64,000 bases of DNA, taken from NCBI GenBank assembly GCA_026874595.1, contig CM049315.1:33868164-33932163 (forward strand). The letters are read 5' to 3'. Shown here one piece after another: positions 1 through 64,000 of this stretch (position 1 is the stretch's first letter; each line of letters begins with the position of its first letter). The translations under genes and the position numbers were made by a program. Origin of the DNA: Sipunculus nudus (taxonomy: Eukaryota > Annelida > Sipuncula > Golfingiida > Sipunculidae). Below the pieces are notes generated by a model. That model was not told the DNA's origin. It saw nothing but the letters and a program-made list of their open reading frames with translations, and made no database searches.

Positions 1-2255
1 GAAAACAGCCATTTAATACAGAGGTAACCCAAGAACAATTTGGTAATCCCCAAAAGAATTTTTTTCTTAATTGATTCTGGGGTAATATTTCTTGGAGAAT
101 TGATTTTTGTCACTAAAATGTTTATTGTAGATATTTAATGAAATAATTTTCATGAATTTGTTTATCTGAATATAATTGTGAAATTAATTATATAATAAAT
201 GATTTGTTTAAAAGATTAAATTGATCCACCAAGTTAAGTAAATCGTGCTTGCATATCAGCATAAATCAATAGAACTGGGGAACAAAGAATGTCCGTGTGA
301 TATTTGAATAAAAGTGAATATGTTATCTCTTCAAGGTATAAAGGAAGCTTGGAGTAGAAGCCTTTAGGTATTTTTACATGTGCTCATTTGCAACGTTTTT
401 CAGTTTAACACTGAGTGTACAATTGATCACTATGGATGATGTTGGCATGGGAGAATGTTTGTCCCACATTAAAATAATATGGTAAAAGAATGATTAAAAT
501 ATGAGTATTTCTGGGTATGAATTGCTCTTTAGCGTACAAAATACAAACAAGAACAGTGCTTGAGTAAACTTCATTGACAAAGGGTGATGCGTGGTTGATG
601 AGACCTATAGACTAAGACAACTTCAACATATATCAGTAAATATAAGGGAGCCTTTGTTTTAAGATGAAAGACTACTACATGTTCCTGTTAAAGTTTATTG
701 ATTTTGACATTTAGAACATACCCTGAGACGACACTTATTCCGACATTACATTTAACAGAATATAAACTTTCAATAAACAGTACACATTGTAACAAATGCA
801 TATAAATGTGTACCCCACATATCGTACTTGGAATTTAACATACCCTATACGGGAGTGCATATTCTCTATATCGTTATATAAAAGTCAATTCACTTAACCT
901 ATATCAGAACATGATCTGGTCAATGGAAGCAGTTACATAATGTCCCGCTTTCCCTCTAGTCAAAAGTCTCTTACATCAGGTTTACCGTGCATTTGCTACT
1001 TAATGTTGTTCTCAGTTACATTTCTTACATATGCCATGTTTATTACATGGAACTGAGAAAATATTTGCTGTATATACCAATAAATGTCGCTCCGTTCTCT
1101 ACAGTTGTATTATAAATGTCTGACTCTTTGTTATGAAATAACATAGGACATATCATGTTATTCGGTCAGTATAATGATATATTTTATAATGTGGTTTAAA
1201 TGTACATTTTCATACTAGTAATATCTAAGTAATTGTGAATGTAATCACATCATGTATCAGTGTGTATAATGATGCTTATTGCGTAAATATTACATATGAC
1301 TAGAGAGGTTTACTCCTCGATTATACCCCTTGATCATTTATCAAGACAAGTTCAGTTTCCAGAGATAAACTAAGGATGTACATAATTCATACTCTATAGC
1401 ACATCCAATGTAAGGCATTAAAATAAGGATTTGAAATGGGAACAGCAAAGATTAAGGGCGAGAAAACAAAAGCATTGATCCGCATATTATTTTTAACAGT
1501 GTATCAACAAAGTAACATCTTAATTTTTAAAGATTAAATACATATTCATGACAATTATCTAATAATTATTTAAAAACGACACTCTGATGGATGGAAATTT
1601 CATAGTTTTACATAGTTAAACATGTGATTCATACACATGGATTGATATTACTGCTGGCGTGATATATGGCCCAGATATATCAGTCGATGCAAGATAACTT
1701 ATATGATAATCCATAGCTTGGACAACATTTATTTATTATTGGTATGATTTTCGGTTGCTCTGGGAAGAATATCGATAAAAATAAATGAACTTGGCCAAAG
1801 GTATATACATCAAACATCCCCCAACCGGAAGGGGTGAAATATTAATTCTCTTTTAGCAAGACATAACCAGAACATGAAGTTGGCGCCCTCTACACATAAT
1901 AAATGCAAAATTATGGTAATTTATTAAACATTTTTAAAAATTTAAATGATTTTTGTGTTTTTATTTATTAATACTTGTTGGATTTTGTGTAGACATAAGT
2001 TATATCTTATTTACTTTGAATATTTTTTACCCGAAATACTTCACATCTTCTGTGTAAAGCCAATACATGTATTTATCATGTAAATAATACCACTAATTTA
2101 TTTAATTTTGCAAAGTTCTGTAAATTATTTAATTAAATATGTACACTAAAACCTTTCTGTGGCGGAAATTAATTCTACAGGAAAATTTACCCTAGAATCA
2201 TTCAAGAAAGATTATTATATTGTTCTTGGGTTACCCCAGTCTATAATGGCTGTTT
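1..2255. mobile_element. Non-coding DNA element with long terminal inverted repeats
   Basis: The first ~130 bases and the reverse complement of ~2130-2255 align well. Both start AAACAGCCATT, share GGTAACCCAAGAACAAT after a short variable stretch, and keep similarity through blocks such as GATTCT(G/A)GGGTAA and GAGAATT/TAGAATT. The interior is AT-rich with no convincing reading frame, so this is either a non-autonomous (MITE-like) DNA transposon or a deleted derivative. Target-site duplications cannot be judged because the left end coincides with the window edge. It lies just upstream of the acetyltransferase exon, probably in its intron. The superfamily is not assigned. Confidence 0.7.
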
Positions 2256-2359
2256 GCGAGTGAAATATAACCCTGGTTTTATTATAACTACAATTTATCA
2301 AAGATTGTTAAAGAAAAAATGCAAACATCAATTTTTATTTACATTATGAACCAAAGTTT

Positions 2360-2505
2360 TGATAAAGGCTATCCACATGTCAGAGCATATAGTAACATGA
2401 ATTGTTTACGAAACAATATATTTAAATTTATTGTTGATATAAGCAGGATAAAGGATTTCCACATATCAGAGCATATATTAACATGTATAGTTTACGAAAC
2501 AAACA
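2360..2505. repeat. Imperfect direct duplication, about 87-bp spacing
   Basis: A stretch containing CACATGTCAGAGCATATAGT and later GTTTACGAAACAA near 2370-2418 recurs near 2460-2505 as CACATATCAGAGCATATATT followed by GTTTACGAAACAA. It is non-coding and probably intronic. Confidence 0.6.
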
Positions 2506-2560
2506 ATAATCTATCACCATTCACAATATTAATGTTAGTAAAAAATGTTTGATTTTTCAG

Positions 2561-3272
2561 GATTTTGTATTGGGTTCCGTCATGGAGAGACCCGTCGCAG
2601 GATTGCCCATTTAGTGACCCGAAAGGACTACCGAAAAATTGGCATTGCACGTTCTCTTTTAAACAGTGTCCTTAAATATCTTCACGGGAGACAGATAAGT
2701 TTGGACGCCGGCCCAGGGATGAAAACTTTATATGCTAAGTTCGGGTTTACAAAGCATAATTTTGATTGCTACCCCATTTGTGGTAAGGTGGATCACGTGA
2801 CACTAGATCTTCTCAAGAGACCGTAAACGGATGTAACCTTGCGAGCCTTGGAAGACGTTGACATGGCTGATTTAGTCCGCTTTGACGCCAAGGTGAACTT
2901 AATTGCACGGGACGACTATCTACGGGGATGGGTAATACCTTCTCGCGCAGTAACACTTTGTGCTGTAAACAAAACTGGGCGAAGTCGTTGGATACATCGG
3001 AAAATGGGTCATGGAGAAAGGTGTTCACCGCATGGGTCCCTTTTATGCAAATGAGGATTGGGTCGCCCGGATGTTATGGAAGGCAATGGTTGGTCAGATT
3101 CCCAAAGAAGACGAAGTATACGCCAAGGTACCAAGCATATGCCCACGTGCAGTGGAACTCATTTCAAGCACACTCTGAAATTACCAAGATCCGACTGTAT
3201 AACATGGAGGAAACACAAATACCCTTTGACATGGTGTATGGGGTTACCGACAATGCCTGTGCAATTATATAA
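2561..3272 (+). pseudogene. GNAT N-acetyltransferase with YitH/HolE-type C-terminal domain, broken exon
   Basis: A splice acceptor (TTTTTCAG, ending 2560) opens a frame with a GNAT acetyl-CoA binding signature: DYRKIGIARSLL (R-x-x-G-x-A loop) followed by LYAKFGF, as in the GNAT core. After an in-frame TAA at 2824-2826 the same frame resumes with a stretch like the acetyltransf_18 domain (VRFDAKV, RDDYLRGW). The match then moves to a second frame from about 2990 (MGPFYANEDWVARML, IPKEDEVYAKVP) and to a third from about 3176, ending IPFDMVYGV with a stop at 3270-3272. The domain order is that of small animal GNATs which acetylate amines or amino acids. The N-terminal exons are not seen. One stop and two frameshifts indicate a pseudogene, though assembly errors could contribute. 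Family assignment is from motif recognition only. Confidence 0.72.
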
Positions 3273-3339
3273 TCCTAGCAGATCTAGATTGTGTAAGGCA
3301 TATGTAAATGATGCTGTGTTTAGTTTAAAAGTCAGCTGT

Positions 3340-3770
3340 TCTCCCTTAAAATTTACCTTTTCTATAACATTCCTTGCAGCATAATGCTATTCACGATGCT
3401 ATGATGCTAATTATAACTTTAAAGACAGCTCCTCATCTACCTTTTCTTTAGAATTCATGTAATTTCTTGCAGCGTTAAGCTGTAAGCAATGTAATGATAC
3501 TAAGTGCAAGTTTAAAGACAGCTTTTTGACTACCATTTCTTAAGAAATGTATGTAATTTCCTGGTTCGTAAAGCTGTGCGCAGTGTTAATGATGTATGTA
3601 ATTTCCTGGTTCGTAAAGCTGTGCGCAGTGTTAATGATGCTGTGTAATATTTTTAATCCAGCTGTTTACCTACTCTTTTTAAAGAATTTATGTCATTTCA
3701 TTAACAGAATTTTGCTTTGCGTATATAGTAATGCATGTCAGGTCATCCTGGTTATAAAGCCTCTGTGATG
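3340..3770. repeat. Degenerate ~100-bp tandem repeat with an exact 45-bp doublet
   Basis: Phrases such as TTTCTTGCAGCGTTAAGCTGT, TTTAAAGACAGCT and CTACC(T/A)TTTCTT recur about every 100 bases. Within it, 3547-3591 is repeated exactly at 3592-3636 (unit begins ATGTATGTAATTTCCTGGTT). The open frame across the doublet exists only because 45 is a multiple of three. Confidence 0.7.
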
Positions 3771-4265
3771 GATGTATGGGTTTGTTTATCTATAAGCTGT
3801 TAGTTAACACAGCTCTGTTGACAAAAAAACGTAAAATAAAGCAGTTAGTTGCATATTTGAGGGAGTTGAAAAGTCAAAAGTTGCAAGACGCTATTTGCAA
3901 ACTCTTGTCATCAAATGCCCTTGTTGCATGTGTTTGGACCCCACATGTTATAAATACTAGATATAAACGGAACGACCAGCCTGTGTGCAATTGGATAGAC
4001 GTTATCTGGCTAATGTATATAAAAGAATCGAGGAATTATTTTTTTAACAATCATATTTTGGAGTGAAATCTGACTTTACATCAATTATTTTATATATAAG
4101 AATTAAGGCATTTGTGCGTCTTCATATTTAAAATTAAATTTTGTGTCGTATTTCAGAAATATCTACTCTGACACTGACGGGACTTACTTTCAGTCTGGGG
4201 GGGGGGGGTTCACTGAATGGCTTCACCAAAACAAAACTACACCAGTTTAAAAATATATATTCAAT

Positions 4266-4311
<46 letters not shown>

Positions 4312-4600
4312 ATATACTTATACATATATAGTCTACTACATTCTCCTAGTAAAAATCAAGTAACTTATGGACGAAAATAAATAGAAAACAGCATGTAAGT
4401 GAATGCATAGGCTTAAATATGTACATATAATTTCAAAATACTAAAAAAAATGGGAAGATCAAATACTAAAACATTAAATAATTATTTTCTAAGTCATTGG
4501 TTAAAATCAATTGCATTTTAACATTCGAAAATTAACAAAATTTACTTTGATATTAAGCACCGTCATGTGTAAACTATTTCAGTAAACATGTTTAGTAAGT
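3771..4600. other. No recognisable gene; poly-G run and (TA)n microsatellite
   Basis: This AT-rich stretch contains a G run near 4198-4208 and a (TA)n tract at about 4270-4330. A 96-codon frame from 3776 has no recognisable motif and I do not call it. Confidence 0.6.
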
Positions 4601-5010
4601 TGAATCCCTCTTACACTATTATTTTACTTTAGCTTCCGTCTGAATCCCTCTTACACTTTTATTTTACTTTAGCTTCCGTCTGAATCCCTCTTTCACTTTC
4701 ATTTTACTTAAACTTCCATCTGAATTCTTCGTACACTATAATTCACTTGAGCCTCCTTTTGAAGCCCTCTTAAACTTTAATTTTTACTTCACCTTCCATC
4801 TGAATCCCTCTGATATTATTTTTTTTTACTTCAGCGTACGTCTGAATCCGTCTTACACTATTATTGTACTTCTTTGCCCATCTGGATCTCTCTTACAGAA
4901 TTGTTTTACTTCAGTGCCACTCTGGATCCCTCTTACAGTATTATTTTATTTCAGCGTCCATCTGAATTCCTCGTAGGCTATTATTTTACTTCAGCGTCCA
5001 TCTGAACATA
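4601..5010. repeat. 40-bp minisatellite, about ten units
   Basis: The unit begins TGAATCCCTCTTACACTATT and continues ATTTTACTTTAGCTTCCGTC. Unit starts lie at 4601, 4641, 4681, 4721, 4760, 4801, 4843, 4882, 4922, 4962 and a partial at 5002. The first units are nearly identical and divergence grows to the right. Confidence 0.9.
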
Positions 5011-6149
5011 AGTGGTTGTCAATATTTACTACGGCTGACAGGGGTTAATATCAGGTCGAGGCCACTTGTATTCCGCATATGTCGTACTCTTCACAAATGT
5101 ATATTTGGCAGACTGTAAGATATGCCATGCCATTGCTCTAATAAAAATTCCCGAGACAGACAGACTCGAGCTGAAGTTACTGTTCAGTTACAACTGACTT
5201 ATACTTCCAATCAATATTTCTTCATAACACTGCAGTTACCGTTCCTGAATCATATTCTCATCATAAACAAAATATTTTAAAAGAACCTTCATCTACACTG
5301 ATATTTAAATGATGTCTGAAATGATAATTGTAAAGAAAACTCCATTTTTCTCGTCATCGGGGCGTCTGTCATATTTATGATTTCATAAAGGAAACAGGGA
5401 CGATACATTAGACCCGAACACAGCCAGCGACCGTCACACACTGCGCATAATCATGTGAAAGCTCTTTTAACACTGCCCTTTTTTTAAAAAGAAAATATTT
5501 TATATCAATTTAATATATACACTATTGTCTTGCTGCCGTGGATTCTTTTCAAATGTACACTTGTTATATATACTGTTAGCATTAAAGGTAATATATCAGC
5601 ATCGAGACATGTACAGCCAGTGCTGGAATAAGTCGGTTTTACCTTGAGGCTTCAGCTATGACCAACCCATTGAGAGTTCATCTTCCTCCAGTTTTCCTCT
5701 CTAGCAAATCTGTTGCCGAAGATGGCGAAATGTTTAGGTTAGAAGCGTTTAAATGGAAATACTCCCAGTAGTTACCTGTTTTGATAGATTCGGAAATCGG
5801 CGAGATAAATCTATATAACATGGGTCACACTAGAGCTCGCACGTAGGTGCGACATTTCATAAAGAGCAAAATCTTCGATTCAACATGATTCAACATACAG
5901 CGTTCACTTTGCAAACGATAAGTGCCGCCACCTGAGTATGTGCCCAGTCAGGAACCCAACCATCAACACTCGGGAACACGTCTGCCATTTTGCCAGCTCT
6001 GTAAATGGAGATTTGTAGGATTCAGGTAGGGTCCTGTACATCTAATTTCTAATTAGAATCAGGCACGTATGAAACAAATAAAAATTCAACCATTACATAC
6101 TGTTTTTATCTCTCTTTATATATGCTAGTTGACGGTTTTCCTTGTCACT
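5011..6149. other. Intergenic or intronic, nothing recognised
   Basis: I see no long reading frame, RNA gene or clear repeat here. Confidence 0.5.
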
Positions 6150-6815
6150 GCATTACAGCCCACGGACTTCAAGCACCTTCTGTAATACTACCCACTGAGA
6201 CATAATACCTTCTGTATCATAGCCCACTGACTCTTTTAACCTACCAGGTACTGTATAACAGCTCCTAATCCTTATATTTGCAACATTACAGTCCACTGAA
6301 TCCAAGTACCTTCTGCAGTACTACCAACTGACTCCTTAAACCTGCTGTATAAAAGCTTCTAGTACTAATGCCTGCAACATTACAGTCCACTGACTACAAT
6401 TACCTTCTGCAGCCCCCGGTCCTAATACCTGCCGCATTGCAGTCCAATGACTCCAAGTACCTTCTCCATTACAGCCCATTGACTCCTAATAACTTCTGTA
6501 TTATAGCCCACTGACTCCCCTTAAACCTGGTGTGTAACAGCCCCTACTCCTGATACCTGCTGCTTTACAGCTGACTCTAAATACCATCTGCATTATAGTC
6601 AACTGGTTCCTTATCCTGCTGTATTACATCCATGACTAGCAGTATCTGCGGGTCAGTCTTTTCACCTTCTAAGTAATTAAGGTGACACTAGGTTGGCCAA
6701 TTTACCTGCTACATTACAACCCTCTAGTCTATTACCGGTACCTGCTGCGTAGCAGCTCCTAATCATAATACATGCTGCATTTCAACCCCCTAGTCATAAT
6801 ACCTAATGAATTGTT
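6150..6815. repeat. Degenerate tandem repeat built on a CATTACAGCCCACTGACTCC-like unit
   Basis: Phrases of the type (CAT)TACAG(C/T)CCACTGACTCC...AATACCTTCTG / CCTGCTG recur at irregular 35-60 base spacing. The array is old and diverged. Confidence 0.65.
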
Positions 6816-9540
6816 GGACAACTGTGCTTAATTCCAGGTATCCCACAGCTCTGTTATTCTGCTCCTAAAATGGAGGATCTCCGTATTATCATTTAAAAGG
6901 AGGTAAGAATAATGTCTTCTCAAAATGTGGCCTCTCATCATCTGTAAGGTAATATATTTTTAGCTTAGCTGACCACCATGATGCTGAGCGGTACCGGTGG
7001 ATCTTTGTCTGTCATTCCCCAAGCCGGCTGCCCTCTTGCAGGGTACAACTGTAGCCGCTAGGCCAAGAAATTTTAATAAAATAAAAAAAAATTCGCTATG
7101 CTATTTCTGCTATTGCCATATTTCACAAATCGGTCAAATTTTTAGGGGTATTAACGTATTAATCTTGAACTTGGTGTGCTCAGTGTAGAGGGGAGAATGA
7201 TACTTGTGGTGCCATCTGTTATTTTTACATTTTTATATTTGTTCGTTCATTTTCCACCACCACCACCACTGTGCATTCACAGAAAAAAAGGGCATAAACT
7301 CACACCATTGATCTAAGACATTTCCGGAATGCTGGTTGGACCAACATTCTTCTATTACATATTGGTTATCAAATGGAGCTAAGACTTTATTGAAATCTAG
7401 AATTGTGACCTTCAGTAAAAGTAATTTAGAGCTTGACTAATGTAGTTCTTGACCCTGTTGATGGTCCCCTTAAACATTGCAAGCCATGGAAGGCAGGTTA
7501 CATAATTATTATTTCACATGCCCTGTGATCATTTGTTCCTACTCATTTAGAATTTGACAAAGAATTAGTATTTAAGTATATTAAATTATATTATATATAC
7601 ATGTAATAAAACCGCCTGGAGATATATGTACACATTGTATACCTATTCATTCATTTGATGAAGGCACAATCATTGCCAAAAGTGAGATGAAAATCATTGT
7701 TGAATTTTTTAAATGTCAAAACCAAACATAAATTCTTTACTTATATGAAGCTTATCTAAAAGAAGATTAGATTTTATTAGATTTAAATGACTAAAACATA
7801 TTTCTATCCTAGGTGTTATAAATAAATTTTATATAAATGTTAGAGCTCCATTGAACCAAGGTATTTTGGTAATAATAAGACCTTTAAAATTGTACTGCCC
7901 ACTAAATACACAGAAAGAGCCTACTTACAGTGCTGTACACATGTACGACACAGGTATCTCACATCAACATGTGATGTTCAACACTGATAAGCACATTTCC
8001 GATCAGGGCTTCCTATCTGTATATCAGCAGTCAGCTTTCAATAGGCATAAAGGTATCTCAGCTTCAGTATTCAGAAATAGTTTTCCCGAGCACCTATTAC
8101 TTGGACTATGGGCCATTATATTTACAAGTAGGATCGGCGAAAGAGGAAACTGAAAAGGTAACAGAAATAGTCGATTAATGATCAGTAATTGCTTTACAGT
8201 AGATGGTAAAGGGTTTTTACCTGAAAGTAAAAAATATGCAGACTACTAGAAGTTTGTCTCAAGATCATGATGCTTGACTGCTGCATCCTACTGTAATTTA
8301 AGAATTCGGGCGTAGTAAAATAAACTGTATTCCATTTTAAACTTTGCAGATTCACGCCCGCTTGCCTCTATTCCGCAGATCGAATCACTCTTGTCCGCTG
8401 TTCTCAAAGTACCTTCTAGTTGCATCAGAGCGCCCTTGTCGTACCGTGGCAGGTTTGTTTGTCTTAGTGTCTCGAAACCTCTCATATAATTACAATGTAT
8501 TATGTTCGATCGTATGAATTTTGTACCGTTGTCTTAAGGGGAGGTTGATTTTGCCGCCGTATGTGCCTTTGTTCACGTTTTGCGCCTTTGACACCGGTGC
8601 CACGAACCTTCAACCCTAATTTGTATAAGCTGTCCCGAAGAATATATTATTTTATATTAATTTGAATATCCATTAAATGTTTCTTTCTCCATAAGAAATA
8701 TAAACCTGTTCATTTGCTGTCAGTATAATATATAATAGAGCATGCGTTGTCCTTGTTTTAATTGATTTTTGGGCAGCTACATATATATTATCCTTTCACT
8801 ACATTATACACTTCCCCCCCCTGCACACACTTACCCACACACACACAGACACATATATATATACATCGATAGATATATATAGTTAGATGGATCCCAGGCC
8901 TCTCTGTGTATTTGCACACTTTTTTATTGGAACCAGCGAAGTGACGTCACAGTAATGCTACCCACTACCCACTGTATGGTATACTTTCTTGTAATTCCTC
9001 CCTTGTCCTACGCGAGGAACATACCATTTCACATTTAGAGTCGCCCTTTACTTGAAATTAAAGAACATCATGGTTATTCATTCTGACTTAACATTTGTTG
9101 TTTAGTTAATCTTTGCATTCTTCCAATATTCCTGTCGACAAGTAGCGTCATATTGACCCTCTGGCATTACGACCAGATTACTTGCGCCAGAGTGTCATTA
9201 CATTTATGTCTGATGAACGTATTAATGAAGATGCAAATATTTTCGTCATTTCTGACAATGTTTCATGTATTCTGTTCTTTATGCTGGGAAGGACGAATAT
9301 TAAAGGCCCCATTATCAATCTTGACAGGCGGTTGGTATACAGGACAAACAAATGTAAACCAATAAATACTAGGTTTTACATCTTACCGATGTTGAATTTG
9401 TTAGCGGTTTAACTGTTGTTCTCCTGGTCTTTAAACACCAATTCGTTGGCCATCGGTGTCTGTCTTGCTTTTTTCCCCTTTATCAACACCTTGGCCTCAA
9501 TTTATTTAAATTTTCTGTATGGAAAACTGAGAGTCGATAG
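6816..9540. other. No recognisable gene; dinucleotide tracts
   Basis: Short frames at 7851-8153 (+), 8288-8485 (-) and 9153-9412 (+) show no family motif. Microsatellite sequence (C run, CA and TA repeats) occupies about 8812-8880. The last few hundred bases may include 5' sequence of the LINE that follows, but I cannot place its start. Confidence 0.45.
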
Positions 9541-9545
9541 GTATT

Positions 9546-9914
9546 ATGTTGGCAAATTGCCCTCCCTTAGAAGCCACTAGCTGGGATCGTGCCACGGATG
9601 CTCCCCCAGAGCCAAATCAGCGGGTTACCTGTTATGGTGGTCCAAGAACTGTAGACATATTTGTAAATAGAGTCAGTAATGATGTTCAGGATGATGAACT
9701 GAAAGAATATATTGTTAATGAAGGAGTAAATGTATTGCAAATTGAAAAAGAGTCTCATGAAGAATCTATGATGAAGTCATACAAGGTGCAGATAAGGGTG
9801 AATGATATAGAAAAGGTAATGAATGCAGATTTTTGGCCAGAGGGTATTGGGTGTAGAAAATTTTTTACAAGAAGGCGTGACAATAGCAATAGTGGTAAAA
9901 ATAATCTGCATTGA
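9546..9914 (+). CDS. LINE ORF1 C-terminal part, RRM-like nucleic-acid binding protein
   Basis: The 122-residue frame has the pattern seen in ORF1 proteins of several invertebrate LINEs: a beta strand TVDIFVNRV, an acidic helix DDELKEYI, a second strand with SYKVQIRV, and the phrase FWPEGIGCRKFF near the end. This resembles a divergent RRM fold, which in such elements binds the element RNA. The usual ORF1 protein is longer and often begins with a zinc finger or coiled coil, so this is probably a 5'-truncated remnant or begins upstream in another frame. Its stop (9912-9914) precedes the ORF2 ATG at 9917 by two bases, typical of tightly coupled LINE ORFs. Confidence 0.6.
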   Translation: MLANCPPLEATSWDRATDAPPEPNQRVTCYGGPRTVDIFVNRVSNDVQDDELKEYIVNEGVNVLQIEKESHEESMMKSYKVQIRVNDIEKVMNADFWPEGIGCRKFFTRRRDNSNSGKNNLH

Positions 9915-9916
9915 TC

Positions 9917-11339
9917 ATGGCGGCACTGACAACTCCTACAAAACTCAGTTGTATATCATATAACCCTACGGGTGTTATCAATGATACAAAAAGATCATAT
10001 ATAGGGAATCTTATTGAAACAAACCATGTTGATTTTATATTTTTGCAAGAGACCTGGTTGCTTGGTGAACGAGAGCCATTACTAGCCACTATTCATAAGG
10101 ATTTAATGTTTAATGCTCAGACAGGTATGGACAGCTCAAATGTGTGGTCGCCCATACGGTGGAGTGGCCATCCTATGGCACCAGTCACTCTCAGGCCGTG
10201 TGCGTACTGTAAATGTTAAGTCAAATCGTCTGTGTGCTATATCCTTACAACTGTCAGATGTTTTTAATGTTATATTAATTTGTATTTATTTGCCGTGTGA
10301 CAATCGATCACAAACAGAAGCTGATCAGGAATTTATTGATACTTTGAGTGAGCTTCAGCATATTTTAGAAACACATTATGCAAATGCTGTTATCATTGGT
10401 GGAGATTGTAATGTTGATCTTAATAGATCTAATGCTCACACAAGGTACTTAAAAAGTTTTTGCAGCACCCATCAGCAATATTTTGCTTGGGACAGTCCAG
10501 ATGCTGTGCTAGATCATACTTATATGAATTGTGAGGGAGTGGGCATATCCACTATTGATCACTTTATATGTTCCGGTAATATTTACAAATCTATCTCACA
10601 TGTTGGAATTATCGATGATCCATTGAACGCTTCCAGTCATAGTTCTGTATTTTTTAAACTTGATATTGATGCAGGTCAGTATTACATGGTGAATAATGTG
10701 ATGACTTTCAAGAAAACACAATATGATTGGGTTAACACAACTGAGAAGGAGATCACAGAATATAAGAATGCTTTAGATATGAACCTTAAGGACATTTGCA
10801 TCGCTAGTAATCTTTTGACATGTAAAGATAATGCGTGCTCATTATCTGAGCATAAGAAAAGTATTGATGTTTTATATGCAGATATTGTGAATAGCTGTGT
10901 CAGTGCAAGTAATCAGTGTCTACCGTTTAAAAAATCACCTAGGTGTAAACTTAAGCAAATACTATACTGGTCGGAGCATGTTAAGCCTTTTAAAGAACAA
11001 GCACTTTTCTGGCATCGGCTGTGGATCCAAAATGATCGTCCAACTGTTGGACATGTAGCCACCTCAAGACGTAGAACTCGAGCCCACTATCATCGGGCTG
11101 TGAAGCAGTGTAAACGAAATGAGGATATTTTACGAAAACAAAGCATGGCAGAAATGCTTTATAACAGTTGTGATAGAGACCTGTGGGCGGAGATTAGGAA
11201 AATTAGATCAGGTGGTGCTGTGCAAACTAAGGTTGTTGACAATAAATGTTTATGTAATGAGATTGCCAATCATTTTGGGAAAAATACGAGGATTTGTATA
11301 ATAGTCTCCATGACAACGCAGATGATCTTAATGCATTAG
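9917..11339 (+). pseudogene. LINE ORF2, endonuclease and linker region (frameshifted)
   Basis: The exonuclease-endonuclease-phosphatase fold is visible. It has FIFLQETW (catalytic Glu), RPYGGVAILW, IIGGDCNVDL (in place of the usual GDFN), STIDHF and SSHSSV (the catalytic His region, with the expected Asp lost). The domain nicks target DNA for target-primed reverse transcription. The frame starting at ATG 9917 shifts near 10140-10147. It continues to about 11285, where a second shift moves the downstream protein into the frame used by the reverse transcriptase. The Cys in GDCN and the missing Asp of SDH may be decay or lineage features. Confidence 0.82.
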
Positions 11340-12508
11340 AAGATATGACAATGCAAAGGATACATGTGACTGATAATTTTTGTATAGATGTCTCAGATGT
11401 GAAAAGGGCAGTTAAGCATTTAAAGAGGGGAAAATCTGATGGCAGAAATATTTTACAATCTGATCATATAATTCAGGGCCCTGATCGTCTGTATGTTTAT
11501 CTGTCAATTCTGTTTCAATTTATGATCTCCCATGGACATGTTCCCAAAGATATGAATACATATGTAATTGTACCCATACCTTAAGATCGTAAGGGTGATC
11601 CCACGTGTAGTGACAATTATAGGGGTATCTCTTTAGCTAGTAGTTTGAGTAAGTTGCTCGATATTGTAATCATCAATAAGACTGGAAATAAACTCAGTAC
11701 CTCCTCATTACAGTTTGCATTTAAAAAGGGCCACTCAACTAACATGTGCACAGTAGTCCTAAAGGAAACAGTTCGACATTACATATGGAATGGTTCACCA
11801 GTGTATTCTTGTTTTGTTGATGCATCTCGTGCATTTGATAAAGTTAATATTCCTAAGTTGTTCGGAATGTTATTGGAACGAAATATTCAGCCTGCTATCA
11901 TTCGAGTCCTAATTGATATGTACAAGACTCCTGTAATCAAAACTAAATGGGGTGGAGTTGAATCCGAAGAGTTTGGAGCCAGTAATGGTGTGCGGCAAGG
12001 AGGAGTCTTGTCTCCTATTCTGTTTACTATATATATTGATGAATTACTGAATCGGCTTAGAAATAAAGGTATTGGATGTTATGTTGGTAGCCATTATGTA
12101 GGAGCATTAGGCTATGCTGATGATCTCACATTGTTAAGCCCCAGTAGGTCAGGCCTTCAAGAAATGTTGAAAGAATGTGAACGTTTTGCAATAGAATATG
12201 ATATGGTTTTCAATCCAAAGAAAACAAAATGTGTTTTGTTCAAAAAGGGTTCAGCAGTTAAGCCAGAAAACGTATGCTTAAATGGGGTTCCTATAGAATG
12301 GGAGGAATCTGTGCAGTACCTAGGAAATATGGTAAGCTCAGACTTATCAGATCATCATGATATAATAAATAAAAGGGGCAAATTTATCTCAGGCTCTAAT
12401 GTTCTAATGTCTAACTTTGGATGTATGTCGACGAGGGTTGTAAATAAGTTATTTCATTCCTTTTGTTGTTCATTCAATGGCTGTCAGTCCTGGATATTAC
12501 AGCATTAA
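11294..12508 (+). pseudogene. LINE ORF2, reverse transcriptase domain (one internal stop)
   Basis: Reverse transcriptase motifs appear in order: KSDGRN near the start, NYRGISL, FVDASRAFDKVN (first catalytic Asp), NGVRQGGVLSPILFTIYIDEL, GYADDLTLL (catalytic YADD box), FNPKKTKCVLF and VQYLGNMV. An in-frame TAA at 11582-11584 interrupts the sequence just before the NYRG box, and the same frame continues afterwards. The domain copies the element RNA at the nicked target. The YADD residues and surrounding motifs are intact, so the lesion count is low and insertion was probably not ancient. Confidence 0.92.
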
Positions 12509-12970
12509 TCAATAGAAAAATTATGTACATCCTATAACAAGGCTTTGCGTCATATTTGGCATTTGCCATATAACTCACACAGGAGTATTGTTCATGGTCT
12601 TGCAGGGTCTTCTTCCCTGATAAATATATTGATTGCACGCTTTATCACATTTTTATGCACTATGTATACAGTTGAAAATAATATTGTACGGTTCTTAGCT
12701 AAAAGAGCTAAGTATACGTCTGTCGGTGTACTTGGAAACAATCTACGATATCTTGAAAGTGATATGGATAAATATGGAATGTGGGGTGACACTGGTGATC
12801 TTAATACCCTAAAGAGTCACTATCAAAAGATACCAATGTCTGTTAACATAGAATTAATATCGGAATTAACTGATTGTAAAGACGGATTAAATACGTCACA
12901 CTTAACAACTGAGGAAGTGAACTTGCTGATTAATGTGTTGTCTACTGTTGAGGTGATGTCTCTGGACTGA
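12509..12970 (+). pseudogene. LINE ORF2 C-terminal domain
   Basis: After the TAA at 12506-12508 the same frame continues through YNKALRHIWHLPYNSHRSIV, a phrase typical of the post-RT region of invertebrate LINE ORF2 proteins, to a final TGA at 12968-12970. No zinc knuckle or RNase H motif is seen. The segment has no independent start and belongs to ORF2. Confidence 0.75.
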
Positions 12971-13006
12971 ATGGTCCTATATCTGTATTTTGATTTGCAT
13001 TTTCGT

Positions 13007-13266
13007 TGTTTGTTGCTTGCCGGAAATCTTCGATTTCTGCAAGCAGGTTGCTCAGTCGCGGATGTCTGTTTGTTGCTTGCCGGAAATCTTCGATTTCTGC
13101 AAGCAGGTTGGTCAGTCGCGGATGTCTGTTTGTTGCTTGCCGGAAATCTTCGATTTCTGCAAGCAGGTTGGTCAGTCGCGGATGTCTGTTTGTCTGTTTG
13201 TTGCTTGCCGGAAATCTTCGATTTCTGCAAGCAGGTTGGTCAGTCGCGGATGTCTGTTTGTCTGTT

Positions 13267-13297
<31 letters not shown>

Positions 13298-13310
13298 GTA
13301 CTCTCTACAG
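13007..13310 (+). repeat. 60-bp hairpin minisatellite followed by (TCTG)n
   Basis: Four copies of a unit starting TTGCTTGCCGGAAATCTTCG are followed by (TCTG)n at about 13255-13297. Within each unit GCTTGC pairs with GCAAGC and GAAATC with GATTTC around a TTC loop, so each copy can form a hairpin. Because 60 is a multiple of three, all forward frames stay open and mimic repetitive proteins. Confidence 0.9.
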
Positions 13311-16300
13311 GCCACAATTTTGCAGCAATTGCTTTTAAACTTACACAAATGGTAGACAAGGAAAAGTCCTGGAGGCCTATTGTTTTTGGGCAATATAGGT
13401 CAAAGGTCAAGGTCAAGTCATCAAAAGTTCCTAAAGTGCTCTTTTCTTCATATCTCCATTACTATTTGTCATAGCCACTCCAAACATGGCTCATTTTAAT
13501 CGGCATTCCAAGGCCTTTCTTCTGATATATATGTTGCTGAAATCTGCTGTTTCTATGGTTACTCATTTTTGGGGAAAACTCATGATTTTCGAAAATAAAA
13601 GGCCTAATTTTTCTAACTTTGTCATTTTTAAAGCTAAAGAGTTCTAGTTTTTTGCATCAGACAGTACTAAATAAGCTTTTTATCATACAAGTGAAAGTCT
13701 CGTAAAATCTCGCACCATTTCTCGTCAAACAAGAATTTTCGAGATTTCATTAAATATGGCTTACAGGTCGCATTTTTTAAATTATGACTTTGAAAATGAC
13801 ATATTTTGTGTTATTTAGAAATATCTCGAAACCAATTTTTCATTTTTTGGAAATAGCCACCAGGGGGCGTGGTACATGAAACACTGTAACATATCATTTT
13901 TCTGCAATATCTCAAAAAATATTAAACGTGACACCATTTTATTTTGTCGTATCTGAAACTAGGAACATTGGCTTATCCCTTCGCACATGTAGCTTTGTGC
14001 TGCCGTTACCATGGCTACCGAATTTTGGGGTAAAACTTGACAATCTGAAAATGCGGACTTTCCAGCTTCTATCTCTGTTGATATTTGCGATAGAAAGGTC
14101 TGTTTTTTGGCGTTAGACAGCATCCCTCTAGTTCTAAGCCATTCAATCGCAAGTCTCGTCATATCTCGCACCGTTTCTCGTGAAACGAGAACACGTGACC
14201 ATTCAAAGAAATGCCTATAATTCTGTCATTTTTTACGCTTCAGACACATGGTTTGCAGCGCTGCATAACGGCTGACACTCGCAGTCACATTCAGGGGTTA
14301 CATTGTTAGTCTCGTCAAATCTCGCGCCGTTTTCCGCCAAACCACGAAGACACGTGCCGTCGCCGCAAGTGGCGGCAGGGTCCTTACGGTGGGCGGCCGG
14401 CGTGTGCAGCGGTCCGTGACGGCCTCTCCGGGCCCCATCTGTTATCGTACATGTTGGAGGCACAGTCACAACTTTATTGCTTGCCGGAAATCTTCGATTT
14501 CTGCAAGCAGGTTGGTCAGTCGCGGATGTCTGTTTGTCTGTTTGTTGCTTGCCGGAAATCTTCGATTTCGGCAAGTTGGTTGGTCAGTCGCGTATGTCTG
14601 TCTGTCTGTTTGTTTATTTGTTTGTTTGTGGACTCTCTACAGGCCACAATTTTACAGGAATTGCTTTCAAACTCACAAAACTTGTCAATAATCAAAAATC
14701 AAGGAAGCCTATTGTTTTTGGGCAATATAGGTCAAAGGTCAAGGTCAAGGTCATCAAAAGTATACAAAATGGTTTTTTCTTCATATCTTTGTCACCATTA
14801 AAGGTATCTGCCTCAACTGTAGCTCATTTTAAACGTCATTTCAAGGCCTTTCTTCTGGTGTGTAGCTGCCTTAAATTTGCCGTAACCATGGTTACGAAAT
14901 TTTGGAAAAAAGTCATGATATTAAAAATTCTGGGGTCTTATTTTTCTAACCTTGTCATTTTTAAAGCTAGAGAGGTCTAGTTTTTTGCATCAGGTAGCAT
15001 TCAACTAGTACTGCAAGGTTTCTTTAGAAGTCTCGCGATATCTCGTATAATATCTCGTCAAACGAGGTATTTCGAGATTTCAGTAGTCTTGCCCTGGAGG
15101 CCACAGTTTTGCTGGAATCTTTTTGAAACTGACATATCGTAAGTTCTACACTATTATCTCGAAATTGTTTTTCCATTTTCTGAATGCGGCCGCTAGGGTG
15201 CGCTGTATGTAAACCTCCCCAACATACCATGTTTTGGCCATATCTCCAAAATTGTAAGCCTCAATTACAAAACTCTAGCTTATTTTCTTCCTCTGGGTTT
15301 TTCCAGAAACCTGGTGTATTCATTTTGTCTCAATCTTGAGTCACTTTGTCTGTGTGTCCGTCTGTTTCTCAGTTGTCCTCAAATCCGCTTGCTTGCCGGT
15401 TCTTGCGTCTCACATATGGCATTCTACAGGCCACAATTTTGAAAGAATCCTTTTAAAACTATTACATCTTATGTCTTACACTAATATCTCGAAACAGATT
15501 TTTCATTTTCCAGAATTGGCCGCTAGGGGGCGGTGCACTCAAACTTGCACAACATATCATTTTTTGGCCATATCTCCAAAACTATAAACCTCATTTACAT
15601 AAACTATAGCTTATTTTCTTCCTCTGGGTCTTTCCAAAATTCTGGTGTACTCATTTGGTCTCAATCTTGAGTCACTTTGTCTGTGTGTCCGTCTGTTTCT
15701 CAGTTGTCCTCAAATACGCATGCTTGCTGGTTCTTTCGTCTCACATATAGCATTCTACAGGCAAGTTTTAATGGAATCCTTTTGAAACTAGTACATCTTA
15801 TGTCTTACTCTAATATCTCACAATATATTTTTCATTTTTCGGATATGGCCACTAGGGAGCGCTGCACCTGAACTTCATTAACATATAATTTTCAGGCCAT
15901 ACCTCCAAAACAATTAACCTCAATTACAGAAACTATAGCTTATTTTCTTCCTCCGAGTCTTTGACATAACCTAATTAAGTCATCTGGTCTCAGTCTAGTA
16001 TCACTTTGTCAGTATGTCTGTCCGTTTGTCAGTTGTACTCATATTAACCTGCATGCTTGATTTTACGTGTCCCATATAGCATTCTACAGACAATGGTTTT
16101 GCAGGAATCCTTTTAAAACTGGTACAGCTGATGCCATACACTAATATCTTGAAAGTTATTTTCATTTTCGGGATATGGGTGCTAGGGGGCGCTACACTCG
16201 AGCTTCCACGACATATCATATTTTTCCCATATCTCAAAAAATGTAAACCTCAGTTACAGAAAATTTAGCTTATTTTCTTCCTCCGAATCTTTTTCATAAT

Positions 16301-17960
16301 CTGGTTACATCATCTGGCCTCAATCTTGTGTCATTTTGTCAGTATGTCTGTCTGTTTGTCAGCTGTACTCAAATCGTCTGCCTGCTGGTTTTTACGTGTC
16401 ACATGTAGCATTGTACAGACCAGAGTTTTGCAGGAATCCTTTTAAAACTGGTACAGCTGATGTCATACACTAATTTCTCGAAAGTGGTTTTTCATTTTCG
16501 GGATATGGTTGCTAGGGGGCGCTCCACTCGAACCTCCACGACATATCACTTTTTTGCTATATCTAAAAAATGTTAACCTCAATTACAAAAAATATAATTT
16601 TCTTCCTCTGAGTCTTCTCCATATAGCTTACCTGAGTAATTCAACTGGTCTCAATCTCGTCACTGGTCCTCAATTTTGCCTGCTTGCTGGTTCTTGGGTC
16701 TTACAATCAGCATTCTTAGGGCCAAAGTTTTGCAGGAATCCAGAATTAACTGGTACATCTTATGTTTTATACTAATACCTCGAAAGGGATTTTTCATTTT
16801 TTTTTTAAAATAGCCGCTAGGGGGCGCTGACCTTGAAACAATCCAAATATTATATTTGGGCCATATCTCCAAATCTATAAACCTTGTGTACATACGCTAT
16901 AGGCCACTTTGTTCCTTTTTACGTTCTTTGGCAGCTTATCTAGTCATTTTTTCTCTCAAATGTTTCACTCTGTCAGTGTGTCTATCAGTTGTTCCTATTT
17001 TCACAAACTACGGCTTATTTATTTCTCTTTATTTTCTCAATGACCTGATCTAGTCATCTGGTCTCCACTTTGTGTCATCTTGGCAGTATGCCTGTCTGTT
17101 TGTCAGTTATACTCAATTTCATCTTATTGCCTTTTTTTGCGTCTTACATATGACATCCTACAGGCCATAGTTTTGAAGGAATCAATTTTTAACTTACACA
17201 TATCATATAATGGGACGAAGCTGGGAGGCTGTATGGGTATGTTTTAAATAGGTCAAAGATCAGGATAAAAGTCAACACAAGACTTCATAATCTTATTTTC
17301 CTCATAACTTTGTCAATATTGGTCTTATCTTCACAAACTATGGCCCATTTTATTCTCATTTCCGGAAATTCAGTCACGCTGCTGTTGTAATGGTTGCATA
17401 GCTTTTGGTCAAAAAAAAGGTCAAAGTAGATATTCGAGGTGCCTGTAAACTTTCAAAATTTTATTTTCCTGATGACGTCGGTATAAATTTGTTTATTCCA
17501 TAAAAAACGTTAGCTCATCTTCCGTCCATATTCCATCATATGGTCTACTGACCAATCTCTAAAGTTGTCTTAATCTGTCAGTATATCCGTCCGAATATCT
17601 TGTCGTCTATTTTGGGTATTTTGTGTTTTTTCGTATGACATTCACTCTATTACAGACCGCAGAAATTCATTTGAAACATTAACTTTGTTACCTTATTTCT
17701 CTATATTGTTTTCTTTTATATCAAAAGTGATCAAATCAAAGTTCAAGGTCATCGAAAAGGTTATAAATTTTTTTTTGACACCTTTGTCACAATCAATCGT
17801 ATTAACACAAGCTTCAGTTTACCTAAATCCTTTCTGCATTCCCATCATATTTAGGAGTAAGATAGGGCACTAAGTCCTGACCTTGTTATTTCTGCTCGTC
17901 TGTCTGTATTCGATTTCATTTGTGTATACCGCTTAAAATTAAGAAGGCATATCTTCCAGA
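13007..17960 (+). repeat. Complex repeat family, block 1
   Basis: This block holds hairpin minisatellites (13007-13252, about 60-bp unit, four copies; 14474-14600, two copies), (TCTG)n tracts and AGGTCA-type arrays (13397-13420, 14729-14753). A run of 330-bp monomers follows, whose CTCF-like cores lie at about 15187, 15517, 15847, 16177, 16507 and 16812; a related core is at 13856-13872. A GC-rich piece at about 14290-14460 matches 40690-40867 of block 2. After about 16900 the copies decay. Short reading frames are inconsistent from copy to copy and I see no protein. Confidence 0.85.
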
Positions 17961-19637
17961 CTGTCCGTCACTTCTTGCACAACATATTGAATGACAAAAA
18001 AAGATTTCAAATAATACATTTTATTGCACAGAATAAAGAATGATGAAATACGTATATATAGCATAGTATATATATTTATGTAGAGCAAAACATTTCATTT
18101 ATAGTGACATAACATTGTATGATTAACAGAATATTTATCACTGGTATCTGAGTGATACAAGTTCCTGAGTACGAACTTTTTATGGTATATACGGTCTATA
18201 TATATACATGCATATAGCATATTTCAGTTTTTTTTCACATTGCTACAAGTTCTGATCAAGTAAAGCATTTATCACTGTTTGGTGCATGCTGTGTTTTTAT
18301 TATTAGGAACCACCGTTAGTATACGGTAAACACCGTGTATTATAACACTTGTGTTATAATTGGTCTAACATATCGTTTTAGTGGAGGTAAGCGCCTCCAT
18401 TTTTAATACAAAGTTACCTACTATGTATGTAATATCTGGCAACCTTGCAGGTTCTGTAAACCTGGTACCTTCATACAAAATTTGCTTTTTAAATCTATAT
18501 CAAGTGCCAGCCAGGTCCAGCCAGCACTATGTGAGACATACTGGTACGCCATTGGCTCTTCCAGGAGAGACCGACCGTGCTTATCACAAAGCCTGTCACC
18601 TCCTTTTACCAAATGATGTAACCATACGTCTTTGATGAGACTTGTTCTTTGCATATCCAGCCAACACTAGTTTTGACATACTGGTACGCCATTTTGGTTC
18701 TTCTGGGAGAGACGGACTGTGCCTATTACACAGCCTGTCACCTCCTGTCCAAAAGTTGCGTAACCCAATATGTCCCGACTGAGGCTGGGAAAATCTGATA
18801 CATACCAGAAAACATAGCTCTATCGTAATAACGCACTGTTGTTCAGACTTGTGGATCTCTTTATTAATCTAGACATTCTTTATTAATCTAGTCTTATGAA
18901 ATGTATTGAATATATACATCAGTAACTGTATATTACAACGCTGTGTCACAGCGAAATCTTAGGCAACATTGTCAGAAAAAGGGACGATGGCTTTGTGCAG
19001 ACGAAGAGTAACCATTTTTTCATCAATCTTCTACTTTGAACTATATATTTATTCATGGTTCTATCTCATAAGGAATATTTTACTCCTCTCCTAGTCTTTT
19101 TGATTTGGAATGGAGTTTGAGAACCACAAATCATTACTGTGACCAAATATCGTTTTGCAGCAGGCTTTCCTAGGAGATCATATATTATATAATTTCTTTT
19201 CACAATTCATTGAATTTATCGAACAAAGATTACTAGAAATTCTTAATTTGTCGATAAAGAATTAACAACAAAGCATTTCATTTATAAACTTTTATGAATT
19301 TAAAATAATAATAATAATAACAATAATACTTTAAAAAAGTGAAATCACAAAAATGAAATTATAACAGTATAGAAATAATGTAACACTTTATTTTTGAAAA
19401 TGTAAAATATTTTGTAAATATTTAGAATAAAATTTCATTGCCTTCATTTATTAAATATTAAAAATATCATAACTGTAAATTGCTAATATTTAAAAAATAC
19501 AAAAATATTGAAACTATGAATTTTTAAAATAAATTTAATATAATACTAATAACAGGACAGTATAATAAAAATGAATACCGTATTAACAGAATGTAAAATA
19601 ATTCATTTGTTCTTGACGCTACAGAATGTAAAATAAT
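17961..19637. other. AT-rich spacer with a short duplication and a palindrome
   Basis: No gene is recognised. About 105 bases at 18514-18618 recur with divergence at 18658-18760; both contain GACATACTGGTACGCCATT and CAGCCTGTCACCTCCT-like phrases. A perfect palindrome lies at 18339-18360 (arms ATTATAACAC and GTGTTATAAT, TT between). An (AAT)n tract lies near 19306-19326. A ~36-bp direct repeat (19586 and 19622) duplicates sequence overlapping the Helentron stop codon region. Confidence 0.6.
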
Positions 19638-21345
19638 TCATTTGTTCTTGAAGCTACAAAATGTCATGTCATGATCAGAGAAGTAGGCGTCATGAACTTC
19701 TGAAGTAACTGCCAGTGTACCAACGTTGTTGTGGTATATATGGTCTATCAGCGTCCCTCTATCAGTTGTAGGCGTTCTTACAAATTGTTCAAACCCGAAT
19801 TGCTTCATTAATACAAATAATTTGGTATCTTGTTTCTCATTCAAGTCATCATTAAAGTCTCCCAATACAAACACTGGCAAATCCAACGGCAAAGAGGAGA
19901 TAACAGAACGAAATCTTTGGCAGAAGTCTTTAAGAGGGTATGACGGTTTTCTGTATGCAACGACCACAATCAGTTTTGACTCCTTAACTTTGACCTGTAC
20001 AATTTTACATTCCAGTGGCTCACACTTGGCAGTAAACTCCTCTGAATGCAAGTGCTGCTTAACACATACCATAATACCGTGCAATCCACTGTGGTTCTGT
20101 TGAGATGGTACATTGGACCTAAATATGCGATACTGGTACTTTTCAGAAAAAATATCCAGGTTGTGCTGATCTGTCAGATATGTTTCGGTGAAACACATCA
20201 CATCTGTGCGATTGAAAATGCAAGCTTGTCTATTAGTTAAAAGGTCTGGAATTTTTGGGAGGAAATAACATATATTCAAATGACCAATTATTGTCCACTC
20301 AGGGTTTTGTTCGACCAGATTGAGTTCCTCAATTGGTATCGTATTTTGCCGCATTTCTTCCATTTCATCTTCGATTTTCTTATTAGCCTTAATTCCAGCC
20401 ACATCAAAGTCTACGATGTATAAACCCTCTAATGTCTTCACACGACTAAAAGCAACATAAGCTTGTCCTTTCCCAAAACGCTTGGCCTTTTTCATGTTGA
20501 CAACAATTTTGTCTACGGTTAGACCCTGGCACTTGTGGATAGTAACTGCCCATGCTAATGTTAATGGAAATTGTCTTCTTGCAATCTGAGCTCCCTTTCT
20601 GTTTCCTTTTTCGTATCTTGCTTCGTGTCTCTTGATAGGCACTGCATAGGGGAATTCCTGTTTCCACTGACTAGAAGATAATGCACTCTTTCCAACAGAC
20701 TGATTGTCAAACTTCACCAAAATCACTTGTACCGTTCCACTGGGATTCTGTATAATCTTTTGCACTGTTCCTATGACACCATTCACAAGACCATCAGCTG
20801 TATCAATGTTGTATGTAAGCATGACTCTGGCACCATCTGTCAACGCAAGAATCGTGTGTAAACCTGCCGTTTCAGATCGTTTCTGTGAAATTTTCATCTT
20901 CTGTAAATTGACCTGCCCAGTGCTGTCAGTCTTATCATCTGATGCATGTATGTATATCATGTTGTCTTCATTTGGCTCCAACTCTTTCAATTTATACAAA
21001 TTCCTTTCATCAACATCACAATTGTATGCAAAAACGTGCAAAGCGTCATGTGGATAATTTGGATCATCTTCCGAAGTCTGTCGTGATTCTAATAATAAAA
21101 TATCCGCATCAGTATGGTTTCCAGTTCTAATGCGACAAAGCATTTGAGCAAAGGCACAGTCGTCTTTTTGACGCATCACCTCATCCAATTCATGTAGATG
21201 GAAGTTCTCTTTCCAAAGGTTACCTTGTAATCTTTCGACAGGATCTTTCACTGGCTGATAGATCTGCGACTGTAAAACTGGCGGGAGTTGATACATATCT
21301 CCACCTGCCAAGATTGAAACGTTTCCAAAAAAAAACGGATTCATC
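19638..21345 (-). pseudogene. Helentron, Pif1-like helicase C-half fused to apurinic-type endonuclease
   Basis: The frame joins after the homopolymer with SILAGGDMYQLPPV (motif III region). It holds ARVMLTYNIDTADGLVNG, LAWAVTIHKCQGLTVDKIVV and YVAFSRVKTLEGLYI, completing the helicase. About 220 residues then form an exonuclease-endonuclease-phosphatase domain: WTIIGHLNI, DVMCFTETYL (catalytic Glu), FVLGDFNDDL, GTLIDHIYHN and YFSDHDMTFCSF (catalytic Asp-His). All key residues are present and the domain ends at the stop codon, as in Helentrons. It resembles LINE endonucleases, from which it is thought to derive. Its role in transposition is not established. Confidence 0.93.
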
Positions 21346-22161
21346 TGAGAGACCTTTGATTTTCTGCAGACGTTTGTGAATGTCAAGCAACATATCAGAC
21401 CCAACCATAGATATCTCATCAATGATTAACAACTGCAGATTTTCTAGTTTTGACCTTAGTGTGTTCAGTTTCTCAAAAGAAATATGATTACCACCATATT
21501 TTCTAGTCTGCAGCGATAAAGCTGAATGTATTGTCATACCACCTATATTGAAAGCAGCGACTCCGGTTGGCGCAGTTAGAAGGACGGTAATATCTGAAAT
21601 ACTTATTGAGTTTGACATGCGGAACAGTTTTCTTACATCAGAGTGTACAAGTTTGATGACATGTGATTTTCTAACACCACCTGGTCCACTCATGAACACA
21701 TGATAAGGTTTCAGAACTTTCCTTTGTTTCAAAGCTAAAACAGCTTCCTTGCACCATTTCCTGTTGAATAATACGATCTGTGTTTGTTTCTCATTTGAAG
21801 TGCGTACCATCTTTCGGTATTCATCATCCGGTAAAATTTGTCTTTCAGCCTCTGCCTCATAGCGCGCAATAATTTCTGAATCGTGATCGGGCCTTGGATT
21901 CTCGATAAATTCTGCATTCGCGTCAAGATCTTCCTGCTCAATCACTCTTTCTATATCGATACCTTCACCTTCGTCTTGCAAATTATTATGTTCAGCACCA
22001 GGTGCAATGTTTGCCCATGCATGTTCGGGCGGTCCAAACTGTGCATTGTTTTGGATTGCTTGTTCCACGAGTTCTAGGTTTTCTGTGTACTTCGCTTCAT
22101 TTTCAGCTATCAAGTCCTGTACATGAAAGTAATGCGACGCAAAATCAGGAAAACCACCCAA
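21330..22161 (-). pseudogene. Helentron, Pif1-like helicase N-half
   Basis: This continues the Rep frame after the TGA. It contains VFMSGPGGVRKSHVIK, a Walker A loop with Arg replacing the usual second Gly before Lys-Ser, then LLTAPTGVAAFNIGG (motif Ia) and LLIIDEISMVG (Walker B, motif II). These are typical of Pif1/RecD-like SF1 helicases fused to Helitron Rep. The protein leaves this frame at an A9 run on the plus strand (about 21322-21330), and the unrelated tail that would follow in this frame to 21220 is not real coding sequence. A homopolymer at the break means a sequencing error is possible, but the Arg substitution argues for true decay. Confidence 0.9.
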
Positions 22162-22182
22162 CAGGTCAACATCTTCGTTACG

Positions 22183-24465
22183 TCATGGTAGATATAGCAT
22201 CAGCTTTGCCCGATAGAAGTCACTTGGTTCTTTTTCAATACTAAACTTGTGAAATCTTATTACAGCTGGACGTCTACGTTTGTACATTATACCACCATTG
22301 TTAATTAGTTTGATCTCTTTTGGGAGTTCTGCTGGAACATCTTCTTGTACATTATTTATATCTAAGACAACTGGTACAGAGTCATTTTCCTCTTCATTCA
22401 AGTTTCCACGTCTTACCTTATAGATAGATGCAAAGTCTGCTAGACACAGATTTGTGATGCAGTTAGGTCTCAAAGAGTATCGTTCAATCACATTGCTCTG
22501 GAAAATGTTTTCCTCTTGATCTCCTAAATCGTCCAGTTCTTTCTGTGGTTTAAGAACAGCTGCTCGCACATCTTTGGCATCTGTATTAACAAATAACACT
22601 TCTCTGCTAAACTGTTTCATGGGCATGGACAATATTCGGTAAACAGCTTCTTGAGCACCGACTTCACGATGATTAAGGAAAACTGAGCCTACACGTCGAA
22701 GCATGGACTTGATCTCTTTGTCTTTGTACTCTTTACATACTTGTTTTAGCAGTTCCCCAATGCCTTTCTCATTTTTGGTCATATAGGCAGCAATGTACAT
22801 AACACATGCGTAGGCATCTATGATGTACTGTATATCAATGTTTGCTTGCCAGGCTTTCAGAATGACTGGGTTGTATGGATTGATAAGCCTTTCTGTTGGT
22901 GACCTCTTTAATACTATTGTTTTGCCTCTTTGTGAAACAAATAACTGTTGAATGTATTCTTCCAGCGAAACACAGGCTTTGTCAAGAATTTGTTCCAGGG
23001 TGGCGTCTTTTGTCATATCCTCATCAGACATTATACCTTTCACTCTTTCGAGTACACGCGATGCACATTGTTTCTTCGGTTTTGCCATTTCATCATCTGG
23101 TTCTTTTGCAATGAGTGTTACAGGGCTAGGTGGTCTAGGAAAGCTGAATCTACACGGACCTTTTTTCCTACAATAACTTGAGTGAGTGTGAGTTTGCAAT
23201 TCCTTGACCAGTTTTTGCAGAGTTCCGTCTTCATTACCAGGTAGTGCACATGTAATATATTTGTCAATAAATGATACAACTGTTTCATCTGCATCAGAGT
23301 CAATTTTCGGTGCATCCTTCACCCATAAGAGTGTATGTGCATGAGGAGAACCTCGAGCCTGAAATTCTATTCGGATAACATAGTCCACTAATTCCCCTAA
23401 AGGTTGAGCTTTGGATTTCAGAACATCCCTGAACAGCAGTTCTAATCTGTACTGGAACTGGCGTGCAGCAGTAACTGGGTTCCTTCTCAGCCATTGTGAT
23501 CTCTCAGCAAAAGATAATTGTTTCACATCATCATCACTCAATATTGTCCCATACTGTCTCGCTATTGTTTGAATTACGTCAGGCCATTGCATGTCAGCAG
23601 CAGAAACTGTGAAAAACCACGTTGGTATTCCCAGCTGTCGAACCATGCCTAAAACATCATAAAATACAGTTTGGAAATAGGCAGGAGTTCCCCTGACGTT
23701 TCTCAGCATTCTGTAGGCTTGATCGCATTTTACAAATTTTTTCATCTGATCTACATTCTTGACCATGCCTGCAGTGAGCCGTTTTCCCTGAAAGTGTCTT
23801 CCGCGAGCCCGTCTGAAAATGTAATGATTAATGTCACCTGTAACCTGCTGACATTCCGTTGCATATTGTGCACTGAATATGTAGTCTATAGATCTTGAAA
23901 ACCTGCCATCAACATCAAGCAGTCTTTGGTTGAAATATTTTCGGGGATTCAAGTGCACAGGTCGCTCAGCTGTCAGGGCATTTGTTCCAACAGGATACTT
24001 GTCAGGATTTGATAATTCTTCAAAGTTAGGATCACTCAGAAGTGGCATTGGTTTTGCTCCTTCAGCTGTTGCAACACTGATTATTTTGTTGAGCAATTCA
24101 GGATCTTCATTCATCATACTTGTTTCATATGGCAGCCCTCGCACTCTAGATGCCTCTTCAAATGCATATTCATCCTGTTCTCTTAGGTCTTCGTCGTCTT
24201 CAGAACATGACCTGTTTCCGTCAACTTTGCCATAGGCAGTTTGTATGCTCTGTTCATTCATTCCTACAGTAGTTTCGGTGTATGGCTCAAATATAACATA
24301 ATGCAACTGCCCAAGAAGTCCGAGATCAATTTCCTGTTCTTCATTACTTGCAGCCCTTGGATGTATTGTGTGAACCATAAGAGCACTTGTCGAGTGAACA
24401 TTCACTTTCACGGAATACATATCAGCTAAAGCCTGGAGTACCAGATGATCTCCCCAACTTTGCAT
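22183..24465 (-). pseudogene. Helentron, OTU C-half and HUH Rep endonuclease
   Basis: The frame opens with WGDHLVLQALADMY and LHYVIFEPY, the second half of the OTU fold. It then runs through the Helitron Rep domain (DYIFSAQYATE near the start, WPDVIQTI in the middle). The metal-binding HUH motif is RGSPHAHTLLW (codons near 23334-23345), and the two-tyrosine active site is in MYIAAYMTK (codons near 22781-22800), with Tyr residues four apart as in Helitrons. Rep nicks and joins single-stranded DNA during rolling-circle transposition. Catalytic residues look intact. The frame ends at a TGA (22183-22185) that stands where a Trp is usual in this family, and the same frame continues directly into the helicase segment. 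Confidence 0.93.
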
Positions 24466-24472
24466 CCTTAGA

Positions 24473-25846
24473 TCATCTATGTATCTTATCCATTGTATTT
24501 CTCTTTGTATCTGTTAGCTGATTTACGAATAAATTTTCAGCAGTGGGCTGTTCTGTGTCAGCATTTACAAGGTTCTCGCTTTCAAATCTTGTTGCAACAA
24601 AATCGATGTAATGTTCCTTATTTTCATTCATATAGTCAGCGACCTGTTTACGTAACAGAGCGACGTTCGTATCGGTTATACCCAACCTCTCAAGATGATA
24701 CCAAAATGCATAAAACATACAATTTCCATCTCCTGGAACATCAACTACATGCATTCTACTCTGACTTGCCATGGTGATCAATCTTCCATAGTCATTTTGA
24801 CAATCATTTACATCAGAATCAACTTCAGTACGGTGTTGTTTTTTCTCAATTCCTTTTCTACTCTTTGTTTTCTCTTCAGTTTCATCCTGATTTCCATTCG
24901 AGCAGTCATTTTGGTCTGTCGGAGAAACAGCCTCCCAAAGCTTAGAATCATCATTTGTCGAATCTTCCAGCCAATTTTCATTAATTTCAATAGTAGCATA
25001 ATGTGGGTTTTCTTTCTTCAGCCATTTGAGTGCATTTATCACCACATCAGGTCTAACAGACTCATACATATAATGAGAAGAGTGTTTCAAACTTCGCTTC
25101 AATTTCATCCCAACAACTTGCGACTCTGAAGGTAGTCTTGGAAGTACCTCACATACCGCATCAAGTTTAGCTGGAACATTAACCGCTGGTCCATGAATTC
25201 CATGTTGTTTCCCTCTTGGTAAGCCTACCATTTTCATGAAAGCGATTCTTTGGCAAATGAGTCTCAGTTCAAGGGCGTTTAGATCTGCAAGTTCTTTTGG
25301 TGGATCTACTAAAGACAGATTATTTGCTTTTGACTGAGCGGGCAATTTTCCTCTTTTTAATGTCAAGTGGCATGTTCTGCATATCCATTCTTCATTATTG
25401 TGAGAAGTTTGACGAAATGCATGTATATTCTGCAAAAGAGACTGTGAAACTTTGTTATACTTCTCCTCTTTTAGATGCACGACTGACGTCCTAAACATCA
25501 AGCGGTGACAACTACAGCACACGTAATTTGCAGAATCACGTACTTTATCTAAGAATTCGGAAACAACAGTTTCATTTTTAGGAACAATGTTACGGCATTC
25601 GTGTCGGTGCATTCTGGTATAACATGCTGCTTTGCTCAATCTCTGTTCAGTTTCTTGTTCAGTTTCTTTCTCCCTTAATTCGTTTTTACGTCTCGAGTCT
25701 AAATAAAGTCTTTCTCTTTTTTTCCCAGGAGTTTCAAGTTTACGCCCCATTATATGTCTTTCCTGATCTTTAAACAGTCTCTCTTGCCTTAGCTCAGCGC
25801 TTTCAAGTTCACGTTGCAAAATGTGCCTTTGCTGATCTTCGGACAA
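24473..25846 (-). pseudogene. Helentron, STPR tail, Cys-rich/DUF6570-like region and OTU protease N-half
   Basis: The 457-codon frame begins in STPR-like repeats. It has Cys pairs (CCSCH and WICRTCH, about residues 120-165), consistent with a zinc-binding unit, followed by a DUF6570-like stretch (LNALELRLICQRIAF, then GIHGPAVNVP). The OTU protease starts near residue 365 with VVDVPGDGNCMFYAF, the Asp and catalytic Cys (about residue 376) of the OTU family of cysteine proteases. The matching His is in the next segment (LHYVIFEP), so the triad is complete once the frameshift near 24485 is taken into account. OTU domains cleave ubiquitin-type linkages; in Helentrons the role is unknown. Confidence 0.88.
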
Positions 25847-25849
25847 TCT

Positions 25850-26294
25850 TTCTTGTTTTTCCTGTGGGGTTTCACAATCACGTAAACTCTCCTGTCGCTT
25901 CTTTTGGCAACAAAGTCTAGTTTGCTTTTCCTCCGAGGTTTCACAAATACGTAAACTCTCTTGTCGCTTCTTTAGGTAACAGAGTCTTGTTTGCTTTTAC
26001 TCAGGGGTTTCACATTCAAGTAAACTTTTCTGTCGCTTCTTTTGGTAACAGAGTCTAGCTTGCTTTTCCTCAGGGGTTTCACAATCACGTAAACTTTCCT
26101 GTCGCTTTTTTTGGTCACAGTCTTGTTTGCTTTTTCTCCGGGGTTTCAAGTTCACGTTGAATATAATGTCTTTTCCTATCTTTCAACAGTCTTTCTTGTG
26201 TTATCTTTTCAGTTTCTGCTGCACTTTGTTCTCTTTGCTTGAGCATTTTTGCTTTCTGTTTTTGTTCAAAACTTTTCTTTTTTGTTCTCGGCAT
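25850..26294 (-). pseudogene. Helentron N terminus with 23-residue STPR repeats
   Basis: The likely start is the ATG at 26294, giving a very basic leader beginning MPRTKKKSF. Four units with exact 69-bp spacing follow (TGTCGC landmarks on the plus strand at 25893, 25962, 26031 and 26100). Each encodes 23 residues of the type ETPEEKQxRLCYQKKRQESL. Related, less regular units continue into the next segment. Twenty-three residues is the period of the STPR (score and three amino-acid peptide repeat) domain, a DNA-binding module known from the silkworm FMBP-1 protein. The start frame shifts near 26118 and an in-frame TAA lies at 25997-25999. A role in binding element or host DNA is inference. Confidence 0.8.
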
Positions 26295-26450
26295 TATTTT
26301 AAATCAGATTTAAATCGGATGCAAAGTAACAAAAATTACGCAAATATATATTACCTTTATACGCCGATTTTATATCGTTACAATCGTTCCTTACAATTTA
26401 CTAATACTATATTTATTCAACTAATGTATATAATTTGTCCCTAGACAAGG
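26294..26450. other. Region upstream of the Helentron coding path
   Basis: This short AT-rich stretch lies between the predicted start and the minisatellite. It would hold the Helentron promoter and leader if transcription starts here. No TATA box stands out among many AT runs. Confidence 0.4.
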
Positions 26451-27090
26451 AAACCAAGCACAGATTCGGCAACTAGTCCCAGATTGGGAAACTATTGCAT
26501 AGATTTGGCAACTAGACCCAGCTCGGGCAACTCGGCACAGATTCGGCAACTAGACCCAGTTCGGGCAACTCGGCACAGATTCGGCAACTAGACCCAGTTC
26601 GGGCAACTCAGCACAGATTCGGCAACTAGACCCAGCTCGGGCAACTTAGCACAGATTCGGCAACTAGTCCCAGATTGGGAAACTATTGCTTAGATTTGGC
26701 AACTAGACCCAGCTCGGGCAACTCGGCACAGATTCGGCAACTAGACCCAGTTCGGGCAACTCGGCACAGATTCGGCAACTAGACCCAGCTCGGGCAACTT
26801 AGCACAGATTCGGCAACTAGACCCAGCTCGGGCAACTCGGCACAGATTCGGCAACTAGACCCAGTTCGGGCAAACTAACACCCAGATTCGGGCAAACTCA
26901 CACCCAGCTCGGGCAAACTCACACCCAGATTCGGGCAAACTCACACCCAGATTCGGGCAAACTGACCCAGATTCGGGCAAACTCACACCCAGATTCGGGC
27001 AAACTCACACCCGAATCTGTGACCCAGATTCGGGCAAACTCAAACCCAGATTCGAGCAAACTGACCCAGATTCGGGCAAACTAGTCTTTC
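26450..27090. repeat. 38-bp minisatellite changing to a 22-bp minisatellite
   Basis: From 26450 to about 26870 the unit is 38 bp, CAGATTCGGCAACTAGACCC then AGCTCGGGCAACTCGGCA. From about 26870 the array becomes a shorter 22-bp unit of the type CAGATTCGGGCAAACTCACACC to 27085. Both share GATTCGG(G)CAA, so the second array probably grew from half of the first unit. It lies directly 5' of the Helentron coding path. Subterminal minisatellites occur in Helitron-like elements, so this may belong to the transposon. Confidence 0.88.
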
Positions 27091-28292
27091 GCTTGATCTT
27101 TTTCCTTGACGCCAAGATTTGTCTGAAAAATAAAATAAAGCCAGTATTAATTAAGTATCACAATCGCATTTTGATATCATTTCTAAAACATTTAGATGGA
27201 TATGCATAATGAGAAGTGTAGGATGATGTATACCCTTTATAAGTTTTTGTAAAAGATACGTCACCATACATATTATTTTATGATTCAGTTTTATAATATC
27301 AAATGTCCGAGTTTAAAAAAAAGTCGAAAATTCCCAACAAATATAAAGTTTAATAAAATTTTGTCAGGGATAATTATGTCACAAAAGGAAGCGACCTTGC
27401 ATTTCTCTCATCGACGAAAAGTTTTATTTATTTATATTATATAATGATATACTATGATTTTATTTAAACTTCTGACCTAAAGCATTACATAAAGTGTCCC
27501 ACGGTTCATAACCCTCGGCTAACAATCACAATATCTAGTCACATTTTGAAGAACTTGTCTAAAATTTGTAGAATTATAAAATGTCATGTTTGCTTAAAGC
27601 ATGTTGCTTGATGATAATAATATCATTCATTAGGGAAAATCAGCGTATGCCATGAAATAATTGATACTTGTCACCAATGATGTCTTTTATATATCACTGG
27701 TTTCTTAGAATAAAAAAGAGATAAACATGGGAGTAATTTTCATAACCATTCGCCAAAAAATAGTGGGAATTTATATTCAAAACTATCTCTATATTATCGA
27801 TATTGCACCAGTATATTTTATGATTATGAAGTATTATTATTACTTGCAACTTTACTTCACCAAGTAGTTCACAGACGGCCAACAATAAAATAATGATTAA
27901 ACAGTATTATTTTTTTTATAATAATTGTATATGCTTATTACTTAGAAAGGTAAAACAAAACTCTACATACTAAAACAACTCTGAAACCAAAAAAAAAAAA
28001 ATTAACATATTACAAATAGGCACATCATTTCAATTACAAATATTTCGGATTGAGCTCTCTCAACATGATCTCTGATCAAATGATTGATGTTTATTCTAAC
28101 ACAACATTTAGTAAACATAACACATTTCCTATTCCCATACTTCTGATTGATGTTGCACCTAACATATTCATGAATTGGACTGATTATGTTCACACACAAA
28201 CGACTGCGATATTTAGTTAAACACACCATTTCTGCATAAATACAACACTTGTATTTCATACGACTACCAAAATAATCCTACATTTATAAAAC

Positions 28293-28326
<34 letters not shown>

Positions 28327-29146
28327 CACAAACCGTTCAACAAATATAAAAAAGTAGCATGTTCTAGGAGTAACTGCAAAAAAATCTCTCTGCCTTAGAA
28401 AGAAAATAAATCAAAATACAAACTTTCAACTCTTTAGCAATCGCACATAATGCCTAGTCAGGACACCCACAGTCCTAAAAATCAGCAAACCAATTCCTAA
28501 CTCGTCTTGGAACACCATTTAATTTTGCAAGCCCCTACCTATTCACACATAGGTGCTTTGTATTCTTTTCGTTGTTTTTACAATTTATATTACAGACGAC
28601 GTTTGAAATACGTTTCCCCAAAAATAATGTCACTTAACAATCCAATCAAACATTCCGTTAAAATCTTTGATTCGTAAAGCATAATTTTAAATATGAACCT
28701 AATTTATCGTTGTTCTTCAAATGTTGCTTGTATACATGCAAGGTTTCATTTATATTGTTTATTAAAATAAAAATTTCACACTATATATATATATAAACAA
28801 TATACAAGGTACATACAAATACATATATTCAAGTATATACAAAATTCCTTTATTGAAACAGAAAAAGAACTTAATACATCTACCTGGAAATCAACTAAAT
28901 ATAATATTATTATAATACAACCTATTATAATATATATGAAATTTTTTTAATATTGTTTATTGAAAAAAAAATTACAATCGTATTTGAATAAACATGCACA
29001 ATATATAATCCATCACATCAACATACAAATGCCCATATTGAAACATATATGCAAACAAAATTCTTTATTGTACGAGTAAAAAGAATAATACATCGACCAG
29101 GAAATCAACAAATACGACAATCCATATGTATATACATACATATACA

Positions 29147-29190
<44 letters not shown>

Positions 29191-29342
29191 TTAGAAACAA
29201 TCAACATGATAAAATAATAAATATCTAAAAAAAGATATCCAAAGATATGCTGACAATAATGTATGTAATCGAGACCACTAGAACTACCATATAACATGAA
29301 TAAAAACAAACACACTGACACCCCTGTAAATATAAATAGATG
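27091..29342. other. AT-rich non-coding region with (TA)n tracts
   Basis: No convincing gene. (TA)n microsatellites lie at about 28294-28324, 28782-28795 and 29145-29188. Two stretches beginning near 28830 and 29025 share phrases (ACATACAAAT, CAAAATTC(C/T)TTATTG, ATAATACATC), suggesting a diverged ~190-bp duplication. Confidence 0.5.
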
Positions 29343-29640
29343 GTGGGCCATGACTACCTAGCGGTAAAAAGCTCGGTTCTCTCCGCTGGCGACCCGGTTC
29401 GAATCTGTCCGAGACTAGGTTGTAATCACCCCTCCATGGTCAGTGGTTCTTTCAGATACTCCGGTTTCTTCCACATCTCTCTTTATCTTCTTCCATTTCT
29501 CCTTCTATAGTTAAAGACTACTTCTGAAATCTTAACCATTTAAACTTTATACATTGCTGAACGAGCTAGTCCGGATTATGAGTTTGCACGAAACCGGTAC
29601 CACCCTCGAGCTCCACTTCGTAAATCAGATATCAAATACA
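29343..29640 (+). mobile_element. tRNA-derived SINE
   Basis: A tRNA-like head contains an A-box-like TAGCGGTAAAAAGC near 29359 and a B box GGTTCGAATCT at 29396-29406, about 35 bases apart, with CTGGCGACCCGG before the B box as in many tRNA-derived SINEs. A non-tRNA body follows with GATACTCCGGTTTCTTCCAC, a phrase I associate with conserved central domains of invertebrate SINEs. The head lacks a proper acceptor stem and is not a functional tRNA. The end is approximate; the last SINE-like phrase is ACCGGTACCACCCTCGAG near 29597. Confidence 0.72.
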
Positions 29641-30560
29641 AACTAACATCAATATGAAGGTACACGAATACAAAAACCACGACAAACAAATTTATGCACA
29701 CAATATACATACACGTAGATTAAAATTTAACAATTTTGAACGTACAAATTAAATAATCTGATCATGAGATAACGCAACTTATAATAAAACATTAAACTAA
29801 TATTTGAATATATAACCCTCCCCCCCCCCCCCCACACACACACAAAATAAATGATCTCCCATCTGCCCAAAAGTACTTGCATGTATATATATATACATAC
29901 ATACTTGCATCCAATCGATCCTAAAAACCTCTGCCGCACTTAGTATAGCCTTTAAAGTAATTACCTCTAATCGAAATAACAAAAATAGAAGGTAAATAAA
30001 CGAACTTAACATACGGACCAAACACTAAAACTTATGATCATCCACATCAAATGTCCAAGATAAACATCTGAAACCAAAAACTATAACTGAAATCAACTCT
30101 GATTTTAACAACTAAATTTGCTCAACTGCATATTTAAAATGCAATAATCTATAAATCCTAGAACTAAAATCAATTCAATTGCATCCATGATACCAATGAT
30201 AAAGAAACCCTGCTCTCTGAAATCCAATTACATATGCTTGTACACATACAGACGCGTACTTAAACAATACAACACATTTCAGAATGGTAAATAAATATAG
30301 ACAATCAAATTGAAAAAAAAAGAAAAACATAACTAAAATTATGGCATTAGTTACGGTGCTTTGGCACATAAATTAAATTTCACAAAGACGATACATTAAA
30401 AACATTTTGAATTAATTTCACCTTGCCAGTTATCTCAACAAGTAAAAAATTTTCCTAAACGGGAACATATTATAAAATCTTCCGAAGTCTAATTCCTATC
30501 ACCCAGGTTAACGATCACTATTCCTCGCGAAATACAAAATCTGTATACTTACTAGATCTT
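29641..30560. other. Non-coding, poly-C/CA microsatellite
   Basis: A C run followed by (CA)n lies at about 29817-29846 and TA/CATA tracts at 29885-29910. No gene is recognised. Confidence 0.5.
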
Positions 30561-31400
30561 GGAGTCTCGCCGCAAAAAGGAAGATGGCGGTTTGACTCCC
30601 CATATATATCGGTCTCGAAAAACTAAATCTTTGGTTTGATCCTAATAACAAGATCCCAAAAAGTCTCACTGGCTCATATAGAAGAGGACAATAGCCCAAA
30701 ATATTCACAGTAAGCAGTAATATTTTTTACCTGTTTAGAACACCTTAATCTGAATTTAACACATTAAACAATTAAAGAATCCAAAAAAATATGGATGTCA
30801 CTCACGCCTTGTCGTCATGTTTACGTATACCGGTACTTGGTAAAATCCGAACTCCAACTCCGGACTCGGACTCAACAGAAATAATCGCCGGATAATCATT
30901 ATGGCATGAGTGAACCTATTAACACACGTAATATTGTTAAAAAACAAAACTTCATACAATATATGTGTTTTAGCCATTGTATCGGGTCCGGCGATTATTA
31001 CTCTAATAATTACTGTAAAAATACCAAAAGTCGGGGTCCGTGTTTTAACAAGTACCTTCCACAGAGAGCACCTGCACTTCGCTCTAAGGCGCGAAGTGTA
31101 TGCACCGTCACGCTTCACTGGTTGCACCTGCATCTCGTGCCACGGCATGATCAGACACGTTTGAAACACCCGCAAAACAAGTACAAATTTTAACCAGCGC
31201 ATGCAACAAAATTGTAGCGGTATTGGCGGGTCTTCAGCAGTAACCTAACTTAAAAACACCAGGTCCCTCATAAAATATATATTTACTCAATATTTCAATC
31301 TAAACTACTTCAGAATACACCATCGAAAAACGTAAACACCCTATTTCTCTCAAATTTGGCCGAAAATCATGGCGCCGCGATAGCGCAAACATTGATAGGT
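30560..31400. promoter_or_regulatory. Possible CpG-containing promoter patch with YY1-like sites
   Basis: In otherwise CpG-poor sequence this stretch has several CpG clusters. GGAAGATGGCGGTTT near 30580-30595 matches the AAGATGGCGGC core of YY1 sites seen at vertebrate promoters, and AATCATGGCGCCGCGATAGCGC lies near 31368. An inverted repeat (AATAATCGCCGGA near 30880, and its complement near 30988) lies between. A 134-codon minus-strand frame (30798-31202) has no recognisable motif. Promoter function is a guess from composition. Confidence 0.3.
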
Positions 31401-32055
31401 ACGCGCGTACTTTTATAGGGAAACCAGGTCGAATTAAATGTGTTCTTGTGTCTGCGTTGAATGATAGCTTCAATAAGCAAACTTTGAATTGAGCAGGCTT
31501 GAAATCATTTTTTTTTTAACCTGTGGATCGATTTGTGGGGGTGGGTTGGGCGTTTATAGGTCACAGTAGTTGCCATGGTATTAAGGAATAATTCACGAGT
31601 CTTTTCCTGTACTAGGGCGGTAGGATTAGTTCTGAATTTGTTGAAATTTTTGGAACATATGAACTGAATTTTGCGTGCCTCTGCAGGTGAATTGAATATA
31701 TGGTACATATTTAATTAATCTGTCCTAATTTGTTACAACAATGAAGATTTGTTGACACTTATCAGTGTGTGAGTGTGGGGGGGGGGGCTCCTTTATGGCC
31801 TGTAGGTTCACCTTGAAATTTTCTGTCGTATTGGGCGGGGCTCTTGAAATGAGTTGCCGCGGTCTCAAATATGATCTCTGGTAAATCGGAATTAATTCTC
31901 TCTATATACAGAGGCGGTGTGTACTTGGGGGAAAAAATAGGTCGTAAGATAATGTTACTAGTTTCTTTATTAGCAATACACATGAACAGATAAAATTTAA
32001 AGTTTTGTTGTTATGTATGTGTTTGTGATGAGAATGTGTACTTAAGAATTGTGTT
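31401..32055. other. Non-coding, poly-G run
   Basis: It contains a G run near 31778-31788 and no recognisable gene. Confidence 0.5.
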
Positions 32056-32058
32056 TCA

Positions 32059-32400
32059 TTGCTTACCGGAAATCTTCGATTTCGGCAAGTTGGTTGGTCA
32101 GTCTGTCTGTCTGTTTGTTGCTTGCCGGAAATCTTCGATTTCGGCAAGTTGGTTGGTCAGTCGCGTATGTCTGTTTGTTTGTGTGTTTATTGCTTGCCGG
32201 AAATCTTCGATTTCGGCAAGTTGGTTGGTCAGTTGCGTATGTCTGTTTGTTTGTTGCTTGCCGGAAATCTTCGATTTCGGCAAGTTGGTTGGTCAGTCGC
32301 GTATGTCTGTCTGTCTGTTTGTTGCTTGCCGGAAATCTTCGATTTCGGCAAGTTGGTTGGTCAGTTGCGTATGTCTGTTTGTTTGTTTGTTTGTTTGTCT
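32059..32400 (+). repeat. Hairpin minisatellite, five copies, with TCTG/TTTG tracts
   Basis: Each unit has CTTGCCGGAAATC, TTC, then GATTTCGGCAAG, which can pair over 12 base pairs with one bulged G. In block 1 the same position uses GCTTGC...GCAAGC instead, so the stem is kept although the sequence changed. Units are separated by TCTG/TTTG tracts of varying length. Confidence 0.88.
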
Positions 32401-33362
32401 GTGGACTCTCTACAGGCCACACTTTTGCAGCAATAGCTTTCCATCTGACACAGCTGATAGACAAGCAAAAGTCCTCGAGGCCTATTGTTATTGGGCGACA
32501 TAGGTCCAAGGTCAAGGTCAAGGTCATCAAAACTTCTCAAAACGGTTTTTTCTTCATATCTTTGTAACTGTTAGTGGTATCTTCTTCAAACATAGCTCAT
32601 TTTAAACGTCATTCCCAGGCCTTTCTTCTGGTGTGTAGCTCTTTCAAATTTGCCGTAACCATGGTTACGCATTTTGGGGAAAAAGTCATGATATTCTGAA
32701 ATAAGGGGTCTTATTTTTCTAACTTTGTCAGTTTTAAAGCTAGAGAGGTCTAGTTTTTTGCATCAGGTAGCATTTAACAAGTACTGCAAGATTTTATTAA
32801 AAGTCTCGTGATATCTCGTATAATATCTCGTCAAACGAGATATTTCCAGATTTCAGTAATCTTGCCCTGGAGGCCACAGTTTTGCAGGAATCTTTTTGAA
32901 ACTGACATGTCGTAAGTCCTACATTATTATCTCGAAAGTGTTTTTCCATTTTTTGAATGCAGCTGCTAGGTGGCGCTGTATACAAACCTCCCCAACATAT
33001 CATGTTTTGGCCATATCTCCAAAACTGTGAGCCTCAATTACATAAACTATAGCTTATTTTCATCCTCTGAGTCTTTTCTAAATCCAGGTGGAGTCATTTC
33101 GACTCAATCTTGAGTCACTTTGTCAGTGTGTCCGTCTGTGTCTCAGTTTTCATTAAATTCGCCTGCTTATCGGTTCTGGCGTCTCACATACAGCATTCTA
33201 CAGGTCAAAGTTTTGAAAGAATCCTTTTAAAACTATTACATCTTATGTCTTACACTAATATCTCGAAACGGATTTTTCATTTTCCAGAATTGGCCGCTAG
33301 GGGGCGGTGCACTCAAACTTGCACAACATATCATTTTTTGGCCATATCTCCAAAACTATAAA

Positions 33363-34131
33363 CCTCATTAACCTAAACTATAGCTTCTTTTCTTCCTCTG
33401 GTTCTTTCCAAAAACCTAGTGTATTCATTTGGTCTCAATCTTGAGTCACTTTGTCTGTGTGTCCGTCTGTTTCTCAGTTGTCCTCAAATCCGCTTGCTTG
33501 CCGAATCTTGCGTCTCACATATAGCATTCTACAGGCCACAGTTTTGAAAGAATCCTTTTAAAACTATTACATCTTATGTCTTACACTAATATCTCGAAAC
33601 GGATTTTTCATTTTCCAGAATTGGCCGCTAGGGGGCGGTGCACTCAAACTTGCACAACATATCATTTTTTGGCCATATCTCCAAAACTAATAACCTCATT
33701 TACATAAACTATAGCTTATTATCTTCCTCCGAGGTTTCTTCATAACATGATTAAGTCATCTGTTCTCAATCTTGGGTCAGTTTGTCAGTATGTTTGTCTG
33801 TTTGTCAGTTGTCCTCAATTTCGCCTGCTTCCTGGTTCTTGCGTCTCACATGTAGCATTCTACTGGCCACAGTTTTGCAGGAATCGTTTTGTAAATTACA
33901 CTTGTCATATATCGTGATGACATCTGGAAGTCCTATGTTTATTATTCAAATAAGTCAAAGGTCAAGGTCAAGGTGATCAAAATATATCAAAATCTTATTT
34001 TCTTTAGAACTGTGTTAATATTGGTTCTTTCTTCACAAACTATGGATTATTTTCTTTCACTTTGACACTGCTCGTTCATCTGACTACTTTACATCATTTC
34101 CGGCAAGCGCGTGACCTCAGGTCATCTAGTT

Positions 34132-34162
<31 letters not shown>

Positions 34163-36221
34163 GTACTCTCTACAGGCCACAATTTTAAGGCAATTGTCTT
34201 TAAACTTATACAGCTGGTAGACAAACAAAAGTCCTGGAGGCCTATTGTTTTTTGGGCGATATAGGTCAAAGGTCAAGGTCAAGGTCATCAAAACTTCTCA
34301 AAACGGTTTTTTCTTCATATCTTTGTCACTAATAGTCGTATCTTCTTCAAACATAGCTCATTTTAAACGTCATTCCAAGGCCAGTCATCTGGTGTGTAGC
34401 TGACTCAAATTTGCCGTTACCATGGTTACGAATTTTTGGGAAAAAGTCATGATATTTGAAAATAAGGGGCCTTATTTTTCTAACTTTGGCAGTTTTACAG
34501 CTAGAGAGGTCTAGTTTTTTGCATCAGGTAGCATTAAACAAGTACTGCAGGCTTGTTTTATAAGTCTCGCGATATCTCGTATAATATCTCGTCAAACGAG
34601 ATATTTCGAGATTTCAGTAGTCTTGCCCTGGAGGCCACAGTTTTGCTGGAATCTTTTTGAAATTGACATATCATAAGTCCTACACTATTATCTCGAAATA
34701 GTTTTTCCATTTTCTGAATGCGGCCGCTAGGGGGCGCTGTATGCAAACCTCCCAAACATACAATGTTATGGCCATATCTCCAAAACTGTAAACCTCATTT
34801 ACATAAACTATAGCTTATTTTCTTCCTCTGGGTCTTTCCAAAAACCTGGTGTATTCATTTGGTCTCACTCTTGAGTCAATTTGTCTGTGTGTCCGTCTGT
34901 TTCTCAGTTTTCATCAAATTCGCCTGCTTACCGGTTCTGGCGTCTCACATATAGCATTCTACAGGTCACAGTTTTGAAAGAATCCTTTTAAAACTATTAC
35001 ATCTTTTGTTTTACACTAATATCTCGAAACAGAATTTTCATTTTCCAGAATTGGCCGCTAGGGGGCGGTGCACTCAAACTTGCATAATATATCATTTTTT
35101 GCCCATATCTCCAAAACTATAAACATCATTTACATAAACTATAGCTTATTTTCTTCCTCTGGGTCTTTCCAAAAACCTGGTGTATTCATTTGGTCTCAAT
35201 CTTGAGTCACTTTGTCTGTGTGTCCGTCTGTTTCTCAGTTGTCCTCAAATTCGCTTGCTTGCCGATTCTTGCGTCTCACATATAGCATTCTACAGGCCAC
35301 AGTTTTGATAGAATCCTTTTAAAACTATTACATCTTATGTCTTTCACTAATATCTCGAAACCGATTTTTCATTTTCCAGAATTGGCCGCCAGGGGGCGGT
35401 GCACTCAAACTTGCACAACATATCATTTTTTGGCCATATCTCCAAAACTATAAACTTCATTAACCTAAACTATAGCTTCTTTTCTTCCTCTGGTTCTTTC
35501 CAAAAACCTAGTGTATTCATTTGGTCTCAATCTTGAGTCACTTTGTCTGTGTGTCCGTCTGTTTCTCAGTTGTCCTCAAATTCGCTTGCTTGCCGAATCT
35601 TGCGTCTCACATATAGCATTCTACAGGCCACAGTTTTGAAAGAATCCTTTTAAAACTATTACATCTTATGTCTTACACTAATATCTCGAAACGGATTTTT
35701 TAATTTTCCAGAATTGGCCGCTAGGGGGCGGTGCACTCAAACTTGCACAACATATCATTTTTTGGCCATATCTCCAAAATTAATAACCTCATTTACATAA
35801 ACTATAGCTTATTATCTTCCTCCGAGGTTTCAGCATAACATGATTAAGTCATCTGTTCTCAATCTTGGGTCAGTTTGTCAGTATGTTTGTCTGTTTGTCA
35901 GTTGTCCTCAATTTCGCCTGCTTCCTGGTTCTTGCGTCTCACATGTAGCATTCTACTGGCCACAGTTTTGCAGGAATCGTTTTGTAAATTACACTTGTCA
36001 TATATCGTGATGACATCTGGAAGTCCTATGTTTATTATTCAAATAAGTCAAAGGTCAAGGTCAAGGTGATCAAAATATATCAAAATCTTATTTTCTTTAG
36101 AACTGTGTTAATATTGGTTCTTTCTTCACAAACTATGGATTATTTTCTTTCACTTTGACACTGCTCGTTCATCTGACTACTTTACATCATTTCCGGCAAG
36201 CGCGTGACCTCAGGTCATCTA

Positions 36222-36255
<34 letters not shown>

Positions 36256-37546
36256 GTACTCTCTACAGGCCACAATTTTAAGGCAATTGTCTTTAAACTT
36301 ATACAGCTGGTAGACAAGCAAAAGTCCTGGAGGCCTATTGTTTTTGGGCGATATAGGTCAAAGGTCAAGGTCAAGGTCATCAAAACTTCTCAAAACGGTT
36401 TTTTCTTCATATCTTTGTCACTAATAGTCGTATCTTCTTCAAACATAGCTCATTTTAAACGTCATTCCAAGGCCAGTCATCTGGTGTGTAGCTGACTCAA
36501 ATTTGCCGTTACCATGGTTACGAATTTTAGGGAAAAAGTCATGATATTTGAAAATAAGGGGCCTTATTTTTCTAACTTTGGCAGTTTTACAGCTAGAGAG
36601 GTCTAGTTTTTTGCATCAGGTAGCATTAAACAAGTACTGCAGGCTTGTTTTATAAGTCTCGCGATATCTCGTATAATATCTCGTCAAACGAGATATTTCG
36701 AGATTTCAGTAGTCTTGCCCTGGAGGCCACAGTTTTGCTGGAATCTTTTTGAAATTGACATATCATAAGTCCTACACTATTATCTCGAAATAGTTTTTCC
36801 ATTTTCTGAATGCGGCCGCTAGGGGGCGCTGTATGCAAACCTCCCAAACATACAATGTTATGGCCATATCTCCAAAACTGTAAACCTCATTTACATAAAC
36901 TATAGCTTATTTTCTTCCTCTGGGTCTTTCCAAAAACCTGGTGTATTCATTTGGTCTCACTCTTGAGTCAATTTGTCTGTGTGTCCGTCTGTTTCTCAGT
37001 TTTCATCAAATTCGCCTGCTTACCGGTTCTGGCGTCTCACATATAGCATTCTACAGGTCACAGTTTTGAAAGAATCCTTTTAAAACTATTACATCTTTTG
37101 TTTTACACTAATATCTCGAAACAGAATTTTCATTTTCCAGAATTGGCCGCTAGGGGGCGGTGCACTCAAACTTGCATAATATATCATTTTTTGCCCATAT
37201 CTCCAAAACTATAAACATCATTTACATAAACTATAGCTTATTTTCTTCCTCTGGGTCTTTCCAAAAACCTGGTGTATTCATTTGGTCTCAATCTTGAGTC
37301 ACTTTGTCTGTGTGTCCGTCTGTTTCTCAGTTGTCCTCAAATTCGCTTGCTTGCCGATTCTTGCGTCTCACATATAGCATTCTACAGGCCACAGTTTTGA
37401 TAGAATCCTTTTAAAACTATTACATCTTATGTCTTTCACTAATATCTCGAAACCGATTTTTCATTTTCCAGAATTGGCCGCCAGGGGGCGGTGCACTCAA
37501 ACTTGCACAACATATCATTTTTTGGCCATATCTCCAAAACTATTAA
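33363..37546 (+). repeat. Near-identical 2.09-kb tandem duplication
   Basis: Copy A (about 33363-35454) and copy B (about 35455-37546) match almost base for base at an offset of 2,091-2,093. Short frames at 33782/35875 and 34558/36650 give identical translations. Differences are a few substitutions and microsatellite lengths. It spans one whole module (three monomers plus linker), so it is a recent unequal-exchange event or an assembly duplication. Confidence 0.92.
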
Positions 37547-37941
37547 CCTCATTTACATAAATTATAGCTTATTATCTTCCTCTTAGGTTTCTTTATAACA
37601 TGATTAAGGCATCTGTTCTCAATCTTGGGTCAGTATGTTTGTCTGTTTGTCAGTTGTCCTCAATTTCGCCTGCTTCCTGGTTCTTGCGTCTCACATGTAG
37701 CATTCTACTGGCCACAGTTTTGCAGGAATCGTTTTGAAATTACACTTGTCATATATCGTGATGATATCTGGAAGCCCTATGTTTATTATTCAAATAAGTT
37801 AAAGATCAAGGTCAAGGTGATCAAAATATATCAAAATCTTATTTTCTTTAGAACTTTGTTAATATTGCTTCTTTCTTCACAAACTATGGATTATTTTCTT
37901 TCACTTTGACACTGCTCGTTCATCTGACTAACTTTACATCA

Positions 37942-37992
37942 TTTCCGGCAAGCGCGTGACCTCAGGTCATCTAGTTTGTTGCTTGCCGGAAA
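37942..37992. repeat. Nested palindrome at a module junction
   Basis: TTTCCGGCAAGC (37942-37953) and its exact complement GCTTGCCGGAAA (37981-37992) flank a second perfect palindrome TGACCTCAGGTCA (37957-37969). The same arrangement recurs at 39574-39624. It marks the join between the end of one module and the start of the next. Confidence 0.88.
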
Positions 37993-40907
37993 TCTTCGAT
38001 TTCTGCAAGCAGGTTGGTCAGTCGCGGATGTCTGTTTGTCTGTTTGTTTGTTGCTTGCCGGAAATCTTCGATTATTGGTCGTATCTACTTCAACAGTAGC
38101 TCATTTTAATCGTCATTCCAAGGCCTGTCTTCTGGTGTGTAGCTGACTCAATTTGCGGTAACCATGGTAACGCATTTTTGGGGAAAAGTGCTATTTTTTC
38201 TAAATTTGTCAGTTTTAAAGATACTGAGGTCTTTTTTTTTTGCTTCAGGTAGCATTCACCTAGTACTACAAGATTCTATTATGGGGTCTTGCAATATCTC
38301 GTATAATATCTCGTCAAACGAGGTATTTCGAGATTTCAGTCATCTTGCCCTGGAGGCCACAGTTTTGCAGGAATCTTTTTGAAACTGACATATCTTAAGT
38401 CCTACACTATTATCTCAAAATTAATTTTTCATTTTTTTAATTCGGCCGCTAGGGGGCGCTGGGTGCAAACCTCTCCAACATATCATGTTTTGGCAATATC
38501 TCCAAAATTATAAGCCTCAATTACAAAAACTATAGTTTATTTTTTTCCTCTAAGTCTTCTTCATGAACTCGTTTAGTCATCTGGTCTCAATCTTGTGTCA
38601 CTTTGTCTGTGTGCCCGTCTGTTTCTCAGTTGTCCTCAAATCCGCTTGCTTGCCGGTTCTTGCGTCTCACATATATCATTCTACAGGCCACAGTTTTGAA
38701 AGAATCTTTTTAAAACTATTACATCTTATGTCTTACACTAATATCTCGAAACCGATTTTCTATTTTCTAGAATTGGCCGCTAGGGGGCGGTGCACTCTAA
38801 CTTGCACAACATATCATTTTTTGTCCATATCTCCAAAACTATAAACATCATTTACATAAACTATAGCTTATTTTCTTCCTCTAGGTCTTTCCAAAAACTT
38901 GGTGTTTTCATTTGGTCTCAATCTTGAGTCACTTTGTCTGTGTGTCCGTCTGTTTCTCAGTTGTACTCAAATTCGCTTGCTTGCCGGTTCTTCCGTCTCA
39001 CATATAGCATTCTACAGGCCACAGTTTTGAAAGAATCCTTTTAAAACTATTACATCTTATTTCTTACACTAGTATCTCGAAACCGATTTTTCATTTTCCA
39101 GAATTGGCCGCTAGGGGGCGGTGCACACAAACTTGCACAACATATCATTTTTCGGCCATATCTCCAAAACTATAAACATCATTTACATAAACTATAGCTT
39201 ATTATCTTCCTCTGAGGTTTCTTCATAACATGATTAAGTCATCTGTTCTCAATCTTGGGTCAGTATGTTTGTCTGTTTGTCAGTTGTCCTCAATTTAGCC
39301 TGCTTCCTGGTTCTTGCGTCTCACATGTAGCATTCTACTGGCCACAGTTTTGCAGGAATCGTTTTGTAAATTACACTTCTCATATATCGTGATGATATCT
39401 GGAGGTCCTATGTTTATTATTCAAATAAGTCAAAGGTCAAGGTCAAGGTGATCAAAATATTTCAAAATCTTATTTTCTTTAGAACTTTTTTTAATATTGG
39501 TTCTTCCTTCACAAATTATGGATTATTTTCTTTCACTTTGACACTGCTCGTTCATCTGATTGACTTTACATCATTTCCGGCAAGCGCGTGACCTCAGGTC
39601 ATCTAGTTTGTTGCTTGCCGGAAATCTTCGATTTTCGCAAGCATGTTGATCACCCGCGTATGTTTGTTTGTTTGTTTGTTTGTCTGTCTGTCTGTCTGTT
39701 TGTCTGTATGTACACGCGCTACAGGCCACAGTTTTTAAGCAATCGCTCTGAAACTTATCCATAAACTGTAAGATCTGTTCTCCTCGGAGCCTATTGTTTT
39801 TGGTCATGATCGGTCAAAGGTCAAGGTCAGGGTCACCAAAAAACCTTAAATCTTTATTTTCTTCATATCTTCGTCAATAATAATCGTAGCCGCATAATCT
39901 GTAGCTCATTTTATTCCTCACTATGTTAGCTTTCCAAGTGCTGGCAAATTTTTCCGGTCAATTGTTACCATGGTAACGTATTTTGGGGGGAAAATAAGAA
40001 AATTCGAAAATTTCCCTCCAAATTTCTCATTTTTTGAGTTAGAGAGGCCTAGTTTTTTGCAGTGCGTAGCATTTAATATGCTCTATGCGAAATTAATGTG
40101 AGTCTCGCAAAATCTCGTGCCATTTGTCGTCAAATGAGACTTTCCGAGATTTCATTAAATATGATTTACAGGTGGCAGTTTTACAGCTAAGGTTCTGAAA
40201 GTGACATATTTTCTGTTGTTCTGTATTATCTCAAACTTGTTTTTTCATTTTTCGGAAATAGCCACCAGGGGGCGTGGTACTGGAAACACTGTAACATATC
40301 ATTTTTCCGCAATATCTAAAAAAATATTAAGCATATAACAACTTTTTTTGTCGCATCTAAAACTAGGATCATTGCCTTATTCCTTCGTACATTTAGCCTT
40401 GTGCTGCCGTTACCATGGTGACCAAATTTTGGGGTAAAACTTGACAATCTGAAATACGGAGTGTTCCTGCTTCTGTCTCTGTCAATATTTGCGATAGAAC
40501 GCTCTGGTTTTTGGCGTTAGATAGCATTAGTTTACTTCTTAGTCATTCAATAGAAAGGCTCGTCATATCTCGCACCGTTTCTCGTGAAACGAGAACACGA
40601 GACCATTCAAAGAAATGCCTATAATGCTGTCATTTTTTACGCTACAGACACACGGTTTGCAGCGTTGGATAGCGGCTGACACTCGCAGTCACATTCAGGG
40701 GTCACATTGTTAGTCTCGTCAAATCTCGCGCCGTTTTTCGCCAAACCACGAAGACCCGTGCCATCGCCGCAAGTGCCGGCAGGGTCCTTATGGTGGGCGG
40801 CCGGCGTGTGCAGCGGTGCGTGTCGGCCTTTCCGGGCCCTGTCTATTATCCTACATGTTGGACAGTTATATCTCGAAACAGATTATTAGCGAATCTGTGA
40901 GCTTATG

Positions 40908-43016
40908 CTATAGGGGATTCTTAATATTCCTCATGAATAATTAATCAGCTAGCGAAAGCGAGGCTTACTGGGAATAACAGGGAGCATGTGCTCACTCACC
41001 ATGGCTATGTACAGCAACACAGACCTGTCAGTTGTTCCATTTATCCACTTCAAATTTGTGGATGCTTACAAACAAATTTTGTTAAAAACATCTGGAAAGA
41101 AGTGTAAATCCAAAGGAACCTGCTGCTATGAGCACAATGAGAACCCGACTTGTAAGGGAGGTACTTTCCAGTGACTCTTAACATAATAAAGTTAAAGACC
41201 CTTAATTGGGCTCACTTTTACTTGGCTCTACGGTCTATGCTAGCTATGAATCAAACCACAGGATGCCATTAATTGCCCGAGGTCAATTAAAATATCAAGA
41301 TATACAAGTGTCGGGCACAGGTGCTGACTGATACACATTCCAGACGGCACAGAATGAGGTGGTCTGTGCATGGTTCCTCTGATGGTGTACCTTAATACTA
41401 AGTTTCTTGTTTCATGTTCAGTAGGCACCAAGAGACACACACACCAAAACACTTTCGGCAGTACGCTGCTTATACTGCCATTATAAAGTCATTAACTTAA
41501 TAAAGACTAATAAAGCATAAATGAAACATGTCTGCCTCTGTGATTGTTAAAAGTGTTCTGAAATGAAATTATGAAATGTTTTCTATTCACAAGCCTATTA
41601 AAAATATAGATGTAGGTATGCTGTATCTGGCACCAATGGAAAATACTCTGTATTTTTAGTGGCATAACCAACACATAGCTTTCAAGTGAAACACTATGTC
41701 ACAGGTCATTTTAAAAAAAAAATATCGCTCCTCATTAGATAATGATATGGTAAGTTCCTGGGCATGGCAAGGATTATATTAGTGCATGGGCAGAAACAGA
41801 ATTTTATAAATGATACCTTTTTCCCGCAAGACTTTACATAATTTGAGAAAAAAATATAAAAATATGTAAGGTATGAATTATGGAATAATATAATCATTTT
41901 AATTAATGCTCAACACTTCACCAGCTCCAATCCTTTTAACTCAGGTTAGTTACTTAAAAAATTCTTTATAAATCGAATATGAAAAGTAATGTGTCATATA
42001 CTAAAACTTCATATTTGTTATGAATAAAGAGTTAAAATATACTGACGGCGTGTCCTACAGCTGTAGACATAAACTGCATTGACAAACAATGGAAACGGTG
42101 ACACAAGAATTGCATGAGTTAAATATTCTTTAAATTGCAGTGGGTCTAGGCCGGTCATGTGGGGATATATCTATAATTGTTTCACAATCATGTAATTTAA
42201 GGGCTTTAAAGCTATCCACAGACGCCATCTTAGAGGGCCTCAAGTAAAAATGAGGAAATGATGACATTAAGTTTTGGTAATACAAAAATTAAACCCCTTC
42301 AACCAATTGAGACATATCAATGTATCTATTATCTATAAACCAGTAAGGGGATCAATGCTTCGCTGGTAAAAACTATATGCAGATCTTTGCTAAATGTCGT
42401 CATCAAGTTAAATATGTTGGTAGTCTTCTATCATTATTTATTTATGTTATTTATTTATTTTAATAAAGTACAATTAATTGCATGTGTATGGAAACAGATT
42501 TTGTGAAACAGCACAGTATTTTAAAATATATTGACACGTACATAATAAAGGTAAGGCAAAACCAAATGAGGGCATGGACCATGTAAAAATGATATTTTAA
42601 TATGTGCCTTTATAAATTGATACAGATCATTAAAAATCATTGTTCTAAAATGGTTGTTCATTTACTTAATTCTATGAACAAATATAACAAACAGCAGACC
42701 AAACCAGGAACATATGAACACACAATCACAAAGAGTCCCTCGTCCAGATGTATGAATTAATTAGTAATTTCCACTGTTTCTTTCTACCTGGATCACTTAT
42801 GAAAACTAATGAAAAATCAAATCTGATGTCCAATTAGTAAATGAGTAGGATGAGAGAACAGAATAGGCTGTGACACGACCTGCCTTGCTGAGCTAAACTG
42901 TATCAGCACATGTGTTACTGCTGTGACAAGTAAGCACGTGTCTTTGTTATTCCCCATTGGCCTCGCTTTTGCCTCTGGTATGTGTGGCATGCATAGAATT
43001 TAAGAGTCCCCTATGG
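40908..43016. mobile_element. 2.1-kb element with ~75-bp or longer terminal inverted repeats
   Basis: The left arm (40908-40980) and the reverse complement of 42943-43016 share (C)TATAGGGGA(T/C)TCTTAA, (A)AAAGCGAGGC and GGGAATAACA. Similarity continues more weakly inward for some 50 bases. The interior shows no recognisable transposase; frames at 40986-41174 (+) and 41240-41452 (-) have no known motif. It separates blocks 2 and 3 of the repeat family, so it probably inserted into once contiguous repeat. It is a non-autonomous DNA element of unassigned superfamily. Confidence 0.68.
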
Positions 43017-43620
43017 TGCAGCGTCGTCCGTCGTCTGTAGGTTAACCATAGTTATCTCAAAAACGGCAGGAACTAGCATTACCAATTTTTTTTGTAAATA
43101 AACAGTCATCTGAAAAGTACTATCGGATTTTGTTTATTTTTTGGCTTTCTGCATTTACTGAGATTTTATAGGGAAAAAGCTAAAAAAAAACTTTAAAAAT
43201 TTTCTTCTACGAAACTGTCCGGCCAAATAGGCCAATATTTCTAAGAAATGATCTCTTGATCAATCTATCTCAAGTTTGTTCGATTGGTTTCAGTTCGGAG
43301 ATTAAACAGGAGGTTGAACTTAGTCATCTGCCAAAAAAAGCTAACTAAAATTAAAATCTCAGAAACGGCTAGAGCTGTCATTACCAAATTTTATACCTAT
43401 ATTTGTCTCATATGTCATATCTTAAATTGAGGTATTGGTGGCGCCACTTGCATTGATCTGTTTATTACAAGAAAAAAATGTAATTTTAGACTCCAGGTTA
43501 TACTCTGTTTTATGATGAAACTGTTAAGCTGATTGGTTTAAACTTTACAAGAATTATTCTATGGTAGGTTTCTGCCAGTTTTATAAGAAGAGATTGGGTA
43601 AATGCAACTTTAAAAAAGCA
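43017..43620. other. Non-coding, repeat-like edge of block 3
   Basis: It starts with CGTCGTCCGTCGTCTG and contains two similar phrases about 300 bases apart (ATCTCA(A/G)AAACGGC(A/T)(G)GA...CATTACCAA near 43055 and 43365), hinting at two diverged copies of another repeat. No gene. Confidence 0.4.
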
Positions 43621-46600
43621 GTGTAGCCAATTGAAAACTATGATTTATTTTCTTCCTCTGAGTCTACTCGATAATCTGAGTAGGTCATCTGGTCTAATTC
43701 TTGTGTCATTTTTTGAGTATGTCTGTCTGTTTGTCAGTGATCCTAAATTTCGCCTGCTTTGCTGGACCTTGCTTCTTGCAGTTAGCAATTTTCAGGACAC
43801 AGTTTTGAGGGAATCCTTTTGGAACTGGAACAACATCTTATTTCTTACATTAAAGTCTCAAAAGAAATTTTTAATGTTTGGGATATGGCCGCTACCATAT
43901 ATTGGCCATACCTCCGACACTATAAACTCTACCTACTAAAACTATAGCTCATTTTGCTTCTATTTACGTTCCCAACTTTTTTTCTGGTAGTCTGTTATCT
44001 CAGATGTGTCAGTATATCTGTCTGTTTTGAGCCAAGTCTACTTTCATGATCCTTGTGTGATATATGTCATTCAACATGCAAAACTTTCCAGCAATCGCTC
44101 TGAAAGTCATTCAATTGATAGAAAAGCGACAGTTTGTCCTGCTTGTTTCTCTGTCTTATTTCCAGCCATTTCCGGCAAGCGCTCGACCTCTGGTCGTCTA
44201 GTTTGTTTGTCTGTCTGTCTGTGTACTCTCTACAGGCCACAATTTTTCAGCAATTGCTTTCAAACTTATACAGCTGGTAGACAAGCAAAAGTCCTGGAGG
44301 CCTATTGTTTTTGGGCATTATAGGTCAAATGTCAAGGTCGAGGTCATAAAAAATATACAAAACGGTTTTTCGGTTCATATCTGTGTTATTATTGGTCGTA
44401 TCTACTTCAACAGTAGCTCATTTTAATCGTCATTCCAAGGCCTGTTTTCTGGTGTGTAGCTGACTAAATTTGCGGTAACCATGGTTACGCATTTTTGGGG
44501 AAAAGTGCTGATATTTTTCTAAATTTGTCAGTTTTAAAGCTACAGAGGTCTAGTTTTTTGCTTCAGGTACCATTCATCTAGTACTACAAGATTCTATTAA
44601 GAGTCTCGCAATATCTCGTATAATATCTCGTCAAACGAGATATTTCGAGATTTCAGTAATCTTGCCCTGGAGGCCACAGTTTTGCAGGAATCTTTTTGAA
44701 ACTGGCATATCTTAAGTCCTACACTATTATCTCGAAATTAATTTTTCATTTTTTTAATTCGGCCGCTAGGGGGCGCTGGGTGCAAACCTCTCCAACATAT
44801 CATGTTTTGGCAATATCTCCAAAATTATAAGCCTCAATTACAAAAACTATAGTTTATTTTTTTTTCATCTAAGTCTTCTTCATGAACTCGTTTAGTCATC
44901 TGGTCTCAATCTTGTGTCACTTTGTCTGTGTGTCCGTCTGTTTCTTAGTTGTCCTCAAATCCGCTTGCTTGCCGGTTCTTGCGTCTAACATATAGCATTC
45001 TACAGGACACAGTTTTGAAAGAATCTTTTTAAAACTATTACATCTTATGTCTCACACTAATATCTCGAAACAGATTTTTCATTTTCCAGAATTGGCCGCT
45101 AGGGGGCGGTGCACTCAAACTTGCACAACATATCATTTTTTGGTTATATCTCCAAAACTATAAACATCATTTACATAAACTATAGCTTATTTTCTTCCTC
45201 TGGGTCTTTCCAAAAACCTGGTGTATTCATTTGATCTCAATCTTGAGTCACCTTGTCTGTGTGTCCGTCTGTTTCTCAGTTGTCCTCAAATTCGCTTGCT
45301 AACCGGTTCTTGCGTCTGACATATAGCAATCTACAGGCCACAGTTTTGAAAGAATCCTTATAAAACTATTACATCTTATGTCTTACACTAATATCTCGAA
45401 ACCGATTTTTCATTTTCCGGATATGGCCGCTAGGGGGCTGTGCACTCAAACTCCCACAACATATCATTTTTTGCCCATATCTCTAAAAGTATAAACCTCA
45501 TTTACATAAACTATAGCTTATTATCTTCCTTTGAGGTTTCTCCATCACCTGATCAAGTCAACTGGTCTGAATCTTGAGTCACTTTGTCTGTGTGTCCGTC
45601 TGTTTCTCAGTTGTCCTCAAATTCGCTTGCTTGCCGGTTCTTGCGTCTCACATATAACACTCTACAGGCCACAGTTTTGAAAGAATCCTTTTAAAACTTT
45701 TTCATCTTATGTCTTACACTAATATCTCGAAAGCGATTTTTCATTTTCCAGCATTGGCCGCTAGGGGGCGATGCACTCAAACTTGGACAACATATCATTT
45801 TTTGGCCATATCTTCAAAACTATAAACCTCATTTACATAAACTATAGCTTATTATCTTCCTCTGAGGTTTCTCCATAACATGATTTAGTCATTTGTTCTT
45901 AATCTTTAGTCAGTATGTTTGTCTGTTTTTCAGTTGCCCTTAATTTCGCCTGCTTTCTGGTTCTTGCGTCTCACATATGCCATTCTACTGGCCGCAGTTT
46001 TGTGGGAAACGCTTTGTAACTTACACTTGTCATAGTTCTTAGGACATCTGGAAGGCCTATGTTTATTATTCAAATAAGTCAAAGGTCAAGGTCACGCTGA
46101 TCAAAACATATCAACTTTTTTTTCTTCAGAATTTTGTTAATATTGATCCTATCTTTACAAACTAGGGATTATTTTCTTTCACTTTGACATTGCTCGTTCA
46201 TCTGACTAACTTTACGTCATTTCCGGCAAGCGCGTGACCTCAGGTCATCTAGTTTGTTTGTCTGTCTGTGTACTCTCTACAGGCCACAATTTTGCAGCAA
46301 TTGCTTTTAAACTTACACAGCTGATAGAAAAGCAAAAGTCCTCGAGGCCTATTGTTATTGGGCGACATAGGTCCAAGGTCAAGGTCAAGGTCATTAAAAC
46401 TTCTCAAAACGGTTTTTTCTTCATATCTTTGTAACTGTTAGTGGTATCTTCTTCAAACATAGCTCATTTTAAACGTCATTCCAAGGCCTTTCTTCTGGTG
46501 TGTAACTCTTTCAAATTTGCCGTAACCACGGTTACGCATTTTGGGGAAAAATTCATGATATTCTGAAATAAGGGGTCTTATTTTTCTAACTTTGTCCGTT

Positions 46601-47955
46601 TTAAAGCTAGAGAGGTCTAGTTTTTTGCATCAGGTAGCATTTAACAAGTACTGCAAGATTTTATTAAAAGTCTTGCGATATCTCGTACAATATCTCGTCA
46701 AACGAGATATTTCGAGATTTCAGTTATCTTGCCCTGGAGGTCACCGTTTTGCAGGAATCTTTTGGAAACTGACATATCGTAAGTCCTACACTATTATCTC
46801 GAAACAATTTTTCCATTTTTTGAATGCAGCCGCTAGGTGGCGCTGTATGCAAACCTCCCGAACATATCATGTTTTGGCCATATCTCCAAAACTGTGAGCC
46901 TCAATTACATAAACTATAGCTTATTTTCATCCTCTGAGTCTTTTCTGAATCCTGGTGTAGTCATTTCGACTCAATCTTGAGTCACTTTGTCAGTGTGTCC
47001 GTCTGTTTCTTAGTTTTCATCAAATTCGCCTGCTTATCGGTTCTGGTGTCTCACATATAGCATTCTACAGGTCACAGTTTTGAAAGAATCCTTTTAAAAC
47101 TATTACATCTTATGTCTTACACTAATATCTCGAAACGGATTTTTCATTTTCCAGAATTGGCCGCTAGGGGGCGGTGCACTCAAACTTGCAAAACATATCA
47201 TTTTTTGCCCATATCTCCTAAACTATAAACCTCATTTACAGAAACTATAGCTTATTTTCTTCCTCTGGGTCTTTAAAAAAACCTGGTGTATTCATTTGGT
47301 CTCAATCTTGAGTCATTTTGTCTGTGTGTCCGTCTGTTTCTCAGTTGTCCTTAAATCCGCTTGCTTGCCGGTTCTTGCGTCTCACATATAGCATTCTACA
47401 GGCCACAGTTTTGAAAGAATCCTTTTTAAACTATTACATATTATGTCTTACACTAATATCTCGAAACGGATTTTTCATTTTCCAGAATTGGCCGCTAGAG
47501 GGCGGTGCACTCAAACTTGCACAACATATCATTTTTTGGCCATATCTCCAAAACTATAAACCTCATTTACATTTCCTCTGAGGTTTCTTCATATTATGAT
47601 TATGTCATCTGTTCACAATCTTGGGTCAGTTTGTCAGTATGTTGTCTGTTTGTCAGTTGTCCTCAATTTCGCCTGCTTCCTGGTTCTTGCGTCTCACATG
47701 TAGCATTCTACTGGCCACAGTTTTGCAGGAATCGTTTTGTAAATTACACTTGTCATATATCGTGATGATATCTGGAAGTCCTATGTTTATTATTCAAATA
47801 AGTCAAAGGTCAAGGTCAAGGTGATCAAAATATATCAAAATCTTATTTTCTTTAGAACTTTATTAATATTGGTTCTTTCTTCACAAACTATGGATTATTT
47901 TCTTTCACTTTACATCATTTCCGGCAAGCGCGTGACCTCAGGTCATCTAGTTTAT
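43621..47955 (+). repeat. Complex repeat family, block 3
   Basis: It has the same organisation as block 2. A decayed monomer (43640-43990) has lost its CTCF-like core (GGCCGCTACCATATATTGG). Termini with TTTCCGGCAAGC lie at 44169, 46220 and 47918, and CTCF-like cores near 44761, 45103, 45424, 45765, 46827, 47159 and 47489. AGGTCA arrays lie near 44322, 46077, 46369 and 47801. The block ends cleanly with TGACCTCAGGTCA at 47933-47945 followed by unrelated sequence. Confidence 0.87.
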
Positions 47956-48615
47956 TTGTTTTTCATTGTATACAATTAATGTACTCTGTTGTGGTACGAA
48001 TAAAGATATATATATATATATATATATATGTATCCTAAGCCTGCTCTAATTACAGGCCACATGGTCATTGTACCCAAGGTAGTAAAGAAAAATGTAACTC
48101 TGGTCTTGTAAAGGAGAAAAATATAGCTTTTCATTTCTAAAGCGTGGAGTCAGTAAATAAGAAGTGTCACAAGAGTCTAATATGACGGGAACAGATAAAA
48201 AAAACGCAAAAACTAGCAAGAAGAACCTCTATGTCACAAGAGACTAATATGCAGGAACAGAAATAAAACAAAAAGACTAGTCGTAAGACCCTCCGTCGCA
48301 GACTATTCGTCGCGGCAGCGGATGAATTTAAAAGCTTCCAAGCATCCCTCATAAATCATCAGTATATATAAATGCCATCTCAGACTACATATAAAAAGAC
48401 TCAACTGTCTCCTGGTGAGAAAAATACCTTATTCACTAAGTTATATTGTGAATTCATATACCAGTTATACCATTGTTGAACCAAAAATTTAATTAATTAA
48501 TATAAGAATTATGCCGGTATTTATAAACCTTAACATCTATTTATTAAACAATAGATATTTGAGTTACGTATTTCCCAATATATTTTTTAATTTGTTTTTA
48601 CAAGCGTGTTTCAAG
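47956..48615. other. Upstream region of the glycosyltransferase gene
   Basis: It contains (TA)n at about 48005-48030 and a 66-bp imperfect direct repeat (GTCACAAGAG(T/A)CTAATATG at 48166 and 48232). The promoter is presumably here, but I cannot point to a start site. The open frame extends upstream to 48511 without a good start context. Confidence 0.45.
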
Positions 48616-49148
48616 ATGGACAGGTCGATATCTCTCAAGCAATCTTGCAGACTGTTCAGGCGACCGCTGTGTGCATGTTTGCTCTTGATACTCCTGAGCA
48701 TGCTAGTCCACTGGCTGAGGTTTTTGAGAAAGAAATCAGTGGACACTTCTATACCATACCAGAAGATACTGCCCTTGGAGAATACAAAAAAGGACATCAT
48801 TGTATCCCTGACCCCCCAGGCACCGCAACAGACATCACGAAAGATGGCCCTTCACCTAAACTCTTCTAAAGATGTGGTTAAACCATACTTAAAGATACCG
48901 GCCAGAAAGAATACAAAAACAAGCGGCAAGAGTTCCATACCCCGTATTCTCCACCAAACATGGAAGTCGAATGAATTAGCAGCTGCTTTTAAACCCTGGA
49001 TAAAATCTTGCATTGAACAAAATCCTGATTATGAATATTGGTTCTGGACTGATAAGGAAATGAGAGACATGGTCGTAGAGAAGTATCCAGAGCTACTAAA
49101 GATGTATGACAGTTACCCACGGAACATTTTTCGTGCGGATGCATTCAG
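48616..49148 (+). CDS. Golgi glycosyltransferase (Gly_transf_sug family), exon 1
   Basis: Exon 1 encodes residues 1-177 and two bases of codon 178. The chosen ATG has a strong context (AAGATGG). The protein is a type II membrane protein: a short basic cytosolic tail, one transmembrane segment at about residues 18-37 (CACLLLILLSMLVHWLRF), a polar stem, then the catalytic domain from about residue 109 with IPRILHQTWKS, YEYWFWTD and YPRNIFRADAFR. These are hallmarks of the Gly_transf_sug family (OCH1 and alpha-1,4-galactosyl/GlcNAc-transferase relatives), which transfer a sugar from a nucleotide-sugar in the Golgi lumen. A consensus donor AG|GTAAGT follows at 49149. An alternative start at 48511 would add 35 residues and is less likely. 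The exact sugar and acceptor are unknown. Confidence 0.85.
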
Positions 49149-49171
49149 GTAAGTTGTTTAAAGAAAAAACC

Positions 49172-49226
<55 letters not shown>

Positions 49227-51429
49227 GTCTTCAATCCCTGAATCAATACTGCTTCCCTTTGCCTCCGGTAGGAAAAAAATTATCTGGTGATAAAATTATA
49301 ACGGGCGAGAATATAACATCATTTCTATGCGCTTTTCTTTCTGTGTAAAAACAACAGCGTTTTCGTAAATATTTCAAAAGAATCCCCTGTAGAAGTTTGT
49401 CGCATATCAAAAGGGATGACGATGAGCTGAGAGCCCTCTCTCCTACGGCTTTATGTATGCCATAGGATATGAAGCTGCGATATTTGGACAGAGTAACGGC
49501 AGGAATGGGGAGGTGCAGATAAGAGACAGGGTGCTCAGGTGGAGACGTCTGTGAATAACCTTTTTAAAAAGGTTCAAAATCTTGAATATGATCCTATCAT
49601 TCACTGGAAGCCGAAGGAGATGTTTCGCGCTGGTGATATATGTTCTTGTTTTCTCACTCCAGTTCTGCCGTGATCAGTCTGGCAGCTCAATTTGGCCATG
49701 CATGCTGTAGGCGAGTAGTGGTATTGAAGAGCAGTACTTTCAGCTAGCCGATGTTGTACTCAGGTCTGGGGATAACCAGAAAGTGGACAACTGTGGCACA
49801 GGTCGCATAATCAAGATGGCGTCTAATCGTGCTTATCTGCCTAATATTTTGGAACATGGGCTTCAATACATGGCCCAAAGGTAGAATCATATCCATGTTC
49901 TTGTAAAACACGGCGCCCAGATTCATTTATGACTGCATCTCCTACAGAAACTATTGGATCACATTCCGATAGCTTTAACATGTGGTGTTTAGTTGCCACT
50001 AGCAAAGTTCTGTCTGGTCATCATTAAGCTTAAGCTTCTAACTATCCAAGCCCTGACATCACAGATACAGGATACAGGCTTTGAGGATTGTAACGGAATG
50101 CGAAAGGCTACCTGGGTCAATAAGCGTGAAAGTGACATATACCTTTATGTCAACAGCTTAACCATATATCTTAACAGGCTGATGTTCAATGACCAAAACC
50201 AACGGCAGCCGTTAACACTAAATGGCAAAGGACGAAATTGATAAATATTTAGTGAGGACTTTTCCTGAAAATATCAGCAAATCCTTGGTACGTCACCCCG
50301 GCGACAGCAAAGTCTGTTGGCCTCTGTTCATTGGATTTTGTCGAAAATGAAACTAAGGCAAGTTATTGTAATGGTCAGTACATGAAGTGAGTTTTTGGCA
50401 AAATCAATTATAATCCTTGTAAATATTCTTCGAGTCCTAAACACACAAAAGACTTGGTGACCTTGTTTAACATGGATTTTACAGAGAATCAAAATCATAC
50501 GAGATAATAAATTAAATGATATTGTGTCATTAGTGAGTGTCATTCAAATCTACCAATTTCCTGTTATCACACGAATTCCAAAATAGGATACTATAATACT
50601 ACACCTTTTACGTATAAAAACTGTATATTGATGGCAAAGTGCACACGTTTAATCAAATCTCGAGCAAATGATATTTTCCCGATAATAAGCTAGAGTGCAT
50701 GAACAATCAAATAGAAGCAATAAAAACACGTGCGATAAAATATAAATACATAACACTTTCAGTCTCAGCATAAACACCATATCATCATGATCACAGCTGA
50801 GCTCTGCTCGATAGAGTAAGTCAACCTCTGATATTATTAGATCTCTATGGACCTCCGCTAGGAAAAACACAAAAAACACACTCTTCTAACAATATTAAAA
50901 ATAATAGTATGGCTTTTTAAAACATTCATTGATTGTTTCCTGTTCTGAAAAATAACCAAAATATGTTACTTTAATCATGTAATAGATTTCACCAAAATGC
51001 TAACAGACAATATAACCAAAACACATTAACAAAATAACAAAATAAACATTCACGGTAATTACATCACGCCTACTGACATAGGTGTATGTAATATCAAGAA
51101 AACATTTACGCAAGTATCAATAGTATTTTGGTTAATTGAGTATTTTACTGATTAACCAAAACAAGTTCAATCCAACATGTCTCAGATGATAATACAGCCC
51201 CAGTGCGGTGGTTTACATTGGCCTTATTTTAACATTTAGTCATTTTCTTTAATTTACCGAATAAATCAAACTAATGGAATCAATAAAGTTTCCCTAAGAC
51301 ATCTACTTTATTAGACAATTTCCTTTTATATTTACTCTGGTGTAATAACAAGTGTTCAGAATGCTGAGCAAACAAATCTAATTCCTTTAATTTTCACCCT
51401 GACATAATGAATGTGTTTTGTCCTTAAAG
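49149..51429 (+). other. Phase-2 intron of the glycosyltransferase gene
   Basis: The intron has donor GTAAGT and acceptor CTTAAAG. It is about 2.28 kb long and contains (AT)n at about 49175-49220. Short frames inside have no recognisable motif; the segment 49480-49930 looks like old repeat sequence but I could not identify it. Confidence 0.75.
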
Positions 51430-51997
51430 GATTTTCGTGGTACATCAGTATGGGGGAGTTTACGCTGATCTTGACTTTGAATGCTTGAAACCATTCCACA
51501 TAGCCATTGGTCAACAAAGTTGCTTCTTCAGTACAGAGCCGGACGCGCATGCGGAGTTCCTGACCAACGTGAAAGGGCCGCTGGTGTCAAATGGTCTTTT
51601 TGGCTGCGTTCCGAATCATCCATTTTTTATTTTCCTCATTCAAAATCTGAAACATCACAGTAACAAAGGTGTGCTCCATGCTACTGGGCCATTTTTAGTA
51701 GCAAAATTACACAAGCAATTTTCTATCGAAAAAGACCGGCAAACAAGCCTTAAGGAATATGAAGTACCTTTATCGGAATCGGAAATATTCCAGCCAACAA
51801 TAGATGAAATTAAGGTTGACGGTGTGAAGAGAAGGTGCAGGACCCACGTAAGTGCAAATGCAACCGATCGAGGAAAACGTGTATGTGAAAAACTTTTGCA
51901 CAAGGATTTTCAGAACCAGCAAACTAGTAGTTCAGTAACAAACCATCACTGGGCACACAGTTGGTTTGGTCCACGGGAAGACCGCTGGGGGAATTAA
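51430..51997 (+). CDS. Golgi glycosyltransferase (Gly_transf_sug family), exon 2
   Basis: Joined to exon 1 this completes a 366-residue protein (533 + 568 bases, a whole number of codons). It begins RIFVVHQYGGVYADLDFECLKP. The Asp-x-Asp pair at residues 191 and 193 is the metal and nucleotide-sugar binding DxD motif of the family, and GGVYADLD is its classic context. Downstream are NGLFGCVPNHPFF and TGPFL, also typical, and a His/Trp-rich end (NHHWAHSWFG) seen in many members. The stop is TAA at 51995-51997. An AATAAA signal at 52313-52318 is a plausible poly-A signal. No lesion is seen, so this is the one gene here that looks functional. Substrate is not predictable from sequence. Confidence 0.88.
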
Positions 51998-52312
51998 GAA
52001 ACAAAACATCCGGTACTTTGACATCATAGAATTTAATGATATGAGAAAGGACTGAGAACCTCAGTGTCCTTGAGACCTACTCTTATTAGATAATAACATG
52101 TGGGGACAAAGTGAAAATGTAATATGAACTTTTATTTTAGAAGAGTACGTGATACCTAAAATATGTATTTAAATATTATGTAAAAAGTTTAGAAAAGTTA
52201 GCATACATTTTTAAGTCACTACGACGTTTTAATAACATTATACGAATGTTTACTGATGTAGGACGTGGTCTGCACAAACTTTGCTTCAAAGATTAATGTG
52301 TAATATTTTCAT

Positions 52313-52318
52313 AATAAA
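52313..52318 (+). terminator. Candidate polyadenylation signal of the glycosyltransferase gene
   Basis: AATAAA lies about 315 bases after the stop codon. In AT-rich DNA such hexamers are common, so this is only a candidate. Confidence 0.4.
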
Positions 52319-52849
52319 AGAAATGGATTTTTTTCAATGTCATAACGATGCATTCGATAGTCTATAAGATTACATTTTATGAACGTTAACTAATTTGTTA
52401 TCACACATTAATTGCAATGTTAAACCATAGTTCCTTTCTTTATGCGTCCTTGCGTAAAGTTTTATTTGTTTGGAGAAACTAAAGCACGAAACTAATGAAA
52501 ATACAACGCACTTTAATTATAACTTTTAATAATATAATCAAAATATGTAAGTAGGCACACTATAATAAACAGAGGAATAGAGAAGTGGGAATAGACATCC
52601 AAAATGTCTAAAAGACAACAAGATGTGGTCCACTACCAAATTTCCCCTTTATTACAAATGACCGGCTTTCGATAACAATAATGCAGGTGAAAATACGTAA
52701 AACCTTTCGACTTCGCATAATGAAACGTGAAACTATTTTGCAACATTTAAGAGGGACCTTAATGACGTTCGACCATCGCTTTGAGAAGATGACCATGATG
52801 ATCAAGGTTTTGTAATTGGTCTAACTATGTATGTCCGTAGATGACTTGT
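52319..52849. other. Intergenic, nothing recognised
   Basis: AT-rich, no long frame and no clear repeat. Confidence 0.5.
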
Positions 52850-53765
52850 CAGGCACAGAAGAACCTCCCATATGTTGGGAACTTCTGATGGTTGGTTGCT
52901 ATTTAGGTATTTGCCATCCTCGCCTTGCGGACCTCAGGTTTTCTCCTTGACTCCACTAGGTGATATCTCAGCGTCTTCCTTACCTCTGTGTGCAGCTGCA
53001 CGCCACGCTGTTTGATCCTGCGCTAGATTTCCCCACGTATTTGTATTTATGGATAATGTTTCAGTGATGCTTTGAGACTGTCCTTGTAGTGCCTCTGCTG
53101 ACCTCCGACGGATCATTTATCATCCATCAGTTCTCCATACAAAAGTTTAGGGAGTCTTGTATCTGGCATGCAGCAAACGTGACCCGACCATCGATGCTAG
53201 ATGGTGAAGATCGATGGAAGGTTGGCACGTATTAGGACCTTAGTCTCTGGAACTTTGTTTTGCTATCTTAAATTCATCATTCGACAGAGGCAGGTCAGGT
53301 GAAAGTGGTTCAGTTGTTTGGCGTGTCTTGCATAGACAGTCCATGTCTCGCAGCCATGCAGCAGGGTAGCAATGACAGCTGCCTTGCATACCTGGATCTT
53401 GGTTTCAAGATGGATGCGTCTACGCTCCCAGACGTTGGAGCGGAGTCTACCATAAGCAATGTTAGCTTTTGCTATTCTGCTGTTGACTTCGTCATCTATG
53501 TTTGCTGTCTTTGACAATGTGCTCCACAGATATGTGAATTTATCTACCACCTTCAGATTTGATCCATGCACTATGATGGAGGGTTCATCATATTGCTTTC
53601 CTGGTCCTGGTTGTTGCATCACTTCAGTCTTCTTTATGCTGATGTTAGCGAGAGGCCGACGCTGCCAATCGCGCATGACCTTTGATAAACTACAAATGTT
53701 GAATGAACGCAACAGGTCTCAGCGGCTGAACCATCTTCGGTGAAGAAATTGATGACAAGTGAAGC
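52850..53765 (-). mobile_element. LINE 3' remnant, end of reverse transcriptase and C-terminal domain
   Basis: Minus-strand frame 53263-53712 encodes ISIKKTEVMQQPGPG, VVDKFTYLWSTLS, IDDEVNSRIAKANIAYGRLR, VWERRRIHLETKIQVCKAAV and LLHGCETWTVYARHAKQLNHFH. This is the post-YADD part of a very widespread metazoan LINE reverse transcriptase whose usual text is close to this. Further 3', in other frames, QDQTAWRAA (about 53010) matches the C-terminal end. YLWS stands where YLGS is expected. The 5' part including the YADD box is absent, as in typical 5'-truncated insertions. It is unrelated to the LINE at 9.5 kb. The clade is not assigned. Confidence 0.85.
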
Positions 53766-54823
53766 TGACTACGCTCTGCCGCCGGTTTATCCGGCATATG
53801 TCAGAGCTCATTTTCAATGACACTTATGGTTAAGGGGAGGTCCGTCAGGTAATTTTATTTGAAATATAAACAGTGTAAACGGAGAGTTTTCTTCATTCAC
53901 GTCTTACCGAATACTATTCACATGATTATAAGTAATAATGTATTTATTAGAAAAGTGTTACATTTTATTTTTACCTAAAATTTGCTTTCCCTGAAGAAAC
54001 ATGACTCTAGGCTTTGCATGTGACATCTGCGATATTTGTGTGGTCGCATAAAGCTTATTTCTATTTTCAACTTTAAAACATATAAAAAGTGAAAACCGTG
54101 ATACGTAAACAAATCCTCACTCCCCTTGAATTGCCATATAACCAGCTCCCTAAGCCTCTGTGTAAAATTTTCCAAAATGGCATGCTTAGCACCTATTCAC
54201 GCGAGGGTCCAGGTGTTCGGTTACTCGGCTTGGCACTTGACCAAGGCTTAAAGCTCCACCTCACTAGCCAGAGCCGTGTGTTTGGCCGTGTTGACTGGTC
54301 GCGCTTGTTACAGGACAAAATTTCATCGTTTGATCGTTTGATAAGAACTACCATTTTGTCCAAATTTATGTGACTGTCTAGACACTGTCTTTATCACCTG
54401 CAGATCCTTGGTGTGTAAATATTATTACTAGGTAATAACCCCAAGTAACTCTCAGCCCAACCCCTAAAGTTGCACTTGTTCATTAGTAGAGAATTGCCTT
54501 CCAAATAAGCCTTTCAGAGTGACCACCCTGGGTAGGCCTGACCATGAAAATTCTGTCAGCTCCTCAGCTGAAATTAGGACACATGATCCCCCAGCTTTAA
54601 ATCTTGTGCATCTGCCCCTAGAAAACAAAAGCTGGTCATCTTTAAATTGATTTGGATATAATGTATTATGAATGGACCACCTTACTACATCTACTTTTTG
54701 CTCAGCACCTGTACTTATGATGTATGGAGTAGGAACCATGAGTTCCTCATTTCTGCCCAAAATGCATCATAAACTAAGGAATATAAGATAAATGACAAAG
54801 CTAACTGCAGGTTGTTTTTATGG
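53766..54823. other. Intergenic, nothing firmly recognised
   Basis: Two short frames (54089-54373 plus, 54464-54760 minus) lack known motifs. They may be old repeat or exon remnants. Confidence 0.45.
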
Positions 54824-55784
54824 TACCGTAAAGTTCCAAATGGAATAAGCGTATTATATAAAGATGATTAACATATGGGGGAAATTTGTATGAGGTCCAC
54901 CTGCGTCTTATATTTGGGGCATCAATGTAAATCTAATTCATAGGGTCATAAAAGTGACCGAGGGTTAGCGATAATAGGGGCATTAATGGAAAGTTGTTTA
55001 TCGTTTTTTCTTACAAATTTTTAATATCTGTATAAAAAGCTAACATTGATTTTTAAACTGCTTTCACAGAGTGTTCAGTGGATAAGTTATAAGACATATG
55101 ACTAAAGATATCCTCACGTCGTACATCATCGCTAACCAATCACATACTAATGGTGTGTCATGTGATTTCGGAAGGTACATCAGCGTTAGTCTTTCATGCA
55201 GACACACGGTGGCGCTACACTAGGGGCTACTTCACTACTTTCGATCAAAAATGTTATTCATTAGCATTTTCTCTATACGGCCCATTGTGAAAGAATACCT
55301 CCTATTAAATATTCATTTTGAGCCCTACTGAATGTCTTCTAGCTTGGCACAAATACACTTCAAATATATCCGAAGGGATCATGAATAGTAATATGGGTAA
55401 AACACCGTGGGATAGACGTATATGCATGCATTTTTATGGCACTGACGCTTCCCAGTCATGCGCCAAGCGACCGGAAAATTACTTTACGTGACCACTTCCA
55501 CGGCCATTGTATCTTTCATCAGTACGCCGAGTATTTTGTAAAATGAATAAACCATCACGCGTATTTATTGTTTGTTGTATGTCAATACTTGAAAATTTTA
55601 GATTTTTTAATTCCTTCAATCGTACAATGTAAGAGTTGGGTGCGATTATGAGCTACATTTAGGTGCATATTCTGTTAGGGACATTAGTGTAAGTAAATAG
55701 TGTGCATCGATGAATAAATATTCTAAGCAAAAACGGGGTGCATATTTTAATGAGGCCGCGTATTTTGTTGGGGATTTTACGGTA
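54824..55784. mobile_element. 961-bp MITE-like element with short TIRs
   Basis: The left end reads TACCGTAAAGTTCCAAATGG; the reverse complement of the right end reads TACCGTAAAATCCCCAACAA. Both are followed within about 30 bases by a GCG-containing phrase (AAGCGTATTA and ATACGCGGCC). A TA at each terminus would fit a TA target duplication (Tc1/mariner-like) but could equally be part of the TIR. The interior is non-coding and contains paired phrases such as GGGGCAT(C/T)AATG. Confidence 0.6.
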
Positions 55785-56312
55785 GTATTGATATAACAAC
55801 GCAAGGAGTCAGGTTTGGTTATCATTTATATAACTGACTTTTAAAATGGCCTTGATACAAGGTTCCAAAAAATGATCACGGTTATTAAATTGGCAACAAT
55901 GATAATTTTATGGACCTTATACCAAGTCCAATTTAAGAGTAAATTATATAACCAGTCCACAATGCAGTTACTCTTGTAATTATATATTAATGTCATGTAA
56001 ATCATTCAATATTACATCTTTCTAGCCAGTATAAACAAAGTGTGCTTTCCTTTATGATGCGCCAAATCTTGTTCATATCATTTACATACTTGTTAAAGTG
56101 TTATATTTCTTTATTGGGGGTTAGGTTACAACTTAGTATAAAGTTATGCCTACCTTACTGATGGTAGGAACTTAGGTAAAATGCTTGAAAAACCTGTGTT
56201 GCAAATGGTAAAAACGTCTGCTAGTCTGGTATAAAATATATTATTTTGAGAAAAAGATAGTTCCATAATCGCTGTATTTACATATAAATTTTTACATTTG
56301 CTGTATTGGCAG
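55785..56312. other. Intron or intergenic sequence before the beta-lactamase-like exon
   Basis: AT-rich, no recognised content. The exon that should carry the SxxK catalytic motif was not found here. Confidence 0.45.
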
Positions 56313-56531
56313 TTCTTCTCAAGCAGTACTACTCATCAATCGGGGGTGACCGTCTACTTCTCAAGGTCACAGTTCGTCACCTCTTGCAGCACTCAGGAGG
56401 ATGGGACCGGAATGAGGTCGGAGATCCGTGCTTCTGGCGGCAGGTCGGAAACGAAATAGGCGTCCTGAACCAGTTGATCAGCAAAATCATATGCAGTACA
56501 TGATGGGCCAAAAAATTCCAGTGCGCACCAG
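56313..56531 (+). pseudogene. Serine beta-lactamase-like protein, exon A (disrupted)
   Basis: Flanked by acceptor TTGGCAG and donor AG|GTCAGT, the exon encodes KVTVRHLLQHSGGWDRNEVGDP, the hallmark segment after the SxxK active site in animal serine beta-lactamase-like proteins (PF00144, related to bacterial penicillin-binding and class C enzymes). It ends KKFQCAPG, as expected before the YxN motif. Near the end an in-frame TGA (56501-56503) occurs. The expected MMG-type residues appear there in another frame, as if two compensating indels moved and restored the frame; entry and exit phases still agree with the next exon. Such proteins hydrolyse or bind peptide-like substrates. The exon carrying SxxK is not in the window. 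Pseudogene is the best reading. Confidence 0.78.
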
Positions 56532-56825
56532 GTCAGTGGTCAATAAAGTTCTTAAGGTCTATATGGCCATTTGGTAAAAAATAATATATATTAATTAGTA
56601 ATTAATCAGTTTTGCATACAGTGAACTCTATTCCGGGAAGAAGTTTTTTTTTATAATTAACATGTGGTTTTGTGATATATTAAGACATTTGTGCACTGTT
56701 AACTTGTTGAGTGACATGAGCCACAGGAAAAGACCCTATGAATGAAAATTATAGATCTTATCTAAAGCTTTGTATTTCTGACACTGTCAGCCCCAAATTT
56801 TATGAGAAGAATGAAAAACAGTTAA

Positions 56826-57085
56826 GTAATGTCTAAATTTTGCCTGTGACTTCCCACTCTGCACCAGCCAGTCATGCTCCCATCACATAACACAGTCCCA
56901 CGTGATAATGTTGTGATGTATTGAGCAAACAAGAACGGAGTATCGCGAGAGACACAGCAGCATGAAACAGAAACAGCAGGATTACCAAAATACACGTTTT
57001 TATTAATACTTTGTATACCAGCAAGCACCGCGCCGTTTCTGGCAAGGTTAGTACGCATTACAATGCGATTATGATCGTTACACAT
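56826..57085 (-). repeat. Putative long terminal repeat of the Gypsy element
   Basis: On the minus strand, directly downstream of the integrase tail, a segment starts TGTAACGATCATAATCGC and ends near GACATTAC. It contains AATAAAAACGTG in the middle, a possible poly-A signal, and GTGGGACTGTGTTATGTGATG, a typical LTR-like style. The complementary TGTAA / TTAC ends are short and only suggestive. No second LTR is visible because the element is 5'-truncated. Confidence 0.4.
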
Positions 57086-57239
57086 TGTATTCTAACAAGT
57101 CCATTCTGACCATTTGTTTAGGGATTCTGCTTGATCTACGTAACACAGGTCCTTCAGGCTTTATCTCAATTGGTGGAGCAGTTGACGCTGTAATGACGGA
57201 GCAGCCTAATGCTGTACACTTGGAGAAACACACATCTCT

Positions 57240-58565
57240 CGAGGTTTAAACATACCAGAAGATTTTGACTCCTTTTACCACTTTCAGACGCACGCCTCTG
57301 TGGAAGGCTTGACTTGTGCGAACATTTGGTCGCAATGTCGCCTCACAAGCCAGCCATCTTCTCGACGCACCGTCCCTGGAATGTTGGGACAGTACTGAAA
57401 GTAATTTCTGAAATACACATTATCTCCCGGAGAAATCTGAAGGCCTAACCGAAACACCCATGCGTCTGGTTCACTTGAAATTATTGGCCTACTTTTCTTG
57501 CATTTTTTTCCCTCACGGGATCTAACCGATGGCAACATTCTGTCTAACCGTGAAATCGGTGCTTCATTATCAGTTCACAAGGAGCCACACCAGTTTGTCG
57601 CATGAGGAGTGATTCGGTGGTCAAACAAGAAACGAAACAACTTCTCCTCCAAAGATCCTTCCTTGAAAAGTTTCCAAGCTCTTTCAGCGAGACCATTTGA
57701 AGCTGGATTATAAGGAGGTGAAGTGACATGCCGAATATAATTTTTGTTAGGAAATTCACGAAATTTAGAACTGATAAAGGAAGCAGCGTTGCAACACACG
57801 ATTGTGCCTGGAAGACCATGGACACAAAACACACTCCTGAGTTGAGCAAGCTGATGTGCTATTTCATGTAGGAAATATCTCCTTCTACTCTGAATGAGCA
57901 TCAACGACAACAAGAAACATTTGGCCTTCCATGGGACCAGCGTAATCAATGTGTAGTCTAGACTTAGTATTATTTGGATACTCCCTTGGGTGTAAAGTTT
58001 GTTGGTTGGAAGAAAATGATCTAGCCCCCTGACATCTGCAAGTGCTGACGACCCACTCAAGATCCTTGTATGGCCACCATAAGTATCCTCCTACCAGGGC
58101 TTTTATTTTCACTATCCCTTGATGTGTGTCATGAAGTTCCTCAGTTACCTTTTCAAGCAAGGGTTTATGATTAGTGTCGATTTCAAATAGACGACCATAA
58201 AGAATCATAGAAAGTTTGCCAACTGCCAACACAACCGCAATTGTCTCCTTTTCGGTCTGAAATTAATTCCGTTCTGCAGCGGACAACGTGCTAGAGACAT
58301 AGTACACAGCCTTGCACTACCATCCTCAATCCCTCCTTCGAGAACCGCACCAAGTCCATAACTACTGGCATCAGCTGTCAAAACTAGCGGGTTGGCAGGA
58401 TCATAGTGCACTAGGAATCAGATGAAAAAAAAAATCTTTGGCTTCCTGGAAAGCCACTAGCTCTGTGAACTCTCAAGTCATAGCAGTGTATTTCTTCTCC
58501 AAGTCATAGAGTAGGGCTCAGACCTCAGCAGAATAGGGGAGATATGGTAATACTTTAGAATCAAG
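57240..58565 (-). mobile_element. Ty3/Gypsy retrotransposon remnant (RNase H to integrase)
   Basis: On the minus strand, in order: an RT/RNase H connection (LPYLPYSAEV and HYDPANPLVLT), RNase H TADASSYGLGAVL, KFL-type RLFEIDTNHKPLL, the integrase zinc-binding region HDTHQGIVKIKAL followed by YLWWPYKDLEWVV, then the integrase core with LHIDYAGPMEGQMFLVVVDAHS and SPPYNPASNGLAERAWK. The C-terminal piece is LQISPGDNVYFRNYF with GWLVRRHCDQM. The usual order and phrases of Gypsy pol are clear. Frameshifts break it repeatedly (several short frames between 57284 and 58411), and gag, protease and most of the RT are missing. It lies antisense inside a beta-lactamase-like intron. Confidence 0.88.
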
Positions 58566-58798
58566 CTTTGACTTTTTCAGTAAATTTATACCTTTTTCAT
58601 TACCACACATATAAATTTTACACAGAGGAATAGATCTATACCTGATGGCTTATTTTGCAAACCCCTCCACTGAAGGTTCCCATATCTGCATAGTGTCATC
58701 TGGCGGATTTTAAAGAACTAAAACTGATGAAATCCTTTTTTGGGAATTGTCATTTATTTCCTTGTTATATAGCAATTATATAGCAATAGCCTTTTCAG

Positions 58799-58962
58799 GT
58801 TCCCGCTATGCGTATTCCGACCTTGGCTATGTGATCCGTGGTCGAGTGATTGAGTAGGTTTCTAGTCAAACATACAAAGACTACATCAGAGATTTGCTGC
58901 TGACCATAGGTATGGACCTAGAAATTGGCCGCACACAGAGACACGAAGCACACCCTGATGAG
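58799..58962 (+). pseudogene. Serine beta-lactamase-like protein, exon B (in-frame stop)
   Basis: Between acceptor CCTTTTCAG and donor GAG|GTTAGT, the exon encodes SRYAYSDLGYVIRGRVIE, then TAG (58855-58857), then VSSQTYKDYIRDLLLTIGMDLEIGRTQ. This is the YxN motif region of the PF00144 fold (YSN in most members; here YSD) and the following helix. The TAG stands where a residue such as Gln would be expected, so one substitution could explain it. Entry phase (two bases) and exit phase (0) match exons A and C, supporting one gene. Loss of the motif Asn and the stop both argue against an active enzyme. Confidence 0.8.
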
Positions 58963-59494
58963 GTTAGTATTTCTTGTAGAAATCACAAAATGGGATGGAA
59001 CATGAAGTGATGAATAATTTGTAATATCAGTTTTAGAATTGTAAGATTTTGAAACCTAAGAAACCTAATAGAGCCGTGACAGGTATATTTCTCCCATTTT
59101 CCTAAACCTCCCATGGGGACTGCCATTTTGTGTACACACCAAAACCGGGATGTCACTTGATACATATCAAAACTATACATATATTGCTAGTATAAATAAT
59201 TCATTAGATGACACGGCATAGCTATTCCAGACAAACCAGTACCATTTTTTTCTTTGCAATCGGCTAAATTTAGTTGTTTTTAAATTGTTTACAGTACACT
59301 TACGGTTATCCTATGTTCATTTGATCTTAAGAAATAACTTTTCGCACAATTCCGAGGTTTAACAGATTAACGTGAACAAATACACTGGTCCCCCAACCTA
59401 TTTTCTTTTTACAATTTTTTTTCGACGCACGGTGAACCATGCACACCTCACATGAGAAGTCTGATAATTCTGTTCATCTCATATTTATTTCTAG

Positions 59495-59550
59495 GTAAAA
59501 GGACCGGAACAGGTGAAATATTACGGAAGCGTATTGCTGCCACGTGGTAA
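59495..59550 (+). pseudogene. Serine beta-lactamase-like protein, exon C (start only)
   Basis: After acceptor TTTATTTCTAG the frame VKGPEQVKYYGSVLLPRG continues the previous exon in phase 0; an EVKYY-like phrase is usual after the GRT segment in this family. A possible donor GTAAAA follows at about 59546. Shortly afterwards a palindromic minisatellite begins and I cannot find the remaining exons, including the KTG/HxG motif. The gene remnant may be truncated here. Confidence 0.65.
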
Positions 59551-59567
59551 AAGAAAAAAAATATGGA

Positions 59568-59750
59568 TCTCGTACGTACGATATGCTATTTCGTGCGCCC
59601 GACATACTATCTCGTACATACGACATATTATCTCGTACGTATGACACATCTCGTACGTACAACATACTACCTCGTACGTACGACATATCTCTTTCGTACG
59701 ACATACTACCTCGTACGTAGGAGATAATATCGCGTACGTACGAAAAATAT
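59568..59750. repeat. ~21-bp palindromic minisatellite
   Basis: Units of the type TCTCGTACGTACGACATACTA repeat about eight times with changes. CGTACGTACG is self-complementary, so the array can fold or extrude. It directly follows exon C. Confidence 0.85.
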
Positions 59751-59826
59751 CTTAATAATAAATCTTACGGATCTGAATCACAGACTACACAACAGGCCTA
59801 CAGATATATGTATAAGCAATATATAT

Positions 59827-61223
59827 CAGGGTTGGGGCCAGGTACAAGTGAAAGTATCTAGGTACAGGTACAGGTACTTGTGAATTGGCCAGGTACAGGT
59901 ACAGGTATTTGATTTTCACAGAGTACCTAGGTACAGGTACAGGTACTTTAGAAAGTACCTAGGTACAGGTACAGGTACATTTATTTTAGGATCACTTCAA
60001 AGTCGTTTTTACGGATAATAATAGTGGTATAAATCACGTATATGCAAGTTAACATGCCTTATTCTATCAAACAATATTTAAGTCTTTTGCTAAAGTATGT
60101 TTTATTAGAAATCATTATCTGTATGGCATCATACATTCACAAACATGATACGCAAGTGTATGTAAAGTCCATTAAGTGCACCAAGTAGAGTATGACACCA
60201 TACATTCACAAGCACGATATTATAGTCTTCGGAAATCCATTAAGAACACCAAGTAGAGTATGACACCATACATTCACAAGCACGATATTATAGTCTTCGG
60301 AAATCCATTAAGAACACCAAGTAGAGTATAACACCATACATTCACAAGCACGATATTATAGTCTTCGGAAATCCATTAAGAACAACAAGTACAGTATGAC
60401 ACCATACATTCACAAGCACGATATTATAGTCTTCGGAAATCCATTAAGAACACCAAGTAGAGTATGACACCATACATTCACAAGCACGATATTATAGTCT
60501 TCGGAAATCCATTAAGAACACCAAGTACAGTATGACACCATACATTCACAAGCACGATATTATAGTCTTCGGAAATCCATTAAGAACACCAAGTACAGTA
60601 TGACACCATACATTCACAAGCACGATATTATAGTCTTCGGAAATCCATTAAGAACACCAAGTACAGTATGACACCGTACATTCACAAGCACGATATTATA
60701 GTCTTCGGAAATCCATTAAGAACACCAAGTACAGTGTGACACCATACATTCACAAGCACGATATTATAGTCTTCGGAAATCCATTAAGAACACCGAGTAC
60801 AGTATGACACCATACATTCACAAGCACGATATTATAGTCTTCGGAAATCCATTAAGAACATCAAGTACAGTATGACACCATACTTCACAAACATGATATT
60901 TGTGTATTATAAGTTCATTAAGTGGACAGCTCGAATGATTTGCTCAGTTAGTGGTTACAGCTGATTTTACACTTGTGACCATTCTGGAGGTGTGATAATA
61001 ATTCAGTTCATGAGCAGGTTATCACATTGATGGCTTGCTGATTATTTTACTGGAGTACTGGAGTACCTTGTACCAGGTACAGGTATTTTAGTTCCAGGTA
61101 CAGGTACAGGTTCAAGGTACTTCCTACTCATGAATGGCAGGTACAGGTACAGGTACTCTGAAATGTGTACCTAGAACCTAGGCTAGGTAGAGGTACAGGT
61201 ACAAGTACCTGGCCCCAACCCTG
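59827..61223. mobile_element. hAT-like non-autonomous element (1,397 bp)
   Basis: Perfect 19-bp TIRs: CAGGGTTGGGGCCAGGTAC at 59827-59845 and its exact complement at 61205-61223. Both are flanked by ATATATAT, consistent with the 8-bp target duplication of hAT elements although low complexity weakens this. Both subterminal regions are packed with AGGTAC/AGGTACAGGTAC repeats (59850-59990 and 61065-61210), reminiscent of subterminal transposase-binding arrays. The centre is a 68-bp satellite. There is no transposase, so it would depend on a partner in trans. Confidence 0.85.
60130..60900. repeat. 68-bp satellite array inside the hAT-like element
   Basis: About eleven units beginning CATTCACAAGCACGATATTA and containing CTTCGGAAATCCATTAAGAA. 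Central copies are almost identical and the outer copies (about 60135 and 60880) are diverged, the usual pattern of homogenisation from the centre. Confidence 0.93.
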
Positions 61224-61385
61224 ATATATATATGCTAAATAATGTGTTTTCACACTCATTATATACATCACCTCCTTGCAAACTGCAGGAACACCGTTGA
61301 AACGAAGATACACACATATTTATTTATAGTATATCTTTAATTACTATTCGATTTATCATTTTGTGTGTGTGTGTGTGTGTGTCCA
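61224..61385. repeat. Spacer with (GT)n microsatellite
   Basis: A (GT)n tract lies at about 61362-61383. Nothing else recognised. Confidence 0.6.
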
Positions 61386-61389
61386 GGTT

Positions 61390-62526
61390 TCTTAAATATT
61401 TCAAGGAAACGAAATATATCAAATTGTTGTCTGACAGTCATATACAGAACTGTCATTTGCAGATTGGTGATTAGCAGCGTATGATATTATAATAGTGAGC
61501 CTGTCATAATGTCATTGAGAAAAAATATTGCCTTTGCTAAACTGAGAGTACTTTTTGGAAAAAGAAGGGTTCGGACAAGAGGTACAGCTACCAGATAGCC
61601 TGAGAAGTAATTGGGAATGGATATTTGTGGGGCAGGTTTCTAATATTCTAAACTGATCTGTCCAGGAACTAGATTTATGACGCACCGTGTAGTGGATCTT
61701 TTAAACTATTTAATGAATATACAGCCATTGATATAAATGGTCGGTAGCTGAACAGTCAACAACCTATTTTATGGGGTATGTATAATTTTTATTTGATCTA
61801 AAATTTTGAAAAAATATTTAGAATTATCACTCATGGACGTGAGATTAATCTATGACAGGGGAATGCGAAATTCTTTAACAAGTCTTTTTCTATTATGTCA
61901 GACCGAAGTGATGGTAAAATCTACACCTTAGATCGGTTTCATTTGCGGATAAGTATAAGATTTTATATGTGGTAAATGTACGTGTACCTCGCCATGAAGT
62001 TCAACGTATGGGAACATAATATATGAATCATGTACCTCTCCTTATGAGCATCTCTGCAATACAGAATCTCTTTAAGTGTCTGTTTATGGTTTACCTAAGG
62101 AGGCCGGGTGACCAGAGGAAAGATCTCGGTCGCGCACACACGACAAATATAAAAAGAGAAGAAACATGAAAGAAGAAACACCAAGAGAAGCTTGAAAAAA
62201 CTCTAGATTTGAGAAGTTGGGCTGTACCACCACCAGGTTGCGTGAGTGTTTTTCTCGTTTCTAAATGATTGGTCTTGTTTCTAAATTTGATTTCCATTTA
62301 AAATTTGCCATATAAGCATAGGAATCCCTCGCAAGTAATAATAACATAGTTGTGTCCCTTGCACATGTCGGAATATCTTATCTGATCAAACAAGAATAGA
62401 CATTAGACGTATTACTAATGACATTCAAAGTATTCACCGGCTGAGCCATTCTAACACAGCGCTGGCAATATATCCCGAGTTTCAGTCTTTTCACACACAC
62501 ACGCGCGCGCGCGATCGCGCCCGCGC

Positions 62527-62589
<63 letters not shown>

Positions 62590-63550
62590 TGTATAGTAGA
62601 GAGTTTAAGTGAAAAAAGACCTACATTTCACATACCAGGTATATATTGAGTATACAAGAAATAGAGTGTATTCTCCTTAAAATATTTAAGTATTTTTTAA
62701 TATTCTAAAACCGTTTGCTTACTCTTGTACACAAGTTGGAAAAAACTTTAACCGGGCGCGATAAATGACGAAAAACAAACACATCGTTCACGCCACTTGG
62801 TGCCCGTACAAACCAACTTCACACATCAAGGTTTTCAAGCTTTTCTTGGTGTTTCTTCTTTCATGTTTCTTCTCTGTTTTATAAATGTCGCCTGTGTTCG
62901 ACTAAGATCTTGCTTCTGGTCACGCGGTCTTGTTATGGTAAAAAACACAGGTGCACTTTGTTTACTCACACACAGAACCATAATAACGTATAGAACCGTG
63001 TATCGGCATGGATTTGCTGTAAAACTATCGTATTCCGCCAATATGAGTTAATAACGTGAGACAATACACATATTATTACAAAAGAATATGAACGTCAAGT
63101 GTCATTATAGAGATGTCTGTAGTACAGTGATGCCCGTAAGGAGAGGTTCCTGGTTCATATATTATGAAACGAAGTGCTTGATCCCATCAGTTTAACTTCA
63201 TGCCGTTTACAGTAGGGTGAGTGACACTCTGCGTTATATCATAAATCTAGTTCATATACAGATCAATTTAGAATATTAGAAACCTGTCCCATAAATATCC
63301 ATTTTTCAAATACTTAAAATCGGGCTATTTGATAGTTGTACCTCTTTCCCGAACCATTCTTTCTCAAAAAGGTAGTTTATATTTGACAAAGGCAATATTT
63401 TTTTCTTATTAATATTATGACAGGCTCAACATTATATCATCATACGCTGCTAACAGACTTTAATTACCTATTTAAAAATGAAGGTTCTGTATATGACTAG
63501 CAGACAACGATTTGATAAATTTCCCCTCCTTGAAATTATTTAAATTATTT
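61390..63550. mobile_element. Long imperfect inverted repeat (arms ~0.9-1 kb)
   Basis: The left arm (about 61390-62300) aligns to the reverse complement of about 62750-63550. Shared phrases include GTCATATACAGAAC, TTAGCAGCGTATGAT, GAGCCTGTCATAAT, AATATTGCCTTTG, GGTTTCTAATATTCTAAA, CATAATATATGAA and CACCAAGA(G/A)AAGCTTGAAAA. The arms carry indels and substitutions, so this is an old foldback or long-TIR element. Its centre is a compound microsatellite at 62491-62585. No transposase was recognised. Confidence 0.85.
62491..62585. repeat. Compound microsatellite (AC)(GC)(TA)(GA)n
   Basis: Successive AC, GC/CG, TA and GA dinucleotide tracts lie at the centre of the long inverted repeat. The alternating GC part could adopt Z-DNA. 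Confidence 0.9.
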
Positions 63551-64000
63551 AATTTTTTTTTCGAGAAAGCTTATGAGTCTTCCATTCATTTATGTTTGAC
63601 TCAGTCACCTCTGAGAAGAATAATGTTCTATCTCCAATTTTCGGCTTAGTTGTAATATCTGTAATCTTAACGTAATTATCGTAATTATCTAATATAATAA
63701 TACCCTTAGCAACTGATTGTTGAATTTTTTTTTCTGCATCACACTATCTCCATCTCCTCTCAGAATTTTCTCTTTATTGAAATGTATATTATAAATGATT
63801 AATTGTACAATCATCCCCTTAAAATCTCTGACGCACATGATGTGATTGTACCCAAGAGAAAATAATTTGATGTGAAAGCCAACTTGTTTCGATACGACGC
63901 AATGTGAAGAAGACAGATTCGTTAGCATATTAACTAAACATTGCGTCTTGCAGATGCGGGGACGTTGACTTACTAACCAGAAAATGACCCTGACCAAGGA
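63551..64000. other. Window end, nothing recognised
   Basis: A 102-codon minus-strand frame (63689-63997) reaches almost to the edge but has no motif I recognise. Confidence 0.4.

Follow-up and report, generated by a model that had tools for sequence, protein, structure and literature searches.

Candidate CTCF-type sites in the tandem monomers of a Helentron-associated rolling-circle element

We analysed a 64,000-nucleotide stretch of genomic DNA (hereafter the window) and found that it carries 28 CTCF-like motifs within tandem monomers of about 330 bp, which fit the tandem repeats at the centre of a Helentron-associated non-autonomous element (HINE), a rolling-circle transposon. From the sequence evidence we conclude that CTCF-type sites appear to have been maintained in the lineage of this element, and that CTCF is likely to bind the monomers. 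In the explanation that we consider probable, though far from certain, HINE monomers would carry CTCF sites that have been kept in the source lineage because CTCF binding helps the element.

CTCF-like motifs in the window

Searching the window for CTAGGGGGCG with at most one mismatch returned 28 matches (18 exact, 10 with one mismatch), all on the + strand, against a mean of 0.41 and a maximum of 2 in 100 shuffles; this recovers in full the 28 one-strand motifs reported in the first-pass annotation. Its start positions agreed to within 0–2 bases with the start of the matrix match at 26 sites, but were off by 10 bases at the other two (45103 and 45765, for matrix starts 45093 and 45755). The motifs had also been described as very close to CCASYAGRKGGCRS, and 22 of the 28 indeed differ from it by one mismatch (in 19 of these, CCG replaces CCA), but none is an exact match; the alternative form GCCACCAGGGGGCGTGG is confined to two sites, with matrix starts at 13854 and 40259, and the monomers that carry them belong to an older class. 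A site in every monomer, as claimed, was found for 28 of the 29 motif-class monomers of the window, the exception (43783-44027) being without most of the core. Outside the window, 12 of 188 sampled monomers matched CCASYAGRKGGCRS. Genome-wide, CTAGGGGGCGCTG occurred 3467 times in forward and 3138 times in reverse orientation, and the shared strand of the window sites follows from head-to-tail arrays in same-orientation elements (Table 1).

The proposed scan with a CTCF position weight matrix was carried out with a human matrix modelled on MA0139.1 (maximum 31.2 bits). Under this matrix all 28 sites scored at least 12.0 bits (range 12.0–27.3), with 25 at 19.4 bits or more and the remaining three at 12.0, 12.4 and 14.4. 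By comparison, matches of at least 11 bits numbered five in the rest of the window (range 11.8–14.4), four in the reversed window and 1–5 in ten mononucleotide shuffles. With the same matrix, 205 of 217 type-A copies (defined below) reached at least 12 bits, and the type-A mean was 22.2 versus 10.7 for a column-swap null that reached this value in 0 of 3000 trials. The motif can therefore be regarded as a predicted match to the CTCF core above background, for a matrix of human origin.

Table 1. Positions of monomer arrays, AGGTCA arrays and element landmarks in the window.
Feature	Position	Strand	Sites, sequences or further copies
Older-class monomer (cluster 1 in clustering on non-core columns; site from matrix)	13757..14076	+	CTCF-like site TAGCCACCAGGGGGCGTGG at 13854-13872
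Type-A monomer array (~330 bp)	15088..17008	+	CTCF-like sites 15187, 15517, 15846, 16176, 16506, 16811
Type-A array	32858..33847	+	CTCF-like sites 32960, 33291, 33622
Type-A array	34621..35940	+	CTCF-like sites 34721, 35052, 35383, 35715
Type-A array	36713..37692	+	CTCF-like sites 36813, 37144, 37475
Type-A array	38343..39322	+	CTCF-like sites 38443, 38774, 39105
Older-class monomer	40161..40480	+	CTCF-like site TAGCCACCAGGGGGCGTGG at 40259
Type-A array	44659..45972	+	CTCF-like sites 44760, 45093, 45424, 45755
Type-A array	46725..47695	+	CTCF-like sites 46827, 47158, 47489
Candidate CTCF-type site sequences			CCGCTAGGGGGCGCTG; CCACTAGGGGGCGCTG
Nuclear-receptor-like AGGTCA array, first-type (B5) module	13398..13415	+	GGTCAAAGGTCAAGGTCA; also 14730, 34264, 36356, 39812
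AGGTCA array one base shorter	32510, 46377	+	GGTCAAGGTCAAGGTCA
Putative HINE 5' subTIR and complementary repeat, five copies	32061..32352	+	GCTT[GA]CCGGAAATC-TTC-GATTTCGGCAAG
Further putative HINE 5' subTIR and complementary repeat copies	13015-13231, 14479-14575, 37981-38009		
GTCT-type microsatellite between two putative HINE units	34129..34162	+	also 36225-36255, 13251-13297
Putative HINE 3' end	47917..47950	+	subTIR ATTTCCGGCAAGC, palindrome TGACCTCAGGTCA, TCTAG
Further putative HINE 3' ends	34096, 36189, 37941, 39573, 46219		at 44168, subTIR but not this exact palindrome
Helentron-like gene set, several frames	19638..25846	-	OTU/DUF6570, Helitron_like_N Rep, PIF1 helicase, C-terminal endonuclease

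Anatomy of the carrier element

The repeat units combine subTIRs, a complementary repeat, a GTCY microsatellite, tandem monomers of about 330 bp and a 3' palindrome, and so agree with HINEs as defined in the literature (PMC4067079, PMC7492417). Specifically, the subTIR, read as CTTGCCGGAAATC at 5' ends and, on the opposite strand, as CTTGCCGGAAATG at 3' ends, gave 21 matches in all versus 1.06 expected, and the complementary repeat GATTTC[GT]GCAAG follows a TTC spacer in at least 12 copies (the fold of 5' subTIR and complementary repeat in one copy had a z of -1.91, with 8 of 200 shuffles equally good). Runs of TGTC and the ~330-bp arrays supply the microsatellite and the central repeat. The 3' palindrome was present at six sites, with a folding energy no better than that of shuffles (z -0.77), and an Rfam search of the window gave no match. 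Classical Helitron ends (TC...CTRR), suggested by TCTCTACAGG and TCTAG, were rejected, because a HINE accounts better for the subTIRs, the microsatellite and the palindrome. We also considered the Helentron-like gene set at 19.6–25.8 kb as the source of the element, but found no HINE subTIR in its vicinity, and we therefore treat these genes as context only; in the genome, Helitron_like_N had at least 143 matches, seven of them in open frames of more than 2,000 aa.

In sibling modules of the element, the place corresponding to the CTCF-like core is occupied by a nuclear-receptor-like AGGTCA array. AGGTCA arrays also occur at a spacing of ~288 bp. Neither these modules nor the HINE identity of the repeat had been part of the first-pass finding. 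An alignment of the older monomer class with the last module was no better than shuffles (4.5 versus a maximum of 8.5).

Constraint on the core and its possible readers

Masking the core when genome copies were aligned misplaced columns and mixed module types, and a re-alignment was used instead. Of 370 profile matches, the 90 that failed to cover the region were dropped. When the remaining 280 rows were clustered by their non-core columns, 63 were set apart as type B, leaving 217 type-A monomers; since type B is recognised by sequence other than the core, its rows were excluded from CTCF-core counts.

The suggestion that the core evolves more slowly than its flanks fared unevenly on raw counts, where CCGCTAGGGGGCGC had 10.4 changes per site versus 11.2 overall (rank 127 of 314) and CTAGGGGGCGCTGC had 7.5 (rank 15 of 314), but it held once sites were matched for base and CpG class. 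Among the 217 type-A monomers, the rate of change in CTAGGGGGCGCTGC was 0.55 times that at composition-matched sites, the slowest of 314 windows, with CpG rate expectations drawn from only 4–6 columns per class. Over the full 19 bp the matched ratio was 0.64, and over positions 7–19 minus CpG positions it was 0.49 (0/5000). The matched rank was 1 in both locus halves and 1–4 across 12 subsamples of loci; three draws of one copy per locus gave 1, 7 and 5, and the 64,000-nucleotide window alone gave 5. For CTAGGGGGCGSTG, internal branches had a matched ratio of 0.29 and terminal branches one of 0.60; on terminal branches the full 19 bp showed modest constraint (0.80, P 0.037). Derived bases favoured the CTCF matrix (P 0.0004; P 0.001 when the test was repeated, and 0.016 minus CpG positions), and per-position information content showed no significant correlation with constraint (rho -0.24, P 0.33). 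Within the window, bases outside the core were also well kept, and identity alone is not decisive because other conserved blocks equal the core in this respect (CCATATCTCCAAAA, 0.954; CTAATATCTCGAAA, 0.946).

The genome encodes a CTCF orthologue (L009), whose zinc-finger region matches that of human CTCF (7w1m_H) at 3e-111 and 57% identity. By our reading and numbering of the fingers, helix positions -1, 3 and 6 are presumably unchanged from human in fingers 3–5, while finger 6 would keep Q with T>S and M>A, and finger 7 would keep R and D with V>I. Genome-wide, CCASYAGRKGGCRS occurred 5308 times versus 76 for its reversed control (somewhat too low a control, because the reversed string always contains CpG), and the other site form, CCNSYAGRTGGCAG, 2513 times versus 64. 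Among the CCNSYAGRTGGCAG matches listed, 24 of 100 had G at the 'A' position, and CCG therefore appears acceptable in this genome. Matrix similarity, the orthologue, motif enrichment elsewhere and constraint in the direction that CTCF tolerates support a CTCF-type identity, and to this extent the original CTCF reading stands.

We propose that each internal monomer carries one predicted CTCF-type site, so that each array would form a head-to-tail run of like-oriented sites. Such a site would be retained in the lineage producing new copies, as CTCF binding would benefit the element, most probably through open or insulated chromatin in the germ line, where the element is copied; copies would decay more freely once inserted, and where the host employed some of them as loop anchors, this would be a side effect. 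That CTCF itself is the binder, and why its binding helps the element, we infer.

An unlikely alternative is that the conserved string only looks CTCF-like and is read by another protein, such as a C2H2 silencer directed against the repeat or a factor in the element's replication. The CTCF query had 439 genome matches, i.e., there are many other C2H2 zinc-finger genes, many of the listed matches sitting on a few contigs, and another finger protein could therefore be the reader. Conservation also extends past the CTCF core into GCTGC, where the matrix is weak, and is itself weak at CCG, whose positions mutate at about the CpG rate (17 C>T, 17 G>A), leaving its CpG unprotected. However, site scores reach 27.3 of a possible 31.2 bits, derived bases follow the CTCF matrix, and GCCACCAGGGGGCGTG, with the consensus CCA, was found in 12 of 14 older-class monomers.

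It is rather improbable that the motif has no function and owes its apparent conservation to young homogenised arrays or a mutational cold spot. Raw conservation is unremarkable (the core ranked 108 of 313 by identity, type B included) and terminal-branch constraint on the 19 bp is modest, but the matched ratio was the lowest of 314 windows and repeatable, homogenisation affects the monomer in its entirety and should not single out 14 bp, and a cold spot would leave the choice of new bases unbiased. Least probable, we think, are host-adopted arrays serving as oriented insulators or loop anchors with individual copies under purifying selection: neighbours less than 10 kb apart share a strand in 69 of 70 pairs (first 100 places, contig C1) and CTAGGGGGCGSTG is constrained on terminal branches, but orientation follows from element structure, cluster strands are mixed (12 +, 18 -), and terminal constraint is weaker than internal.

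Beyond the preferred reading of CTCF sites kept in the source lineage, the first module's AGGTCA array is as constrained as the CTCF-like core, and motif constraint is therefore not special to CTCF; in the last module the array was not significantly constrained (0.73, P 0.115). We tentatively suggest that HINE monomers might be interchangeable cassettes for host DNA-binding proteins (a CTCF site or an AGGTCA array), each kept by selection on transposon propagation. CTCF-class sites number roughly 20,000 by extrapolation and their monomers have CpG at both C2 and C12, two positions whose methylation is known to influence CTCF; these sites could therefore conceivably be methylation-switchable one-way barriers genome-wide.

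Significance and comparison with known systems

Three-dimensional genome data are described as having pronounced gaps for spiralians (PMC10658182). If this animal is a spiralian, the element would be a target for CTCF maps in a data-poor group. More generally, a mobile element may have scattered many one-way candidate CTCF docking sites through a genome. Mammalian transposons are known to spread CTCF sites, usually one per insertion; the rolling-circle element described here, built around a satellite core, would spread several like-oriented sites per insertion in another animal genome. With so many comparable copies, it becomes testable whether selection at the level of the transposon rather than the host keeps an architectural protein's site.

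A comparable macrosatellite is DXZ4, whose tandem monomers bind CTCF in a single orientation, as is predicted here. DXZ4 is a single X-linked locus with ~3-kb monomers, whereas the arrays described here are many, dispersed and transposon-borne.

Among rolling-circle elements, Cg_HINE of Crassostrea gigas (PMC7492417) resembles our element in its 5' subTIR with complementary repeat, GTCY-type microsatellite, satellite-like array and 3' subTIR with palindrome, but its monomers are predominantly 140–180 bp rather than ~330 bp; the word CTCF is absent from the main text of that paper. The DINE-1/HINE elements of Drosophila and mites (PMC4067079) share 12–15 bp subTIRs, a 3' stem-loop, microsatellites, central repeats and non-autonomy. 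Our literature search found no paper combining CTCF with Helentron, and CTCF is hence absent from PMC4067079. In mammals, B2 and MIR SINEs, MER20, L2 and LTRs supply CTCF sites at loop anchors and at the borders of domains (PMC9902604, whose main text does not contain 'Helitron'); in our element, too, a transposon would be the carrier of such sites. Finally, CTCF sites of the H19 imprinting-control region have a CpG at core C2, where methylation of the motif-strand C2 inhibits binding (PMC10325916). This CpG aligns with the CCG of CCGCTAGGGGGCG in our element, but the H19 sites belong to an imprinting locus, whereas those described here lie in a transposon-borne repeat.

CTCF-type motifs and the element that carries them

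The ~330-bp tandem monomers in the window house genuine CTCF-type motifs, and these motifs are under constraint. The first-pass annotation had placed 28 CTCF-core-like motifs on one strand, and we recovered exactly this: CTAGGGGGCG with at most one mismatch occurred 28 times in the window (18 exact; 0.41 expected), always on the plus strand. Of the starts listed in that annotation, 26 lay within 2 bases of our matches while two were displaced by 10 bases. The matrix scan that it had proposed as a check, carried out here with a human CTCF matrix, gave at least 12.0 bits at all 28 sites, at least 19.4 at 25 of them and a maximum of 27.3 out of a possible 31.2 bits, whereas the rest of the window held five weak matches, approximately the level in shuffled or reversed sequence. 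Exact CCASYAGRKGGCRS was found at none of the 28 sites, and 22 matched it with one mismatch, with CCG replacing CCA in 19 of these. The window contains 29 monomers of the class that bears the motif, and in one of them the core was mostly missing.

Around the arrays, units follow the order 5' subterminal inverted repeat (subTIR) with its complementary repeat, GTCY-type microsatellite, first module, array, last module, 3' subTIR and palindrome TGACCTCAGGTCA. This layout is the one described for Helentron-associated interspersed elements (HINEs; non-autonomous Helentrons; PMC4067079), including oyster Cg_HINE (PMC7492417), and the carrier fits this group. The 3' palindrome did not fold better than shuffles. 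The window also contains a Helentron-type gene set (Helitron_like_N match 1.2e-32), near which no copy of the HINE subTIR was found; genome-wide, scoring 150 of 195 candidates yielded at least 143 Helitron_like_N matches, of which seven lie in open frames exceeding 2,000 aa. Other features of the window are listed in the table.

Features of the window (positions within it)
Feature	Position	Strand	Details
Non-LTR-type element	10113-12508	+	endonuclease and reverse-transcriptase frames; RVT_1 6.4e-29, PF14529 under cut-off; immediately upstream of first HINE
First-module AGGTCA-type array, GGTCAAAGGTCAAGGTCA	13398, 14730, 34264, 36356, 39812
First-module AGGTCA-type array, shorter by one base	32510, 46377
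Helentron-type gene set	19638-25846	-	Helitron_like_N (Rep), PIF1 helicase, OTU, Exo_endo_phos (endonuclease); several frames
38-bp tandem repeat	26457-27007		AGCACAGATTCGGCAACTAG..., 14 copies
Hairpin-like repeated stretch, ATCTCGTCAAACGAGAT	32825, 34586, 36678, 44625, 46692		between first module and type-A array
Monomer with core mostly missing	43783-44027
Two Gly_transf_sug frames	48511-51997	+	first begins ~560 bp past last HINE, second slightly under cut-off; perhaps exons of one glycosyltransferase gene
68-bp tandem repeat	60121-60900		11.5 copies, 95% matches

Homology to the main monomers extends to both the first module (alignment score 38 vs. a shuffle maximum of 10) and the last (45 vs. 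8), but these modules carry GGTCAAAGGTCAAGGTCA or a near form where the main monomers have the CTCF-type core. The older monomer class aligned weakly with the first module (10.5 vs. 8) and did not align with the last. Changes in the AGGTCA array ran at 0.49 of the matched rate in the first module (0/2000) and at 0.73 in the last (P 0.115). A genome-wide count gave 25,621 occurrences of the GGTCAAAGGTCAAGGTCA 18-mer (control 0), and among the 100 matches listed it often formed runs at ~288-bp spacing, which we infer to be HINEs. AGGTCA spaced as in GGTCAAAGGTCAAGGTCA presumably resembles nuclear-receptor sites.

Constraint on the core

We aligned monomers from 41 sources (the window and regions L013-L052 outside it; 324 kb) using a core-masked profile, which gave 370 matches; the 280 that spanned the region comprised 217 of type A, which makes the ~330-bp arrays, and 63 of type B. 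Both the monomer classes and the tree were built from non-core columns. The first-pass annotation had suggested comparing substitution rates in the core and the rest of the monomer, and raw rates did not set the core apart: changes per site were 7.5 for CTAGGGGGCGCTGC (rank 15/314) and 10.4 for CCGCTAGGGGGCGC (rank 127/314) against 11.2 for all sites, and when windows were ranked on raw identity before type B was removed, GCCGCTAGGGGGCG came 108/313. Rates in the repeat differed by site class (A/T 8.6, G/C 14.2, CpG 26.2), and after matching for base and CpG class, with CpG expectations resting on 4-6 columns per class, CTAGGGGGCGCTGC had a ratio of 0.55, the slowest of 314 windows. The class-matched 19-bp site showed 193 changes vs. 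312 (0/3000 swaps this low); with CpG positions left out the ratio was 0.64 for this site and 0.49 for positions 7-19 (0/5000). The 13-mer ranked first in both half samples, 1-4 in 12 subsamples, 1, 7 and 5 in three one-per-locus draws, and 5 in the window alone. By the human matrix, type-A copies averaged 22.2 bits vs. 10.7 under the swap null (0/3000), and 205 of 217 reached 12 bits or more.

Ratios were lower on internal than on terminal branches, both for CTAGGGGGCGSTG (0.29 vs. 0.60) and for the 19-bp site (0.44 vs. 0.80; terminal P 0.037), which suggests that the constraint acts in source lineages more than on individual insertions. Compared with the substitution spectrum of the flanks, derived bases were biased towards those that CTCF tolerates (P 0.0004; 0.001 on repeat), on internal (0/5000) and terminal branches (0.019), without CpG positions (P 0.016) and, again without CpG, at core positions 4-17 (0.026); P was 0.19 when positions 1-3 and 18-19 were taken alone. 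Two results weigh against this: constraint showed no significant correlation with matrix information (rho -0.24, P 0.33), and the CpG of CCG is free to decay, with 17 C>T and 17 G>A.

CTCF protein, CpG positions and genomic distribution

The genome encodes a CTCF orthologue (C11:67037824) whose zinc-finger region matches human CTCF in PDB at 3e-111, with 57% identity in the alignment. By our reading of the alignment, fingers 3-5 have the base-reading positions of human CTCF, finger 6 keeps Q with T>S and M>A, and finger 7 keeps R and D with V>I. Of the C2H2 zinc-finger genes listed as matching the CTCF query, many lie on contig C16.

CCASYAGRKGGCRS occurred 5308 times genome-wide vs. 76 in the reversed control, and many of its places, among 100 matches listed on contig C1, were other subtypes, solitary by coordinates. 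CCNSYAGRTGGCAG, a form unlike the repeat's, occurred 2513 times vs. 64. Its variable base was A in 54, G in 24, T in 18 and C in 4 of 100 matches listed, four of the T-bearing sites falling within ~1.2 kb of one another; that G is common here fits CCG as a usable site. By our alignment, the CpGs of CCGCTAGGGGGCG lie at C2 and C12 of the CTCF core. Methylation at these positions alters binding of human CTCF, with the dominant effect coming from C2 on the motif strand; the H19 site, like CCGCTAGGGGGCG, has a CpG at C2 (PMC10325916).

In 1.43 Gb, CTAGGGGGCGCTG was found 3467 times forward and 3138 reverse (reversed control 2 + 2) and CCRCYAGGGGGCGSTG 3637 and 2875 times (control 0 + 0), these controls being somewhat too low because the reversed strings contain more or obligate CpGs. 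Exact CTAGGGGGCGCTG was present in 58 of 188 type-A monomers sampled outside the window (contig C1 regions picked by a non-core 15-mer), from which we extrapolate, roughly, ~21,000 monomers genome-wide. Among the first 100 CCRCYAGGGGGCGSTG matches listed, neighbours less than 10 kb apart shared a strand in 69 of 70 cases, and the 30 clusters divided into 12 on plus and 18 on minus; orientation is therefore local and set by the element.

Comparison with mammalian CTCF sites

CTCF binding to the repeat motifs is likely but unproven, and we hypothesise that the arrays may serve as loop anchors, as the first-pass annotation had proposed. Mammals have both CTCF sites carried by transposons and CTCF sites in tandem arrays. 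Among the titles and abstract openings searched, we found no precedent for the two being combined in a rolling-circle element whose core is a satellite.
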